Assembly (NCBI RefSeq): GCF_019670105.1
Contig: NZ_AP023032.1
Coordinates: 4,100,001 to 4,164,000, forward strand
Source: Agarivorans albus
GTDB lineage: Bacteria > Pseudomonadota > Gammaproteobacteria > Enterobacterales > Celerinatantimonadaceae
DNA: 64,000 nucleotides
Direction of reading: 5' to 3'
The first letter of the stretch is position 1. Each line of letters opens with the position of its first letter. A program made the translations under genes and the position numbers. This document shows, piece after piece, positions 1 through 64,000 of the stretch. The notes under the pieces are model-generated. The model searched no databases, was not told the DNA's origin, and saw only the letters and a program-made list of their open reading frames with translations.

Positions 1-504
1 TTCAGTGACAAACTGCTCTTCTATATATAGGTGCAATACTTTAAGCAGTATCATTGCTTGAGGTGTATTCCCCACTTTATGCATTTCATAAAGCTCGCAA
101 GCCATGGCAATAGGGGCGTTGGTAAGCCTTGGTAGAGAAAAGCAATCAAATTGAGTTAAACCAAGTTGTTGGAGCTCTATTTCTGACTCGCCATGCGGCA
201 ACGTTTTTGCCGACTCGGTGACTTGCTCGGCCTGGGCTGCGCTTGCGATATGCACTACACAATGTTTACGTTGTTCAATATTAACTTTGGTATCTTTATC
301 GCTGCCATCTGGTTTTTTGCCCACCGAAAGCATCATCAGAGGTGGATTGGAGCTAACGGCTGTAAAGTATGAGAAGGGCGCTAAGTTATAAGAGCTAGGC
401 TCTCCGTTATAGCTAAGCACCCAAGCTATAGGACGAGGCACTACTGTTTGAGTCATGCAGTGGTATATCTGATTAGCACTTAAACTTGAAAAATCGATGT
501 ACAT
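1..504 (-). CDS. Flavin reductase-like FMN-binding protein (partial, 3' end missing)
   Basis: The first 168 codons of a minus-strand gene read without a stop to the window edge. The N-terminal part reads like the FMN-binding split-barrel (flavin reductase-like/flavoredoxin) family: a VVPRPIAWVLS stretch near residues 21-31, then NLAPFSYF and SSNPPLMM, which in this family line the flavin phosphate site. The start is the ATG at 504, preceded by GGAAGAG at normal ribosome-binding distance. It probably reduces or binds free flavin in the cytoplasm, but the substrate cannot be inferred. A terminator separates it from the aminotransferase upstream, so it is likely its own transcription unit. The family call is fairly firm; the role is unknown. 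Confidence 0.7.
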   Translation of the reverse strand, partial: MYIDFSSLSANQIYHCMTQTVVPRPIAWVLSYNGEPSSYNLAPFSYFTAVSSNPPLMMLSVGKKPDGSDKDTKVNIEQRKHCVVHIASAAQAEQVTESAKTLPHGESEIELQQLGLTQFDCFSLPRLTNAPIAMACELYEMHKVGNTPQAMILLKVLHLYIEEQFVTE

Positions 505-535
505 CTAAGCTCTTCCTATATGCCGATAATAGGTT

Positions 536-564
536 TGAATAAAAAGAAACCCGCAACTGCGGGC
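536..564 (-). terminator. Rho-independent terminator after the class V aminotransferase
   Basis: CCCGCA (550-555) and TGCGGG (558-563) form a GC-rich hairpin. On the minus strand it is followed by a T-rich tail (A-rich at 536-549 on the plus strand). It lies just past the stop codon of the gene ending at 592. Confidence 0.75.
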
Positions 565-591
565 TTCAAGCACTAGTATAGAAAGAAAATA

Positions 592-1716
592 TCAGCTTTC
601 GCCAAGAACTTCAGCCAATGCCGCTAAACATAAACTCACGTTCTCTTTGCGGGCAGCGTAACCCATTAAACCTATTCGCCATGCTTTACCAGCAAACTGA
701 CCTAAACCCGCACCAATCTCTAAGTTATAGTTATTAAGCAACTTAGCACGAATTGCAGCTTCGTCTACGCCGTTGGGAATTGCCACTAAATTTAGCTGGG
801 GTAAGCGACAGCTTTGGTCCACCATCAAATCTAGGCCTAACTCAGTTAGACCATCGGCCAACTGACTGTGCATATCGGCGTGCCGCTGCCAAGATTGCTC
901 TAAACCTTCTTTATATAGGGCCAGTAATGACTCATGTAATGCATACAATGCAGTAACTGGCGCAGTATGATGGTAAGAACGCTTTTGCTCCCCAGACCAG
1001 TAGCCCATGACTAAGCTTTGATCTAAAAACCAACTTTGTACTTTGCTGTTTCGGCTAGTTAACTTACTAACTGCCGCTTGGCTAAAACTTACCGGTGATA
1101 AACCGGGTACACACGATAGACATTTTTGACTACCAGAATAAATAGCATCTATGCCCCATTCGTCCACTTTCACGGGGATCCCCCCAAGAGAGGTAACGGC
1201 ATCAACAATGGTTAGGCAGTTGTGTTGTTTCGCTAAGGCACATAAGGCTTGAGCATCAGAAGCTACGCCGGTAGATGTTTCAGCGTGAACAAAGGCCAGA
1301 ATTTTAGCGTCGGGATGCTGTTCAAGTGTTTGACTCACTTTCTCTATAGAAACGGCTTCTCCCCAGCTGTCTTCTACCACCACTGGAACACCACCACAGC
1401 GTTCTACATTTTCCAGCATGCGTTGACCAAATACGCCATTAATACACACAACAACTTTATCACCTGGCTCAACCAAGTTAACAAAACAGGTTTCCATGCC
1501 TGCAGAGCCAGGCGCGGATACGGCAAAGGTGTGAGCATTTTGGGTTTGAAATGCGTACTGCAACAAAGCTTTAATTTCGTCCATCATGTTCACGAACAAA
1601 GGATCTAAATGGCCAATGATAGGGCGGCTTTGTGCCTGCAATACTTGTGGAGAAATATCTGAAGGCCCTGGTCCCATCAAAATTCTACGAGGAGGGTTAA
1701 AAGAGCTAATATCCAT
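592..1716 (-). CDS. PLP-dependent class V aminotransferase (alanine/serine-glyoxylate aminotransferase family)
   Basis: A 374-residue class V (fold type I) aminotransferase. The N-terminal [12 protein letters not shown] motif (14-25) is typical of the alanine-glyoxylate / serine-glyoxylate / PucG group. VDAVTSLGG carries the PLP-pyridine Asp at 172, and SGSQKCL carries the Schiff-base Lys at 198. Members transfer an amino group from Ala, Ser or ureidoglycine to glyoxylate in the cytosol; the exact donor cannot be read from sequence. The length matches the family. The start at 1716 has an AAGGA box about 9 nt upstream. It appears monocistronic, with a long AT-rich region upstream and a terminator downstream. 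No glyoxylate or purine genes are adjacent, so the pathway is unresolved. Confidence 0.85.
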
Positions 1717-2480
1717 GAAAGCATGTCCTTATATTTAATCTAATTATTTATTGTAATTATGAGTGTTGCGTAATTACTCTAACATTCAGGTGGCAACAAT
1801 TGAACACAAAACAGCCAGAAGCATAAGCCTTTGAGTGATCTTTTCACTGAGCGCATAAACCCGATACATATCTCATTTGGCATTTATCAAAAAGCCTAAA
1901 AAGACAAATACAACTAATAGAAAGAAGCTAATAAAAACGAGTATTTATTGAACTAATCATTCTATAAGCCAAGCAAGATATGAATAAGATCTTTAACGCT
2001 ACCCAAAAAACACTCAAACACAACAAAATTCACATAAAAGCAACATTGAAATCTTCATAGAAGATCAAAAACCACCATCGACAAATTGATCTAAAACAAC
2101 AAACACACCGAAATCATAAACCACCCCAAGAGCTTTTAAATAAAAGGCATTAAGCCACTTAATCACTACAAAATTCGCTGTAGAATAATTACTCAAAGGC
2201 AATGCTAATAGAGCTACAAAAAACACAAACTGCAGAATCGCGCCGATTCTGGCTTAGCAGCTTAATAAACACACAAAAAAGGTTAAATGCTTAAAGTTCC
2301 CCATATTAACAAAGCACAAAAAAAGAATAATTATTCATGATTTATTCACACGGAAATTCCGCTCTCAAAAACCAAAATAAACATTAGTTTTTCTAATGAT
2401 TAAGTTGCAGTTTTACTTGTTTGAGAAGGCGAATTTTCAGATCTATTATTGCCCCATCAACTGAGATGAGGTCTTCCATT
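1717..2480. other. Long AT-rich intergenic region without a recognisable gene
   Basis: About 760 bp with no convincing coding frame. The plus strand is strongly A-rich, with many short poly-A and CAACA-type runs, and contrasts with the GC content of its neighbours. It contains one small hairpin, CAGAATCG-CGC-CGATTCTG at 2233-2251, followed on the minus strand by a T-rich run, so it could terminate a minus-strand transcript. It also contains an inverted repeat just before the DUF1127 gene, listed separately. A small RNA is possible but not shown. Confidence 0.5.
2382..2398. promoter_or_regulatory. Candidate LysR-type operator upstream of the DUF1127 gene
   Basis: A perfect inverted repeat CATTAG-N5-CTAATG lies about 80 bp before the DUF1127 start. 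It contains the T-N11-A spacing and ATTAG/CTAAT arms common in LysR-family binding sites. No LysR gene lies next to it; the nearest in the window is oxyR about 28 kb away, so the cognate regulator is unknown. Confidence 0.3.
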
Positions 2481-2690
2481 ATGAGCACTAACGTTAATTC
2501 AATTGGCAACAACAAAAATACTTCTTTCTTCCAACAACTTGTTGAGGTTTACCACCTTTGCAATACATGGATTTTGCGTCAAAAAACACGCCGTCAGTTA
2601 GCCCAACTACCAGCTTACTTACTACGTGACATTGGTTTAAGCGAAGCAGACCGCTACCAAGAATCACGCAAACACTTCTGGGAAAACTAA
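2481..2690 (+). CDS. Small DUF1127 (YjiS-like) protein
   Basis: I take the ATG at 2481, giving 69 residues, because GAGG sits 9 nt upstream; a longer in-frame reading from 2421 lacks this and has an unrelated N-terminus. The C-terminal half reads RRQLAQLPAYLLRDIGLS followed by an acidic/basic tail ending HFWEN, the hallmark of the DUF1127 family. These small Arg-rich proteins have been linked to phosphate/carbon metabolism and RNA binding in alphaproteobacteria; function here is unknown. It appears to be a stand-alone gene with its own terminator and a long upstream region that could hold complex regulation. Confidence 0.75.
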   Translation: MSTNVNSIGNNKNTSFFQQLVEVYHLCNTWILRQKTRRQLAQLPAYLLRDIGLSEADRYQESRKHFWEN

Positions 2691-2734
2691 AGCTCCTTTA
2701 ACGCTTTTCGCCAAGGACCTCAGGCTCATTACAA

Positions 2735-2772
2735 ACGGCATGCTGCTTTGCACATGCCGTTTTTGTTTTTTC
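2735..2772 (+). terminator. Rho-independent terminator after the DUF1127 gene
   Basis: ACGGCATG (2735-2742) pairs with CATGCCGT (2753-2760) and is followed by a T-rich tail (2761-2772). Confidence 0.85.
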
Positions 2773-2815
2773 TTGCTACCATTCGCTTTTCAATTACCAC
2801 GCAATTAAAACCACT

Positions 2816-3754
2816 ATGCAAACTCAAGCCGCTAACCTTATTGTTGTATTAGGCCCTACAGCTTCAGGTAAAACCCATCTAGGTGTAGAACTAGCACGCC
2901 GCTATAAGGGTGAAGTGCTATCGGCAGATTCACGCCAAGTATATAAAGGTTTAGATATTGGCTCGGGCAAAGACTTAGATGAGTACCAAGAGATCCCCTA
3001 CCATCTTATTGATATTGTAGAGCCCGACACCGAGTACAGTGTATTTCACTTTCAGCAAGACTTCTTCGCGGCTTATCAGCAAATAAAACAAGCTAACAAA
3101 CTACCGATTATGGTAGGCGGTACCGGCTTATACATCGACGCAGTAACCCAAAACTATCAACTACACGAAGCGCCAGTAAATAAAGCCCTTAGAGATGAGC
3201 TGGCTGCACTAAGCCTAGAACAGCTGCAGCAACGTTTATTGTCGCTCAAACCAGAGCAGCACAATAGTACCGATTTAACCGTGCGGCCTCGTTTAGTAAG
3301 AGCGATAGAGATAGCCGAGTCAGACAAAACTATTGAGCCGCAAAACGCGCCCAAGTATCCAAGGATCAATCCTCTTTACATAGGGATTCGCTGGGAACGC
3401 TCAGTACTAAGAAAACGCATTACCCTGCGCTTAAAGCAGCGTTTAGAAGAGGGCTTAATTGAAGAAGTACAAAATCTTCATAGAGATGGCGTGAGTTACA
3501 GCAAACTAGAGTTTTATGGTTTGGAGTACCGCTTAGTCGCTCAGTATTTACAAGAGCAGCTCAGCTACAACGATATGTTTCAAAAGCTTAATTCTCAAAT
3601 TCATCAATTTGCTAAACGCCAGGATACTTGGTTTAGGAAAATGGAGCGCCGTGGTGATACCATTCATTGGCTGGATCCTCAGCAAAGCCTGATAGAACAA
3701 GCAGCAAAGTTAGTAGAGCCACAACTAGAAAGCTTAAGTGCAGAGCTGCCTTAA
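2816..3754 (+). CDS. miaA: tRNA dimethylallyltransferase (MiaA family), atypical motif type
   Basis: A 312-residue protein with the MiaA P-loop GPTASGKT (13-20), the DSRQVYKG segment (38-45) and a C-terminal FAKRQDTWFRKM segment that matches the MiaA tRNA-binding region. MiaA adds a dimethylallyl group to A37 of tRNAs reading UNN codons. Unlike E. coli MiaA (DSALIYKGMDIGTAKP), this protein reads DSRQVYKGLDIGSGKDL followed by PYHLIDI, a pattern I associate with a second MiaA clade seen in Bacteroidetes and other phyla. It also lies outside the usual mutL-miaA-hfq cluster, so it may be an additional, transferred paralogue. No strong ribosome-binding site precedes the ATG at 2816. It is tail-to-tail with the next small gene. 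Confidence 0.85.
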   Translation: MQTQAANLIVVLGPTASGKTHLGVELARRYKGEVLSADSRQVYKGLDIGSGKDLDEYQEIPYHLIDIVEPDTEYSVFHFQQDFFAAYQQIKQANKLPIMVGGTGLYIDAVTQNYQLHEAPVNKALRDELAALSLEQLQQRLLSLKPEQHNSTDLTVRPRLVRAIEIAESDKTIEPQNAPKYPRINPLYIGIRWERSVLRKRITLRLKQRLEEGLIEEVQNLHRDGVSYSKLEFYGLEYRLVAQYLQEQLSYNDMFQKLNSQIHQFAKRQDTWFRKMERRGDTIHWLDPQQSLIEQAAKLVEPQLESLSAELP

Positions 3755-3759
3755 GCCAA

Positions 3760-4005
3760 CTACTTACTTGGTGGTTGCTTCGTCGACCACCGATAATAAA
3801 AAAACATCAGCCAATGGGCCAAACTTAAGCCGGCAAATGCTGCAAAAGCTAGCCATAGCGCGACAGAGTAAACAGCCACTTCACCGCTGTAGCCCAAACA
3901 GCACACCAATAGCAGCAAACTGCCTAGGTTGGCTTGCCACATACACTGTTGGCAACGGCCTAGCTTTTCTAAAAACCATGCCTTTTGGCAAAACTGACAG
4001 CTCAC
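3760..4005 (-). CDS. Small membrane protein with two CxxC motifs (DUF3624-like)
   Basis: An 81-residue protein. Cys3-x2-Cys6 and Cys18-x2-Cys21 look like a small zinc-ribbon. Two hydrophobic segments follow (about 27-42 and 47-69) and a basic tail, so it is probably an inner-membrane protein with a cytoplasmic metal-binding head. It resembles the DUF3624 family of Vibrio and Shewanella; the function is unknown. The start is a GTG at 4005 with AGGG about 7 nt upstream. It lies 32 nt downstream of the aldehyde dehydrogenase on the same strand, so the two could be co-transcribed. Its stop is a few bases from the end of miaA. Confidence 0.6.
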   Translation of the reverse strand: MSCQFCQKAWFLEKLGRCQQCMWQANLGSLLLLVCCLGYSGEVAVYSVALWLAFAAFAGLSLAHWLMFFYYRWSTKQPPSK

Positions 4006-4037
4006 GGCTAAACCCTGTTAGAAACAATCTAAGCAAA

Positions 4038-5444
4038 TTATCCACGAGTCATCAGTTTGATCAATAACTCACTGAATTTTGTATAGGGTGGACGCATCAG
4101 TTTTATTGCCGGAAAACGCCCTTGCTTAAACACGGGTAGCATTTTAGAAAACTGCACAAAACCGTCATAACCGTGATAGTGCCCCATTCCACTCGGTCCA
4201 ACACCACCAAAAGGCAGTTCATGTTGGGCTACGTGCAAAAGCACATCATTGATACATAACCCACCAGCTTGAGTTTGCTGAATAACTTGTTGCTGGGTAG
4301 CGACCTGATTAGAAAATACATATAAAGCGAGCGGATGAGCATGTTGCCGCACATAAGCAATGGCTTCGTCTAACTGCTGATATTCCACTACTGGCAATAT
4401 TGGGCCAAAGATCTCTTGCTGCATTACATCGGCGTCTTCAGCCACATTTAACAATAAACTTGGCGCTAGCTTTTGCTTACTCTCCCCTGGAAGTAAAGTA
4501 ATGCTCTCGGCGCCCTGCTCTATTGCCTGCTGGCTTAGCTTATTTAGCCTATCTAAAAAGGTTTCAGAAATGATGCTGGAAAATGCCTGATCGCTCAGCT
4601 CTTGATAATGCTTCTTACAATAAGCCACACAAGCATCAACAAACGCTTGGCGCTGTGAGTGATGCAGTAAAACGTAGTCGGGTGCTACGCAGGTTTGGCC
4701 AGCATTAAACAGCTTACCCATCATGATACGCTCAGCGGCCAGTTCGACCGGATAGTCTTTTGCAATAATGACCGGAGATTTACCGCCCAGCTCTAGGGTA
4801 ACTGGGGTAAGGTTAGCAGCTGCAGCTTGCATAACTTTGCGGCCAGTATTGGTTGAGCCTGTAAACACCAGATGATCAAAGGCGAGGCTTGAGAATTGGG
4901 CACCGCGGCTGCCATCCTCATCGGCATATAGCCTTACCAAATCCTCAGGAAGATACTGAGGCATTAGCTCGATAAGCAATTGGGTTAATGCTGGGCTAAG
5001 TTCCGACATCTTAATCATCACTTTGTTGCCAGCGGCTAAAGCATCGGTAAGCGGCCCTATAGCTAAATACAATGGGTAATTCCAGGGCACTATTACCCCT
5101 ATCACTCCTAGTGGTTTTGCAATCACTTGATTACTCGCGCCTAAGTGCCAAATGCTAATACCTCGCCTCTGTGGCTTTAGCCATTTTTTAAGGTGCTTTA
5201 AGGCATAGCGTATTCCCTCAATAGAAGGAAATAACTCGATCAACTGGGTTTCATGTGAGCTACGGTGACCAAAATCTCGGCTAATCGCCTCAATAATGGC
5301 GCTTTGATTTTCCATCAACAACTTTAGCAACTGTTGTAGGTTGTATTTGCGTTGCTGCAAACTTGGGTAGCTTTGCTGAACAAAGGCTTGTTTTAGGTTG
5401 GTTAAGTCACTAGAAAATTGCTGTTGATTCACATCTGTCACCAT
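4038..5444 (-). CDS. Coniferyl-type (class 3-like) aldehyde dehydrogenase
   Basis: A full-length NAD(P)-dependent aldehyde dehydrogenase of about 468 residues. It has the PWNYPLYLA segment (nucleotide binding), FTGSTNTGR, ELGGKSP with the general-base Glu, FNAGQTCVAPDY with the catalytic Cys, and QEIFGPILP. Its length and C-terminal hydrophobic/basic tail resemble coniferyl-aldehyde and fatty-aldehyde dehydrogenases (CalB-like), which oxidise aromatic or long-chain aldehydes to acids. The ATG at 5444 is preceded by AGAG at 5 nt; a GTG at 5450 in frame is a less likely alternative. The neighbours give no pathway, so the physiological substrate is open. Confidence 0.85.
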   Translation of the reverse strand: MVTDVNQQQFSSDLTNLKQAFVQQSYPSLQQRKYNLQQLLKLLMENQSAIIEAISRDFGHRSSHETQLIELFPSIEGIRYALKHLKKWLKPQRRGISIWHLGASNQVIAKPLGVIGVIVPWNYPLYLAIGPLTDALAAGNKVMIKMSELSPALTQLLIELMPQYLPEDLVRLYADEDGSRGAQFSSLAFDHLVFTGSTNTGRKVMQAAAANLTPVTLELGGKSPVIIAKDYPVELAAERIMMGKLFNAGQTCVAPDYVLLHHSQRQAFVDACVAYCKKHYQELSDQAFSSIISETFLDRLNKLSQQAIEQGAESITLLPGESKQKLAPSLLLNVAEDADVMQQEIFGPILPVVEYQQLDEAIAYVRQHAHPLALYVFSNQVATQQQVIQQTQAGGLCINDVLLHVAQHELPFGGVGPSGMGHYHGYDGFVQFSKMLPVFKQGRFPAIKLMRPPYTKFSELLIKLMTRG

Positions 5445-5529
5445 AAACACTCTATAATCATAAATAGATTATGTTACCCATGGTAACTTGTAAAATATAA
5501 ATGATGATACTTGAACAAAATTATGACAG

Positions 5530-5581
5530 GTAGCATAGTTTAGTCGCATCGAACAGTAGCATAGTTTAGTCGCATCGAACA
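5530..5581. repeat. Perfect 26-bp tandem direct repeat (two copies)
   Basis: Two identical 26-bp units abut at 5530-5555 and 5556-5581. Each begins GTAGCATAGTTTAG and ends TCGCATCGAACA. They lie immediately before the ribosome-binding site of yheT. The tract could be a recent slippage duplication in the 5' leader or a tandem regulatory site. Confidence 0.95.
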
Positions 5582-5595
5582 AAGGGAGAGCAATC

Positions 5596-6579
5596 ATTAA
5601 TCCAAACCAATTTACCGCTCCTTGGTGGGCCAGAAACAAGCATATTCAAACCTTATTACCTACTTTTTTACGGCGGAATAAGCGCTTAAAGCTAGCTTGG
5701 CAAAAACTGGATTTAGCTGATGGAGACTTTGTAGACCTGGCTTGGATAGAGAGTGCTGAAGCTCGTTCATCAAACCAGCCCATTGTTGTGGTGTTTCATG
5801 GCTTGGAAGGCAGTGTTGAATCACCTTACGCGAAAGGGATACTACAGGCTTGCCAGCAACAAGGTTGGCGCGCAGTGGTCATGCACTTTCGCGGCTGCAG
5901 CGGTAAACCGAATAACTTGTGGCGTGGTTACCACAGTGGCGAAATTAAAGATGCTACAAGCTGTATCAATTACTTACACCAGCAATACCCCGAGGCTCCA
6001 TTACTGGCATTAGGTTATTCCTTAGGTGGTAATATGTTAGTCAACTATTTAGCCAAAACGCCCAACTCTCCACTGGCTGCCGCCGCTGTAGTATCGCCTC
6101 CTTTAAACTTGGGGGCTTGTTCAGAGCGTTTGCAGCGTGGCTTTTCCAAAGTTTATCAACATCACTTGTTGTCACGAATGAAACGTAATCTATGTAAAAA
6201 AATTGAGCGTACCCAGCAGGCTCCTCTTAATGCTCAACAAGTCCAAACTTGGCGTAACTTCGTACAGTTTGACGAACACTACACTGCAAAAGCACATGGC
6301 TTTAAGGGCGCCGCCGACTATTACCATCGCTGTAGCGGCTTGCCTTTATTAAAAGAAATTACCCAGCCAACCTTGTTAATCCATGCAGCTGATGATCCTT
6401 TCATGGACCAACGGGTTATTCCCAAAGCAGATCAATTAAGCCAAGCTGTAGAATATCGCCTCAGCAATACCGGTGGACATGTAGGATTTGTTGGTGGTAG
6501 CCTGCTGCGCCCACAATTTTGGCTTGAATCAACTATTCCAGCTTGGTTTAAACAACAACTTGAGCAGACATCAAAATGA
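5596..6579 (+). CDS. yheT: YheT-family alpha/beta hydrolase, apparent AUU start codon
   Basis: The protein aligns by eye to E. coli YheT along its length, including an N-terminal [15 protein letters not shown] segment (13-27) whose equivalent is NCHLQTMLPRLFRR. That segment precedes any ATG, GTG or TTG in frame. The only suitable start is ATT at 5596, with AGGGAG 7 nt upstream; a TAG closes the frame at 5557. This gives 327 residues, close to E. coli (340). The hydrolase triad is visible: nucleophile Ser142 in GYSLGG, Asp in the DDPF motif (266/267), and His295 in GGHVGF. The substrate is unknown; it is a predicted cytosolic esterase. It overlaps yheU by 4 nt (ATGA). If AUU initiation is rejected, translation would have to begin at GTG 5788 and lose conserved sequence. 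Confidence 0.85.
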
Positions 6580-6824
6580 TCATTCCTTGGCAACAATTAG
6601 AACCCGCCACCTTAGATGCATTACTAGAAAGCTATGTACTGCGCGAAGGCACCGACTATGGTGATCAAGAGTTGAGTCTTAGTGACAAACTAGAACAAAT
6701 TAAACAACAAGTTATTAACGGCTCGGTTTTAATCGTATACTCTGAACTTCATGAAACAGTAAACTTAATTGCCAAAGAGCAATTTGATGCCTCTGCCATG
6801 GAAGGGCAGCAGGATGATGGGTAA
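6576..6824 (+). CDS. yheU: YheU family protein (UPF0270)
   Basis: An 82-residue protein that closely matches E. coli Yhe[20 protein letters not shown], then VLREGTDYG and [11 protein letters not shown]. The family has no assigned activity. Its start overlaps the stop of yheT (ATGA), implying translational coupling, and prkB follows 37 nt later, so yheT-yheU-prkB is one operon as in enterobacteria. The last ten residues (a Gln/Asp-rich tail) extend beyond the E. coli protein. Confidence 0.9.
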
Positions 6825-6861
6825 ACCCTGTTTATAATCATCACCAACAAATAAGGCCACT

Positions 6862-7731
6862 ATGTCAGCTAAGCATCCCGTTATTGCGGTTACCGGTTCA
6901 TCAGGCGCTGGAACATCAACTACCAGCGAAGTATTTGCTCATCTGTTTAGGCAGCACAAGCTAAACGCCGCCTTTATCGAAGGGGACAGCTTTCACCGTT
7001 ACACTCGCCCAGAAATGGATGTAGCTATTCGTAAAGCTCGCGAACATGGTAAACATATTAGCTATTTTGGCCCCGAAGCTAACGACTTTAATTTGCTGTA
7101 CGACTTCTTCAAACAATATGGCGAAACGGGCACCGGCCAATATCGTCGTTATCTGCATACCTTTGATGAAGCAGTACCTTACAACCAAATGCCGGGTACC
7201 TTTACGCCTTGGCAAGATTTACCCGAAGACACCGATGTACTGTTTTATGAAGGCTTACACGGCGGTGTGGCCTACGATGATAAAAACGTAGCCTCTAAAG
7301 TTGACTTGCTCATCGGTATGGTGCCGATTGTAAACTTAGAATGGATCCAAAAACTGGTGCGAGATACCACCGAGCGAGGCCATTCTCGCGAAGCAGTGCA
7401 AGAATCTATCGTACGTTCGATGGATGATTACATTAACTACATCACCCCTCAATTCTCTCGCACTCATATCAACTTTCAGCGAGTCCCCACGGTAGATACC
7501 TCTAACCCATTTAGCGCTAAAAGCATTCCAACCTTAGATGAAAGCATGTTAGTTATTCGTTTTCGTGGCCTAAAAAACGTCGACTTTCCATTTTTATTGC
7601 AAATGATCGATGGTGCTTATATGTCACGGCAAAACACCATTGTGGTACCTGGCGGGAAAATGGGTTTTGCCATGGAGTTAATCCTGTCGCCAATGATTCA
7701 GCAACTATTAGAGACAGGAAAAATTCGCTAA
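6862..7731 (+). CDS. prkB: Phosphoribulokinase-like P-loop kinase PrkB
   Basis: A 289-residue member of the phosphoribulokinase/uridine kinase superfamily. The P-loop is GSSGAGTST (12-20), followed by an EGDSFHRY segment and FYEGLHGG. It matches the heterotroph PrkB (YhfK-region) family of gammaproteobacteria. No RuBisCO or Calvin genes are near, so its in vivo substrate is unclear even though the family carries the name phosphoribulokinase. It is the last gene of the yheT-yheU-prkB operon and ends 1 nt from the convergent yhfA gene; no separate terminator is visible between them. Confidence 0.9.
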   Translation: MSAKHPVIAVTGSSGAGTSTTSEVFAHLFRQHKLNAAFIEGDSFHRYTRPEMDVAIRKAREHGKHISYFGPEANDFNLLYDFFKQYGETGTGQYRRYLHTFDEAVPYNQMPGTFTPWQDLPEDTDVLFYEGLHGGVAYDDKNVASKVDLLIGMVPIVNLEWIQKLVRDTTERGHSREAVQESIVRSMDDYINYITPQFSRTHINFQRVPTVDTSNPFSAKSIPTLDESMLVIRFRGLKNVDFPFLLQMIDGAYMSRQNTIVVPGGKMGFAMELILSPMIQQLLETGKIR

Positions 7732-7732
7732 G

Positions 7733-8137
7733 TTAAGCAGATTCAATACGATAGCTGTGGCTTACTTCACAGCTTTTACTCAACATTAGCGACACAGAAC
7801 AGTACTTCTCCATGCTTAATTGCACTGCACGTGCCACATGCTTTTCACTTAAATCAACCCCGGTAACCACAAATTCGAGATGAATTTTGGTAAATACTCG
7901 CGGCGTACCTTCTGCCCGCTCAGAATCGAGATTAACTGTACAATCAGTAACTTGCTGTCTAGCTTTGCTCAAAATAGAAATAATATCTACCGAACTACAG
8001 CCACCAGCCGCCATTAAAACGTACTCCATAGGGCTTGCCGCAGCCTTTGCACCATCACCATCCATCTCAATTTGGTGACCTGAGCTACTTTTTCCAATAA
8101 ATTGCAGTTCTTTAGACCACGAAACGGTCGCTTTCAT
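7733..8137 (-). CDS. yhfA: OsmC/Ohr family protein YhfA
   Basis: 134 residues of the OsmC fold. The family is cytosolic and many members are thiol peroxidases. This one has the AAGGCSSVDIISIL stretch (active-site-region Cys) and the DGDGAKAAASPMEYVLMA segment typical of YhfA. A second Cys lies near the C-terminus (KYCSVSLML). YhfA itself has no proven substrate. It sits divergent from crp with a 210-bp shared intergenic region, the same arrangement as E. coli yhfA-crp. AGGAG precedes the ATG at 8137. Confidence 0.88.
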   Translation of the reverse strand: MKATVSWSKELQFIGKSSSGHQIEMDGDGAKAAASPMEYVLMAAGGCSSVDIISILSKARQQVTDCTVNLDSERAEGTPRVFTKIHLEFVVTGVDLSEKHVARAVQLSMEKYCSVSLMLSKSCEVSHSYRIESA

Positions 8138-8348
8138 GTTAGATTCTCCTAGGGAATATTTCGTCGACCAGCTTAATCTAGGTCAAGGTTCAAGGCCAGC
8201 GTTTGACTCATACTAAAGGCGTATAAATGCCTTGCAGCAAAGCCCGAAGCCTTTTATGCTAGAGGCGGAATGGACGACTATTAAAATAAATACAGTTTGC
8301 GTGTTATAAAGCTAGCAAACAATTATAAAGACAGAGGATTTCTTTAAT

Positions 8349-8987
8349 ATGGTAATTGGCAAACCTCAAGCTGATCCGGTGATGGAGTGGTTTCTTTCTC
8401 ACTGTCACATTCATAAGTACCCATCAAAAAGTACTTTGATTCATGCTGGCGAAAAAGCTGAAACACTTTACTACATTGTAAAAGGTTCAGTGGCAGTATT
8501 GATTAAAGATGAAGAAGGCAAGGAAATGATCTTGTCTTACTTGAATCAAGGTGATTTCATGGGTGAATTGGGTCTTTTCGAAGACACTGAAAATCCAATT
8601 CGTACTGCTTGGATCCGCGCAAAAAGTCCTTGTGAGGTAGCGGAGATTTCTTACAAGAAATTCCGTCAGCTAATTCAAGTTAACCCTGAAATCTTAATGC
8701 GCCTTTCAGGCCAGATGGCTAACCGCTTGCAAATCACCAGCCAAAAAGTAGGTGACTTAGCATTCTTAGACGTTACTGGTCGAATCGCTCAAACGCTATT
8801 AAACCTAGCTAAGCAGCCAGATGCTATGACGCATCCAGATGGCATGCAGATTAAGATCACTCGCCAAGAGATCGGCCAAATTGTAGGTTGTTCTCGCGAA
8901 ACGGTAGGCCGTATTCTTAAGATGCTAGAAGAGCAAGAGTTAATTACCGCACACGGTAAAACTATAGTGGTTTACGGCACACGCTAA
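8349..8987 (+). CDS. crp: cAMP receptor protein (catabolite activator)
   Basis: A 212-residue CRP. The N-terminal cyclic-nucleotide domain holds [20 protein letters not shown], with the cAMP-contacting Glu/Arg. The C-terminal helix-turn-helix [20 protein letters not shown] has the RExxxR recognition helix of CRP. It is close to the E. coli protein throughout and slightly longer at the N-terminus. As a dimer it binds DNA in response to cAMP and regulates carbon-source genes. It is transcribed alone, divergent from yhfA, and has a good terminator. The start at 8349 follows AGAGGA. Confidence 0.97.
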
Positions 8988-9005
8988 TAAAATCACCATT
9001 GCTCA

Positions 9006-9042
9006 AATAAAAAGCCGCTTAATGCGGCTTTTTTGTTTTTTA
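9006..9042 (+). terminator. crp terminator
   Basis: AAGCCGC (9012-9018) and GCGGCTT (9024-9030) form a hairpin with T-rich sequence after it and A-rich sequence before it. It could work in both directions, but the tail already overlaps the stop region of the convergent gene ending at 9040. Confidence 0.85.
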
Positions 9043-9834
9043 AGAACGGTTGTCGGTACTACTAAATATTTTATCTGCCGACGCTTCTACAAAGCCTGAG
9101 TACAACTCGCCATCAGCCTTTGCATAACGCAGCGCAAACTCATAAAAACAACTGGGTATGCTGTGTTTACTGTCACTAAACACCACCTCCGTTTGATCGG
9201 CCATTGTTGAAGATTGCTCAAGCAATACTTCTGGTGACCCTTTAATCTCTCCACCCACCGTATTTAAGTTGAAGCCAGCTTCCAACAATTTTTGATTAAC
9301 CGCTTGTAGGCTTTGGTAGCCCGCCAGCTGATTTACCGACACGGTAAAGTGATTAGCGCGGTAGCCATAGGCTGCTAACCATGCAGCATATTCGCTTTCA
9401 GCGAGTAATGCTTGGTAATCGCTATAGCTTAACTGCCAAGGTCGACCAGAAAAGAATACTTCTGGGCGTTGATATAACTCGTCGTTCACTTGGCTGGCCA
9501 AACGCTGAACAATATCTTGCGCTTGAGGAGAAAGGCTTTCGACTTGTAACTCACTAATAAACACCTTGGGTACGGTTGGGTCACTATGTTCAAAGTGAGC
9601 CGCATCGAGGTGCTTGTTAGCAAAGTGATAAGTACCACCTTGGACATAACCCATTGCTAGCAAGTGCTTGGCAAACGCTTCTACACCGGTATTAGGCAGA
9701 TTAAAAGTGCGCACCGCGATGTGATCATTAACGATTGGAGCGCCGCCACCCAGTAAGGCATGAATCGACTCTGCGCTTGGTGTTACCGCCAAATACTGTT
9801 GCCATAAACGCTCAAAGAATAAATCGATAGTCAT
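9040..9834 (-). CDS. DUF1338 / HglS-like 2-oxoadipate dioxygenase/decarboxylase family protein
   Basis: 264 residues of the DUF1338 family. The best-studied member, HglS (YdcJ-type), converts 2-oxoadipate to 2-hydroxyglutarate in lysine breakdown using a non-haem metal. Residues that match the HglS ligand pattern are His38 and Arg42 (DHIAVRTF), His162 (NHFTVSV) and Glu232 (CFYEFALR). This is a shorter form than HglS itself. It lies 10 nt after astD with AAGGAG before its ATG, so it is the last gene of an astC-astA-astD-DUF1338 group, an arrangement I recall from Shewanella. This suggests a role in amino-acid catabolism; the substrate in this short clade is not established. Confidence 0.8.
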   Translation of the reverse strand: MTIDLFFERLWQQYLAVTPSAESIHALLGGGAPIVNDHIAVRTFNLPNTGVEAFAKHLLAMGYVQGGTYHFANKHLDAAHFEHSDPTVPKVFISELQVESLSPQAQDIVQRLASQVNDELYQRPEVFFSGRPWQLSYSDYQALLAESEYAAWLAAYGYRANHFTVSVNQLAGYQSLQAVNQKLLEAGFNLNTVGGEIKGSPEVLLEQSSTMADQTEVVFSDSKHSIPSCFYEFALRYAKADGELYSGFVEASADKIFSSTDNRS

Positions 9835-9844
9835 CGCTAACTCC

Positions 9845-11314
9845 TTAGAAGTGTAAGCCTGGACTTAAGGTAGCTGGCATTACACTGGCTTTACCTTCCA
9901 TCGACGCCACTGGGTAAGCACAATAATCGGCAGCATACTTCGCGCTAGCGCGATGATTACCTGAAGCCCCAACTCCGCCAAAAGGCGCTGCGCTAGAAGC
10001 GCCAGTTATGGAGCGATTCCAATTTACAATACCTGCTCGAATGCGGTGGCGGAAGTTTTCCCACAGAGCTGCATCGTTACTTAACAAACCCGCAGATAAG
10101 CCGTATCGAGTGTTATTGGCTTGAGCAATTGCACTGTCCCAATCGTCATAACGAACAACCTGCAGCAAAGGGCCAAAGTATTCTTCATCGGGTAAATCGG
10201 CTATTTTGCTCACCTCAATAATGCCCGGGCTAACAAAGCCCTTATCCGCATCTGTTTGCTCTAGCTCTACTAAAGACTCACCACCCAATGCTGTTAACTT
10301 TTCTTGAGCGCTAACCATTCCTGCAGCCGCTTTTGCACTGATCATGGCACCAATGAATGGTTGTTGCTCGGCATCGTAGTCACCCACTTCAATTGCCTTA
10401 GTCACAGATACTAAACGCTCTAAGATTTGCTCAGCTTGCTCGGTTTTTGGTAAATACAAACGGCGTGCACAAGTGCAGCGCTGACCTGCAGAGATAAAGG
10501 CTGATTGCACAATATCGTGAACCGCGGCATCTACATCATCAACCTCAGCCACAACTAAGGGATTATTCCCCCCCATCTCTAAGGCCAAGATTTTATCCGG
10601 CTGGCTAGCAAACTGCTGATGCAGAACGTGGCCAGTATTAGAGCTGCCCGTAAAGAACAAGCCATCAATGCCTGAATGCGACGCTAAAGCTTTACCAGTG
10701 AGCACTTCACCCTGCACCAAATTAATTACGCCATTGGGAACACCTGCTTGTTGCCATAGCTTCACAACGTGCTCAGATGTCTTAGGTGTTAGCTCCGAAG
10801 GTTTAAGCACCACTGTATTACCTGCGATCAACGCGGGGATAATATGGCCATTAGGTAAATGACCCGGGAAGTTGTATGGACCAAAAACCGCAACCACTCC
10901 ATGGGGTTTATGACGCAATACTGCAGTTGCAATGGGCAGCTCAGAGCTTGACTCGCCAGTACGCTCAAAATAGGCTTTCTCTGAAATGCCTGCCTTGCCG
11001 ATCATTGCTGCAATTTCAGTACGAGTTTCCCATAAAGGTTTCCCCGTTTCTTGAGCTATTACCAAGGCTAAGGCTTCTTTGTTTTCTTCAAGCAAGCCAG
11101 CAAATTTTTTGATGATTGCAAGGCGCGCCTCAACACCGCTCATGTACCAAGAAAATTGGCTATCTCGTGCTGCTGCTACTGCGTTATCTACTTGGCTCGC
11201 AACTGCTGACTTACCCTGCCACACTGACACATTTTTAGCCGGATCAATCGAGTTAAAAGCCTCGCCCTCACCAGCCAACCATTGACCGTTAATAAACTGA
11301 TTTAAATGTTCCAT
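9845..11314 (-). CDS. astD: Succinylglutamate-semialdehyde dehydrogenase
   Basis: A 489-residue ALDH-superfamily enzyme of the arginine succinyltransferase (AST) pathway: it oxidises N-succinylglutamate semialdehyde to N-succinylglutamate with NAD. Motifs: [31 protein letters not shown] (Glu base) and [11 protein letters not shown] (catalytic Cys), which together are specific for AstD. It lies between astA and the DUF1338 gene on the same strand, with 39 nt and 10 nt gaps. Confidence 0.95.
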
Positions 11315-11353
11315 CTACAACCTCAAATCCTTTATTGCTGCCCGCGGGCAAAA

Positions 11354-12385
11354 TTATTGTTCGAAACGCAGTGCGCCAATGCGAATTTGCTCACCATCGG
11401 TCACCTCTAAGGCCTTAGCAGCTTCTTTAGAAATCACTGCGTGGCTTTTTTTGCTATCTAACTCTATCTGAGAAACACATGCTCTAAACTCTTGTAAACG
11501 CGCATTGGTAAGCAGCATTTCTTCGGCTGCTTCGCTAGGTTGCCCAACATGTACGATTACTTTGAAGGAATGCTTAACACTCTCAATCAGCTTGAGTGGA
11601 CACTCAACGGTAGGGCCAGCATCAAAGATGTCTACATAACCGTGCTTGCAGAAACCCTCAGCCTCCAATAATCGCAGCGCCGGTCGAGTTTTTTCATGTA
11701 CTTCACCAATTACCGCTTGCGCTTCTTTACTAAGCAAATTGACGTAAATGGGATACTTGGGCATGAGTTCAGCAATAAACTCTTTCTTACCTACACCGGT
11801 TAGGTAATCGGCGGTAGGGAAATCAACACTAAAGAAGTTATCTTGCAGCCATTGCCAGAAAGGAGAACGGCCTTGCTCGTCGGATACGCCGCGCATTTCA
11901 GCAATAACTGAGTCGTTAAAGCGTTGCGGGTGCTCGGCCATCAACAAAAAGCGACACTTCGACAATAAACGACCATTTTGACCTTGTCGGTGAGACTCTT
12001 GCAAAAACAAGGTGCATAGCTCGGTCACGCCGGTGTAATCATTGGTTAAGGTGAGCGTTTCCACCACGTTGTATACATTTAGGCTACGTGAAGCATGTAC
12101 AACTTTGCCGAGATGATAAGTATAAAATGGGCTGGCCATGCCTACTGCGGCATCTATGGCGCTGGTTCCCACTACTTCGCCAGTTTCGGTATCTTCGGCC
12201 ACCATTAAATAATGCAGGTCGCCAGGGTGGTCGATATCACTGGCAAACGATCGAATAGAATGCGCGAGCTTTTCACGCAATAAAGGTTCGTCTACCGGTA
12301 AAGAAGTAAAGCCTATCCCCGAACCCACTGCCATTTGTAACAAGGCAGGGTAATCCGTTTCCTTAATAGGACGGATAACTAACAT
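11354..12385 (-). CDS. astA: Arginine N-succinyltransferase
   Basis: 343 residues, the usual AstA length. It transfers succinyl from succinyl-CoA to the alpha-amino group of arginine, the first AST step. The N-terminal MLVIRPIKETDYPALLQMA and the GSGIGFTSLP motif are characteristic, as are FYTYHLGKVVHAS and LCTLFL. This is a single-subunit AstA. The start follows GGGAGAAA. The astC gene lies 115 nt upstream on the same strand. Confidence 0.95.
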   Translation of the reverse strand: MLVIRPIKETDYPALLQMAVGSGIGFTSLPVDEPLLREKLAHSIRSFASDIDHPGDLHYLMVAEDTETGEVVGTSAIDAAVGMASPFYTYHLGKVVHASRSLNVYNVVETLTLTNDYTGVTELCTLFLQESHRQGQNGRLLSKCRFLLMAEHPQRFNDSVIAEMRGVSDEQGRSPFWQWLQDNFFSVDFPTADYLTGVGKKEFIAELMPKYPIYVNLLSKEAQAVIGEVHEKTRPALRLLEAEGFCKHGYVDIFDAGPTVECPLKLIESVKHSFKVIVHVGQPSEAAEEMLLTNARLQEFRACVSQIELDSKKSHAVISKEAAKALEVTDGEQIRIGALRFEQ

Positions 12386-12500
12386 GGCTATTTCTCCCTT
12401 TATTAAATAGCATGAAGCCGTAGCTAAGTATTAGCCACTATTTGTGTTTATTAAAAGTATTGCTTGGGCTGAAACCTTTAACGGCCCCAGCCCAACTGGT

Positions 12501-14002
<1,502 letters not shown>

Positions 14003-14587
14003 CTACTTTGTAGAATCAACAAAGTTAGCTAATAACTGTAAACCTTGTTGTGTAAGTATACTTTCTGGATGAAACTGCACTGCATGGATCGGTAAATCCC
14101 GGTGTTTTAACCCCATAATTTCAAGCGCTTCGCCCTCATCATCTTGGCTCCATGCAGTGACTTCTAAGCACTCTGGCAAGCTGTCTTTCGCCACCACTAA
14201 AGAATGGTAACGCGTTACCATTTGTGGATTAGCCAAGCCCTTAAACACTGATTGCTGCTGATGATAAATGGGCCGTACTTTGCCGTGCATAGCTTGTGCT
14301 GCACGCACCACCTGTGCACCAAAATGCTGCGCAATGCATTGATGACCCAAACACACCCCCAAAATAGGCAAGCGCTGAGCAAACCTGGCAATCACATCTA
14401 GAGATATGCCAGCCTCGTTAGGCGAGCAGGGCCCTGGCGATATTACCAAATGGCTGGGGGCTAATTGTTCAATTTGCTCTAGAGTAATTTGATCGTTACG
14501 ACGCACTTCAACCTGAATACCTAACTGCGAAAAGTATTGATATAGGTTGTAGGTAAATGAGTCGTAATTGTCGATGATAAGTAACAT
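14003..14587 (-). CDS. pabA: Aminodeoxychorismate synthase glutamine amidotransferase subunit
   Basis: A 194-residue class I glutamine amidotransferase. It supplies ammonia to PabB for 4-amino-4-deoxychorismate (folate synthesis), and may also serve Trp[14 protein letters not shown] opens the protein; [11 protein letters not shown] carries the nucleophile Cys79; QFHPES carries His173 and Glu175. I start at the ATG at 14587, since the additional upstream frame is not family-like. It lies just upstream of astC/argD on the same strand, as in E. coli argD-pabA; this and its length favour PabA over TrpG. Confidence 0.88.
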
Positions 14588-14688
14588 GTAGCTTGAGCAA
14601 ACCGTGTATAAGTCAAAACCAAGAAAGTCGCTATAGTAGCCGATTTTAAACGGCGACACAGCGACTATTCGGTGCAGTTTAGTTTAAT

Positions 14689-15597
14689 TCAACTTGCAGC
14701 ATCTTCGCTCAAAGCTTTAGGCTCAACAAATACTATCTCAGTGTAGTTATTCTCATAAAACTGATTGGCTAATGCTCGCAGCTGTTTACGCTGCTGCACC
14801 AAATCGCTAAGGGCAAGTTGAGATTGTTGGCATTCTAACTCTAGAGTTACCCAAAACCTGCGGCCGGTTTTCATTACCATGGCATCAGCAACACTAAAAC
14901 CATCAACTAATGACTGCTCATTAAGTGCCGCTAAAAATGGCTTAGTGTGGGCATCATCAGGGGCACTAAGCAGTAACTCTTTAAAACCGTTTTTAACCAA
15001 TAAATACGGATCTTTTAGAAACACCAAGGAGAACACAATTACCAATATTTGGTCCACGTAGCGGGCTATCCAGCCGATGCTGCTATCTTGAATCAACAAC
15101 ACAATGATAAGCGCGACGCCAATAGCACCAGAGATCACAGAGTTGATTAACCAACCCTGCTGCTCCGCTAGAAGCAAATTAGATGCTTGTTTTTGATTGC
15201 TACGCAAACATACATACCACGCAAGTAAGCATCCCGCTACGGCCGGCACCACATACACTAACATCATGCCTATTTGTGGTTCTCGCCCACCAGCTAGCAT
15301 GGTTTGCAAATTGGCTGATAAGGCAAATGCTACCAAAACTAAAATCGAGATGCCTTTCACCATGACCATTAAGGGCTCAAATGCAAAATAGCCCATGGGA
15401 AAACGTTCATTGTAGTTTTGGCTAGTTAAGTAAGCGATACGGATACCTATGAATGCCATAATTGAGGATAGTAGATTAAATACGCCATCTAGCATAATGG
15501 CGCCAGATTCGGTGTAGACCCCCATGGCTATGCCCCACATAGCAAGCAGCAAAGCAATTATTGCCGACACAACTAAGGTTTTACGTTCAAGATCCAT
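14689..15597 (-). CDS. Cation diffusion facilitator (CDF) family membrane protein with altered metal-site residues
   Basis: 302 residues with about six hydrophobic segments (near 9-27, 38-57, 78-97, 113-132, 150-170, 174-195) and a soluble C-terminal domain, the CDF layout. The family exports Zn, Fe or Mn by proton antiport. Aligned by eye to YiiP, the TM2 pair DxxxD is Asp37-xxx-Asn41, and the TM5 pair HxxxD is Gly149-xxx-Asn153, so much of the canonical site-A zinc ligand set is absent. It may belong to a divergent CDF clade with other substrates or no metal transport. It is transcribed alone, downstream of trpS's terminator. Confidence 0.75.
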   Translation of the reverse strand: MDLERKTLVVSAIIALLLAMWGIAMGVYTESGAIMLDGVFNLLSSIMAFIGIRIAYLTSQNYNERFPMGYFAFEPLMVMVKGISILVLVAFALSANLQTMLAGGREPQIGMMLVYVVPAVAGCLLAWYVCLRSNQKQASNLLLAEQQGWLINSVISGAIGVALIIVLLIQDSSIGWIARYVDQILVIVFSLVFLKDPYLLVKNGFKELLLSAPDDAHTKPFLAALNEQSLVDGFSVADAMVMKTGRRFWVTLELECQQSQLALSDLVQQRKQLRALANQFYENNYTEIVFVEPKALSEDAAS

Positions 15598-15686
15598 CTA
15601 TTCCTCACAGAGCCAATTATCAACACATTGATATACAAATAGATACTAGCAAGCACTAGGCTATGCCACTAGTATTAGCTAGACAT

Positions 15687-15713
15687 AAAAAAGCCCAGCA
15701 ATTAGCTGGGCTT
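15687..15713 (-). terminator. Terminator of the dam-trpS operon
   Basis: AAGCCCAGC (15691-15699) pairs with GCTGGGCTT (15705-15713). On the minus strand it is followed by a run of T (A run at 15687-15692 on the plus strand). It sits 20 nt past the trpS stop. Confidence 0.9.
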
Positions 15714-15732
15714 GTCGTTAATTAAGTCGCTA

Positions 15733-16737
15733 CTACTTCAAACTAATAAAACCTAGTACGTCATAAACTGCACGTAGGGTTTTACTGGCTTGCTCACTGG
15801 CACGTTCTGCGCCTTTAGCCATAATAGCCTGCAGAGCTACTTCATCTTCTCGTAGCGCTTGATAGCGAGCTTGAATAGGCTCCATCATCGCAACCACAGC
15901 GTCAGCGGTGTCTACTTTCAGGTGTCCGTACATTTTACCTTCGTAGCTTGCTACTAAGTCATCAATTGACTTACCAGTTGCCACCGACTGCAAAGTTAGT
16001 AGGTTAGATACACCAGGTTTTTCATTACGATCAAAGTAGATACGCGCCTGCTCATCAGAGTCAGTTACCGAAGCTTTAATCTTTTTGGCAATTTGCTTAG
16101 GCGTATCGTTTAGTAAAATGAAAGCCTTAGGGTTAGCATCTGACTTCGACATTTTTTTGGTTGGCTCTTGAAGAGACATTACCCGCGCACCAAACTCAGG
16201 AATATACGGCTCAGGCACTTTGAATATGTCGCCATATAGTGCGTTAAAGCGATTTGCCACATCTCGTGTCAATTCAAGGTGCTGCTTTTGGTCATCGCCT
16301 ACAGGTACAGCATTAGCCTGATACAACAATATATCTGCAGCCATTAAAGCTGGGTAAGTAAATAAGCCAGCGTTGATATTGTTGGCATGCGACGCTGATT
16401 TATCCTTAAACTGAGTCATACGGCTCAGCTCGCCCATTTGCGTGTAACAGTTTAATACCCACGCTAGCTGAGCATGCTCTGGTACTTGCGACTGAACAAA
16501 AATAGTACTTTTATCTGGATCTAAGCCACACGCTAAGTAAGTGGCTAAACCATCTAATACTCGCGCTTTAAGTTCTTCGGGCTTTTGACGTACTGTAATG
16601 GCGTGAAGATCAACCAACATAAAATAACAATCATAGTCATTTTGCATGTCAATCCACTGATTTATCGCCCCAACATAGTTACCAATGGTTAATGAACCAG
16701 AAGGCTGAATGCCACTTAATACAATCGGTTTACTCAT
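15733..16737 (-). CDS. trpS: Tryptophanyl-tRNA synthetase
   Basis: A 334-residue class Ic synthetase that charges tRNA-Trp. The HIGH-equivalent is [13 protein letters not shown] (12-24), and the KMSKS loop is [16 protein letters not shown] and FVQSQVPEH are typical of TrpRS. It is the last gene of the aroK-aroB-damX-dam-rpe-gph-trpS series, in the same order as the E. coli dam operon. A tRNA-Trp gene lies in this window at 50343. Confidence 0.97.
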
Positions 16738-16767
16738 GTTCTTCCTATAAAAACTAATACTATGGGC

Positions 16768-17463
16768 TTAAGCCGTTACCGAGCCTTTAATTAACTCAAG
16801 CAATGATACTAGGCTGTCTGCCACAAAATCGGGGCCACTAAGTGCGATATCTTCACCGTAGTTATAACCATAGGTCAAGCCTAGCGAGCGACAACCCGCC
16901 GCTTTTGCAGCTTGAATATCATTTTTTGAGTCACCCACCATCAATAAATCAGCCATCTCAACCTCGCAGCGCTCAACTAAGTGCTGCAGCGGCAGTGGAT
17001 CGGGCTTTTTACGTGGCAGAGAATCACCCGATAATACTACGTCAAAGTATTGTGCCAAATTTAAAGCTTCTAATAACGGCTGAGTGAATACGCCAGGTTT
17101 ATTGGTGACAATAGTCATTGGCACATTCAACTTAGAAAGCTGTTCTAAACTCTCTGCAACGCCATCATACAACTTACTGGCAACACACAATTTTTCTGAA
17201 TAATGTTGAACGAACAAATCTTTCGCTTGTAGGTACAGGCTCTCTTCAATATCGCTAGAAATAGCAGATGAACCAGACAAAGCGCGCTTTATTAACACTT
17301 CGGCACCATTGCCTACCCAGTGGCGAATGGTTTGTTCTGGAAATTGCTCGCGCCCCAAGTCCAGCAGCATGGCATTAATAGCCAAGGCTAAATCAGGTGC
17401 ACTGTCTACCAAGGTACCGTCTAAATCAAAAGCAATTAACTTTACCGCTTGTAATTGGCTCAT
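16768..17463 (-). CDS. gph: Phosphoglycolate phosphatase
   Basis: A HAD-superfamily phosphatase of 231 residues that removes phosphate from 2-phosphoglycolate, a by-product of DNA repair. FDLDGTLVDS carries Asp13 (nucleophile) and Asp15; VTNKPG is motif II; MVGDSKNDI is motif IV. I start at the ATG at 17463, with AAGG 8 nt upstream, because the longer in-frame reading would overlap the end of rpe. Located between rpe and trpS. Confidence 0.93.
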   Translation of the reverse strand: MSQLQAVKLIAFDLDGTLVDSAPDLALAINAMLLDLGREQFPEQTIRHWVGNGAEVLIKRALSGSSAISSDIEESLYLQAKDLFVQHYSEKLCVASKLYDGVAESLEQLSKLNVPMTIVTNKPGVFTQPLLEALNLAQYFDVVLSGDSLPRKKPDPLPLQHLVERCEVEMADLLMVGDSKNDIQAAKAAGCRSLGLTYGYNYGEDIALSGPDFVADSLVSLLELIKGSVTA

Positions 17464-17473
17464 TTGTTTAACC

Positions 17474-18151
17474 TTAATTAGCAACTTTAGCCAGTTCGGC
17501 ACGCATTTTATCGATTACCGCTTTGTAATCAGGTTGATTGAAGATGGCAGAACCCGCCACAAACATATCGGCACCCGCTTGTGCTACTTCAGCAATATTG
17601 TCTGGCGTCACACCGCCATCAATTTCTAAACGAATATCGTAGCCACTCTCGTCAATCTTTTTGCGCACAGCACGCAGTTTGTCTAGGGTATTTGGAATGA
17701 ACTTTTGACCGCCAAAACCAGGGTTTACCGACATTAATAATATCATGTCTAGCTTATCCATTACGTAATCAAGACAGTGTAGAGGTGTAGCAGGGTTTAA
17801 TACCAAACCTGCTTTACAGCCATGTTCTTTAATCAGCTGTAAACTGCGGTCGATGTGCTCTGAGGCTTCTGCATGAAATGTAATCATGCTGGCCCCGGCT
17901 TTAGCAAACTCAGGAATAATGGCATCTACCGGCTTAACCATTAAATGCACATCAATTGGTGCAGTAATACCGTAGTCTCTCAGTGCCTTACATACCATTG
18001 GACCAACGGTTAGATTAGGTACGTAGTGATTGTCCATTACATCAAAGTGGACTACATCTGCACCAGCAGCTAGTACGTTATCCACTTCTTCACCCAAACG
18101 GGCAAAATCTGCGGCTAAAATTGAAGGGGCAATTAAAAAAGGTTTGCTCAT
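17474..18151 (-). CDS. rpe: Ribulose-phosphate 3-epimerase
   Basis: A TIM-barrel enzyme of the pentose phosphate pathway interconverting ribulose-5-P and xylulose-5-[18 protein letters not shown] opens it; [26 protein letters not shown] and [10 protein letters not shown] carry the metal and phosphate ligands. [10 protein letters not shown] at 18151 is preferred over an in-frame ATG 12 nt further up; neither has a clear ribosome-binding site. It lies between dam and gph, as in E. coli, but is separated from dam by the opposite-strand DUF2970 gene. Confidence 0.93.
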
Positions 18152-18283
18152 TGGGTTAACCATTGGATTTGAAAGTGCGCAATTTTAGCGCAGCTTGTGC
18201 TGTGATCCAATCTCTGTACAAAGATTGTTTTTATGTCATGCTGAAGTTATTAAGCAAAAGGGGCAACAAATGGCAGAAATATC

Positions 18284-18451
18284 ATGTCTGTGTTGAAAAG
18301 TGTTCTCGGTGCATTGTTTGGTGTTCAATCGGATAAGCAACGCCAACATGACTTTAGCCAAGGCAAAGCTTGGAAATTCATCCTAGTTGGCATCATTATG
18401 GTTACGTTGTTTGTATTAGCGATAGCAGCGCTAGTGTCGGCAATTACCTAA
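18284..18451 (+). CDS. Small DUF2970 membrane protein
   Basis: 55 residues, too short for most gene finders. ALFGVQSDKQRQHDFSQGK is followed by one hydrophobic helix (about 32-54), which is the DUF2970 signature: FGVQS...DF, then a transmembrane segment. The function is unknown. It is the only plus-strand gene inside the dam-trpS group and lies between rpe and dam. An eight-codon frame starting at ATG 18270, with a strong AAGGGG box, overlaps its start and could couple translation. Confidence 0.65.
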   Translation: MSVLKSVLGALFGVQSDKQRQHDFSQGKAWKFILVGIIMVTLFVLAIAALVSAIT

Positions 18452-18457
18452 GGGTGA

Positions 18458-19273
18458 TTAATTGGCCTGATAATAAGCCAATAGCTCAGCAACTTTCATT
18501 CGTTGCTGCCCTTTACGACTAATGGTTCGGCGCACACTTAGTTGGCTCAATTCACTATGCTGATAAATGCTGCGAGTGAGCGGTAAATCATGATTGCTAA
18601 TCAATACAGAAGCGCCCCGCTGCTGGGCCTCTATGGCTAAATCACCTAAACGTTCTTGGTCACTTCGATTAAAGCCTTTACTTGCGTAGTTGGTAAAACT
18701 AGCTGTAGGGCTAAGCGGAGCATAAGGCGGATCGCAATAAACTATATCGCCAGCCTTTACCTCGGCAAAGGTTTCCACGTAAGAACAGCAACGAAATTCG
18801 GCCTTCTGTGACTTCTCGGCAAAAAACTCTAGCTCTTGTTCAGGGAAGTAAGGGCGCTTATAAGAACCAAAGGGCACGTTAAAGCCACCACCTCGGTTAT
18901 AGCGACATAAGCCGTTATAACCGTGACGATTCATATACAAAAACATTAAAGAACGTTGGTAGCTGTCTTTGGTGGCATTAAAACGTTTACGCACCTGGTA
19001 GTAATACTCGCTTTGATTGCACTCTTGCGTGAAGTAGTGTTTGGCATCATCAATGAACTGCTGCGGGCGTTGCTGCAATATTTGATACATGTTGATCAAA
19101 TCGGGATTGATGTCACTCAATAAGTAGCGGGGATAATCGGTGTTTAAAAACACCGAAGCGGCGCCCACAAAAGGTTCTACCAGCAAATCACCTTCGGGCA
19201 ATTGTTGCTGGATATCTTCAATTAAGCCGTATTTTCCGCCAGCCCATTTTAAAAAAGCACGTGTTTTCTTCAT
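18458..19273 (-). CDS. dam: DNA adenine methylase (GATC)
   Basis: A 271-residue D12-class adenine-N6 methyltransferase. FLKWAGGKYGLI (7-18) binds AdoMet, and DPPY (181-184) is the catalytic motif. RHGYNGLCRYN and FNVPFGSY match E. coli Dam. It methylates GATC for mismatch repair, replication timing and gene regulation. Two nucleotides separate it from damX, so they are co-transcribed. Confidence 0.96.
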   Translation of the reverse strand: MKKTRAFLKWAGGKYGLIEDIQQQLPEGDLLVEPFVGAASVFLNTDYPRYLLSDINPDLINMYQILQQRPQQFIDDAKHYFTQECNQSEYYYQVRKRFNATKDSYQRSLMFLYMNRHGYNGLCRYNRGGGFNVPFGSYKRPYFPEQELEFFAEKSQKAEFRCCSYVETFAEVKAGDIVYCDPPYAPLSPTASFTNYASKGFNRSDQERLGDLAIEAQQRGASVLISNHDLPLTRSIYQHSELSQLSVRRTISRKGQQRMKVAELLAYYQAN

Positions 19274-19275
19274 TA

Positions 19276-20754
19276 CTATTGAGTCAATTCAAACTGAACC
19301 TGTTTAAATTGCTTAATCAAAGAATCAAGATTTTGCTGTTTTAAACTATTACGAGCGGCTTGGGCTTCTTCGCGTGTGGCAAAGTCACCATAAATAATTT
19401 TATAAGGAACATTTGGATTGGCGCTTGAACGATATACCCACACCTCATGCGCCCATTGTCGAGCCGACACAAACTGTTGCGCTTTTTCGCGATTATTTAG
19501 CGCCATTAACTGCAGGGTATAACGCTTGCTTGGTTTAGCATCCAACAGCGCTTTTACGTTAGTGACTTTGATAGGTACTTCTTCTTGAGTTACTTCGCTA
19601 GGCACTTGCTCAACAGCTAGCTCTTCTGCAGACTCTGCCAATAAATTACCACTATCCTGAATTTGAGCGACTAGCTCAGTGTCTTCACTAGGCTGGCTTT
19701 GTTCAGCCAGGAGCTTATTAACCACATCATCTTCAACCACTACCCGCAACTCAGACTCTGAGCTTTGGCTGGTTAAATCTAGCTCTTTAGGTAGATCTTG
19801 AGACGGCAGCTCTGCCGTGTCTGCTTCACTATTTGAACCAGCAAACTCTGATTTATTCTGTTGTGATTCATTAGCAGCGCTTTGGCTTGGAGAGCTACCA
19901 TTGGCTAAGGTGGGCTCTTCCATTAACGCTAAGGCAATACGGCTGTCATCGCTTTGTTCATTACCGCCCCAGTCGTTGATAACTTGCACCAGTAAACCGG
20001 CTACCGCTGCACATAACACCACCGCAATAACGATATATAACTTACTTCTATTTGGGGCACTTGCTTCCGCCATGGGAATATCTCCGGTAACGATTTGATC
20101 GACAAACTGATAAATTAAACGAGGATTTCCTTTCGCCGAGGCGATGTGTTGCTCAATTGCTTGTTGGTTCTCAAATTCCGCCACGTACTCAGCACGATTA
20201 AATAGTAGTGAAGCCAATTCGAAAGATTCAGTATTATTTAAAGGCGGGACATCAAAATAGAGAACCTGGTTGCTTAGCGCATCCAGTTGCGCATTAAAAC
20301 TACTGCTAGATTCGGCAAACAGTATTAATGATAAATCATGCTGATACAACTGATTGTAATGTTGGTAGAACTCTACCAACTCGTTTAGTAGCTCTACACT
20401 CACATTATGCGCTGCATCTATGATGATAATGAGCGGCGCTGAAGTTTCTTTTACATTGCGTTGAAAACTGTCGAATAATGGATCGTCTTGATTAAACAGC
20501 GGGTCTTTCAATAATTGTTGCAACAAATCTCGGCGTAAGCGACCGTCTTGCTCATTGGCAGCGCTTACCAAGGCATGATTGGCAAAAGCAGCGCTTTCAA
20601 GTACGGAGTTGGCCATTGACGACTTGCCAGACCCCGCCTCTCCGTTAACGCAAATGAGCTTTGCGCTAAAGCGAATTTGAGTGATCAGCCTATCGCGTAA
20701 GCGCAATTGACTTTGCAATTGTGCAAACTCGGCATCACGCCGCACTCCCACCAT
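19276..20754 (-). CDS. damX: DamX-like cell-division protein: AAA ATPase plus SPOR domain
   Basis: 492 residues in three parts. An N-terminal ExeA-like AAA region has Walker A GEAGSGKSS (38-46) and Walker B-like IIIIDAAHN. A single transmembrane helix lies near 236-258 (YIVIAVVLCAAVAGLLV). A long acidic, Ser/Glu-rich periplasmic linker leads to a C-terminal SPOR domain (about 412-488; YTLQLMALNNREKA). SPOR domains bind denuded septal peptidoglycan. Enteric DamX has a degenerate ATPase region, while this one keeps the P-loop, as in other Alteromonadales. It lies between aroB and dam. Confidence 0.9.
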   Translation of the reverse strand: MVGVRRDAEFAQLQSQLRLRDRLITQIRFSAKLICVNGEAGSGKSSMANSVLESAAFANHALVSAANEQDGRLRRDLLQQLLKDPLFNQDDPLFDSFQRNVKETSAPLIIIIDAAHNVSVELLNELVEFYQHYNQLYQHDLSLILFAESSSSFNAQLDALSNQVLYFDVPPLNNTESFELASLLFNRAEYVAEFENQQAIEQHIASAKGNPRLIYQFVDQIVTGDIPMAEASAPNRSKLYIVIAVVLCAAVAGLLVQVINDWGGNEQSDDSRIALALMEEPTLANGSSPSQSAANESQQNKSEFAGSNSEADTAELPSQDLPKELDLTSQSSESELRVVVEDDVVNKLLAEQSQPSEDTELVAQIQDSGNLLAESAEELAVEQVPSEVTQEEVPIKVTNVKALLDAKPSKRYTLQLMALNNREKAQQFVSARQWAHEVWVYRSSANPNVPYKIIYGDFATREEAQAARNSLKQQNLDSLIKQFKQVQFELTQ

Positions 20755-20765
20755 TCAAATTTGCC

Positions 20766-21842
20766 TTATTGAAATCGATTGATAACTGTTTTTATATCAC
20801 TTTCAGTAATTGTATCAACTACTTCTGCTGTACCAATAGAGCTAGGTAGAACTAAACGGAGTTTTCCATCCAATACTTTCTTATCACGCATCATGTGCGG
20901 AATAAATTCAGCTAAGCCCATACCTTGGGGTGGAACAATGGGTAGCCCAGCACGTTCAATCAACGTCCGCATACGTGTTACTTCACTTTGACCAATCATA
21001 CCCGCTAGCTCAGCAGTTTCGGCGGCCATAACCATACCCGCTCCAACGGCTTCACCATGTAACCAAACACCGTAGCCCTGCTCAGCTTCAATAGCGTGGC
21101 CAAAAGTATGACCAAGGTTTAGTAATGCACGAATACCTTGCTCGGTTTCGTCTTTAGCCACTACTTCAGCCTTAATTTCACAACAACGCGCAATTGCTCG
21201 TGTCATTAACTCTGGGTCGATTGCCATAAGCTGATCAAGATGAATCTCTAACCATGCAAAAAACTCTGCATCATAAATAATGCCATACTTAATCACTTCC
21301 GCCATACCAGCGGCAAGCTCTCTCTTATCCAAAGTGGCTAAACAATTTATGTCAATCACCACGGCTTTAGGCTGATAGAACGCGCCTATCATATTTTTAC
21401 CCAAAGGATGATTAACTGCCGTTTTACCGCCCACTGATGAATCAACTTGTGATAACAATGTAGTAGGCACTTGAACAAAAGGTACTGCGCGTTGATAACA
21501 GGCTGCAGCAAAGCCGGCCATGTCACCAATAACGCCACCGCCCAACGCAACAATGGTGGTATCACGGCTATGTTGCTGGGCTAATAACTCAGAAAATATT
21601 TGGTTTAAGGTATCTAAGTTTTTGTATTGCTCACCATCAGGTAAGGTTACTACATCCACTTGATACTGACTTAAACATGCCAACAATTGCTCCAAATATA
21701 GCGGCGCAACCTTAGTATTTGTAACCACCATTACCTTTTTACTGGTAATCGCAGAACTAAATAAGTCAAGTTGGTTTAATAACCCTTGGCCAATACTAAT
21801 TGGGTAGCTGCGCTCGCCTAGAGCAACGGTCAAACATTCCAT
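20766..21842 (-). CDS. aroB: 3-dehydroquinate synthase
   Basis: 358 residues; converts DAHP to 3-dehydroquinate in the shikimate pathway, NAD- and Zn-dependent. [14 protein letters not shown] binds NAD; the zinc ligands are the Glu of MAEVIKYG and the His in [11 protein letters not shown] and LHGEAV. It lies 7 nt after aroK. Confidence 0.97.
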
Positions 21843-21849
21843 TGTTATT

Positions 21850-22365
21850 TTAGAATCCTAATAATTCGATGATTTGGTTTGCCACTGCTTTTGCGCTTTG
21901 GTCATCAGTTTTCACTGTGTAGTCAGCGACATCTGAGTACATTGGATTACGTTCTTCTGCCAAGTTCTCTAATACTTCGCGAGGCTCATCGGTTTGTAGC
22001 AGTGGGCGACGCTTATCGCGTTGCGTGCGAGCAAACTGTTTGTCGATTGTGGTTTCAAGGTACACAACAATACCACGAGCAGAAAGATGATTGCGGTTCT
22101 CTTTACTAATTACAGAGCCACCACCTGTTGCTAATACAATGCCCTGAAGTTGTGAAAGGTCATCAATAACACCTTCTTCACGAACCCTAAATCCGGCTTC
22201 ACCTTCTACGTCAAATACCCAAGCGATATCGGCACCAGTGCGGCGCTCAATCTCTTGATCGGTATCGTAAAATTGCAAATGTAACTGCTGTGCTAAATGA
22301 CGACCAATTGTGCTTTTCCCAGCACCCATTGGTCCTACAAGGAAGATATTTCGTTTCTCAGCCAT
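21850..22365 (-). CDS. aroK: Shikimate kinase I
   Basis: A 171-residue P-loop kinase phosphorylating shikimate. Walker A is [15 protein letters not shown] (11-25). [14 protein letters not shown] binds shikimate, and ATGGGSV and RDKRRPLL (lid) follow. It is the first gene of the aroK-aroB-damX-dam group and follows pilQ across a strong hairpin. Confidence 0.96.
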
Positions 22366-22485
22366 GCTTCTTCAAATTTGTCTTTGTCTATTTTCTCCCC
22401 GCAATGCGGGCACCTGATGTACCAACCTTAGTAAAAAGATCAGGGCGCGATTATCTCGTTTGAGCGGGAGTTTGGCAACAGCAAA

Positions 22486-22522
22486 ATCACTCCTATACCG
22501 AATGACTCGGTATAGGAGTGAT
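22486..22522 (-). terminator. 16-bp perfect hairpin between pilQ and aroK
   Basis: ATCACTCCTATACCGA (22486-22501), a 5-nt loop, then its exact reverse complement (22507-22522). On the minus strand it follows the pilQ stop and is trailed only by TTTTG. It is probably the end of the pil mRNA, or a partial terminator/stabilising structure ahead of aroK. Confidence 0.65.
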
Positions 22523-22535
22523 AACAGGTGGGCGT

Positions 22536-24608
22536 TTATAGTGCGTCGAGCAAGATTCGAGGCGTTACAAAGATTAACAACTCGTTCTTTTTAACGCTTT
22601 CAGAGGTTGTTCTAAAGAAGTAACCCAAGCCAGGTACGTCACCTAAAATTGGCACCTTCTTCACACGGTCAACATTTTGCTGTTGGTAAATACCACCAAG
22701 CACAATGGTTTCGCCGTTTTTAACTAATACCTGAGTACCAATTTCTTGCTTGTTAATCGCAACCGCAGGACCTGTTGGTGTAAGTACAGCTTCACCTTCA
22801 GAATCTTGGGTAATAACTAAATCAAGAATCACATTGCCGTCTGGGGTAATTTGCGGGGTCACCCGTAAACTGAGCACCGCTTTTTTGAAGGTAACCGACG
22901 TAGCACCACTTGAGGCATTTTCTACATAAGGGATCTCACGACCTTGCTCGATGTATGCTGCTTTTTGATTAGCGGTTGTGATTCGCGGACTGGCGATCAC
23001 TTCACCTTTGTTCTCTTGCTCTAGTGCTGAAAGCTCTAAGTCCAGAATCTGACCATTGGCTAGTTTAGCAACTTGGAACGCGATCGAACCGGCTGGGTCA
23101 GCCACTGGTAAGTTAACGTTTAAGCGGTCATCTAAATCTGGGATATTGCCTGCTAGCACATCATCAGCGCCCTCAAGTGTACCCGAAGTAATACCAGTGC
23201 TACTGCCCACTGAACCTGAGTTGGTTACACCCCAACGAATACCTAGTTCTTCACTTACATCATCGGTTACGGTAACCATACGCGCTTCGATAACAACTTG
23301 CTTAACCGCAATATCGAGTTTCTTAACCATGGTTTTAATGTTGGCCAGTGACTCTTCAGTGTCTTTAATAAGCAAGGTATTGGTACGCTCATCAACCGCT
23401 ACAGAGCCTCTCTCAGACAACATAGAGGTTTGCTCACTTTTAAGCAGTGCAGACAAGTCTGATGCTTTAGCATAATTTACCTCAATGTATTCAGAGTAGA
23501 GTGGTGCTAAATCAGCCACTTGCTGGGCACTTTCTAGTTGCTGTCGCTCTTGCTCTGCTAGCTCCGCAGCAGGGGCAATTAGCAATACGTTGTTATCTAA
23601 GCGTTTATCTAGGCCTTTGACTTTAAGAATAATATCAAGCGCTTGCTCCCAAGGCACATCATCCATACGTAGGGTAATGTTGCCGCGCACAGAATCGGTA
23701 GTAACCAAATTCAGTTTGTTAAAGTCGGCGATTAACTGCAATACCGTACGCACTGGAATATCTTGGAAGTTCAGGGAAATAGGTTTTCCTTGATACTCAA
23801 CTATGCTGCCTTCTTCTGCCTCGAGCTTTTTAACTTCAACTAAGAACAATTCGCCTGATTGGTCATAGCGGTAATCAAATTCGCCGTCGATAGCAATTTT
23901 AAGCTGAACCTTGGCATCATGCTTAAATACTTCAACACTCTCTACTGGAGTAGCAAAGTCATTTACGTCCATGACATAAACGTTTTCTTCTGCGATATCA
24001 GTATTATAAAAATCAACAATTAAGCTATTATCCCGGCGCTTAATATCAGCCGCTATAGAGCTATTGTTGAGATCCACCATAATCTGACCAGAGCCGCCTT
24101 TACCGCGTCTAAAGTCTATGCCTTGCACCGTATTGATAGTCGCATGCTCTACGCGACTAGCATTTTCGAAAGCATCATCAACTGTGCTTTGTGCTGCAGC
24201 CGCGGCCACAGGCAAAGCGCCAAGCTTAACTAAAATGCGCTGTGACTCTTTGCTTACTTGGTATGGAACCAAGCGCTCTAGTGCTAATACCAACTGTAAG
24301 CCAGACTCAGTTTGTAAACTCTGAACTTGCTTAACGCCGCCACCATCAATGGGTAACGGGTTAATTTTTAGTGCTGAGCTTGCGTTGGCCACATCGATTA
24401 CAAGTTGATTTGGAGAGTACTCGAGATGGTCACTGACATTTTCCACGGGTCCATCAAACAACAGTTCGATTTCCACCGCCCCCTTAACCATCGGGTTGGT
24501 ATTTAATTGAATAAGTTGAGCATTTGCCCAAGCCTGCGTTATGCAACAAAACACACCAGCCAACACCAAGCCGCTTTTGTATACTCCTTGCAGCATCTTT
24601 CCCTTCAT
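22536..24608 (-). CDS. pilQ: Type IV pilus secretin PilQ
   Basis: 690 residues from the ATG at 24608 (signal peptide MKGKMLQGVYKSGLVLAGVF onward, cleaved after QAWA). Two AMIN-like domains fill the first third. An STN/N0 domain follows (NFQDIPVRTVLQLIADFN), then a NolW-like N1 domain, and the C-terminal secretin domain with VIASPRITTANQKAAYI and VPILGDVPGLGYFF. It forms the outer-membrane ring through which the pilus exits. It is the last gene of pilMNOPQ. The longer frame upstream lies inside pilP and lacks a signal. Confidence 0.95.
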   Translation of the reverse strand: MKGKMLQGVYKSGLVLAGVFCCITQAWANAQLIQLNTNPMVKGAVEIELLFDGPVENVSDHLEYSPNQLVIDVANASSALKINPLPIDGGGVKQVQSLQTESGLQLVLALERLVPYQVSKESQRILVKLGALPVAAAAAQSTVDDAFENASRVEHATINTVQGIDFRRGKGGSGQIMVDLNNSSIAADIKRRDNSLIVDFYNTDIAEENVYVMDVNDFATPVESVEVFKHDAKVQLKIAIDGEFDYRYDQSGELFLVEVKKLEAEEGSIVEYQGKPISLNFQDIPVRTVLQLIADFNKLNLVTTDSVRGNITLRMDDVPWEQALDIILKVKGLDKRLDNNVLLIAPAAELAEQERQQLESAQQVADLAPLYSEYIEVNYAKASDLSALLKSEQTSMLSERGSVAVDERTNTLLIKDTEESLANIKTMVKKLDIAVKQVVIEARMVTVTDDVSEELGIRWGVTNSGSVGSSTGITSGTLEGADDVLAGNIPDLDDRLNVNLPVADPAGSIAFQVAKLANGQILDLELSALEQENKGEVIASPRITTANQKAAYIEQGREIPYVENASSGATSVTFKKAVLSLRVTPQITPDGNVILDLVITQDSEGEAVLTPTGPAVAINKQEIGTQVLVKNGETIVLGGIYQQQNVDRVKKVPILGDVPGLGYFFRTTSESVKKNELLIFVTPRILLDAL

Positions 24609-24618
24609 GCCTATTTCC

Positions 24619-25146
24619 CTATTGATCAGCTTTCGAGAGCGAAAGCTGAGTAGTTCTTTCGTTCCAGCAGCCTTCGCCATCTGAAACAACTTCTTGAATA
24701 TCTAAACCTAAGTCACTTACTTTAGTGATTACGCCATGATGTAACCCTAAGTAGTAGCCTTTCTTCACGCGATAAAGCTCGCCACCTGGCGCTTCAACAA
24801 GCGCCCAAAGACTGGGCCCATCACCTAATATGCCTCGCATGGTCAAACTAGACAGCGAAAACTGTTCTAAAGCTTGCTTAGTGCGCTCGGCGTTTGGCGC
24901 TAAGGAACATTCTTTCTCAGTACTTAAAGCGGTATTAGCCGCTTCAGGAGCAGGGCTAGTAAATGGATTTCTCCGTTCACTCGCCTGATAAGCAAGATGC
25001 TCAAAAGGTTTAATTTCAGGTACATCTTCTTTGACCGGAACTTTACGCGCCTTCACTTCCATTACGTATTGCTGTAGATCGTCTTTCGAACCTTCACAGC
25101 CAAACAATGCAAGCATGGTTAATCCAATTGCTAGTGCTCTCATCAT
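24619..25146 (-). CDS. pilP: Type IV pilus lipoprotein PilP
   Basis: 175 residues with a lipoprotein signal: MMRALAIGLTMLALFGC, lipobox LFGC with Cys17. A HM-crossing domain follows after a disordered stretch; MRGILGDGPSLWALVEAPGG and VKKGYYLG are typical of PilP. It links the inner-membrane PilNO pair to PilQ. It overlaps the end of pilO by 4 nt and ends 10 nt before pilQ. Confidence 0.92.
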   Translation of the reverse strand: MMRALAIGLTMLALFGCEGSKDDLQQYVMEVKARKVPVKEDVPEIKPFEHLAYQASERRNPFTSPAPEAANTALSTEKECSLAPNAERTKQALEQFSLSSLTMRGILGDGPSLWALVEAPGGELYRVKKGYYLGLHHGVITKVSDLGLDIQEVVSDGEGCWNERTTQLSLSKADQ

Positions 25147-25739
25147 TTCCCCTTCGCCGCCGGTTTTTCTTTATAGCGGTAGGTTTTGGCTAACATGGCC
25201 ATACTTAATGTCCCGCCATCACCTTGTTTTTTCATGGTGATGTTATCCAAAATCACGATCCGTGGTAATGCTGCAACAGCGCTAACAAAGGCGCCAAGCT
25301 GGTGATAGCTACCACTCACTTCCAATTTGATTGGTAGTTCTGTGGAAAACTCATGCTCGACTTCTGGCTCCCAGTTAATCCGGCGGAACTCTAGACCATT
25401 ATCAATGCCAATAAAGCTAAGCTCGTCTAACAAACCTGGAATTTCATGCTTTTCAGGAAGCTGTTTAAGCAAAGAAGCGAAGGCCTTTTTCATTTCCTCA
25501 ACTTGCTTCTGGTACTCAGGTAGATTACCCGCTAAAGCCGCTTTCACTTCAAATTTTTGTCGCAACTCTTGCTCTTTCGCCTCAAGCTGAACCAGCTTGG
25601 TTTTTTCATCGGCGATTTGGTAGTAATAATACCCAGCAGTGATTAAACCACAGACTACGACGACAAAAACGATTTTAGCTAGTTTCGGCCAAGTTCCAAT
25701 ACTTTCTAAGTCGAGTTCGTTAAGCTCTTGTAAATCCAT
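25143..25739 (-). CDS. pilO: Type IV pilus assembly protein PilO
   Basis: 198 residues: a cytoplasmic N-terminus, one membrane helix (about 25-43), a coiled coil (about 48-95, Lys/Glu/Gln-rich) and a ferredoxin-like C-terminal domain with SGSYHQLGAFVSAVAALPRIV. It pairs with PilN in the inner-membrane alignment complex. The gene shares one base with pilN and overlaps pilP. Confidence 0.93.
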   Translation of the reverse strand: MDLQELNELDLESIGTWPKLAKIVFVVVVCGLITAGYYYYQIADEKTKLVQLEAKEQELRQKFEVKAALAGNLPEYQKQVEEMKKAFASLLKQLPEKHEIPGLLDELSFIGIDNGLEFRRINWEPEVEHEFSTELPIKLEVSGSYHQLGAFVSAVAALPRIVILDNITMKKQGDGGTLSMAMLAKTYRYKEKPAAKGK

Positions 25740-26314
25740 TACTTAGCCTCCTTTTTATCATTAGGAAGGCCGAGATTCACCGCAAAGTTTAGTTGGAACT
25801 TACTGAGTTCCATATCCGCTTGTTTACCCGGTAAGGCAACAATAGAACGAATACTTGGCGTTCCTAACCACACGCGCTGTTCAATATTACGCATGAGACT
25901 TGCTACGCGGTAATTCGCTTCACTTTTACCATCTAAATTAATTGCGGAGTCCTTAAAGGCTAAACTATCTAGATATACGCCAGTGGGTGCAATCAAAGGC
26001 AGGTTATTGAAAATCTTAGTTGGAATATTTCGACTTTCTTGAAGCGTTTGAATAAGAGCGATACGTTCTTTAAGGCTTTGCTTCTGCTCTTTAATTTTAC
26101 GAATTTCGCCAATTTGATGATCCAAAATGGCAATTTCTTTTTCTAAGAACTGATTTCGAGCACTTTGTTTATCTTGCAAGCCTGTGTAATAGTTTTGCAC
26201 CAACAACAGCGCTAACACAGTGATACCAGCAGATGAAGCTAGAGCTACCCAAAAATCGCGTTTTTGTTTGCTTTTAACCTCTTCACGCCAAGGCAGTAAG
26301 TTAATGTTAGACAT
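25739..26314 (-). CDS. pilN: Type IV pilus assembly protein PilN
   Basis: 191 residues. The N-terminal MSNINLLPWREE is the conserved PilM-binding peptide. One membrane helix (about 22-42) and a coiled coil follow. The ATG at 26314 has AAGGAG about 8 nt upstream; a TTG two codons earlier is too close to it. The start overlaps the end of pilM. Confidence 0.93.
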   Translation of the reverse strand: MSNINLLPWREEVKSKQKRDFWVALASSAGITVLALLLVQNYYTGLQDKQSARNQFLEKEIAILDHQIGEIRKIKEQKQSLKERIALIQTLQESRNIPTKIFNNLPLIAPTGVYLDSLAFKDSAINLDGKSEANYRVASLMRNIEQRVWLGTPSIRSIVALPGKQADMELSKFQLNFAVNLGLPNDKKEAK

Positions 26315-27383
26315 TATCAAAACTCCTTAACGCTAAGCCTAGGGCTACCATATACTTTCCGCCTTCCTGGCGAAGGCGTTCTCTATCAACAGAGCGGTCG
26401 AATAAACAATCATTAAATGGCTGCGCCTTTATGACCGGCATTTCTAAGTCAGTCTGCATTTGAAACACTAACTCATCCGATAAGGCACTACCGCCACTTA
26501 CCGCAATTGCATCCAGCGACTTATAACCACTTGAACTTAAAAACAACGACACCTGACGACGTACGTTTTGAATGACACCGCTAACAAACTGAGCGAAAAC
26601 ATCTATTTCATAGTTTTCAGGTAAGCGACCACTTACCTTCATCTCTTTGGCTTCTTCGATACTCAAACTATAGAAGCTAGCAATTTGTTGGGTATATTGC
26701 GCCCCACCAAAGTTTTGCGCCCGGTTATATACCACCTCGCCTTTATCCAAAATAGCGAAGTTTAGTGTGGTTTCACCAATGTCGACCAGACCAATGATTT
26801 TGTTTTCATCGAGTTCTTCGTCTTGTTGGTTTAATACAAAATTCCAAGCCCGTCCTAGAGCATGCGACTCTACGTCGACAATTTTTGCGTCGAAATCTGC
26901 GTTTGCCAATACTTCAGCACGAATGCTTACTGCCTCAGTGCGCGCAGCACTAAGCAATACATTATTACGGTTAGGCTCACTTTCGTTAATACCTAACACT
27001 TCAAAATCAAGACTAATTTCATCAATAGGAAATGGAATTGAGTTTTCAGCTTCAAGTTCAACTTGAGTCTCTAACTCTAATTCAGACAAACTACTGTCCA
27101 TGTAAATTACTTTAGTAATTACATGACTACCTGCGACTGCGGTCGCAACCTGACGGTTGCGTGAGGGGAGCTTTCGCCTTAATTCACGCAAAGATTCAGT
27201 AATCTCTTCCGGAGAAACAACTTGGTTATCAACTAATGCGCCTACCGGTGTTTCGACTTCGGCCACAGACTCAACTTTTAAACCTTTTGAGGATTTAGAA
27301 AGTAAAAGTCCTTTAATGGTGGAAGAACCAAAGTCGATCCCTAGTAGAGCAGTCGATGTTTTTTTACCTATCCCTAGTACCAT
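26307..27383 (-). CDS. pilM: Type IV pilus actin-like protein PilM
   Basis: A 358-residue actin-fold ATPase. LLGIDFGSSTIKGLLL (phosphate 1), LVDIGETTLNFAIL (phosphate 2) and AVSGGSALSD (adenosine motif) are clear. It sits in the cytoplasm bound to the PilN peptide and anchors the alignment complex. It is the first gene of pilMNOPQ and divergent from mrcA, a classical arrangement in gammaproteobacteria. Confidence 0.95.
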   Translation of the reverse strand: MVLGIGKKTSTALLGIDFGSSTIKGLLLSKSSKGLKVESVAEVETPVGALVDNQVVSPEEITESLRELRRKLPSRNRQVATAVAGSHVITKVIYMDSSLSELELETQVELEAENSIPFPIDEISLDFEVLGINESEPNRNNVLLSAARTEAVSIRAEVLANADFDAKIVDVESHALGRAWNFVLNQQDEELDENKIIGLVDIGETTLNFAILDKGEVVYNRAQNFGGAQYTQQIASFYSLSIEEAKEMKVSGRLPENYEIDVFAQFVSGVIQNVRRQVSLFLSSSGYKSLDAIAVSGGSALSDELVFQMQTDLEMPVIKAQPFNDCLFDRSVDRERLRQEGGKYMVALGLALRSFDNV

Positions 27384-27543
27384 GACTCGCCAACTATCTT
27401 TTTTAAATTTAAACAGTTACCTGTTGTTGCAGAATAACGGGTTATTGATTTAGGTGCTAATAGTTATTAAGAAAGTTGTCGAAACAGGTCACAATTTGAC
27501 GATATAATCGGCGATTCTTTAGATACAGAGTGCAAAATTCGGA

Positions 27544-30120
27544 ATGAAATGGCTTAAAAGACTGTTATTTTTAGTTTTCTTGGGAACAAGCTTAGGCTTA
27601 GCAGCCATCACCGCACTATATTTTTATTTTGCGCCACAACTACCAGACGTCTCAACCTTACGCGATGTGCAATTGCAAACTCCAATGCGAGTGTTTAGCG
27701 CAGACGGAGAATTGATTTCCCAATTTGGTGAAAAAAGACGGATCCCTCTACAAATTGAAGAAGTACCTGAACAAATGTTACAAGCATTTCTCGCTACCGA
27801 GGATGCTCGATTCTACTCTCATCCAGGTATCGATCCGATCGGTATTACTCGCGCAGCGGTTAACTTAATCGCCACGGGAGAAAAAAGCCAAGGTGCGAGT
27901 ACCATTACCCAACAGGTGGCGCGAAATTTCTTTTTAACCCGAGAAAAAACCTACATCCGAAAGATCAAAGAGATCTTTCTAGCAATAAAAATCGAACAAG
28001 AACTATCGAAAGATGAAATCTTGGCGCTTTATTTGAACAAAATCCCCTTAGGTTATCGCTCTTTTGGTGTTGGCGCAGCAGCACAGGTTTACTATGGAAA
28101 AACCGTAGACCAGCTAACACTGCCACAAATTGCGGTAATTGCAGGCTTACCTAAAGCCCCTTCAGCATTAAATCCTATTCGCTCGCCAGAACGGGCCAAA
28201 GACCGCCGCCGCGTGGTGTTAGGGCGAATGTTAGAGACAGGCTACATTGATCAGGCGACTTTTGATGAAGCCAATCAAGCGGCAATGACAGCGACTTACC
28301 ATGGGGCTGAGATTACTCTAGCAGCACCTTACTTAGCAGAAATGGTGCGTCAGCAAATACTGCAGCAATTTGGCGAAGACGCTTATACCACTGGGATGGA
28401 TGTTTACACCACAATCAGTGCCAAACGTCAAAATGCAGCGACTCTAGCACTAAGAGCTAACTTAAAAAGTTATGACCAACGCCACGGTTTTCGTGGAGCG
28501 GTTAAACGGTTATGGACGGCCGAACAAGCCCAATTAAGCGCTGAAGAGATAGTTAAGCAACTTAGCTCTCTACCGAACTATGGAGAGCTACGGGCTGCTG
28601 CAGTGACCAGCATTGAAGATAAACAGGCAAAAGTGATTGTAAAAGGTGGTTCTTTTGGCGTAATTGCTTGGGATGATATGAAATGGGCTCGGCGCTTTGT
28701 AACCGATACTCGCCAGGGTCCAGCACCAAAATCTGCTCAAGAAATTCTTAATGTAGGTGATGTGATTTGGGTTGAGCCACTAGCAACTCAAGTAAATAGT
28801 ACTGTTGAAGTAAGCGATGTAGCCTTAAGTGACGACGCAGAACAACAAAGCGTTAGTAACTACTCGCTCTCTCAGTTGCCTGATGCTGGGGCAGCATTAG
28901 TTGCTATATCGCCATTAGATGGTGCGATTGAAGCGCTAGTAGGAGGCTTTAGCTTTAACCAAAGTAAATTTAACCGGGTAACTCAGGCTAGCCGCCAAGT
29001 AGGCTCAAATATAAAACCTTTCCTTTATTCTGCAGCATTTGAGCAAGGCATGACCTTAGCAAGCTTAGAAAATGATGCCCCAATTAACCGCTGGGATAAG
29101 GCAATGGGGGTTGCGTGGAGACCCAAAAACTCGCCGCCTGTATACGACGGACCGATCCGCCTAAGAGTTGCATTGGCCCAATCTAAAAACGTGGTATCGG
29201 TGCGCTTAATGCGAGACCTAGGTGTCGATACCATAATTGATCATCTGGCAAAATTTGGGTTTCCTAAAAATGAATTGCCGCGAAACGAATCTCTATCGCT
29301 AGGTTCAGCATCGCTAACTCCAATGCAAGTGGCTAGCGCCTATGGTTCATTTGCTAACGGGGGCTACCTAGTGAGCCCTTATTTTATTGATCGAATCGAA
29401 GACGGTGAAGGCAACATAATATTTCAACAGGTACCTAAGGTAGCCTGTGATAGCTGTTTTGAGATCATTGATAAAGCGCCAAATCTTGAAGAACTATTAA
29501 ACCAAGCCGGCGATCCCTTAAAACAATGTGATATATCTTTTGCTGATGAAAGCGATTTAGCACCAAGAATCATCAGTGCCGAAAATGCCTTCTTAGTTTC
29601 TCAAGCGATGAACAGCGCGGTTTGGGGTGGCGGGAGCTGGGCACATAAAACCGGTTGGAACGGCACCGGTTGGCGTGCTGCAAGAGCTTTAAAACGCCGA
29701 GATATTGCCGGCAAAACCGGTACCACCAATGATGCTAAAGATGCTTGGTTCTCTGGCTTTGGCCCCGACTTGGTGGTTACGTCTTGGATAGGCTTTGATG
29801 ACTTTAACCGTGAACTTGGTGAAGCGTCTTATAATGCCAATTTAGACAAAAACCAAGTTACTGGAAAGGAATTTGGCGCACGAACAGCCCTACCTGCATG
29901 GATAGATTTTATGGAAGTAGGTTTAGCGGGTGTACCAGAACAAGCTTGGCAAGCCCCACGAAATGTATCAACAGTTCGTATTGATCGCTCAACGGGCTTA
30001 CTCACTAAATCTAGTGACCATACCACCCGCTTTGAATTTTTTGAGGAAGGCACCGAGCCAACAGAATATGTAAAACAATCTGTTAACTCAGTGTTCGATA
30101 GTGAAGAAGAGCTATTTTAA
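27544..30120 (+). CDS. mrcA: Penicillin-binding protein 1A (bifunctional glycosyltransferase/transpeptidase)
   Basis: 858 residues. An N-terminal membrane anchor (about 7-29) precedes a GT51 domain with catalytic Glu86 in ATEDARFYSHPGID and QGASTITQQVARNFFL. An OB-like PBP1A insert (about 310-420) and the transpeptidase domain follow, with the S488-x-x-K491 motif, SKN and K724-T-G. It polymerises and cross-links peptidoglycan in the periplasm. The last codon overlaps the convergent oxyR stop by a few bases, so no terminator lies between them. Confidence 0.96.
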   Translation: MKWLKRLLFLVFLGTSLGLAAITALYFYFAPQLPDVSTLRDVQLQTPMRVFSADGELISQFGEKRRIPLQIEEVPEQMLQAFLATEDARFYSHPGIDPIGITRAAVNLIATGEKSQGASTITQQVARNFFLTREKTYIRKIKEIFLAIKIEQELSKDEILALYLNKIPLGYRSFGVGAAAQVYYGKTVDQLTLPQIAVIAGLPKAPSALNPIRSPERAKDRRRVVLGRMLETGYIDQATFDEANQAAMTATYHGAEITLAAPYLAEMVRQQILQQFGEDAYTTGMDVYTTISAKRQNAATLALRANLKSYDQRHGFRGAVKRLWTAEQAQLSAEEIVKQLSSLPNYGELRAAAVTSIEDKQAKVIVKGGSFGVIAWDDMKWARRFVTDTRQGPAPKSAQEILNVGDVIWVEPLATQVNSTVEVSDVALSDDAEQQSVSNYSLSQLPDAGAALVAISPLDGAIEALVGGFSFNQSKFNRVTQASRQVGSNIKPFLYSAAFEQGMTLASLENDAPINRWDKAMGVAWRPKNSPPVYDGPIRLRVALAQSKNVVSVRLMRDLGVDTIIDHLAKFGFPKNELPRNESLSLGSASLTPMQVASAYGSFANGGYLVSPYFIDRIEDGEGNIIFQQVPKVACDSCFEIIDKAPNLEELLNQAGDPLKQCDISFADESDLAPRIISAENAFLVSQAMNSAVWGGGSWAHKTGWNGTGWRAARALKRRDIAGKTGTTNDAKDAWFSGFGPDLVVTSWIGFDDFNRELGEASYNANLDKNQVTGKEFGARTALPAWIDFMEVGLAGVPEQAWQAPRNVSTVRIDRSTGLLTKSSDHTTRFEFFEEGTEPTEYVKQSVNSVFDSEEELF

Positions 30121-31007
30121 GACAGCGCAGAATGCTGTTGAATCAACTTAGCTAACTGGTTAAAGCAGGGGCGCCGAACAGAGTTATTGCGATATAGCAA
30201 ACTTATTCGGCGGCTCGGCTCAGGCGAACTAAATCTTCTATAGCAGATACCGCTTTGTTCTTCAGTATCAGGAATAGCTAACTGCGGTAGCAAGGTAATT
30301 CCCATACCCGCAGCCACCATATGACGCAAAGTCTCCAAACTCGTCGCCTTAAAGCTAGTATCTTCTTTTGCGCCGGCAGCAAAACAGTAGCCCATTGCTT
30401 GGTCGCGTAAGCAGTGACCATCTTCTAGCATTAGTACCTGCTCACCACTGAGCTCTGAAAGCTCGACCTCATTTTGCTGCTGCCACTTATGGTTTGAGGG
30501 CATAGCAAGCATTAGCGGCTCATCAAACAGATCGATGGCTCCAAAGCGATCCATTTCTGGAAGATAAGCAAGCAGAAGGCAGTCTAGCTCTCCTTCTTCT
30601 AACCTCTGCAACAATACATTGGTCTGTTCTTCATAAAGGAAAAGTTCCATTTCGCTAAACTCTGAACGAATATGCGGAACAATCTTGGGTAACAGATAAG
30701 GAGCTACGGTAGGAATTAGGCCAACATGAAGTGGCCCAGCCATCGGAGCCTGGAAGCTCTTAGCCATATCTTTAAGACCTTTTACTTCGAGCAAGATGAC
30801 TCTAGCTTTGGCTGCTAACTCATCACCAGCATGAGTGAATATCACTTTGCGCGAAGTACGTTCAATAAGCAATAAACCAAGCTCTTCTTCTAACTTAGCT
30901 ATTTGCCCACTCAAGGTAGGTTGACTAACAAAACATTTTTCAGCCGCTTTGCGAAAATGCTTCTGCTCTTGCAAAGCGACTAAATACTCCAAATCTCTTA
31001 AATTCAA
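30117..31007 (-). CDS. oxyR: Hydrogen-peroxide-responsive LysR regulator OxyR
   Basis: 296 residues. The winged HTH is at the N-terminus (HFRKAAEKCFVSQPTLSGQI), and the regulatory domain carries GHCLRDQAMGYC with Cys199 and Cys208, exactly the redox pair positions of E. coli OxyR. Peroxide forms the disulphide and switches DNA binding to activate catalase and peroxiredoxin genes. None of those targets is in this window. It converges with mrcA. Confidence 0.94.
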   Translation of the reverse strand: MNLRDLEYLVALQEQKHFRKAAEKCFVSQPTLSGQIAKLEEELGLLLIERTSRKVIFTHAGDELAAKARVILLEVKGLKDMAKSFQAPMAGPLHVGLIPTVAPYLLPKIVPHIRSEFSEMELFLYEEQTNVLLQRLEEGELDCLLLAYLPEMDRFGAIDLFDEPLMLAMPSNHKWQQQNEVELSELSGEQVLMLEDGHCLRDQAMGYCFAAGAKEDTSFKATSLETLRHMVAAGMGITLLPQLAIPDTEEQSGICYRRFSSPEPSRRISLLYRNNSVRRPCFNQLAKLIQQHSALS

Positions 31008-31138
31008 AAGGTATCCCCAGGGTTTTATTAAACTCTCTATTTATAGATCCTAAATCAATAACTTCACTAGTGTAACAATTATCGAAAAGAGGTTAATTAA
31101 ACGTGGAAATGCCGAGGACAGCTTCAGGAAAAAAATAG

Positions 31139-31162
31139 AAAGCTCTAATGCCCGAGAGCTTT
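31139..31162 (-). terminator. Rho-independent terminator of the lipoprotein gene
   Basis: AAAGCTCT (31139-31146), loop AATGCCCG, AGAGCTTT (31155-31162). Read on the minus strand the hairpin is followed by CTATTTTTTT, a good U tract. The arm at 31155-31162 is also the first unit of the octamer array, so the array supplies many possible copies of one arm. Confidence 0.8.
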
Positions 31163-31238
31163 AGAGCTTTAGAGCTTTAGAGCTTTAGAGCTTTAGAGCT
31201 TTAGAGCTTTAGAGCTTTAGAGCTTTAGAGCTTTAGAG
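31155..31238. repeat. Octamer tandem repeat AGAGCTTT, 10.5 copies
   Basis: 84 bp of perfect AGAGCTTT repeats (ten full copies plus AGAG). It lies between the stop of the lipoprotein gene (31248) and its terminator loop. Each unit is the reverse complement of the single AAAGCTCT arm at 31139-31146. Such arrays expand and contract by slippage. Confidence 0.97.
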
Positions 31239-31247
31239 AAATAAAAC

Positions 31248-32096
31248 TTAGGTTTTTTCGATAACAAACTCTAATTGAGGAAGCAGTTGCTTACCTGTTG
31301 GCTGCAACACTGGCAGCATGATGTAGTTATTGCCACCATTTAAGCCAACACCATCATTAAAGTCTGTATAAAATAAAGCTGTTTCTGGGTCTGCTGGTAA
31401 GCTGTCTCCTGCTGGCACTACAGCAAATTGGTTGCTATAAGGGTGAGCAGGTACATTGATAGCACTACTATACTCCCCAACAGCCACACTGCTAGCTACC
31501 AAAACCAGTTCCCCACCATCTTCTTTGGTCATGTAGAAGTCGAGAGGGCCTTCATAATCAGCATAACTATAAACGTTAAGTAGACGTACATTAACGCTCA
31601 CGTTAGAGGGTCTAGAGCCTTGAAAAGGTACCTTCGCTAAACGGAGACCTTTATTACTACCTATATAACCGTATGCGTATATCCAGTTTCGACTATTTGA
31701 GCTAATCGTGAAAGTTGAACCAGCTTGACCAACAATCGTCCCGGCGTTTGAGTCATAAGCGGTAAAAACAACACTTTTAGAGGATATATCTTCTTCCCAG
31801 CTATCAAAATTAACAAACTCACCATTATGATTTGCGTATGCAACGCCTTCACCAATTAAACTACTGGGGGTGTTAACGTAACTATAATAAAGGTCAAGAG
31901 GAAGAGAGTACTCTGCATCATAAGGGTTAATGTATAGATTCAGAAATGCCGCACTAGTAGGTATCGTCGATGCATTGTTTTCATCAGCTGTTGAATTACT
32001 TCCATCTAAAGCAACGCTACCATCACCTCCACACCCAAATAAACTAAATGACACTAAAAATGCCATAGCAAGTTTTATCTTACGTCCTTTAAACAT
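31248..32096 (-). CDS. Secreted lipoprotein with an internal duplication (possibly DUF4397-like)
   Basis: 282 residues. A lipoprotein signal ends in LFGC (19-22, Cys22), followed by a Gly/Ser/Asn/Asp-rich linker (23-46). The body has two similar halves: FLNLYINPYDAEYSLPLDLY (51-70) and RLLNVYSYADYEGPLDFYMT (171-190), a (F/R)LN(L/V)Y...PLD(L/F)Y pattern. This, with its beta-rich character, recalls DUF4397 domains, but the match is from memory and weak. Probably outer-membrane anchored; function unknown. It sits immediately downstream of the tuf operon on the same strand, where ribosomal genes or bfd/bfr are more usual. Confidence 0.6.
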   Translation of the reverse strand: MFKGRKIKLAMAFLVSFSLFGCGGDGSVALDGSNSTADENNASTIPTSAAFLNLYINPYDAEYSLPLDLYYSYVNTPSSLIGEGVAYANHNGEFVNFDSWEEDISSKSVVFTAYDSNAGTIVGQAGSTFTISSNSRNWIYAYGYIGSNKGLRLAKVPFQGSRPSNVSVNVRLLNVYSYADYEGPLDFYMTKEDGGELVLVASSVAVGEYSSAINVPAHPYSNQFAVVPAGDSLPADPETALFYTDFNDGVGLNGGNNYIMLPVLQPTGKQLLPQLEFVIEKT

Positions 32097-32296
32097 ACCG
32101 CTTCCTTGTCAGCAAAAATTCAATAAAAATGACATATTCGCCAATAATATCATTTAATTAAGTGACCTTAATACTTTTAAGTAGAAAGTCATTAGTTATA
32201 GAGAGATTATTTTTGTTAATGTTGAAGGTGGTCAATTTTTCTAGCTTGAATCGCTAATATACGCGGAGTCAACGGTAAGGCTTTGTGCACTAAAAT

Positions 32297-32324
32297 AAAA
32301 AAGGCCGCCTAAGCGACCTTTTTT
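32297..32324 (-). terminator. Terminator of the terminal tuf gene (copy A)
   Basis: GGCCGC (32303-32308) pairs with GCGACC (32313-32318, one G-U type pair) with six A and six T flanks. The last base shared with copy B is at 32297. Confidence 0.9.
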
Positions 32325-32341
32325 CTGCTGTGCTACTCTTC

Positions 32342-33526
32342 TTATTCGAAGATTTTAGCTACAACACCCGCACCTACTGTACGGCCACCTTCACGGATTG
32401 CGAAGCGTAAACCTTCGTCCATCGCGATTGGGCAAATTAGCTCTACAACGAATTTCAAGTTGTCGCCTGGCATTACCATTTCTACGCCTTCTGGTAACTC
32501 TACAGAACCAGTTACGTCAGTTGTACGGAAGTAGAACTGTGGACGGTAGCCTTTGAAGAATGGCGTGTGACGGCCACCTTCGTCTTTGCTTAGTACGTAT
32601 ACTTCAGCTTCGAACTTGGTGTGTGGAGTAATTGAACCAGGTGCTGCCAATACTTGACCACGCTGTACTTCGTCACGCTTAGTACCACGCAGAAGAATAC
32701 CACAGTTCTCACCAGCGCGACCTTCGTCTAGAAGCTTGCGGAACATTTCTACACCAGTACAAGTTGTCTTAGTAGTCTCTTTAACACCTACGATTTCAAT
32801 TTCTTCTGAAACCTTGATGATACCGCGCTCTACACGACCTGTTACTACCGTACCACGACCTGAAATTGAGAATACATCTTCAATTGGTAGTAGGAATGGC
32901 TTGTCGATGTCACGCTCTGGCTCTGGGATGTAAGTATCTAGCGCTTCTGCTAGTTCTACAATTTTCGCTTCCCACGCTTCTTCGCCTTCTAGGGCTTTAA
33001 GCGCTGAACCTTGGATTACTGGAATGTCATCACCTGGGAATTCGTATTCAGATAGAAGTTCACGTACTTCCATTTCTACTAATTCTAGAAGCTCTTCGTC
33101 GTCTACCATGTCACATTTGTTCATGAATACGATGATGTAAGGTACACCAACCTGACGAGAAAGTAGGATGTGCTCACGTGTTTGTGGCATTGGGCCATCT
33201 GTAGAAGCTACTACTAGGATAGCGCCGTCCATCTGTGCTGCACCAGTGATCATGTTTTTAACGTAATCGGCGTGTCCAGGACAGTCTACGTGTGCGTAGT
33301 GACGAGTTGGAGTGTCGTACTCTACGTGTGAAGTAGAAATGGTGATACCGCGCTCGCGCTCTTCTGGAGCGTTATCGATTGCTGCGAAATCTTTAGCTTC
33401 ACCACCGTATACTTTTGCAAGTACGTTGGTAATAGCTGCTGTTAGAGTTGTTTTACCGTGGTCAACGTGGCCAATTGTACCAACGTTTACGTGCGGTTTT
33501 GAACGTTCAAATTTTTCTTTAGACAC
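32342..33526 (-). CDS. tuf: Elongation factor Tu (copy A, terminal; tufA-like)
   Basis: 394 residues from the GTG at 33526 (GAAGGT 7 nt upstream), giving [17 protein letters not shown] as in E. coli EF-Tu, which also begins with GTG. An in-frame ATG 21 nt earlier would add MEKKVHI; its codons contain the ribosome-binding site, so I reject it. GTPase motifs: [29 protein letters not shown]. It delivers aminoacyl-tRNA to the ribosome. It differs from the tuf at 50605 at 32450, 32690, 32717 and 32966, all third codon positions. It is the last gene of the str operon and has no S10 operon after it. Confidence 0.97.
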
Positions 33527-33592
33527 GATATGTACCTTCTTTTCCATTCCAATCTGCCTCACCCGAGACAGACCAATCATAGTTGAATTAGT

Positions 33593-35686
33593 TTACTTTG
33601 CTTCAACAATAGCATCAGCAACATTTTTCGGCGCTTCGTTGTACTCTAGGAATTCCATAGAGTAAGAGGCTCGCCCCTGAGTTGCCGAACGTAGATCTGT
33701 AGCATAGCCGAACATTGCAGACAGCGGCACTTTAGACTTAACAATCTTTAAGCCCGCAGCCCCATCGTCCATGCCTTCAATTATGCCACGACGACGATTC
33801 AAGTCACCCACTACATCCCCCATCCAATCTTCAGGGGTTGTAACTTCTACTTTCATCATCGGCTCGAGCAGTACTGGATCAGCGTCCAATGCACCTTTCT
33901 TAAAGCCCATTGCACCGGCAATTTTAAACGCCATTTCGTTAGAGTCAACATCGTGGAATGATCCATCGAATAAGGTGACCTTAACATCAAGTAGCGGATA
34001 GCCAGCCAATACACCCTGATCCATCTGCTCTTTACAGCCTTTATCAACAGCTGGGATGTATTCTTTTGGAACAACACCACCAACAATCTCGTTGACAAAT
34101 TCGTAACCAGCACCTGGCTCTAGAGGTTCCATACGCAACCAAACATGACCGTATTGACCACGACCACCCGATTGACGTACAAACTTTCCTTCCACTTCAA
34201 CTTGCTTGCGAATTGCTTCGCGATAAGCAACTTGAGGTTTACCTACATTACAATCAACGCTAAATTCGCGCTTCATGCGATCTACGATGATATCTAAGTG
34301 TAACTCACCCATACCAGAGATAAGGGTTTGTCCAGATTCTTCGTTAGTTTCTACGCGGAACGATGGATCCTCGGCAGCCAACTTACCTAAAGCTACGCCC
34401 ATTTTTTCTTGGTCAGCTTTGGTTCGAGGCTCTACGGCAATCTGAATTACCGGCTCAGGGAATTCCATACGCTCAAGAATCACTTTACGATTCATATCAC
34501 ATAAAGTGTCACCCGTGGTTACGTCTTTAAGACCAATCGCAGCGGCGATATCACCAGCACGAACTTCTTTGATCTCTTTACGATCATTTGAGTGCATTTG
34601 CACCATACGACCTAAACGTTCACGTTTTTGTTTAACCGAGTTATACACCGCAGTGCCGGTTTCAACCGTCCCCGAATAAACACGCATAAAGGTAAGTGTA
34701 CCCACAAATGGGTCGGTGGCAATTTTAAACGCAAGAGCCGCAAACGGCGCGTCGTCATCTGCCGGACAAGCAACTTCATTGTCCTTTTCGTCTGTACCTT
34801 TAATTGCTTCAACGTGGTTTGGAGCAGGCAAGTATTCTACAACCGCGTCAAGCACTGCTTGAACACCTTTGTTTTTAAATGCACTACCACAAGTCGCTAG
34901 CACGATCTCATTGTTTAGGGTGCGCTTACGCAAACCAAACTTAATCTCGGCTTCAGTCAACTCGCCTTCTTCAAGATATTTATCCATTAATTCATCGGTA
35001 GCTTCTGCAGCAGCTTCAACGAGTTCTTCGTGTAAAGCCTCTGCACGCTCTACCAAATGAGCAGGAATATCTTCGTAATTGAAGGTGGTACCTTGGTCTG
35101 CTTCGTTCCAGTTAATGGCCTTCATTTTGATCAGGTCAATAACACCAACAAATTCGTCCTCAGCGCCTATGTTCAACTGAATAGGTACACAGTTGGCACC
35201 TAAGCGATCACGGATTTGATCAATTACTCGTTCAAAGTCTGCACCAGCTCTATCCATTTTGTTCACGAATACCATTCGCGGAACAGAATATTTGTCAGCT
35301 TGGCGCCACACTGTTTCTGATTGAGGTTCAACACCAGATGAACCACAAAATACAACAACTGCACCATCTAATACACGCAATGAACGTTCAACTTCAATAG
35401 TAAAGTCAACGTGTCCAGGGGTATCGATGATATTAATACGGTGTTCGTCGTACTGGGCGTTCATACCACGCCAAAAGGTGGTAGTAGCCGCAGAGGTGAT
35501 GGTAATACCGCGTTCTTGTTCTTGCTCCATCCAGTCCATGGTGGCTGCGCCATCATGCACCTCACCTATTTTGTGAGATAGACCGGTGTAGAAAAGGACA
35601 CGTTCTGTAGTTGTTGTTTTGCCAGCGTCAACATGAGCAACAATACCAATGTTACGGTAGCGCTCAATTGGAGTTGTACGAGCCAT
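33593..35686 (-). CDS. fusA: Elongation factor G (copy A)
   Basis: 697 residues of ribosomal translocase. G-domain motifs: [47 protein letters not shown]; domain IV motif [11 protein letters not shown]. It catalyses tRNA-mRNA movement and ribosome recycling. It lies between rpsG and tuf, as in the classical str operon. Confidence 0.97.
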
Positions 35687-35733
35687 TGTTATCCTCTTGC
35701 TAAGGAGTAATCCTTAGTCTCACATAGAAAGTA

Positions 35734-35756
35734 GCGCAGCTGCTAAGCAGCTGCGC
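35734..35756. repeat. 23-nt near-perfect palindrome between rpsG and fusA (copy A)
   Basis: Arms of 11 nt (GCGCAGCTGCT and its reverse complement) flank a single A, immediately after the rpsG stop. As RNA it would be a stable hairpin without a U tract, so it is more likely a processing or stability element than a terminator. Confidence 0.8.
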
Positions 35757-35762
35757 AACCAA

Positions 35763-36233
35763 TTACCAGCGGTAATGTGCAAACGCTTTGTTTGCGTCGG
35801 CCATACGGTGAACGTCTTCACGTTTCTTAACCGCAGAACCTTTGTTTTCAGCTGCGTCTAGGATTTCACCCGCTAGACGTAAAGCCATAGATTTTTCACC
35901 ACGTTTACGTGCTGCATCTACCATCCAACGCATACCTAGAGTGTTACGACGTACTGGACGTACTTCAACAGGTACTTGGTAAGTAGAACCACCTACACGG
36001 CGAGATTTAACCTCTACCGATGGGCGCACGTTTTCAAGAGCAACTTCAAAAATTTCTTGGTGAGACTTGCCTGATTTATCAGCAGCAGCGTCTAATGCAC
36101 CATATACAATCTTTTCTGAAATTGATTTTTTACCATCAACCATTACTACGTTGATGAACTTAGCCAGTAGTTCTGATCCGAACTTAGGATCTGGCAAGAT
36201 TTTGCGTTGACCGATCACTCGACGTCTTGGCAT
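35763..36233 (-). CDS. rpsG: 30S ribosomal protein S7 (copy A)
   Basis: 156 residues, [25 protein letters not shown] start and the family's Arg/Lys-rich helices. It binds the 3' major domain of 16S rRNA. In E. coli S7 represses the str operon by binding the rpsL-rpsG spacer; here that spacer is 94 nt and contains the hairpin AACGG-CTCT-CCGTT next to the rpsL stop. Confidence 0.97.
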
Positions 36234-36327
36234 TTTAATATCTCCGGTTTGCTTCAGGTTTCCCCAAAACGAATTTTAAAAAAATTTCGCTATAACTAAA
36301 TGTTTGGCCTTACTTAACGGAGAGCCG

Positions 36328-36720
<393 letters not shown>

Positions 36721-36737
36721 TTACATTTAAACATGTG

Positions 36738-36761
36738 AAAAAATCTACCCCAATTTTGGGG
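36738..36761 (-). terminator. Attenuator-like hairpin in the rpsL leader (copy A)
   Basis: CCCCAATTTTGGGG (36748-36761) is followed on the minus strand by TAGATTTTTT. It lies about 10 nt downstream of the -10 box and before the rpsL start, so it could end transcription early. Confidence 0.55.
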
Positions 36762-36768
36762 AGGCGAA

Positions 36769-36797
36769 ATTTTATGCGCTTGCAGGTAAAGAGTCAA
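36769..36797 (-). promoter_or_regulatory. Sigma-70 promoter of the str operon (copy A)
   Basis: On the minus strand TTGACT (36792-36797), a 17-nt spacer and TAAAAT (36769-36774). It lies in the gap between tusB and rpsL, so rpsL-rpsG-fusA-tuf can be transcribed apart from the tus genes. Confidence 0.75.
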
Positions 36798-36845
36798 GGC
36801 TTGCAATGATCACAAGCTTGATATTTTTGATGAATGGGAGCTGAG

Positions 36846-37121
36846 TTACCAAGTCATAGAGGGCGTGTGTTGTTCGGTTAACATTACCAAATCTTGGTAA
36901 TCGATCAGTACGCTATCGCAGACTTCAATACCCCGAGCCCTCACATCGGCACTTAACACAGAGACTCTAGCGCTTTGTGCAAGTACCGTTAAACGCGTGT
37001 CATCACGCAGCCATGAGTAAACAGCATCTTCGATGAGTACTAGATGCCCACCGTTTTCAAGCTGAGCAAGGCAGCGTTCGTAAGGGTCACTTGCATAAGG
37101 ATGTCGCATAATATGTAGCAT
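36846..37121 (-). CDS. tusB: tRNA 2-thiouridine sulfur-relay protein TusB (copy A)
   Basis: A 91-residue DsrH/TusB protein: MLHIMRHPYASDPYERCL start and LVLIEDAVYSW motif. It is the non-catalytic partner in the TusBCD complex that passes sulfur from TusA to TusE for s2U34 synthesis by MnmA in Glu, Gln and Lys tRNAs. One nucleotide from tusC. Confidence 0.88.
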   Translation of the reverse strand: MLHIMRHPYASDPYERCLAQLENGGHLVLIEDAVYSWLRDDTRLTVLAQSARVSVLSADVRARGIEVCDSVLIDYQDLVMLTEQHTPSMTW

Positions 37122-37122
37122 G

Positions 37123-37482
37123 CTAAAATCTCAATATTGCATGAGCATGACAGCATTCTGAATAGAACTGTTTTGCTTGTTTAACTCTAACGCTAATAGC
37201 AAGTTGTTCTAAAGAAAGGCCACGTTCTTTTAATGATTGTTGATCAACGTAGATCTCTTCAACGTCGTAAAGATCCAACAAACCATAGGTAGGAAGCACA
37301 TCTCGTTGCTTAATGTTAGTGGGGTTTTGCCCCTTCAATAACTGATAAACCCCATCGCCCTCAAAATAGGCGACAATATCTTCCGATACGGCAGAGGCAG
37401 CAAGTGCAGCATCCAGTGTTTCTCGTGCTAAAGAGTTGCCGTGTGGTGCGTGACTAAATACAAACACTAATGATTTGCTCAT
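37123..37482 (-). CDS. tusC: tRNA 2-thiouridine sulfur-relay protein TusC (copy A)
   Basis: 119 residues of the DsrF/TusC family: VFVFSHAPHGNSLARETLDAAL then DVLPTYGLLDLYDVEEIYVD. It is the structural subunit of TusBCD. It overlaps the tusD stop by 4 nt, so the three are translationally linked. Confidence 0.9.
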   Translation of the reverse strand: MSKSLVFVFSHAPHGNSLARETLDAALAASAVSEDIVAYFEGDGVYQLLKGQNPTNIKQRDVLPTYGLLDLYDVEEIYVDQQSLKERGLSLEQLAISVRVKQAKQFYSECCHAHAILRF

Positions 37483-37868
37483 AGATGCACCACTCTATCG
37501 CTACTTAACATCGCAGTAGCCATTTCGGCTAAACCAGACATATTAAACTCGTTGTGCATATTCGCCGGCAATTGATTTACTGCTGCTTCTTCCTGACCAA
37601 TAACTCCTCTGCGGTAGGCAGCTGCACTGCATACAAGAAGCGAACACGCAGATGCTTTTTTTATATCGAGCCAGTGCTGATGAATATTTACTTCATCACT
37701 TGCTGGTAGCGAAGTAGACAGGCCATTACTCACCCCATCTAGATAAAAGAATACCGTTTTTATCTGATGGCCAGCTTCAATCAAAGCATTGGCAAAGTTA
37801 AGCGCCGAAGCACTTCCCTGCTTGCCATACAAGGGGCTAGTAACAACCAGAGTATAGGTAAGGCTCAT
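37479..37868 (-). CDS. tusD: Sulfurtransferase TusD (copy A)
   Basis: 129 residues of the DsrE/TusD family. The persulfide-forming Cys is in LLVCSAAAYRRGV, which matches the catalytic Cys78 region of E. coli TusD; the N-terminal VVTSPLYGKQGSASALNFA is also typical. Three nucleotides after ridA. Confidence 0.92.
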   Translation of the reverse strand: MSLTYTLVVTSPLYGKQGSASALNFANALIEAGHQIKTVFFYLDGVSNGLSTSLPASDEVNIHQHWLDIKKASACSLLVCSAAAYRRGVIGQEEAAVNQLPANMHNEFNMSGLAEMATAMLSSDRVVHL

Positions 37869-37871
37869 AAA

Positions 37872-38255
37872 CTACTTAATATGCGCAATAGCTTCTACTT
37901 CTACCAACACATCTTTAGGTAAACGCGCTACTTCTACACATGAACGCGCAGGTGCACTTTCTGGGAAGTAACTCGCGTAAACATCATTAAAGGCAACAAA
38001 ATTAGCCATATCACTTAGAAAGCAGGTAGTTTTAAACACTGTTGAAGCATCTGCACCAGCAGCAGCTAATACCGCCATTAGATTCTCCATTACTTGTTTT
38101 GTTTGCTCGCTTATTCCTCCTTCCACGATCTCCATCGATTCAGGATCTAACGGGATTTGGCCTGAAGTAAAGACCAATTCGTCAATTTTAGTTGCTTGAG
38201 AATATGGGCCAATTGCAGCTGGAGCCGCTTCTGTCGATACAATTTGTTTGCTCAT
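37872..38255 (-). CDS. ridA: RidA family 2-iminobutanoate/2-iminopropanoate deaminase (copy A)
   Basis: 127 residues of the YjgF/YER057c/UK114 family: APAAIGPYSQATKIDELVFTSGQI and PARSCVEVARLPKDVLVEVEAIA with the catalytic Arg. It hydrolyses reactive enamine/imine intermediates from PLP enzymes. It lies between the rpoC terminator and tusD, a placement unlike E. coli (where ridA is near pyrBI), and forms one unit with tusDCB. Confidence 0.93.
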   Translation of the reverse strand: MSKQIVSTEAAPAAIGPYSQATKIDELVFTSGQIPLDPESMEIVEGGISEQTKQVMENLMAVLAAAGADASTVFKTTCFLSDMANFVAFNDVYASYFPESAPARSCVEVARLPKDVLVEVEAIAHIK

Positions 38256-38289
38256 AAAATGCTCTGGATTTTGTTGTTTTTAAAAATGG

Positions 38290-38318
38290 AGTCTGTGACG
38301 AACGCTAACACTTGTCAA
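38290..38318 (-). promoter_or_regulatory. Putative promoter of ridA-tusDCB (copy A)
   Basis: On the minus strand a perfect TTGACA (38313-38318), 17-nt spacer, then CAGACT (38290-38295), which matches the -10 consensus at only three positions. It lies between the rpoC terminator and ridA. Confidence 0.4.
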
Positions 38319-38353
38319 ATATTTTGCAGAGGGATAGTTAAAGCGAAGACATT

Positions 38354-38382
38354 AAAAAAGGCAGCCAATGGCTGCCTTTTTT
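38354..38382 (-). terminator. Terminator after rpoC (copy A)
   Basis: GGCAGCC, loop AAT, GGCTGCC with six A on one side and six T on the other, 20 nt after the rpoC stop. It separates the rpl-rpo operon from ridA-tusDCB. Confidence 0.92.
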
Positions 38383-38401
38383 ATCTTAGTAGAGTCAGCT
38401 A

Positions 38402-41400
38402 CTACTCTGTTTCGCCACCAGGGGCTGCATTTAGTAGAGCTGCTAAGTTATCAGCTGCTTCATCTGCAGTAATTGGAGCTGGCGCTTCAGTTTGATTGCG
38501 ACGATTCTCGTGGTAGGCATAACCAGTACCAGCAGGAATCAAGCGACCAACAATAACGTTCTCTTTAAGACCGCGTAGTTCGTCCTGTTTTCCACCCACT
38601 GCTGCTTCGGTAAGCACGCGAGTAGTTTCTTGGAACGAAGCCGCAGAAATAAACGACTCTGTAGATAGTGACGCCTTAGTAATACCTAGTAACTCACGAC
38701 GGTATACCGCAGGACGTTTGCCTTCAGCTTCTAATTGACGATTCTCAATATTCACACGGGCAACTTCAGCTTGCTCACCTAGCAAGAAGCTAGAATCACC
38801 AGCATCTAGAATCAAACACTTACGAAGCATTTGACGCACGATAGTTTCAATGTGTTTATCGTTAATCTTCACACCTTGTAAACGGTATACGTCTTGTACT
38901 TCGTTTACGATGTAGTTAGAAACAGGGCTAATGCCACGTAAACGTAAAATGTCATGTGGTGATTCTGGACCATCGGCAATTACTTCACCTTTAGCAACTT
39001 TCTCACCTTCAAACACGTTTAGATTACGCCACTTAGGAATCATTTCTTCGTAAGCATCGCCTTCAGCAGGAGTAATCACCAAGCGGCGCTTACCTTTGGT
39101 TTCTTTACCGAAACTAATAGTACCGGTAATTTCTGCCAAAATAGCTGGCTCTTTAGGCTGACGAGCTTCGAACAAGTCGGCTACGCGAGGTAGACCACCG
39201 GTAATATCTTTAGTACCGCTTGATTCTTGTGGGATACGAGCAATTGCATCACCAACACCTACTTCAGCATTATCTTCTAAGTTTACAATCGCTTTTGCAG
39301 ACAAGAAGTACTGAGCTGGAATATCAGTACCGGCAATAAGTACGTCGTTACCAGAACCGTCAACCAATTTCACCATTGGACGCATTTCTTTACCAGCGCC
39401 AGGGCGCTCGTTAGGGTCCATAACGTGAATACTAGAAAGACCAGTTAGTTCATCAGTTTGACGGCTAACAGTTACGCCTTCAACCATGTCGATGAACTTA
39501 ACGCGACCCGGTACTTCAGTAATAATTGGGTGTGTATGTGGGTCCCAGTTAGCAACTGTGTCGCCAGAGGTAACCGCACCACCGTCTACTACTTCAAGTA
39601 TTGCACCGTATTGAAGCTTGTGGCTTTCTTTGGTTTGACCCATTTCATCAATAATGGTCAATTCAGTAGAACGAGAGGTTACAACTAACTTGCCTTCGCT
39701 GTTAGTTACTACTTTAGCGTTGTGTAGCTTAATAGTACCTGCGTTCTTAACTTGAATGCTGTTCTCTGCTGCCGCACGCGATGCCGCACCACCAATGTGG
39801 AAGGTACGCATGGTAAGCTGAGTACCTGGCTCACCAATTGATTGAGCTGCAACTACACCAACCGCTTCACCGCGACCAACCAAGTGGCCACGAGCTAGGT
39901 CACGACCATAACAAAGAGCACAAACACCAAAGTCGTTAGCACAGCTAATTACTGAGCGTACTTTAACGGTATCCACTGAGTTCTCTTCAAGAAGGTCACA
40001 CAGTTTCTCGTCAAGTAGTGTTTTGTCTTTAAGCAGTACTTCGTTCTCAGTACCAGGCTTAATTACATCGCCTACTAGAACACGACCAAGAACACGCTCA
40101 CGTAATGGCTCAACAACATCACCCCCCTCAATGTGAGGCGTCATGATAATACCGTCTTCGGTACCACAGTCAGTTTCGGTAACAACCAAATCCTGGGCAA
40201 CATCTACTAGACGACGTGTTAAGTAACCAGAGTTAGCAGTCTTCAATGCGGTATCGGCCAAACCTTTACGCGCACCGTGGGTTGAGATGAAGTACTGAAG
40301 TACGTTCAAACCTTCACGGAAGTTAGCCACAATCGGCGTTTCGATAATCGAACCATCCGGTTTAGCCATCAAGCCACGCATACCAGCTAGCTGACGAATC
40401 TGTGCAGCACTACCACGTGCGCCAGAGTCGGCCATCATAAAGATGCTGTTGAATGAGTCTTGACTCTCTTCTTCGCCATCTTTGTTGATAACTGTTTCAG
40501 TAGACAAGTTGTCCATCATCGCTTTCGATACTTTTTCGTTAGCCGAAGCCCAAATATCGATTACTTTGTTGTAACGCTCGCCTGCGGTTACCAAACCAGC
40601 TAGGAACTGCTCTTGAATTTCGCTTACTTCGTCACTGGCTTCTTCCACGATGTCTTTCTTAGCATCAGGGATAACCATGTCGTTAATACCTACAGAGGCA
40701 CCAGACAAGGTTGCGTAATGGAAACCGGTGTACATTAATTGGTCAGCAAAAATAACTGAGTGCTTAAGACCTAGTTTACGGTAACAGGTGTTTAGCAATC
40801 CTGAGATTTGCTTCTTACCCATTGACTGGTTAACTAAATCAAATGGCAAACCTTTAGGTACAATTAACCATAAAATGGCACGACCAATGGTAGTTTGCTT
40901 AATCTCAGTTTTTTCGATTTTAGAGCCGTCTTCAGCTACAACAACCTCAGTAATACGTACGTTTACACGTGCGTGAATACTGGCTTGTTTAGCGCGGTAT
41001 AACTTCTCAGCCTCTTTAGGGCCAGAAAGGTACATACCTTCACCTTCAGCGTTAACACGTTCACGAGTCATGTAGTACAGACCCAATACAACGTCTTGCG
41101 AAGGAACGATAATAGGCTCACCGTTAGCTGGTGATAGTACGTTGTTGGTCGACATCATCAACGAACGTGCTTCTAACTGTGCTTCTAAGGTCAACGGTAC
41201 GTGTACCGCCATTTGGTCACCATCGAAGTCGGCGTTATAAGCCGCACACACTAGCGGGTGTAATTGAATTGCTTTACCTTCAATTAGCACAGGCTCAAAG
41301 GCTTGAATACCCAAACGGTGCAAGGTTGGTGCACGGTTAAGTAATACTGGGTGTTCGCGGATAACTTCTTCAAGAATATCCCACACTTCACCGCCTTCGC

Positions 41401-42607
41401 GCTCAACCATTTTCTTAGCAGCTTTAATTGTAGTCGCAAGACCACGCAGCTCTAGCTTGCCATAGATGAATGGTTTGAATAGCTCAAGTGCCATTTTCTT
41501 AGGAAGACCACACTGGTGTAGACGCAGTGTTGGACCAACGGTAATTACCGAACGACCTGAGTAATCTACACGCTTACCTAGCAAGTTCTGACGGAAACGA
41601 CCTTGCTTACCTTTGATCATATCGGCCAAAGATTTAAGCGGACGCTTGTTAGAACCAGTAATAGCACGACCACGACGACCATTGTCTAACAAGGCATCAA
41701 CTGCTTCTTGCAGCATACGCTTTTCGTTACGCACAATAATGTCTGGAGCAGCTAGGTCTAATAGACGCTTCAAACGGTTGTTACGGTTGATTACACGACG
41801 GTATAAATCGTTCAAATCAGACGTAGCAAAACGGCCGCCATCTAGTGGTACTAGTGGGCGCAAATCTGGTGGAAGAACCGGTAATACGGTCATAATCATC
41901 CACTCAGGTTTGTTACCTGAATCGCGGAACGCTTCCATAAGCTTAAGACGCTTAGTGGTCTTCTTACGCTTAGTTTCAGAGTTAGTAGTTTGTAACTCTT
42001 CGCGCATTACTTCGATTTCTTGGTCAAGCTCTAAATGACGCAATAAAGCTAATACAGCTTCAGCGCCCATTTTAGCTTCAAACTCGTCACCGTACTCTTC
42101 AAGTGAATCCAAGTAAGTTTCTTCGGTAAGCATTTGACCGCGCTCTAAGCTGGTCATGCCAGGCTCAGTCACAACAAATGATTCGAAGTAAAGCACTCGT
42201 TCAATATCACGTAAAGTCATATCTAGTAATAAACCAATACGCGATGGTAATGATTTTAAGAACCAGATGTGCGCTACAGGAGAAGCTAATTCGATATGAC
42301 CCATTCGATCACGACGAACTTTAGATTGGGTAACTTCTACGCCACACTTCTCACAAATAACACCACGGTGTTTCAAACGTTTGTATTTACCACACAAACA
42401 TTCGTAATCTTTTACTGGGCCAAAAATACGGGCACAGAATAAACCGTCACGCTCAGGCTTAAAAGTACGATAGTTAATCGTCTCTGGTTTCTTCACCTCA
42501 CCAAACGACCAACTGCGGATCTGGTCTGGTGAAGCTAGGCCAATTTTAATGCCTTCAAACTCTTCGGTCTTGCTTTGTTGCTTAAGAAACTTAAGTAAAT
42601 CTTTCAC
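38402..42607 (-). CDS. rpoC: RNA polymerase beta' subunit (copy A)
   Basis: 1401 residues (E. coli 1407). The N-terminal zinc site [19 protein letters not shown], the catalytic [10 protein letters not shown] loop with its three Asp Mg ligands, the bridge helix/trigger-loop region, and the second Cys cluster ([13 protein letters not shown]) are intact. It forms the catalytic centre with RpoB. Follows rpoB after 82 nt. Confidence 0.97.
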
Positions 42608-42615
42608 GTTTCTCT

Positions 42616-42657
42616 CCAGGTTGGAGTTAAACCTGGGGCGTTTCTAATGAAACGCCC
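42616..42657. repeat. Two consecutive hairpins in the rpoB-rpoC spacer (copy A)
   Basis: CCAGGTT/AACCTGG (42616-42622, 42630-42636) and GGGCGTTTC/GAAACGCCC (42636-42644, 42649-42657). They share one base. No long U tract, so probably processing or stability elements. Confidence 0.75.
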
Positions 42658-42689
42658 GCCTTGCTTTTAATTCAGGTGAAGTCCTGTGC

Positions 42690-45600
42690 TTACAGCTCAT
42701 CCAACTCAATGTTGATACCAAGAGAGCGAATCTCTTTGAGCAACACGTTGAACGACTCAGGCATTCCTGGCTCCATCTGGTGGTTACCATCAACGATGTT
42801 CTTGTACATCTTAGTACGACCGTTAACGTCATCAGATTTAACCGTTAGCATTTCCTGTAGGGTGTAAGCAGCACCGTATGCTTCTAGTGCCCATACTTCC
42901 ATCTCACCGAAGCGCTGACCACCAAACTGTGCTTTACCACCTAGAGGTTGCTGAGTAACCAAGCTGTAAGAACCAGTAGAACGAGCGTGCATCTTGTCAT
43001 CAACCAAGTGGTTAAGTTTCAACATGTACATGTAACCAACAGTTACAGGGCGCTCAAATTCTTGACCGGTACGGCCGTCACGTAACACGATTTGACCTGA
43101 ATCAGGTAAGTCGGCTAAACGTAATAGCTCTTTAATTTCAGCTTCTTTAGCACCATCAAATGCAGGGGTAGCCATTGGCACACCGCCACGTAAGTTCTTG
43201 GCTAAAGTCATTACTTCTTCATCAGTGAAGCTAGCAACGTCAACTTTAAGCGCGTCATCACCTACGTTGTACACTTTCTGGATGAAGTCACGCAGTTTAT
43301 CCATTTCGATTTCACGCTGAACTTTCAGCATTTCATCAATTTTTTCACCAACACCTTTAGCTGCTAGGCCTAAGTGGGTTTCAAGGATCTGACCGATGTT
43401 CATCCGCGATGGTACACCTAGTGGGTTCAAGCAGATGTCTACTGGGCGACCAGTTTCGTCATAAGGCATATCTTCACGAGGAACAATGGTAGAAATTACA
43501 CCTTTGTTACCGTGACGACCAGCCATCTTGTCACCAGGTTGAATACGACGCTTAACTGCTAAGTAAACTTTAACAATCTTCAGTACGCCAGGCGCTAAGT
43601 CATCACCTTGGGTGATCTTACGGCGCTTAATGTCGAACTGCTTGTCGAATTCAGCTTTGATTTCGTCGTATTGCGCAGCAATTTGTTCTAGCTGCGTTTG
43701 CGCGTCTTCATCGCTTAATGCCGCTTCTAGCCACTCTGCTGGTTGCTGGCGGTCTAAGTCAGCTTCTGACTTACCGGCTGCAATCAATACAGATTTAGCA
43801 CGAGCAAAGATACCGTCTTCAAGGATCTTGAATTCTTCGGTTAAATCTTTTTTCGCTTCTTTAAGCTGCATAGACTCAATTTCTTGAGCACGCTTGTCTT
43901 TTTCTACGCCATCGCGAGTAAAGACTTGAACGTCGATTACGGTACCAAATACAGAGTTAGGTACACGTAGTGATGTATCTTTAACATCAGACGCTTTCTC
44001 ACCGAAGATGGCACGCAATAGCTTCTCTTCAGGTGTTAATTGTGTTTCACCTTTAGGGGTTACTTTACCCACTAAGATGTCACCTGGCTTAACTTCAGCA
44101 CCAACGTAAACAATACCTGACTCATCAAGTTTGCTTAGCGCTGATTCACCAACGTTTGGAATATCGGCTGAGATTTCTTCACTGCCAAGCTTAGTATCAC
44201 GAGCGATACAGCTTAACTCTTGAATGTGAATAGTAGTAAAGCGATCTTCTTTAACTACGTTCTCAGAAATACCGATTGAATCCTCAAAGTTGTAACCATT
44301 CCAAGGCATGAACGCTACGCGCATGTTTTGACCCAATGCCAACTCACCTAAGTCAGTTGAAGGACCATCTGCTAGTACGTCGCCTTTAGCTACCAATTCG
44401 CCTGATTTAACTACCGGACGTTGGTTGATACAGGTGTTTTGGTTAGAACGGGTGTACTTTGTTAGCGTGTAAATGTCGATACCTGCCTCACCAGGAAGCA
44501 TCTCGTCTTCATTTACTTTAACTACGATGCGGCTAGCATCTGCGTAGTCAACCGTACCGCCACGTTTCGATACAACAGTTACACCAGAGTCAACCGCTAC
44601 AGCACGTTCAATACCAGTACCTACCAACGGCTTATCAGCACGCAGTGTTGGTACAGCTTGACGTTGCATGTTAGAACCCATCAATGCACGGTTTGCATCA
44701 TCGTGTTCTAGGAACGGAATCAACGATGCCGCCACAGAAATAATCTGCTGAGGACTTACGTCCATGTACTGAATTTGGTCAGTAGGCATGTAGGTTGATT
44801 CACCCTTGTGGCGACAAGGTACTAAATCTGTTTCAAGTAATTTACCATTTGCGTCGGCTTCAGCGTTTGCCTGAGCGATCACATAAGTGCCTTCATCAAT
44901 CGCTGATAAGTAATCTACTTCATCAGTGATTTGGCCTTCAATTACTTTGCGGTAAGGGGTTTCTAAGAAACCAAACTCATTAGTGCGAGAGTAAACCGCC
45001 AACGAGTTAATCAAACCAATGTTTGGACCTTCCGGCGTTTCAATCGGACATAAACGACCGTAGTGCGTTGGGTGTACATCTCGCACTTCAAAGCCAGCAC
45101 GTTCACGAGTTAAACCACCTGGGCCTAATGCAGAAACACGACGTTTGTGTGTTACTTCAGAAAGCGGGTTGTTTTGATCCATGAACTGAGACAATTGGCT
45201 TGAACCAAAGAACTCTTTAACCGCAGCCGAGATTGGCTTAGCGTTAATTAAGTCTTGTGGCATCAATGCATCAAGGTCACCTAAGCTTAGGCGCTCTTTA
45301 ACAGCACGCTCTACACGTACTAGACCAACGCGGAATTGGTTTTCAGCCATTTCGCCTACGCTACGAATACGACGGTTACCAAGGTGGTCGATATCATCAA
45401 CTTCACCACGGCCGTTACGAATTTCGATTAGCGTTTGCATAACCTTAACGATGTCTTCTTTATCAAGTACACCAGCCACTGAACCGTCTTCACGGCCAAC
45501 ACGGCTGTTGAACTTCATACGGCCTACTGTTGACAAGTCGTAACGGTCGCCGTTAAAGAACAAGTTCTCGAACAAGGCTTCTGCTGCGTCTTTTGTTGGT

Positions 45601-46724
45601 GGCTCACCAGGACGCATCATACGGTAGATTTCAACTAACGCCTCTAGGCGGTTTGTTGAAGAATCAACACGCAAGGTATCAGAGATAAATGAACCATGAT
45701 CTAAGTCATTGGTATAAATCGTTTTTATCACCGAGTGACCTGCTTGCGAAAGCGCAGCAATTAACTCTAGGTTTAATTCGCTGTTAGCCTCGGCAATAAC
45801 TTCACCAGTGCTTTCGTCAACATACTCTTCAGCCAATACTTTATCAGCAAGGTACTCAACCGGCACTTCGATTTGCTCAACGCCTGATTTTTCCAGTTGA
45901 CGAATATGGCGCGCTGTTACACGACGGCCTGCTTCAATCAATACTTCGCCGTTTAGCATAACGTCGAAAGAAACAGTGTCACCACGTAAACGGGCTGGTA
46001 CTAGCTCCATCATCACCTTACCGTCTTTCAATTCGAAAGCAGTAGAGTCAAAGAAGGTTTCTAGAATCTCTTGCGTGGTCATTTCTAACGCGCGCAAAAT
46101 AATAGATGCTGGAAGCTTACGACGACGGTCGATACGAACAAACAAGTTGTCTTTAGGATCGAATTCGAAGTCTAACCATGAACCACGGTAAGGAATAACG
46201 CGCGCGTTATATAACACTTTACCTGATGAATGTGTTTTACCACGGTCATGATCGTAGAATACACCAGGACTACGGTGTAACTGAGATACGATAACACGCT
46301 CTGTACCATTAATTACAAAGGTACCGTTACCTGTCATCAATGGGATTTCACCCATGTATACTTCTTGCTCTTTGATGTCTTTAACCGTGCCAGCCGGAGC
46401 CTCACGATCAAACAACACTAAACGCAATTTAACGCGCAAGGGAGCAGAGTAGGTGACTCCACGAATTTGACATTCTTTAACGTCAAAAACCGGCTCGCCA
46501 AGACGATAGCTAACATATTGTAGCTCTGAATATCCTGAATAACTGGCAATCGGGAATACACTGCGGAATGCAGCTTCCAGCCCATACTCGCCTTCAGGAT
46601 CGATCTCTATGAATTTCTCAAAAGAGTCAAGCTGTATTGAAAGCAGGTAAGGCGTGTCCACTACTTGAGGACGTTTTCCAAAGTCCTTACGAATGCGTTT
46701 TTTCTCTGTATAAGAGTAAACCAT
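42690..46724 (-). CDS. rpoB: RNA polymerase beta subunit (copy A, complete)
   Basis: 1344 residues (E. coli 1342). The rifampicin-pocket sequence [20 protein letters not shown] and [11 protein letters not shown] is wild type at the positions equivalent to E. coli 516, 526 and 531. The C-terminus [19 protein letters not shown] is canonical. It begins with ATG at 46724 after GAGGAACC. It follows rplL across a 225-nt gap holding an attenuator-like hairpin. Confidence 0.98.
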
Positions 46725-46882
46725 ATGGTTCCTCAGCTCGCTGATAAGTGACCCACTCTGTCCGCAAAATCTGGGACAGTTCTTACATACCGTTTGTCAT
46801 TGTCGAAGAGAATTCCTTCTCTAAGTTTTTTGCTAGACGCACCATCTAAAACGGTGATAAAAAAGACGGCGTCCTACAGCGC

Positions 46883-46913
46883 AAAAAGGCCGGTGATTAA
46901 ATAACCACCAGCC
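46883..46913 (-). terminator. Attenuator-like hairpin between rplL and rpoB
   Basis: On the minus strand GCTGGTGG...CACCGGC forms a stem followed by CTTTTTGCG. E. coli has a partial terminator at the same place that reduces rpoBC relative to L7/L12; the position supports the same role. Confidence 0.6.
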
Positions 46914-46949
46914 ATAGCCTATAAAGGCTGCAATCTACTTATAGGTAGA

Positions 46950-47315
46950 TTACTTAAGCTCAACAGAAGCACCAGCTTCTTCAAGAGCAGCTTTAAGAGC
47001 TTCAGCTTCTTCTTTCTCAACGCCTTCTTTGATTGCAGCAGGAGCTGAATCAACAAGACCTTTAGCTTCTTTCAGGCCTAGACCTGTAGCGCCACGTACC
47101 GCTTTAATAGCAGCAACTTTGTTAGCGCCAGCAGCAGTAAGAATTACGTCGAATTCTGATTGCTCTTCAGCAGCAGCACCAGCGTCACCAGCAACAGCAA
47201 CAGCTGCAGCAGCAGATACGCCGAACTTCTCTTCCATAGCTTCGATTAGTTCAACAACGTCCATTACTGACATTTCAGCAACAGCTTCGATAATTTGGTC
47301 TTTAGTGATAGACAT
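46950..47315 (-). CDS. rplL: 50S ribosomal protein L7/L12
   Basis: 121 residues. N-terminal dimer domain ([17 protein letters not shown]), Ala/Gly-rich hinge near 35-52, and C-terminal factor-binding domain with [20 protein letters not shown]. It forms the stalk with L10. 54 nt after rplJ. Confidence 0.97.
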
Positions 47316-47369
47316 GACTCAAATTCCTAAATTCAATTAAATTTATAAAATAATGTAGCAACAAGCAAA

Positions 47370-47864
47370 TTATGCTGCTTCTGACTCTTTTTGATCGCGT
47401 AGTGCGGCCAGAGTGCGAACCAGCTTGCCTGCAGAAGCTTCTTTCATAGTTGCCATTAACTTGGCAATTGCTTCTTCGTAAGTTGGTAGTTTTGCAAGAA
47501 CGTTTACGTCTGCTAATGCACCTTCAAATGCTGCTGCACGTACTTCAAAGTTGTCTTGCTCTTTAGCGAAGTCTGTAAATAGACGCGCTGCAGCACCTGG
47601 GTGCTCATTAGAGAAGGCAATCAAAGTAGGACCAGTGAATGACTCAGTAAGACATTCTAGGTCTGTGCCAGCTACTGCACGACGAGCAAGGGTATTACGT
47701 ACCACTTGCATAGATACGCCAGCTTCACGTGCTTTAGCACGAAGTGAAGTCATCGCATCTACAGTTACGCCACGTGAATCAGCAACTACTGCAGAAAGTG
47801 CACCTTTGGCAGCTTCGTTGACGCCAGCAACAATTTGCTTCTTGTCTTCGAGTCTTAAGGCCAT
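47370..47864 (-). CDS. rplJ: 50S ribosomal protein L10
   Basis: 164 residues: [46 protein letters not shown]. Binds 23S rRNA and anchors L7/L12 dimers. Its leader carries a recognisable L10-binding RNA (listed). Confidence 0.97.
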
Positions 47865-47956
47865 TGGCTTTACTCCTGGATTCCAATACCAGATAAATCT
47901 GGTGTTTACTTCCCTCTAAGTCATTAGATTTAGAGGCCTTTACGGTTTGGTTGTCC

Positions 47957-48052
47957 AGAATAAAAAATTTATTCTTGGGTTTCCTCACCATCTACGTAGG
48001 AGATTAAGCTAGAAACTAGCACCTACGGTCTTGGATGAGGGCATAAGCCCTG
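47957..48052 (-). ncRNA. L10 leader (autoregulatory RNA of rplJ-rplL)
   Basis: On the minus strand GACCGTAGGTGC and, after a variable hairpin, CTACGTAGATGGTGA match the conserved L10-leader core of E. coli, where L10-L12 binds to repress translation. A further AGAATAAA/TTTATTCT hairpin follows downstream. Confidence 0.7.
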
Positions 48053-48061
48053 ACCCATAAA

Positions 48062-48101
48062 TACAAAGCGCAAAATGATAGTATAAATTTTGCGCTTTGT
48101 A
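48062..48101. repeat. 15-bp perfect inverted repeat between rplA and rplJ
   Basis: TACAAAGCGCAAAAT (48062-48076), 10-nt loop, exact reverse complement (48087-48101), starting 5 nt after the rplA stop. No U tract follows on the minus strand. It may be an RNase III or attenuation site ahead of the L10 leader. Confidence 0.85.
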
Positions 48102-48106
48102 AATGA

Positions 48107-48808
48107 TTAAGCTTGAGTATCTAAAGTAGCTACATCAACAGTTAGACCAGCACCCATAGTGGTTGATAGGCTAACTTTCTTGATGAACTGACCTTTAGAT
48201 TGAGCAGGTTTTGCTTTTTTAAGAGCAACAACCAATGCTTCAAGGTTCTCTTTAAGCTTGTCAGCATCAAAATCGGCTTTACCAATAGTAGTATGGATAA
48301 TACCGTTTTTGTCGTTGCGGTAACGAATCTGACCCGCTTTAGCTAGTTTAACTGCATCAGCTACGTTAGGAGTAACTGTACCCACTTTAGGGTTAGGCAT
48401 TAAACCACGTGGACCTAGGATTTGACCTAGTTGACCAACAACGCGCATTGCATCTGGAGAAGCAATTACTACGTCGAAGTCCATCTCACCTGCTTTAACT
48501 TGAGCAGCCAAGTCGTCCATACCAACTACGTCAGCACCAGCTTCAGTAGCGGCTTCGGCGTTAGCACCTTGAGTAAATACAGCAACACGAACGTTACGAC
48601 CAGTACCGTGTGGTAGTACAGTAGCACCACGAACGTTTTGGTCAGATTTACGTGGGTCAACACCAAGGTTAACCGCTGCATCTACGCTTTCTAGGAACTT
48701 AGCTGACGCTAATTCTTTTAGAAGAGCAACAGCTTCGTTTACTGAGTATTCTTTTGTTGAATCAACTTTTTCGTTGATCGCACGCATGCGCTTAGAAAGT
48801 TTTGCCAT
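48107..48808 (-). CDS. rplA: 50S ribosomal protein L1
   Basis: 233 residues: [39 protein letters not shown] split across the two domains, [15 protein letters not shown]. Binds 23S rRNA at the L1 stalk; in E. coli also represses rplKA translation. Four nucleotides after rplK. Confidence 0.97.
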
Positions 48809-48812
48809 CGTA

Positions 48813-49241
48813 TTAGCCCTCTACAACCAAGCCCATAGAACGGGCAGAACCTTCAATTGAACGAACCATTGCGTCTACGTCAGCACCAGTCATATCTACT
48901 GCTTTAGTATTAACAATTTCTTCTAGTTGAGCGCGTGTTACTTTGCCAACTTTTTCTTTGTTTGGAACACCAGAACCAGACTTGATGCCAGCCGCTTTCT
49001 TCAATAAGTAAGAAGCAGGTGGAGTTTTGGTTTCAAAAGTGAAAGAACGGTCAGAATAAACAGTAATTACTACTGGTACTGGCGCGCCTTTTTCAATTGA
49101 ATCTGTTTTCGCGTTGAATGCTTTACAGAATTCCATGATGTTTACACCATGTTGACCTAGAGCAGGACCAACTGGTGGTGACGGGTTTGCGGCACCCGCA
49201 GCAACTTGAAGCTTAATATAAGCTTGGACTTTTTTAGCCAT
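48813..49241 (-). CDS. rplK: 50S ribosomal protein L11
   Basis: 142 residues, standard length: [20 protein letters not shown] and [13 protein letters not shown]. Part of the GTPase-associated centre and needed for RelA activation. It heads rplKA behind its own promoter. Confidence 0.97.
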
Positions 49242-49317
49242 TTTAAATTTACCTTATTTTGGGTTCAAACGCCTTTCGCACATGCGATTAGCTTCCCGAT
49301 AGAACAAAGGGCAGCGG

Positions 49318-49347
49318 ATTATAGTCGATCCCCTGCCCTAAAAACAA
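49318..49347 (-). promoter_or_regulatory. Putative rplK promoter
   Basis: On the minus strand TTGTTT (49342-49347), 18-nt spacer and a perfect TATAAT (49318-49323), followed by GC-rich CCGCTGCCC. It lies in the nusG-rplK gap, where E. coli also has a promoter. Confidence 0.55.
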
Positions 49348-49365
49348 CTGATTGTTTATTTTTTA

Positions 49366-49911
49366 TCAGCCTTTCTCGATTTGTCCGAATTCTAGCTCTA
49401 CTGGCGTAGCTCGGCCGAAAATCAATACTGATACTTTTACACGGCTCTTTTCGTAATCCACTTCTTCGATAGTACCGTTGAAGTCGGCGAATGGGCCATC
49501 GGTAACACGAACCACTTCGCCTGGTTCGAATAGAGTTTTTGGTCTTGGCTTATCACTGGTTTCATCCAAGCGATCCAAGATAGCTTTCGCTTCTTTATCA
49601 GAAATTGGAGCTGGGCGCTCTGCCGTTCCACCAATAAAGCCTAGTACCCGCGGCACACTTTTCACTAAGTGCCAGCTTTCATCGTTTAGATCCATTTGAA
49701 CCAAAACGTAACCAGGGAAGAACTTGCGCTCACTCTTACGTTTTTGACCAGCGCGCATTTCAACTACTTCTTCAGTCGGTACTAGAATCTCACCAAAAGA
49801 ATCTTCCATAGAATGGATTTGGATGTACTCTTTTAATGATTTAGATACGCGAGCTTCATAGCCAGAAAAAGCCTGAACCACGTACCAACGCAATTTGCGC
49901 TCTTCAGTCAT
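49366..49911 (-). CDS. nusG: Transcription termination/antitermination factor NusG
   Basis: 181 residues from the ATG at 49911. NGN domain: [19 protein letters not shown] and [11 protein letters not shown]-terminal [22 protein letters not shown]. It binds RNA polymerase and couples to Rho or S10. The secE stop TAA shares its last A with this ATG, so the pair is coupled. Confidence 0.97.
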
Positions 49912-50288
49912 TAGATACCTACCCCTGTTACAAAGGCAACTAGGCGAACCAATATCGCATCTAGGCCCCACAAAATTAGTGACATGAATGCAGTAGCAGC
50001 TAATACAATCATGGTAGTTTGAATGGCTTCTTGACGAGTAGGCCAGATAACCTTACGCACTTCCATACGCGACTCTTTAGCAAATTCGAAGGCTTGCTTG
50101 CCTTTATTGGTTTGCGATGCAATGCCTAAAGCAGCAATCACGGCAATCACAACACCGATTACACGCACCAAGATCGACATATCTGTATATAGGTAGTTAC
50201 CTACAACAGCGGCGATTAAAATTAGAGCAGCTAATGCCCATTTTAGGCCATCTAACGACCCACTTTGGTTTTCAGTACTGGTACTCAT
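49911..50288 (-). CDS. secE: Preprotein translocase subunit SecE
   Basis: 125 residues from the ATG at 50288; the longer in-frame reading runs into the tRNA gene. Three hydrophobic helices (about 17-33, 39-57, 94-118) as in the E. coli three-helix form, with the conserved cytoplasmic helix [20 protein letters not shown]. It clamps SecY in the inner membrane. Confidence 0.95.
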
Positions 50289-50342
50289 CAAACAACCTAC
50301 AAATAATCCCACAAAATCATAAATCCCTTCATATAGGGATAG

Positions 50343-50418
50343 TGGCAGGGGTGGAGAGATTCGAACTCCCAACATTCGGATTTGGAATCCGACGTTCTGC
50401 CATTGGAACTACACCCCT
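50343..50418 (-). tRNA. trpT: tRNA-Trp (anticodon CCA)
   Basis: 76 nt on the minus strand, 5' AGGGGTG ... CACCCCT GCCA 3', with the CCA end encoded. The anticodon arm is TCGGA-TTCCAAA-TCCGA with anticodon CCA. The T-arm is GGGAG-TTCGAAT-CTCTCC-like. It lies 54 nt upstream of secE and is probably processed from the same transcript. Confidence 0.97.
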
Positions 50419-50435
50419 ATAGCACGAAGCCCGAC

Positions 50436-50464
50436 ATTATAGGCACTTTGTTTCAAGATTGTAA
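50436..50464 (-). promoter_or_regulatory. Promoter of trpT-secE-nusG
   Basis: On the minus strand TTACAA (50459-50464), 17-nt spacer, TATAAT (50436-50441), then a GC-rich discriminator GTCGGGC typical of stringently controlled stable-RNA promoters. The tRNA begins 17 nt after the -10 box. Confidence 0.8.
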
Positions 50465-50559
50465 CCCTTGAATGTCGAAAAAACGCGACTAGGCAAACAA
50501 TAAATTGCCCGGGTATTTATAACACCAGAGCAGAACTTAAAGATCTTGCCTTCAAAAAC

Positions 50560-50587
50560 AAAAAAGGCCGCCTAAGCGACCTTTTTT
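50560..50587 (-). terminator. Terminator of the junction tuf gene (copy B)
   Basis: The same hairpin as after the terminal tuf. Identity with copy A ends at base 50560; beyond it the sequences are unrelated (tRNA-Trp promoter side here, lipoprotein side in copy A). Confidence 0.9.
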
Positions 50588-50604
50588 CTGCTGTGCTACT
50601 CTTC

Positions 50605-51789
50605 TTATTCGAAGATTTTAGCTACAACACCCGCACCTACTGTACGGCCACCTTCACGGATTGCGAAGCGTAAACCTTCGTCCATCGCGATTGGGCAAAT
50701 TAGCTCTACAACAAATTTCAAGTTGTCGCCTGGCATTACCATTTCTACGCCTTCTGGTAACTCTACAGAACCAGTTACGTCAGTTGTACGGAAGTAGAAC
50801 TGTGGACGGTAGCCTTTGAAGAATGGCGTGTGACGGCCACCTTCGTCTTTGCTTAGTACGTATACTTCAGCTTCGAACTTGGTGTGTGGAGTAATTGAAC
50901 CAGGTGCTGCCAATACTTGACCACGCTGTACTTCGTCACGCTTAGTACCACGTAGAAGAATACCACAGTTCTCACCAGCACGACCTTCGTCTAGAAGCTT
51001 GCGGAACATTTCTACACCAGTACAAGTTGTCTTAGTAGTCTCTTTAACACCTACGATTTCAATTTCTTCTGAAACCTTGATGATACCGCGCTCTACACGA
51101 CCTGTTACTACCGTACCACGACCTGAAATTGAGAATACATCTTCAATTGGTAGTAGGAATGGCTTGTCGATGTCACGCTCTGGCTCTGGGATGTAAGTAT
51201 CTAGCGCTTCTGCTAGTTCTACAATTTTTGCTTCCCACGCTTCTTCGCCTTCTAGGGCTTTAAGCGCTGAACCTTGGATTACTGGAATGTCATCACCTGG
51301 GAATTCGTATTCAGATAGAAGTTCACGTACTTCCATTTCTACTAATTCTAGAAGCTCTTCGTCGTCTACCATGTCACATTTGTTCATGAATACGATGATG
51401 TAAGGTACACCAACCTGACGAGAAAGTAGGATGTGCTCACGTGTTTGTGGCATTGGGCCATCTGTAGAAGCTACTACTAGGATAGCGCCGTCCATCTGTG
51501 CTGCACCAGTGATCATGTTTTTAACGTAATCGGCGTGTCCAGGACAGTCTACGTGTGCGTAGTGACGAGTTGGAGTGTCGTACTCTACGTGTGAAGTAGA
51601 AATGGTGATACCGCGCTCGCGCTCTTCTGGAGCGTTATCGATTGCTGCGAAATCTTTAGCTTCACCACCGTATACTTTTGCAAGTACGTTGGTAATAGCT
51701 GCTGTTAGAGTTGTTTTACCGTGGTCAACGTGGCCAATTGTACCAACGTTTACGTGCGGTTTTGAACGTTCAAATTTTTCTTTAGACAC
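50605..51789 (-). CDS. tuf: Elongation factor Tu (junction copy; apparent tufA/tufB hybrid)
   Basis: The protein is identical to the tuf at 32342, again from a GTG (51789). Upstream it has fusA (the tufA context) and downstream trpT-secE (the tufB context in related bacteria). From codon 1 to about codon 186 the DNA equals the terminal tuf; from codon 187 on there are four silent third-position differences (at 51229, 50980, 50953 and 50713). This is what a crossover in the 5' half between tufA and tufB would produce. Confidence 0.96.
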
Positions 51790-51855
51790 GATATGTACCT
51801 TCTTTTCCATTCCAATCTGCCTCACCCGAGACAGACCAATCATAGTTGAATTAGT

Positions 51856-53949
51856 TTACTTTGCTTCAACAATAGCATCAGCAACATTTTTCGGCGCTTC
51901 GTTGTACTCTAGGAATTCCATAGAGTAAGAGGCTCGCCCCTGAGTTGCCGAACGTAGATCTGTAGCATAGCCGAACATTGCAGACAGCGGCACTTTAGAC
52001 TTAACAATCTTTAAGCCCGCAGCCCCATCGTCCATGCCTTCAATTATGCCACGACGACGATTCAAGTCACCCACTACATCCCCCATCCAATCTTCAGGGG
52101 TTGTAACTTCTACTTTCATCATCGGCTCGAGCAGTACTGGATCAGCGTCCAATGCACCTTTCTTAAAGCCCATTGCACCGGCAATTTTAAACGCCATTTC
52201 GTTAGAGTCAACATCGTGGAATGATCCATCGAATAAGGTGACCTTAACATCAAGTAGCGGATAGCCAGCCAATACACCCTGATCCATCTGCTCTTTACAG
52301 CCTTTATCAACAGCTGGGATGTATTCTTTTGGAACAACACCACCAACAATCTCGTTGACAAATTCGTAACCAGCACCTGGCTCTAGAGGTTCCATACGCA
52401 ACCAAACATGACCGTATTGACCACGACCACCCGATTGACGTACAAACTTTCCTTCCACTTCAACTTGCTTGCGAATTGCTTCGCGATAAGCAACTTGAGG
52501 TTTACCTACATTACAATCAACGCTAAATTCGCGCTTCATGCGATCTACGATGATATCTAAGTGTAACTCACCCATACCAGAGATAAGGGTTTGTCCAGAT
52601 TCTTCGTTAGTTTCTACGCGGAACGATGGATCCTCGGCAGCCAACTTACCTAAAGCTACGCCCATTTTTTCTTGGTCAGCTTTGGTTCGAGGCTCTACGG
52701 CAATCTGAATTACCGGCTCAGGGAATTCCATACGCTCAAGAATCACTTTACGATTCATATCACATAAAGTGTCACCCGTGGTTACGTCTTTAAGACCAAT
52801 CGCAGCGGCGATATCACCAGCACGAACTTCTTTGATCTCTTTACGATCATTTGAGTGCATTTGCACCATACGACCTAAACGTTCACGTTTTTGTTTAACC
52901 GAGTTATACACCGCAGTGCCGGTTTCAACCGTCCCCGAATAAACACGCATAAAGGTAAGTGTACCCACAAATGGGTCGGTGGCAATTTTAAACGCAAGAG
53001 CCGCAAACGGCGCGTCGTCATCTGCCGGACAAGCAACTTCATTGTCCTTTTCGTCTGTACCTTTAATTGCTTCAACGTGGTTTGGAGCAGGCAAGTATTC
53101 TACAACCGCGTCAAGCACTGCTTGAACACCTTTGTTTTTAAATGCACTACCACAAGTCGCTAGCACGATCTCATTGTTTAGGGTGCGCTTACGCAAACCA
53201 AACTTAATCTCGGCTTCAGTCAACTCGCCTTCTTCAAGATATTTATCCATTAATTCATCGGTAGCTTCTGCAGCAGCTTCAACGAGTTCTTCGTGTAAAG
53301 CCTCTGCACGCTCTACCAAATGAGCAGGAATATCTTCGTAATTGAAGGTGGTACCTTGGTCTGCTTCGTTCCAGTTAATGGCCTTCATTTTGATCAGGTC
53401 AATAACACCAACAAATTCGTCCTCAGCGCCTATGTTCAACTGAATAGGTACACAGTTGGCACCTAAGCGATCACGGATTTGATCAATTACTCGTTCAAAG
53501 TCTGCACCAGCTCTATCCATTTTGTTCACGAATACCATTCGCGGAACAGAATATTTGTCAGCTTGGCGCCACACTGTTTCTGATTGAGGTTCAACACCAG
53601 ATGAACCACAAAATACAACAACTGCACCATCTAATACACGCAATGAACGTTCAACTTCAATAGTAAAGTCAACGTGTCCAGGGGTATCGATGATATTAAT
53701 ACGGTGTTCGTCGTACTGGGCGTTCATACCACGCCAAAAGGTGGTAGTAGCCGCAGAGGTGATGGTAATACCGCGTTCTTGTTCTTGCTCCATCCAGTCC
53801 ATGGTGGCTGCGCCATCATGCACCTCACCTATTTTGTGAGATAGACCGGTGTAGAAAAGGACACGTTCTGTAGTTGTTGTTTTGCCAGCGTCAACATGAG
53901 CAACAATACCAATGTTACGGTAGCGCTCAATTGGAGTTGTACGAGCCAT
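51856..53949 (-). CDS. fusA: Elongation factor G (copy B)
   Basis: Same 697-residue protein as at 33593. Its downstream neighbour is the junction tuf and its upstream neighbour is rpsG copy B. No inactivating change is seen, so both EF-G genes should be expressed from their own str promoters. Confidence 0.97.
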
Positions 53950-53996
53950 TGTTATCCTCTTGCTAAGGAGTAATCCTTAGTCTCACATAGAAAGTA

Positions 53997-54019
53997 GCGC
54001 AGCTGCTAAGCAGCTGCGC
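53997..54019. repeat. Palindrome between rpsG and fusA (copy B)
   Basis: Exact copy of the 23-nt palindrome at 35734, conserved in sequence and position. Confidence 0.8.
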
Positions 54020-54025
54020 AACCAA

Positions 54026-54496
54026 TTACCAGCGGTAATGTGCAAACGCTTTGTTTGCGTCGGCCATACGGTGAACGTCTTCACGTTTCTTAACCGCAGA
54101 ACCTTTGTTTTCAGCTGCGTCTAGGATTTCACCCGCTAGACGTAAAGCCATAGATTTTTCACCACGTTTACGTGCTGCATCTACCATCCAACGCATACCT
54201 AGAGTGTTACGACGTACTGGACGTACTTCAACAGGTACTTGGTAAGTAGAACCACCTACACGGCGAGATTTAACCTCTACCGATGGGCGCACGTTTTCAA
54301 GAGCAACTTCAAAAATTTCTTGGTGAGACTTGCCTGATTTATCAGCAGCAGCGTCTAATGCACCATATACAATCTTTTCTGAAATTGATTTTTTACCATC
54401 AACCATTACTACGTTGATGAACTTAGCCAGTAGTTCTGATCCGAACTTAGGATCTGGCAAGATTTTGCGTTGACCGATCACTCGACGTCTTGGCAT
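54026..54496 (-). CDS. rpsG: 30S ribosomal protein S7 (copy B)
   Basis: Identical 156-residue product to 35763-36233; the 94-nt rpsL-rpsG spacer with the putative S7 site is also unchanged, so feedback control would act on both copies. Confidence 0.97.
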
Positions 54497-54590
54497 TTTA
54501 ATATCTCCGGTTTGCTTCAGGTTTCCCCAAAACGAATTTTAAAAAAATTTCGCTATAACTAAATGTTTGGCCTTACTTAACGGAGAGCCG

Positions 54591-54983
<393 letters not shown>

Positions 54984-55000
54984 TTACATTTAAACATGTG

Positions 55001-55024
55001 AAAAAATCTACCCCAATTTTGGGG
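55001..55024 (-). terminator. Attenuator-like hairpin in the rpsL leader (copy B)
   Basis: Exact copy of the CCCCAATTTTGGGG hairpin plus U tract at 36738-36761. Confidence 0.55.
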
Positions 55025-55031
55025 AGGCGAA

Positions 55032-55060
55032 ATTTTATGCGCTTGCAGGTAAAGAGTCAA
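55032..55060 (-). promoter_or_regulatory. Sigma-70 promoter of the str operon (copy B)
   Basis: TTGACT-17-TAAAAT repeated unchanged from 36769-36797, so this copy can drive rpsL-rpsG-fusA-tuf independently. Confidence 0.75.
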
Positions 55061-55108
55061 GGCTTGCAATGATCACAAGCTTGATATTTTTGATGAATGG
55101 GAGCTGAG

Positions 55109-55384
55109 TTACCAAGTCATAGAGGGCGTGTGTTGTTCGGTTAACATTACCAAATCTTGGTAATCGATCAGTACGCTATCGCAGACTTCAATACCCCGAG
55201 CCCTCACATCGGCACTTAACACAGAGACTCTAGCGCTTTGTGCAAGTACCGTTAAACGCGTGTCATCACGCAGCCATGAGTAAACAGCATCTTCGATGAG
55301 TACTAGATGCCCACCGTTTTCAAGCTGAGCAAGGCAGCGTTCGTAAGGGTCACTTGCATAAGGATGTCGCATAATATGTAGCAT
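55109..55384 (-). CDS. tusB: TusB (copy B)
   Basis: Identical 91-residue product to 36846-37121, one nucleotide after tusC as in copy A. Confidence 0.88.
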   Translation of the reverse strand: MLHIMRHPYASDPYERCLAQLENGGHLVLIEDAVYSWLRDDTRLTVLAQSARVSVLSADVRARGIEVCDSVLIDYQDLVMLTEQHTPSMTW

Positions 55385-55385
55385 G

Positions 55386-55745
55386 CTAAAATCTCAATAT
55401 TGCATGAGCATGACAGCATTCTGAATAGAACTGTTTTGCTTGTTTAACTCTAACGCTAATAGCAAGTTGTTCTAAAGAAAGGCCACGTTCTTTTAATGAT
55501 TGTTGATCAACGTAGATCTCTTCAACGTCGTAAAGATCCAACAAACCATAGGTAGGAAGCACATCTCGTTGCTTAATGTTAGTGGGGTTTTGCCCCTTCA
55601 ATAACTGATAAACCCCATCGCCCTCAAAATAGGCGACAATATCTTCCGATACGGCAGAGGCAGCAAGTGCAGCATCCAGTGTTTCTCGTGCTAAAGAGTT
55701 GCCGTGTGGTGCGTGACTAAATACAAACACTAATGATTTGCTCAT
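55386..55745 (-). CDS. tusC: TusC (copy B)
   Basis: Identical 119-residue product to 37123-37482; the 4-nt overlap with tusD is kept. Confidence 0.9.
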   Translation of the reverse strand: MSKSLVFVFSHAPHGNSLARETLDAALAASAVSEDIVAYFEGDGVYQLLKGQNPTNIKQRDVLPTYGLLDLYDVEEIYVDQQSLKERGLSLEQLAISVRVKQAKQFYSECCHAHAILRF

Positions 55746-56131
55746 AGATGCACCACTCTATCGCTACTTAACATCGCAGTAGCCATTTCGGCTAAACCAG
55801 ACATATTAAACTCGTTGTGCATATTCGCCGGCAATTGATTTACTGCTGCTTCTTCCTGACCAATAACTCCTCTGCGGTAGGCAGCTGCACTGCATACAAG
55901 AAGCGAACACGCAGATGCTTTTTTTATATCGAGCCAGTGCTGATGAATATTTACTTCATCACTTGCTGGTAGCGAAGTAGACAGGCCATTACTCACCCCA
56001 TCTAGATAAAAGAATACCGTTTTTATCTGATGGCCAGCTTCAATCAAAGCATTGGCAAAGTTAAGCGCCGAAGCACTTCCCTGCTTGCCATACAAGGGGC
56101 TAGTAACAACCAGAGTATAGGTAAGGCTCAT
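55742..56131 (-). CDS. tusD: TusD (copy B)
   Basis: Identical 129-residue product to 37479-37868 with the CSAAAYRRGV persulfide site intact. Confidence 0.92.
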   Translation of the reverse strand: MSLTYTLVVTSPLYGKQGSASALNFANALIEAGHQIKTVFFYLDGVSNGLSTSLPASDEVNIHQHWLDIKKASACSLLVCSAAAYRRGVIGQEEAAVNQLPANMHNEFNMSGLAEMATAMLSSDRVVHL

Positions 56132-56134
56132 AAA

Positions 56135-56518
56135 CTACTTAATATGCGCAATAGCTTCTACTTCTACCAACACATCTTTAGGTAAACGCGCTACTTCTAC
56201 ACATGAACGCGCAGGTGCACTTTCTGGGAAGTAACTCGCGTAAACATCATTAAAGGCAACAAAATTAGCCATATCACTTAGAAAGCAGGTAGTTTTAAAC
56301 ACTGTTGAAGCATCTGCACCAGCAGCAGCTAATACCGCCATTAGATTCTCCATTACTTGTTTTGTTTGCTCGCTTATTCCTCCTTCCACGATCTCCATCG
56401 ATTCAGGATCTAACGGGATTTGGCCTGAAGTAAAGACCAATTCGTCAATTTTAGTTGCTTGAGAATATGGGCCAATTGCAGCTGGAGCCGCTTCTGTCGA
56501 TACAATTTGTTTGCTCAT
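56135..56518 (-). CDS. ridA: RidA family deaminase (copy B)
   Basis: Identical 127-residue product to 37872-38255; the upstream TTGACA element and the rpoC terminator are repeated too. Confidence 0.93.
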   Translation of the reverse strand: MSKQIVSTEAAPAAIGPYSQATKIDELVFTSGQIPLDPESMEIVEGGISEQTKQVMENLMAVLAAAGADASTVFKTTCFLSDMANFVAFNDVYASYFPESAPARSCVEVARLPKDVLVEVEAIAHIK

Positions 56519-56552
56519 AAAATGCTCTGGATTTTGTTGTTTTTAAAAATGG

Positions 56553-56581
56553 AGTCTGTGACGAACGCTAACACTTGTCAA
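56553..56581 (-). promoter_or_regulatory. Putative promoter of ridA-tusDCB (copy B)
   Basis: Unchanged copy of the TTGACA-17-CAGACT element at 38290-38318; the weak -10 makes the call tentative. Confidence 0.4.
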
Positions 56582-56616
56582 ATATTTTGCAGAGGGATAG
56601 TTAAAGCGAAGACATT

Positions 56617-56645
56617 AAAAAAGGCAGCCAATGGCTGCCTTTTTT
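56617..56645 (-). terminator. Terminator after rpoC (copy B)
   Basis: Exact copy of the GGCAGCC/GGCTGCC terminator at 38354-38382. Confidence 0.92.
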
Positions 56646-56664
56646 ATCTTAGTAGAGTCAGCTA

Positions 56665-59600
56665 CTACTCTGTTTCGCCACCAGGGGCTGCATTTAGTAG
56701 AGCTGCTAAGTTATCAGCTGCTTCATCTGCAGTAATTGGAGCTGGCGCTTCAGTTTGATTGCGACGATTCTCGTGGTAGGCATAACCAGTACCAGCAGGA
56801 ATCAAGCGACCAACAATAACGTTCTCTTTAAGACCGCGTAGTTCGTCCTGTTTTCCACCCACTGCTGCTTCGGTAAGCACGCGAGTAGTTTCTTGGAACG
56901 AAGCCGCAGAAATAAACGACTCTGTAGATAGTGACGCCTTAGTAATACCTAGTAACTCACGACGGTATACCGCAGGACGTTTGCCTTCAGCTTCTAATTG
57001 ACGATTCTCAATATTCACACGGGCAACTTCAGCTTGCTCACCTAGCAAGAAGCTAGAATCACCAGCATCTAGAATCAAACACTTACGAAGCATTTGACGC
57101 ACGATAGTTTCAATGTGTTTATCGTTAATCTTCACACCTTGTAAACGGTATACGTCTTGTACTTCGTTTACGATGTAGTTAGAAACAGGGCTAATGCCAC
57201 GTAAACGTAAAATGTCATGTGGTGATTCTGGACCATCGGCAATTACTTCACCTTTAGCAACTTTCTCACCTTCAAACACGTTTAGATTACGCCACTTAGG
57301 AATCATTTCTTCGTAAGCATCGCCTTCAGCAGGAGTAATCACCAAGCGGCGCTTACCTTTGGTTTCTTTACCGAAACTAATAGTACCGGTAATTTCTGCC
57401 AAAATAGCTGGCTCTTTAGGCTGACGAGCTTCGAACAAGTCGGCTACGCGAGGTAGACCACCGGTAATATCTTTAGTACCGCTTGATTCTTGTGGGATAC
57501 GAGCAATTGCATCACCAACACCTACTTCAGCATTATCTTCTAAGTTTACAATCGCTTTTGCAGACAAGAAGTACTGAGCTGGAATATCAGTACCGGCAAT
57601 AAGTACGTCGTTACCAGAACCGTCAACCAATTTCACCATTGGACGCATTTCTTTACCAGCGCCAGGGCGCTCGTTAGGGTCCATAACGTGAATACTAGAA
57701 AGACCAGTTAGTTCATCAGTTTGACGGCTAACAGTTACGCCTTCAACCATGTCGATGAACTTAACGCGACCCGGTACTTCAGTAATAATTGGGTGTGTAT
57801 GTGGGTCCCAGTTAGCAACTGTGTCGCCAGAGGTAACCGCACCACCGTCTACTACTTCAAGTATTGCACCGTATTGAAGCTTGTGGCTTTCTTTGGTTTG
57901 ACCCATTTCATCAATAATGGTCAATTCAGTAGAACGAGAGGTTACAACTAACTTGCCTTCGCTGTTAGTTACTACTTTAGCGTTGTGTAGCTTAATAGTA
58001 CCTGCGTTCTTAACTTGAATGCTGTTCTCTGCTGCCGCACGCGATGCCGCACCACCAATGTGGAAGGTACGCATGGTAAGCTGAGTACCTGGCTCACCAA
58101 TTGATTGAGCTGCAACTACACCAACCGCTTCACCGCGACCAACCAAGTGGCCACGAGCTAGGTCACGACCATAACAAAGAGCACAAACACCAAAGTCGTT
58201 AGCACAGCTAATTACTGAGCGTACTTTAACGGTATCCACTGAGTTCTCTTCAAGAAGGTCACACAGTTTCTCGTCAAGTAGTGTTTTGTCTTTAAGCAGT
58301 ACTTCGTTCTCAGTACCAGGCTTAATTACATCGCCTACTAGAACACGACCAAGAACACGCTCACGTAATGGCTCAACAACATCACCCCCCTCAATGTGAG
58401 GCGTCATGATAATACCGTCTTCGGTACCACAGTCAGTTTCGGTAACAACCAAATCCTGGGCAACATCTACTAGACGACGTGTTAAGTAACCAGAGTTAGC
58501 AGTCTTCAATGCGGTATCGGCCAAACCTTTACGCGCACCGTGGGTTGAGATGAAGTACTGAAGTACGTTCAAACCTTCACGGAAGTTAGCCACAATCGGC
58601 GTTTCGATAATCGAACCATCCGGTTTAGCCATCAAGCCACGCATACCAGCTAGCTGACGAATCTGTGCAGCACTACCACGTGCGCCAGAGTCGGCCATCA
58701 TAAAGATGCTGTTGAATGAGTCTTGACTCTCTTCTTCGCCATCTTTGTTGATAACTGTTTCAGTAGACAAGTTGTCCATCATCGCTTTCGATACTTTTTC
58801 GTTAGCCGAAGCCCAAATATCGATTACTTTGTTGTAACGCTCGCCTGCGGTTACCAAACCAGCTAGGAACTGCTCTTGAATTTCGCTTACTTCGTCACTG
58901 GCTTCTTCCACGATGTCTTTCTTAGCATCAGGGATAACCATGTCGTTAATACCTACAGAGGCACCAGACAAGGTTGCGTAATGGAAACCGGTGTACATTA
59001 ATTGGTCAGCAAAAATAACTGAGTGCTTAAGACCTAGTTTACGGTAACAGGTGTTTAGCAATCCTGAGATTTGCTTCTTACCCATTGACTGGTTAACTAA
59101 ATCAAATGGCAAACCTTTAGGTACAATTAACCATAAAATGGCACGACCAATGGTAGTTTGCTTAATCTCAGTTTTTTCGATTTTAGAGCCGTCTTCAGCT
59201 ACAACAACCTCAGTAATACGTACGTTTACACGTGCGTGAATACTGGCTTGTTTAGCGCGGTATAACTTCTCAGCCTCTTTAGGGCCAGAAAGGTACATAC
59301 CTTCACCTTCAGCGTTAACACGTTCACGAGTCATGTAGTACAGACCCAATACAACGTCTTGCGAAGGAACGATAATAGGCTCACCGTTAGCTGGTGATAG
59401 TACGTTGTTGGTCGACATCATCAACGAACGTGCTTCTAACTGTGCTTCTAAGGTCAACGGTACGTGTACCGCCATTTGGTCACCATCGAAGTCGGCGTTA
59501 TAAGCCGCACACACTAGCGGGTGTAATTGAATTGCTTTACCTTCAATTAGCACAGGCTCAAAGGCTTGAATACCCAAACGGTGCAAGGTTGGTGCACGGT

Positions 59601-60870
59601 TAAGTAATACTGGGTGTTCGCGGATAACTTCTTCAAGAATATCCCACACTTCACCGCCTTCGCGCTCAACCATTTTCTTAGCAGCTTTAATTGTAGTCGC
59701 AAGACCACGCAGCTCTAGCTTGCCATAGATGAATGGTTTGAATAGCTCAAGTGCCATTTTCTTAGGAAGACCACACTGGTGTAGACGCAGTGTTGGACCA
59801 ACGGTAATTACCGAACGACCTGAGTAATCTACACGCTTACCTAGCAAGTTCTGACGGAAACGACCTTGCTTACCTTTGATCATATCGGCCAAAGATTTAA
59901 GCGGACGCTTGTTAGAACCAGTAATAGCACGACCACGACGACCATTGTCTAACAAGGCATCAACTGCTTCTTGCAGCATACGCTTTTCGTTACGCACAAT
60001 AATGTCTGGAGCAGCTAGGTCTAATAGACGCTTCAAACGGTTGTTACGGTTGATTACACGACGGTATAAATCGTTCAAATCAGACGTAGCAAAACGGCCG
60101 CCATCTAGTGGTACTAGTGGGCGCAAATCTGGTGGAAGAACCGGTAATACGGTCATAATCATCCACTCAGGTTTGTTACCTGAATCGCGGAACGCTTCCA
60201 TAAGCTTAAGACGCTTAGTGGTCTTCTTACGCTTAGTTTCAGAGTTAGTAGTTTGTAACTCTTCGCGCATTACTTCGATTTCTTGGTCAAGCTCTAAATG
60301 ACGCAATAAAGCTAATACAGCTTCAGCGCCCATTTTAGCTTCAAACTCGTCACCGTACTCTTCAAGTGAATCCAAGTAAGTTTCTTCGGTAAGCATTTGA
60401 CCGCGCTCTAAGCTGGTCATGCCAGGCTCAGTCACAACAAATGATTCGAAGTAAAGCACTCGTTCAATATCACGTAAAGTCATATCTAGTAATAAACCAA
60501 TACGCGATGGTAATGATTTTAAGAACCAGATGTGCGCTACAGGAGAAGCTAATTCGATATGACCCATTCGATCACGACGAACTTTAGATTGGGTAACTTC
60601 TACGCCACACTTCTCACAAATAACACCACGGTGTTTCAAACGTTTGTATTTACCACACAAACATTCGTAATCTTTTACTGGGCCAAAAATACGGGCACAG
60701 AATAAACCGTCACGCTCAGGCTTAAAAGTACGATAGTTAATCGTCTCTGGTTTCTTCACCTCACCAAACGACCAACTGCGGATCTGGTCTGGTGAAGCTA
60801 GGCCAATTTTAATGCCTTCAAACTCTTCGGTCTTGCTTTGTTGCTTAAGAAACTTAAGTAAATCTTTCAC
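56665..60870 (-). CDS. rpoC: RNA polymerase beta' subunit (copy B)
   Basis: The 1401-residue translation is identical to 38402-42607, and frames read on the other strand across the gene also match, which argues for identical DNA. No frameshift or stop: this is an intact second rpoC, not a decaying copy. Confidence 0.97.
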
Positions 60871-60878
60871 GTTTCTCT

Positions 60879-60920
60879 CCAGGTTGGAGTTAAACCTGGG
60901 GCGTTTCTAATGAAACGCCC
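60879..60920. repeat. rpoB-rpoC spacer hairpins (copy B)
   Basis: Same two hairpins as at 42616-42657. Confidence 0.75.
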
Positions 60921-60952
60921 GCCTTGCTTTTAATTCAGGTGAAGTCCTGTGC

Positions 60953-63900
60953 TTACAGCTCATCCAACTCAATGTTGATACCAAGAGAGCGAATCTCTTT
61001 GAGCAACACGTTGAACGACTCAGGCATTCCTGGCTCCATCTGGTGGTTACCATCAACGATGTTCTTGTACATCTTAGTACGACCGTTAACGTCATCAGAT
61101 TTAACCGTTAGCATTTCCTGTAGGGTGTAAGCAGCACCGTATGCTTCTAGTGCCCATACTTCCATCTCACCGAAGCGCTGACCACCAAACTGTGCTTTAC
61201 CACCTAGAGGTTGCTGAGTAACCAAGCTGTAAGAACCAGTAGAACGAGCGTGCATCTTGTCATCAACCAAGTGGTTAAGTTTCAACATGTACATGTAACC
61301 AACAGTTACAGGGCGCTCAAATTCTTGACCGGTACGGCCGTCACGTAACACGATTTGACCTGAATCAGGTAAGTCGGCTAAACGTAATAGCTCTTTAATT
61401 TCAGCTTCTTTAGCACCATCAAATGCAGGGGTAGCCATTGGCACACCGCCACGTAAGTTCTTGGCTAAAGTCATTACTTCTTCATCAGTGAAGCTAGCAA
61501 CGTCAACTTTAAGCGCGTCATCACCTACGTTGTACACTTTCTGGATGAAGTCACGCAGTTTATCCATTTCGATTTCACGCTGAACTTTCAGCATTTCATC
61601 AATTTTTTCACCAACACCTTTAGCTGCTAGGCCTAAGTGGGTTTCAAGGATCTGACCGATGTTCATCCGCGATGGTACACCTAGTGGGTTCAAGCAGATG
61701 TCTACTGGGCGACCAGTTTCGTCATAAGGCATATCTTCACGAGGAACAATGGTAGAAATTACACCTTTGTTACCGTGACGACCAGCCATCTTGTCACCAG
61801 GTTGAATACGACGCTTAACTGCTAAGTAAACTTTAACAATCTTCAGTACGCCAGGCGCTAAGTCATCACCTTGGGTGATCTTACGGCGCTTAATGTCGAA
61901 CTGCTTGTCGAATTCAGCTTTGATTTCGTCGTATTGCGCAGCAATTTGTTCTAGCTGCGTTTGCGCGTCTTCATCGCTTAATGCCGCTTCTAGCCACTCT
62001 GCTGGTTGCTGGCGGTCTAAGTCAGCTTCTGACTTACCGGCTGCAATCAATACAGATTTAGCACGAGCAAAGATACCGTCTTCAAGGATCTTGAATTCTT
62101 CGGTTAAATCTTTTTTCGCTTCTTTAAGCTGCATAGACTCAATTTCTTGAGCACGCTTGTCTTTTTCTACGCCATCGCGAGTAAAGACTTGAACGTCGAT
62201 TACGGTACCAAATACAGAGTTAGGTACACGTAGTGATGTATCTTTAACATCAGACGCTTTCTCACCGAAGATGGCACGCAATAGCTTCTCTTCAGGTGTT
62301 AATTGTGTTTCACCTTTAGGGGTTACTTTACCCACTAAGATGTCACCTGGCTTAACTTCAGCACCAACGTAAACAATACCTGACTCATCAAGTTTGCTTA
62401 GCGCTGATTCACCAACGTTTGGAATATCGGCTGAGATTTCTTCACTGCCAAGCTTAGTATCACGAGCGATACAGCTTAACTCTTGAATGTGAATAGTAGT
62501 AAAGCGATCTTCTTTAACTACGTTCTCAGAAATACCGATTGAATCCTCAAAGTTGTAACCATTCCAAGGCATGAACGCTACGCGCATGTTTTGACCCAAT
62601 GCCAACTCACCTAAGTCAGTTGAAGGACCATCTGCTAGTACGTCGCCTTTAGCTACCAATTCGCCTGATTTAACTACCGGACGTTGGTTGATACAGGTGT
62701 TTTGGTTAGAACGGGTGTACTTTGTTAGCGTGTAAATGTCGATACCTGCCTCACCAGGAAGCATCTCGTCTTCATTTACTTTAACTACGATGCGGCTAGC
62801 ATCTGCGTAGTCAACCGTACCGCCACGTTTCGATACAACAGTTACACCAGAGTCAACCGCTACAGCACGTTCAATACCAGTACCTACCAACGGCTTATCA
62901 GCACGCAGTGTTGGTACAGCTTGACGTTGCATGTTAGAACCCATCAATGCACGGTTTGCATCATCGTGTTCTAGGAACGGAATCAACGATGCCGCCACAG
63001 AAATAATCTGCTGAGGACTTACGTCCATGTACTGAATTTGGTCAGTAGGCATGTAGGTTGATTCACCCTTGTGGCGACAAGGTACTAAATCTGTTTCAAG
63101 TAATTTACCATTTGCGTCGGCTTCAGCGTTTGCCTGAGCGATCACATAAGTGCCTTCATCAATCGCTGATAAGTAATCTACTTCATCAGTGATTTGGCCT
63201 TCAATTACTTTGCGGTAAGGGGTTTCTAAGAAACCAAACTCATTAGTGCGAGAGTAAACCGCCAACGAGTTAATCAAACCAATGTTTGGACCTTCCGGCG
63301 TTTCAATCGGACATAAACGACCGTAGTGCGTTGGGTGTACATCTCGCACTTCAAAGCCAGCACGTTCACGAGTTAAACCACCTGGGCCTAATGCAGAAAC
63401 ACGACGTTTGTGTGTTACTTCAGAAAGCGGGTTGTTTTGATCCATGAACTGAGACAATTGGCTTGAACCAAAGAACTCTTTAACCGCAGCCGAGATTGGC
63501 TTAGCGTTAATTAAGTCTTGTGGCATCAATGCATCAAGGTCACCTAAGCTTAGGCGCTCTTTAACAGCACGCTCTACACGTACTAGACCAACGCGGAATT
63601 GGTTTTCAGCCATTTCGCCTACGCTACGAATACGACGGTTACCAAGGTGGTCGATATCATCAACTTCACCACGGCCGTTACGAATTTCGATTAGCGTTTG
63701 CATAACCTTAACGATGTCTTCTTTATCAAGTACACCAGCCACTGAACCGTCTTCACGGCCAACACGGCTGTTGAACTTCATACGGCCTACTGTTGACAAG
63801 TCGTAACGGTCGCCGTTAAAGAACAAGTTCTCGAACAAGGCTTCTGCTGCGTCTTTTGTTGGTGGCTCACCAGGACGCATCATACGGTAGATTTCAACTA

Positions 63901-64000
63901 ACGCCTCTAGGCGGTTTGTTGAAGAATCAACACGCAAGGTATCAGAGATAAATGAACCATGATCTAAGTCATTGGTATAAATCGTTTTTATCACCGAGTG
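60953..64000 (-). CDS. rpoB: RNA polymerase beta subunit (copy B, 5' part beyond the window)
   Basis: Codons 330-1344 are present; base 64000 is the first base of codon 330. The visible product is identical to copy A, including the wild-type rifampicin pocket. The missing start lies about 1 kb past the window end. If the duplication is complete, rplL, rplJ, rplA, rplK, nusG, secE, trpT and an outer tuf should follow beyond it. Confidence 0.96.

Follow-up and report, generated by a model that had tools for sequence, protein, structure and literature searches.

A probable recent tandem duplication of the secE-rpoBC-str block between tuf genes of Agarivorans albus

Results

The assembled genome of Agarivorans albus (G000; one contig of 4,792,255 bp) contains two identical, directly adjoining copies of a 17,034-bp block that runs from fusA to trpT and includes rpoB, rpoC, rpsL and rpsG, with a tuf gene at either end and a third one at the junction. 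This is probably a real, very recent and unstable tandem duplication carried by some or all cells of the sequenced culture, and it probably arose by one unequal crossover between directly repeated tuf genes. The window, i.e., the whole stretch of 64,000 nucleotides that was analyzed, corresponds to genome positions 4100001 to 4164000, and the structure is described here, in window or genome coordinates, as it stands in the assembled sequence.

Extent and gene content of the repeat

When the window is compared with itself (BLAST), positions 32292-45737 match positions 50555-64000 over 13,446 bp, ungapped and with 5 mismatches. The initial annotation had described a same-strand duplication at an offset of +18,263 without indels, with a visible overlap of 13.4 kb limited by the end of the window, and both statements are borne out: the self-match is stopped by the window end alone, and when extended past position 64,000 it grows to 19,497 bp with 6 mismatches and 0 gaps and reaches a third tuf gene. 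A base-by-base count at the +18,263 offset over the 19,492 positions 32297-51788 gives 5 differences (32450, 32690, 32717, 32966, and 51469), every one of them within tuf. Below about 32.3 kb, identity at this offset drops to the background level. A match of this length is not a chance event. Across the whole genome, three tuf genes are separated by two stretches of 17,034 bp, with a period of 18,263 bp, and the third tuf (genome 4168823-4170051) lies at an offset of 2 x 18,263 from the first. Homologous direct repeats, namely three 1,230-bp tuf copies at a constant spacing of 18,263 bp, are thus found at both unit ends and at the junction, which agrees with the earlier proposal that tuf forms the boundary and that the period equals the tuf-tuf spacing. 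Between the two 17,034-bp blocks, spacers included, there are 0 differences, giving a 95% upper bound near 0.00018 per site.

All features of the repeat lie on the minus strand. Read 5' to 3' on that strand, and beginning outside the window, we observe birA, tRNA genes for Thr, Tyr, Gly and Thr, and tuf, followed by a block in the order trpT, secE, nusG, rplK, rplA, rplJ, rplL, rpoB, rpoC, ridA, tusD, tusC, tusB, rpsL, rpsG, fusA; then come tuf, the complete trpT-to-fusA block once more, tuf, and an unduplicated gene for a lipoprotein-like protein. The unit had been predicted from its visible part as tuf-trpT-...-fusA-tuf, and the rest of rpoB, rplL, rplJ, rplA, rplK, nusG, secE, trpT and tuf are indeed present beyond the window.

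From the low-coordinate side, the outer flank is an unduplicated open reading frame (ORF) for a 282-aa protein with a lipoprotein-like N terminus (31248..32096), for which no Pfam match was found. Directly after this gene, an 8-base unit is perfectly repeated 10.5 times in tandem (31155-31238), an array found only in the present genome among the loci compared. The fusA-side tuf repeat ("tufC," encoding EF-Tu; 32297..33526) has a GTG start and, after the stop codon, a terminator-like hairpin with a T run. It is followed by copy 1 of fusA (EF-G; 33593..35686), a 697-aa ORF that is identical in copy 2, and of rpsG (S7; 35763..36233; Pfam Ribosomal_S7), rpsL (S12; 36328..36702; Pfam Ribosom_S12_S23), tusB, tusC and tusD (36846..37868; Pfam DsrH, DsrE and DsrE), and a ridA-like gene (37872..38255; Pfam Ribonuc_L-PSP, RidA family), so that the initial gene names hold where they were tested by family. 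The remaining names, e.g., fusA, rpoB, rpoC and the rpl genes, are those we presume from the translations. Copy 1 continues with rpoC (38402..42607; a 1,401-aa ORF, identical in copy 2), rpoB (42690..46724; a 1,344-aa ORF, of which the genome has two full copies), rplL, rplJ, rplA and rplK (46950..49241; ORFs identical in copy 2), nusG and secE (49366..50375; assigned from ORFs and translations, with mechanical ORF ends and the true starts inside), and trpT (tRNA-Trp, anticodon CCA; 50343..50418; ARAGORN and Rfam RF00005). The middle tuf (50560..51789) is followed by the second block, which within the window reaches from fusA to part of rpoB (51789..64000) and extends to genome position 4168822, 4,822 bp beyond the window end, where the third tuf comes next; the second trpT is at genome 4168606-4168681. 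In each copy of the block, the interval between rplL and rpoB contains a sequence that matches the Rfam family of the Pseudomonas sRNA P26 (window 46887-46943; L010:5150-5206). For fusA there is also a paralogue-like DNA match elsewhere in the genome, at 1.89 Mb.

Across fusA to rplK, 13 protein genes were checked, and each has an open reading frame of the same sequence in both copies. No inactivating or divergent change marks one of the copies, as would be looked for in a SNAP intermediate, where selection retains a duplication before genes are lost asymmetrically (PMC7055797; 0 differences in 17,034 bp are seen here), and there are no two divergent rpoB forms of the kind known as actinomycete-type paralogues, the two rpoB copies being identical. 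An interpretation as divergent paralogues was rejected on the same identity.

With respect to the other translation operons, rplN has one match in the genome, and rpoA and the remaining ribosomal operons appear to occur once. After rpsQ, the last gene of the S10 operon, comes a wzc-like gene (L010:13689-16319; genome 4173689-4176319); the spc operon, from rplN on, is about 1 Mb away on the other side of the origin (L125:2969-8433; genome 434969-440433), downstream of a partly masked stretch with 16S rRNA sequence at its start. The congener G001 shows the same split arrangement of S10 and spc. The G+C content of 44.2% agrees with the values of 44.2% (PMC3715662) and 44.3% (PMC10927687) reported for Agarivorans.

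A hybrid tuf at the junction

The tuf repeat of 1,230 bp extends from the start codon through the terminator-like hairpin after the stop codon. The fusA-side copy has 4 differences from the middle copy and 6 from the far copy, and the six positions that distinguish the fusA-side from the tRNA-side type are the start codon (GTG versus ATG) and coding sequence (CDS) positions 321, 561, 810, 837, and 1077. At its GTG start and CDS 321 the middle tuf is of the fusA-side type, and at CDS 561, 810, 837, and 1077 it is of the tRNA-side type; the junction repeat is thus a hybrid of the outer repeats, with the two types in the order that a model of unequal recombination requires. The start codon marks the side in relatives as well (fusA-side GTG and tRNA-side ATG in 7/7 relatives compared with both copies). 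From residue 2 onward, the EF-Tu proteins of all three copies are identical. Judging from these markers, the crossover would have taken place between CDS 321 and 561, an interval of 240 bp. The hybrid by itself is modest evidence, since 7 out of 64 equally likely patterns of six markers would fit the crossover model. It was also rejected as proof against an assembly artefact, as a loop in the assembly graph yields the same pattern.

Within genomes, the tuf copies differ little (CDS differences, start codon excluded: 5 in G000, 2 in G001, 9 in G002, 0 in G003, 1 in G005, 4 in G006, 8 in G007, and 1 in G008), whereas the tRNA-side tuf of the present genome shows 42 to 81 differences from those of five congeners. 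This comparison points to recombination of tuf copies within genomes of the family, that is, to concerted evolution, by which the homology for an unequal crossover would be maintained. Concerted evolution of tuf is described across many orders in the account of PMC6053082, and tuf recombination in Salmonella is the subject of an experimental study (PMC5485169).

Relatives carry a single block

We searched 397 genomes of the order (≥95% complete) with the C-terminal 245 residues of RpoB and observed two matches in the present genome only, one match in 391 genomes, and none in 5. About 79 of these genomes are single-contig assemblies (this number and the match counts are taken from the per-genome rows); in drafts, one rpoB match is weak evidence of one copy, since exact tandem copies would be merged in an assembly of short reads. 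In a set of 99 genomes that includes the present one, two full rpoB matches are again confined to the present genome, with one match in 90 genomes, two adjoining pieces of a single gene in six (G013, G038, G039, G078, G091, and G095), and no match at threshold in two (G014 and G044). In G013, G038, G078, and G095, both RpoB pieces lie in one open frame of about 1,490 to 1,510 aa, as if it bore an insertion.

All six other genomes of the genus, three of them single-contig assemblies (G001, G002, and G006), have one rpoB. A search for tuf in 12 genomes of the family gave three matches in the present genome, two in nine genomes (in G011 both are partial and at contig ends), and one in G004 and G009. 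Five of the six congeners carry tuf-rpoB-tuf on one contig, i.e., the single-unit arrangement expected of the ancestral state, and the sixth (G004) has one tuf match only. With rpoB in between, the tuf genes are spaced by 18,263 bp in G001, 18,250 bp in G002, 18,257 bp in both G003 and G005, and 18,307 bp in G006; in two genomes of a sister genus the spacing is 23,973 bp (G008) and 19,632 bp (G010). The block itself is 95.2% identical to that of G001 (822 mismatches in 17,031 aligned positions; the 56 gap columns come partly from slightly different slice boundaries of G001). A duplication inherited throughout the genus was rejected, as it is not seen in 6/6 congeners.

Discussion

The initial annotation had left the origin of the repeat among four options, namely a very recent event, active homogenization, selection in culture, and an assembly error. 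The data narrow them to two readings, a very recent unequal crossover between tuf genes and an assembly loop with tuf at its ends. They do not support a second set of genes that has been stable for long, which the annotation had considered very unusual: the copies do not differ from each other, and two rpoB genes occur in no other genome searched.

For the unequal exchange, the state before the event would have been tRNAs-tufA-[trpT-secE-nusG-rplKAJL-rpoBC-ridA-tusDCB-rpsLG-fusA]-tufC. Two sister copies would have aligned out of register, so that tufA of one paired with tufC of the other, and a single homologous (RecA-type) crossover between the directly repeated tuf genes, in the CDS 321-561 interval, would give as one product two blocks with a hybrid tuf between them. 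The outcome would be a double dose of the block and an increase from two to three tuf genes. Unless selection retains the extra copy, the 18 kb of homology should then lead to its frequent loss or to further amplification. Several observations are in line with this scheme: both ends of the duplication are at tuf, its period equals the tuf-tuf spacing of G001 (18,263 bp), the blocks have 0 differences from each other versus 822 mismatches to G001, and six congeners have one rpoB. The frequency of such events elsewhere also favors a real duplication, with duplications of 8 to 355 kb detected by read depth in 2 to 4% of isolates in each of four species and rates from >1e-2 to 1e-5 given for duplication by recombination between repeats, as stated in PMC7055797.

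The main competing explanation, which we regard as possible and clearly the less likely of the two, is that the tuf copies were collapsed into shared graph nodes and the loop between them was walked twice, the cell having one block and two tuf genes. The exact identity over 17,034 bp and the one-switch hybrid tuf are just what a double pass would give, so that zero differences are equally expected of an artefact, and a duplication this unstable should often disappear on culture. Breaks at tuf are seen in other assemblies (contigs of the drafts G009 and G011 end inside tuf, and the two tuf genes of G007 are on different contigs), and 391 of the 397 genomes of the order have one rpoB match. Against this, the genome is a single 4.79-Mb contig, which would be hard to obtain without reads longer than the rRNA operons (16S matches are found in at least four places, two of them partial); these operons are longer than tuf, and reads that cross them would also span a 1.2-kb tuf with its unique flanks. 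The number of rRNA operons was set aside as a gauge of assembly quality: rRNA stretches are masked in part (N runs in L125 and L127), which leaves the 16S counts incomplete, with no 16S match in three congeners whose genomes are complete or nearly so. Untrimmed joining of overlapping contig ends before rotation to dnaA is a far poorer candidate, and we rejected it. The record begins at dnaA and has therefore been rotated, and 18 kb is the size of a long-read terminal overlap; however, such an overlap would begin and end anywhere, whereas here both ends are at tuf and the period is the tuf-tuf distance of G001. An older duplication, retained in the lineage through selection on gene dosage and homogenized by recombination, is improbable too and adds little to the overall case for a real duplication, be it fixed or in part of the culture. 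Homogenization works in principle here, given the concerted evolution of the tuf copies, and large duplications can be retained by selection according to PMC7055797, but there are 0 differences in 17,034 bp including spacers, and the duplication is seen in 0/6 congeners, a count weakened by the draft congeners, in which an exact tandem copy could be collapsed by the assembler. Overall, a real and very recent duplication is the reading that we favor.

The mechanism as such, tandem duplication by recombination between direct repeats, is already known. Classical duplications between rrn or IS repeats (Anderson and Roth; as treated in PMC7055797) are like the present one in having long repeats at the ends and in the middle, tens of kilobases between repeats, a hybrid junction repeat, and expected instability; they differ in that here the repeat is tuf and the block is the secE-rpoBC-str cluster. 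In Salmonella, near-identical tufA and tufB likewise recombine and give hybrid tuf sequences, but as PMC5485169 reports them they are 762 kb apart and inverse, leading to conversion or inversion, whereas the direct orientation and the 18-kb distance found here make duplication and deletion possible. For the operon cluster itself, a study of 204 genomes describes segmental duplications of parts, among them an additional alpha operon in Psychromonas ingrahamii, and suggests that the gene order changes through duplication and subsequent asymmetric loss (PMC8046335). The Psychromonas case, as presented there, involves another segment (rpmJ to rplQ) in a different location, in contrast to the identical tandem copies of secE-rpoBC-str observed here; the present case, if real, would be a stage preceding any gene loss. 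Nonomuraea and similar actinomycetes also have two rpoB genes per genome, but in the description of PMC5431353 these differ from each other, whereas the copies here are identical and imply no new function. No paper on the present duplication was found among the open-access papers searched.

The doubled genes encode the RNA polymerase beta and beta' subunits, S12, S7, EF-G, L11, L1, L10, L7/L12, SecE, NusG, RidA, TusBCD, and tRNA-Trp. No mixed-allele advantage is implied, since the two copies carry no different alleles, and feedback by L1, L10, and S7, as in Escherichia coli, may soften the effect of the doubling. If the repeat were an artefact, closed genomes with directly repeated tuf genes may show a false second rpoB, rpsL, and fusA; these genes serve as single-copy markers, and the case would then be a warning for surveys of copy number. 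If the duplication is real, as we consider probable, it offers a snapshot of a fresh duplication in the most conserved bacterial operon cluster, with its junction resolved to 240 bp, and the strain would allow the effect of a double dose of rpoBC and str to be measured. It would also mean that paired tuf genes, held near-identical by recombination, predispose the intervening block to duplication and deletion. A more speculative thought, to which we give little credence, is that the duplication is real and favored in this strain, and that the tuf genes bordering secE-rpoBC-str serve cells of this genus as a built-in switch for doubling or further amplifying the RNA polymerase and str genes in a single step, reversed as conditions change. 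Were this so, the arrangement in Agarivorans albus would represent the first stage, before gene loss, of the duplication-based reshaping that has been proposed for the same operon cluster.
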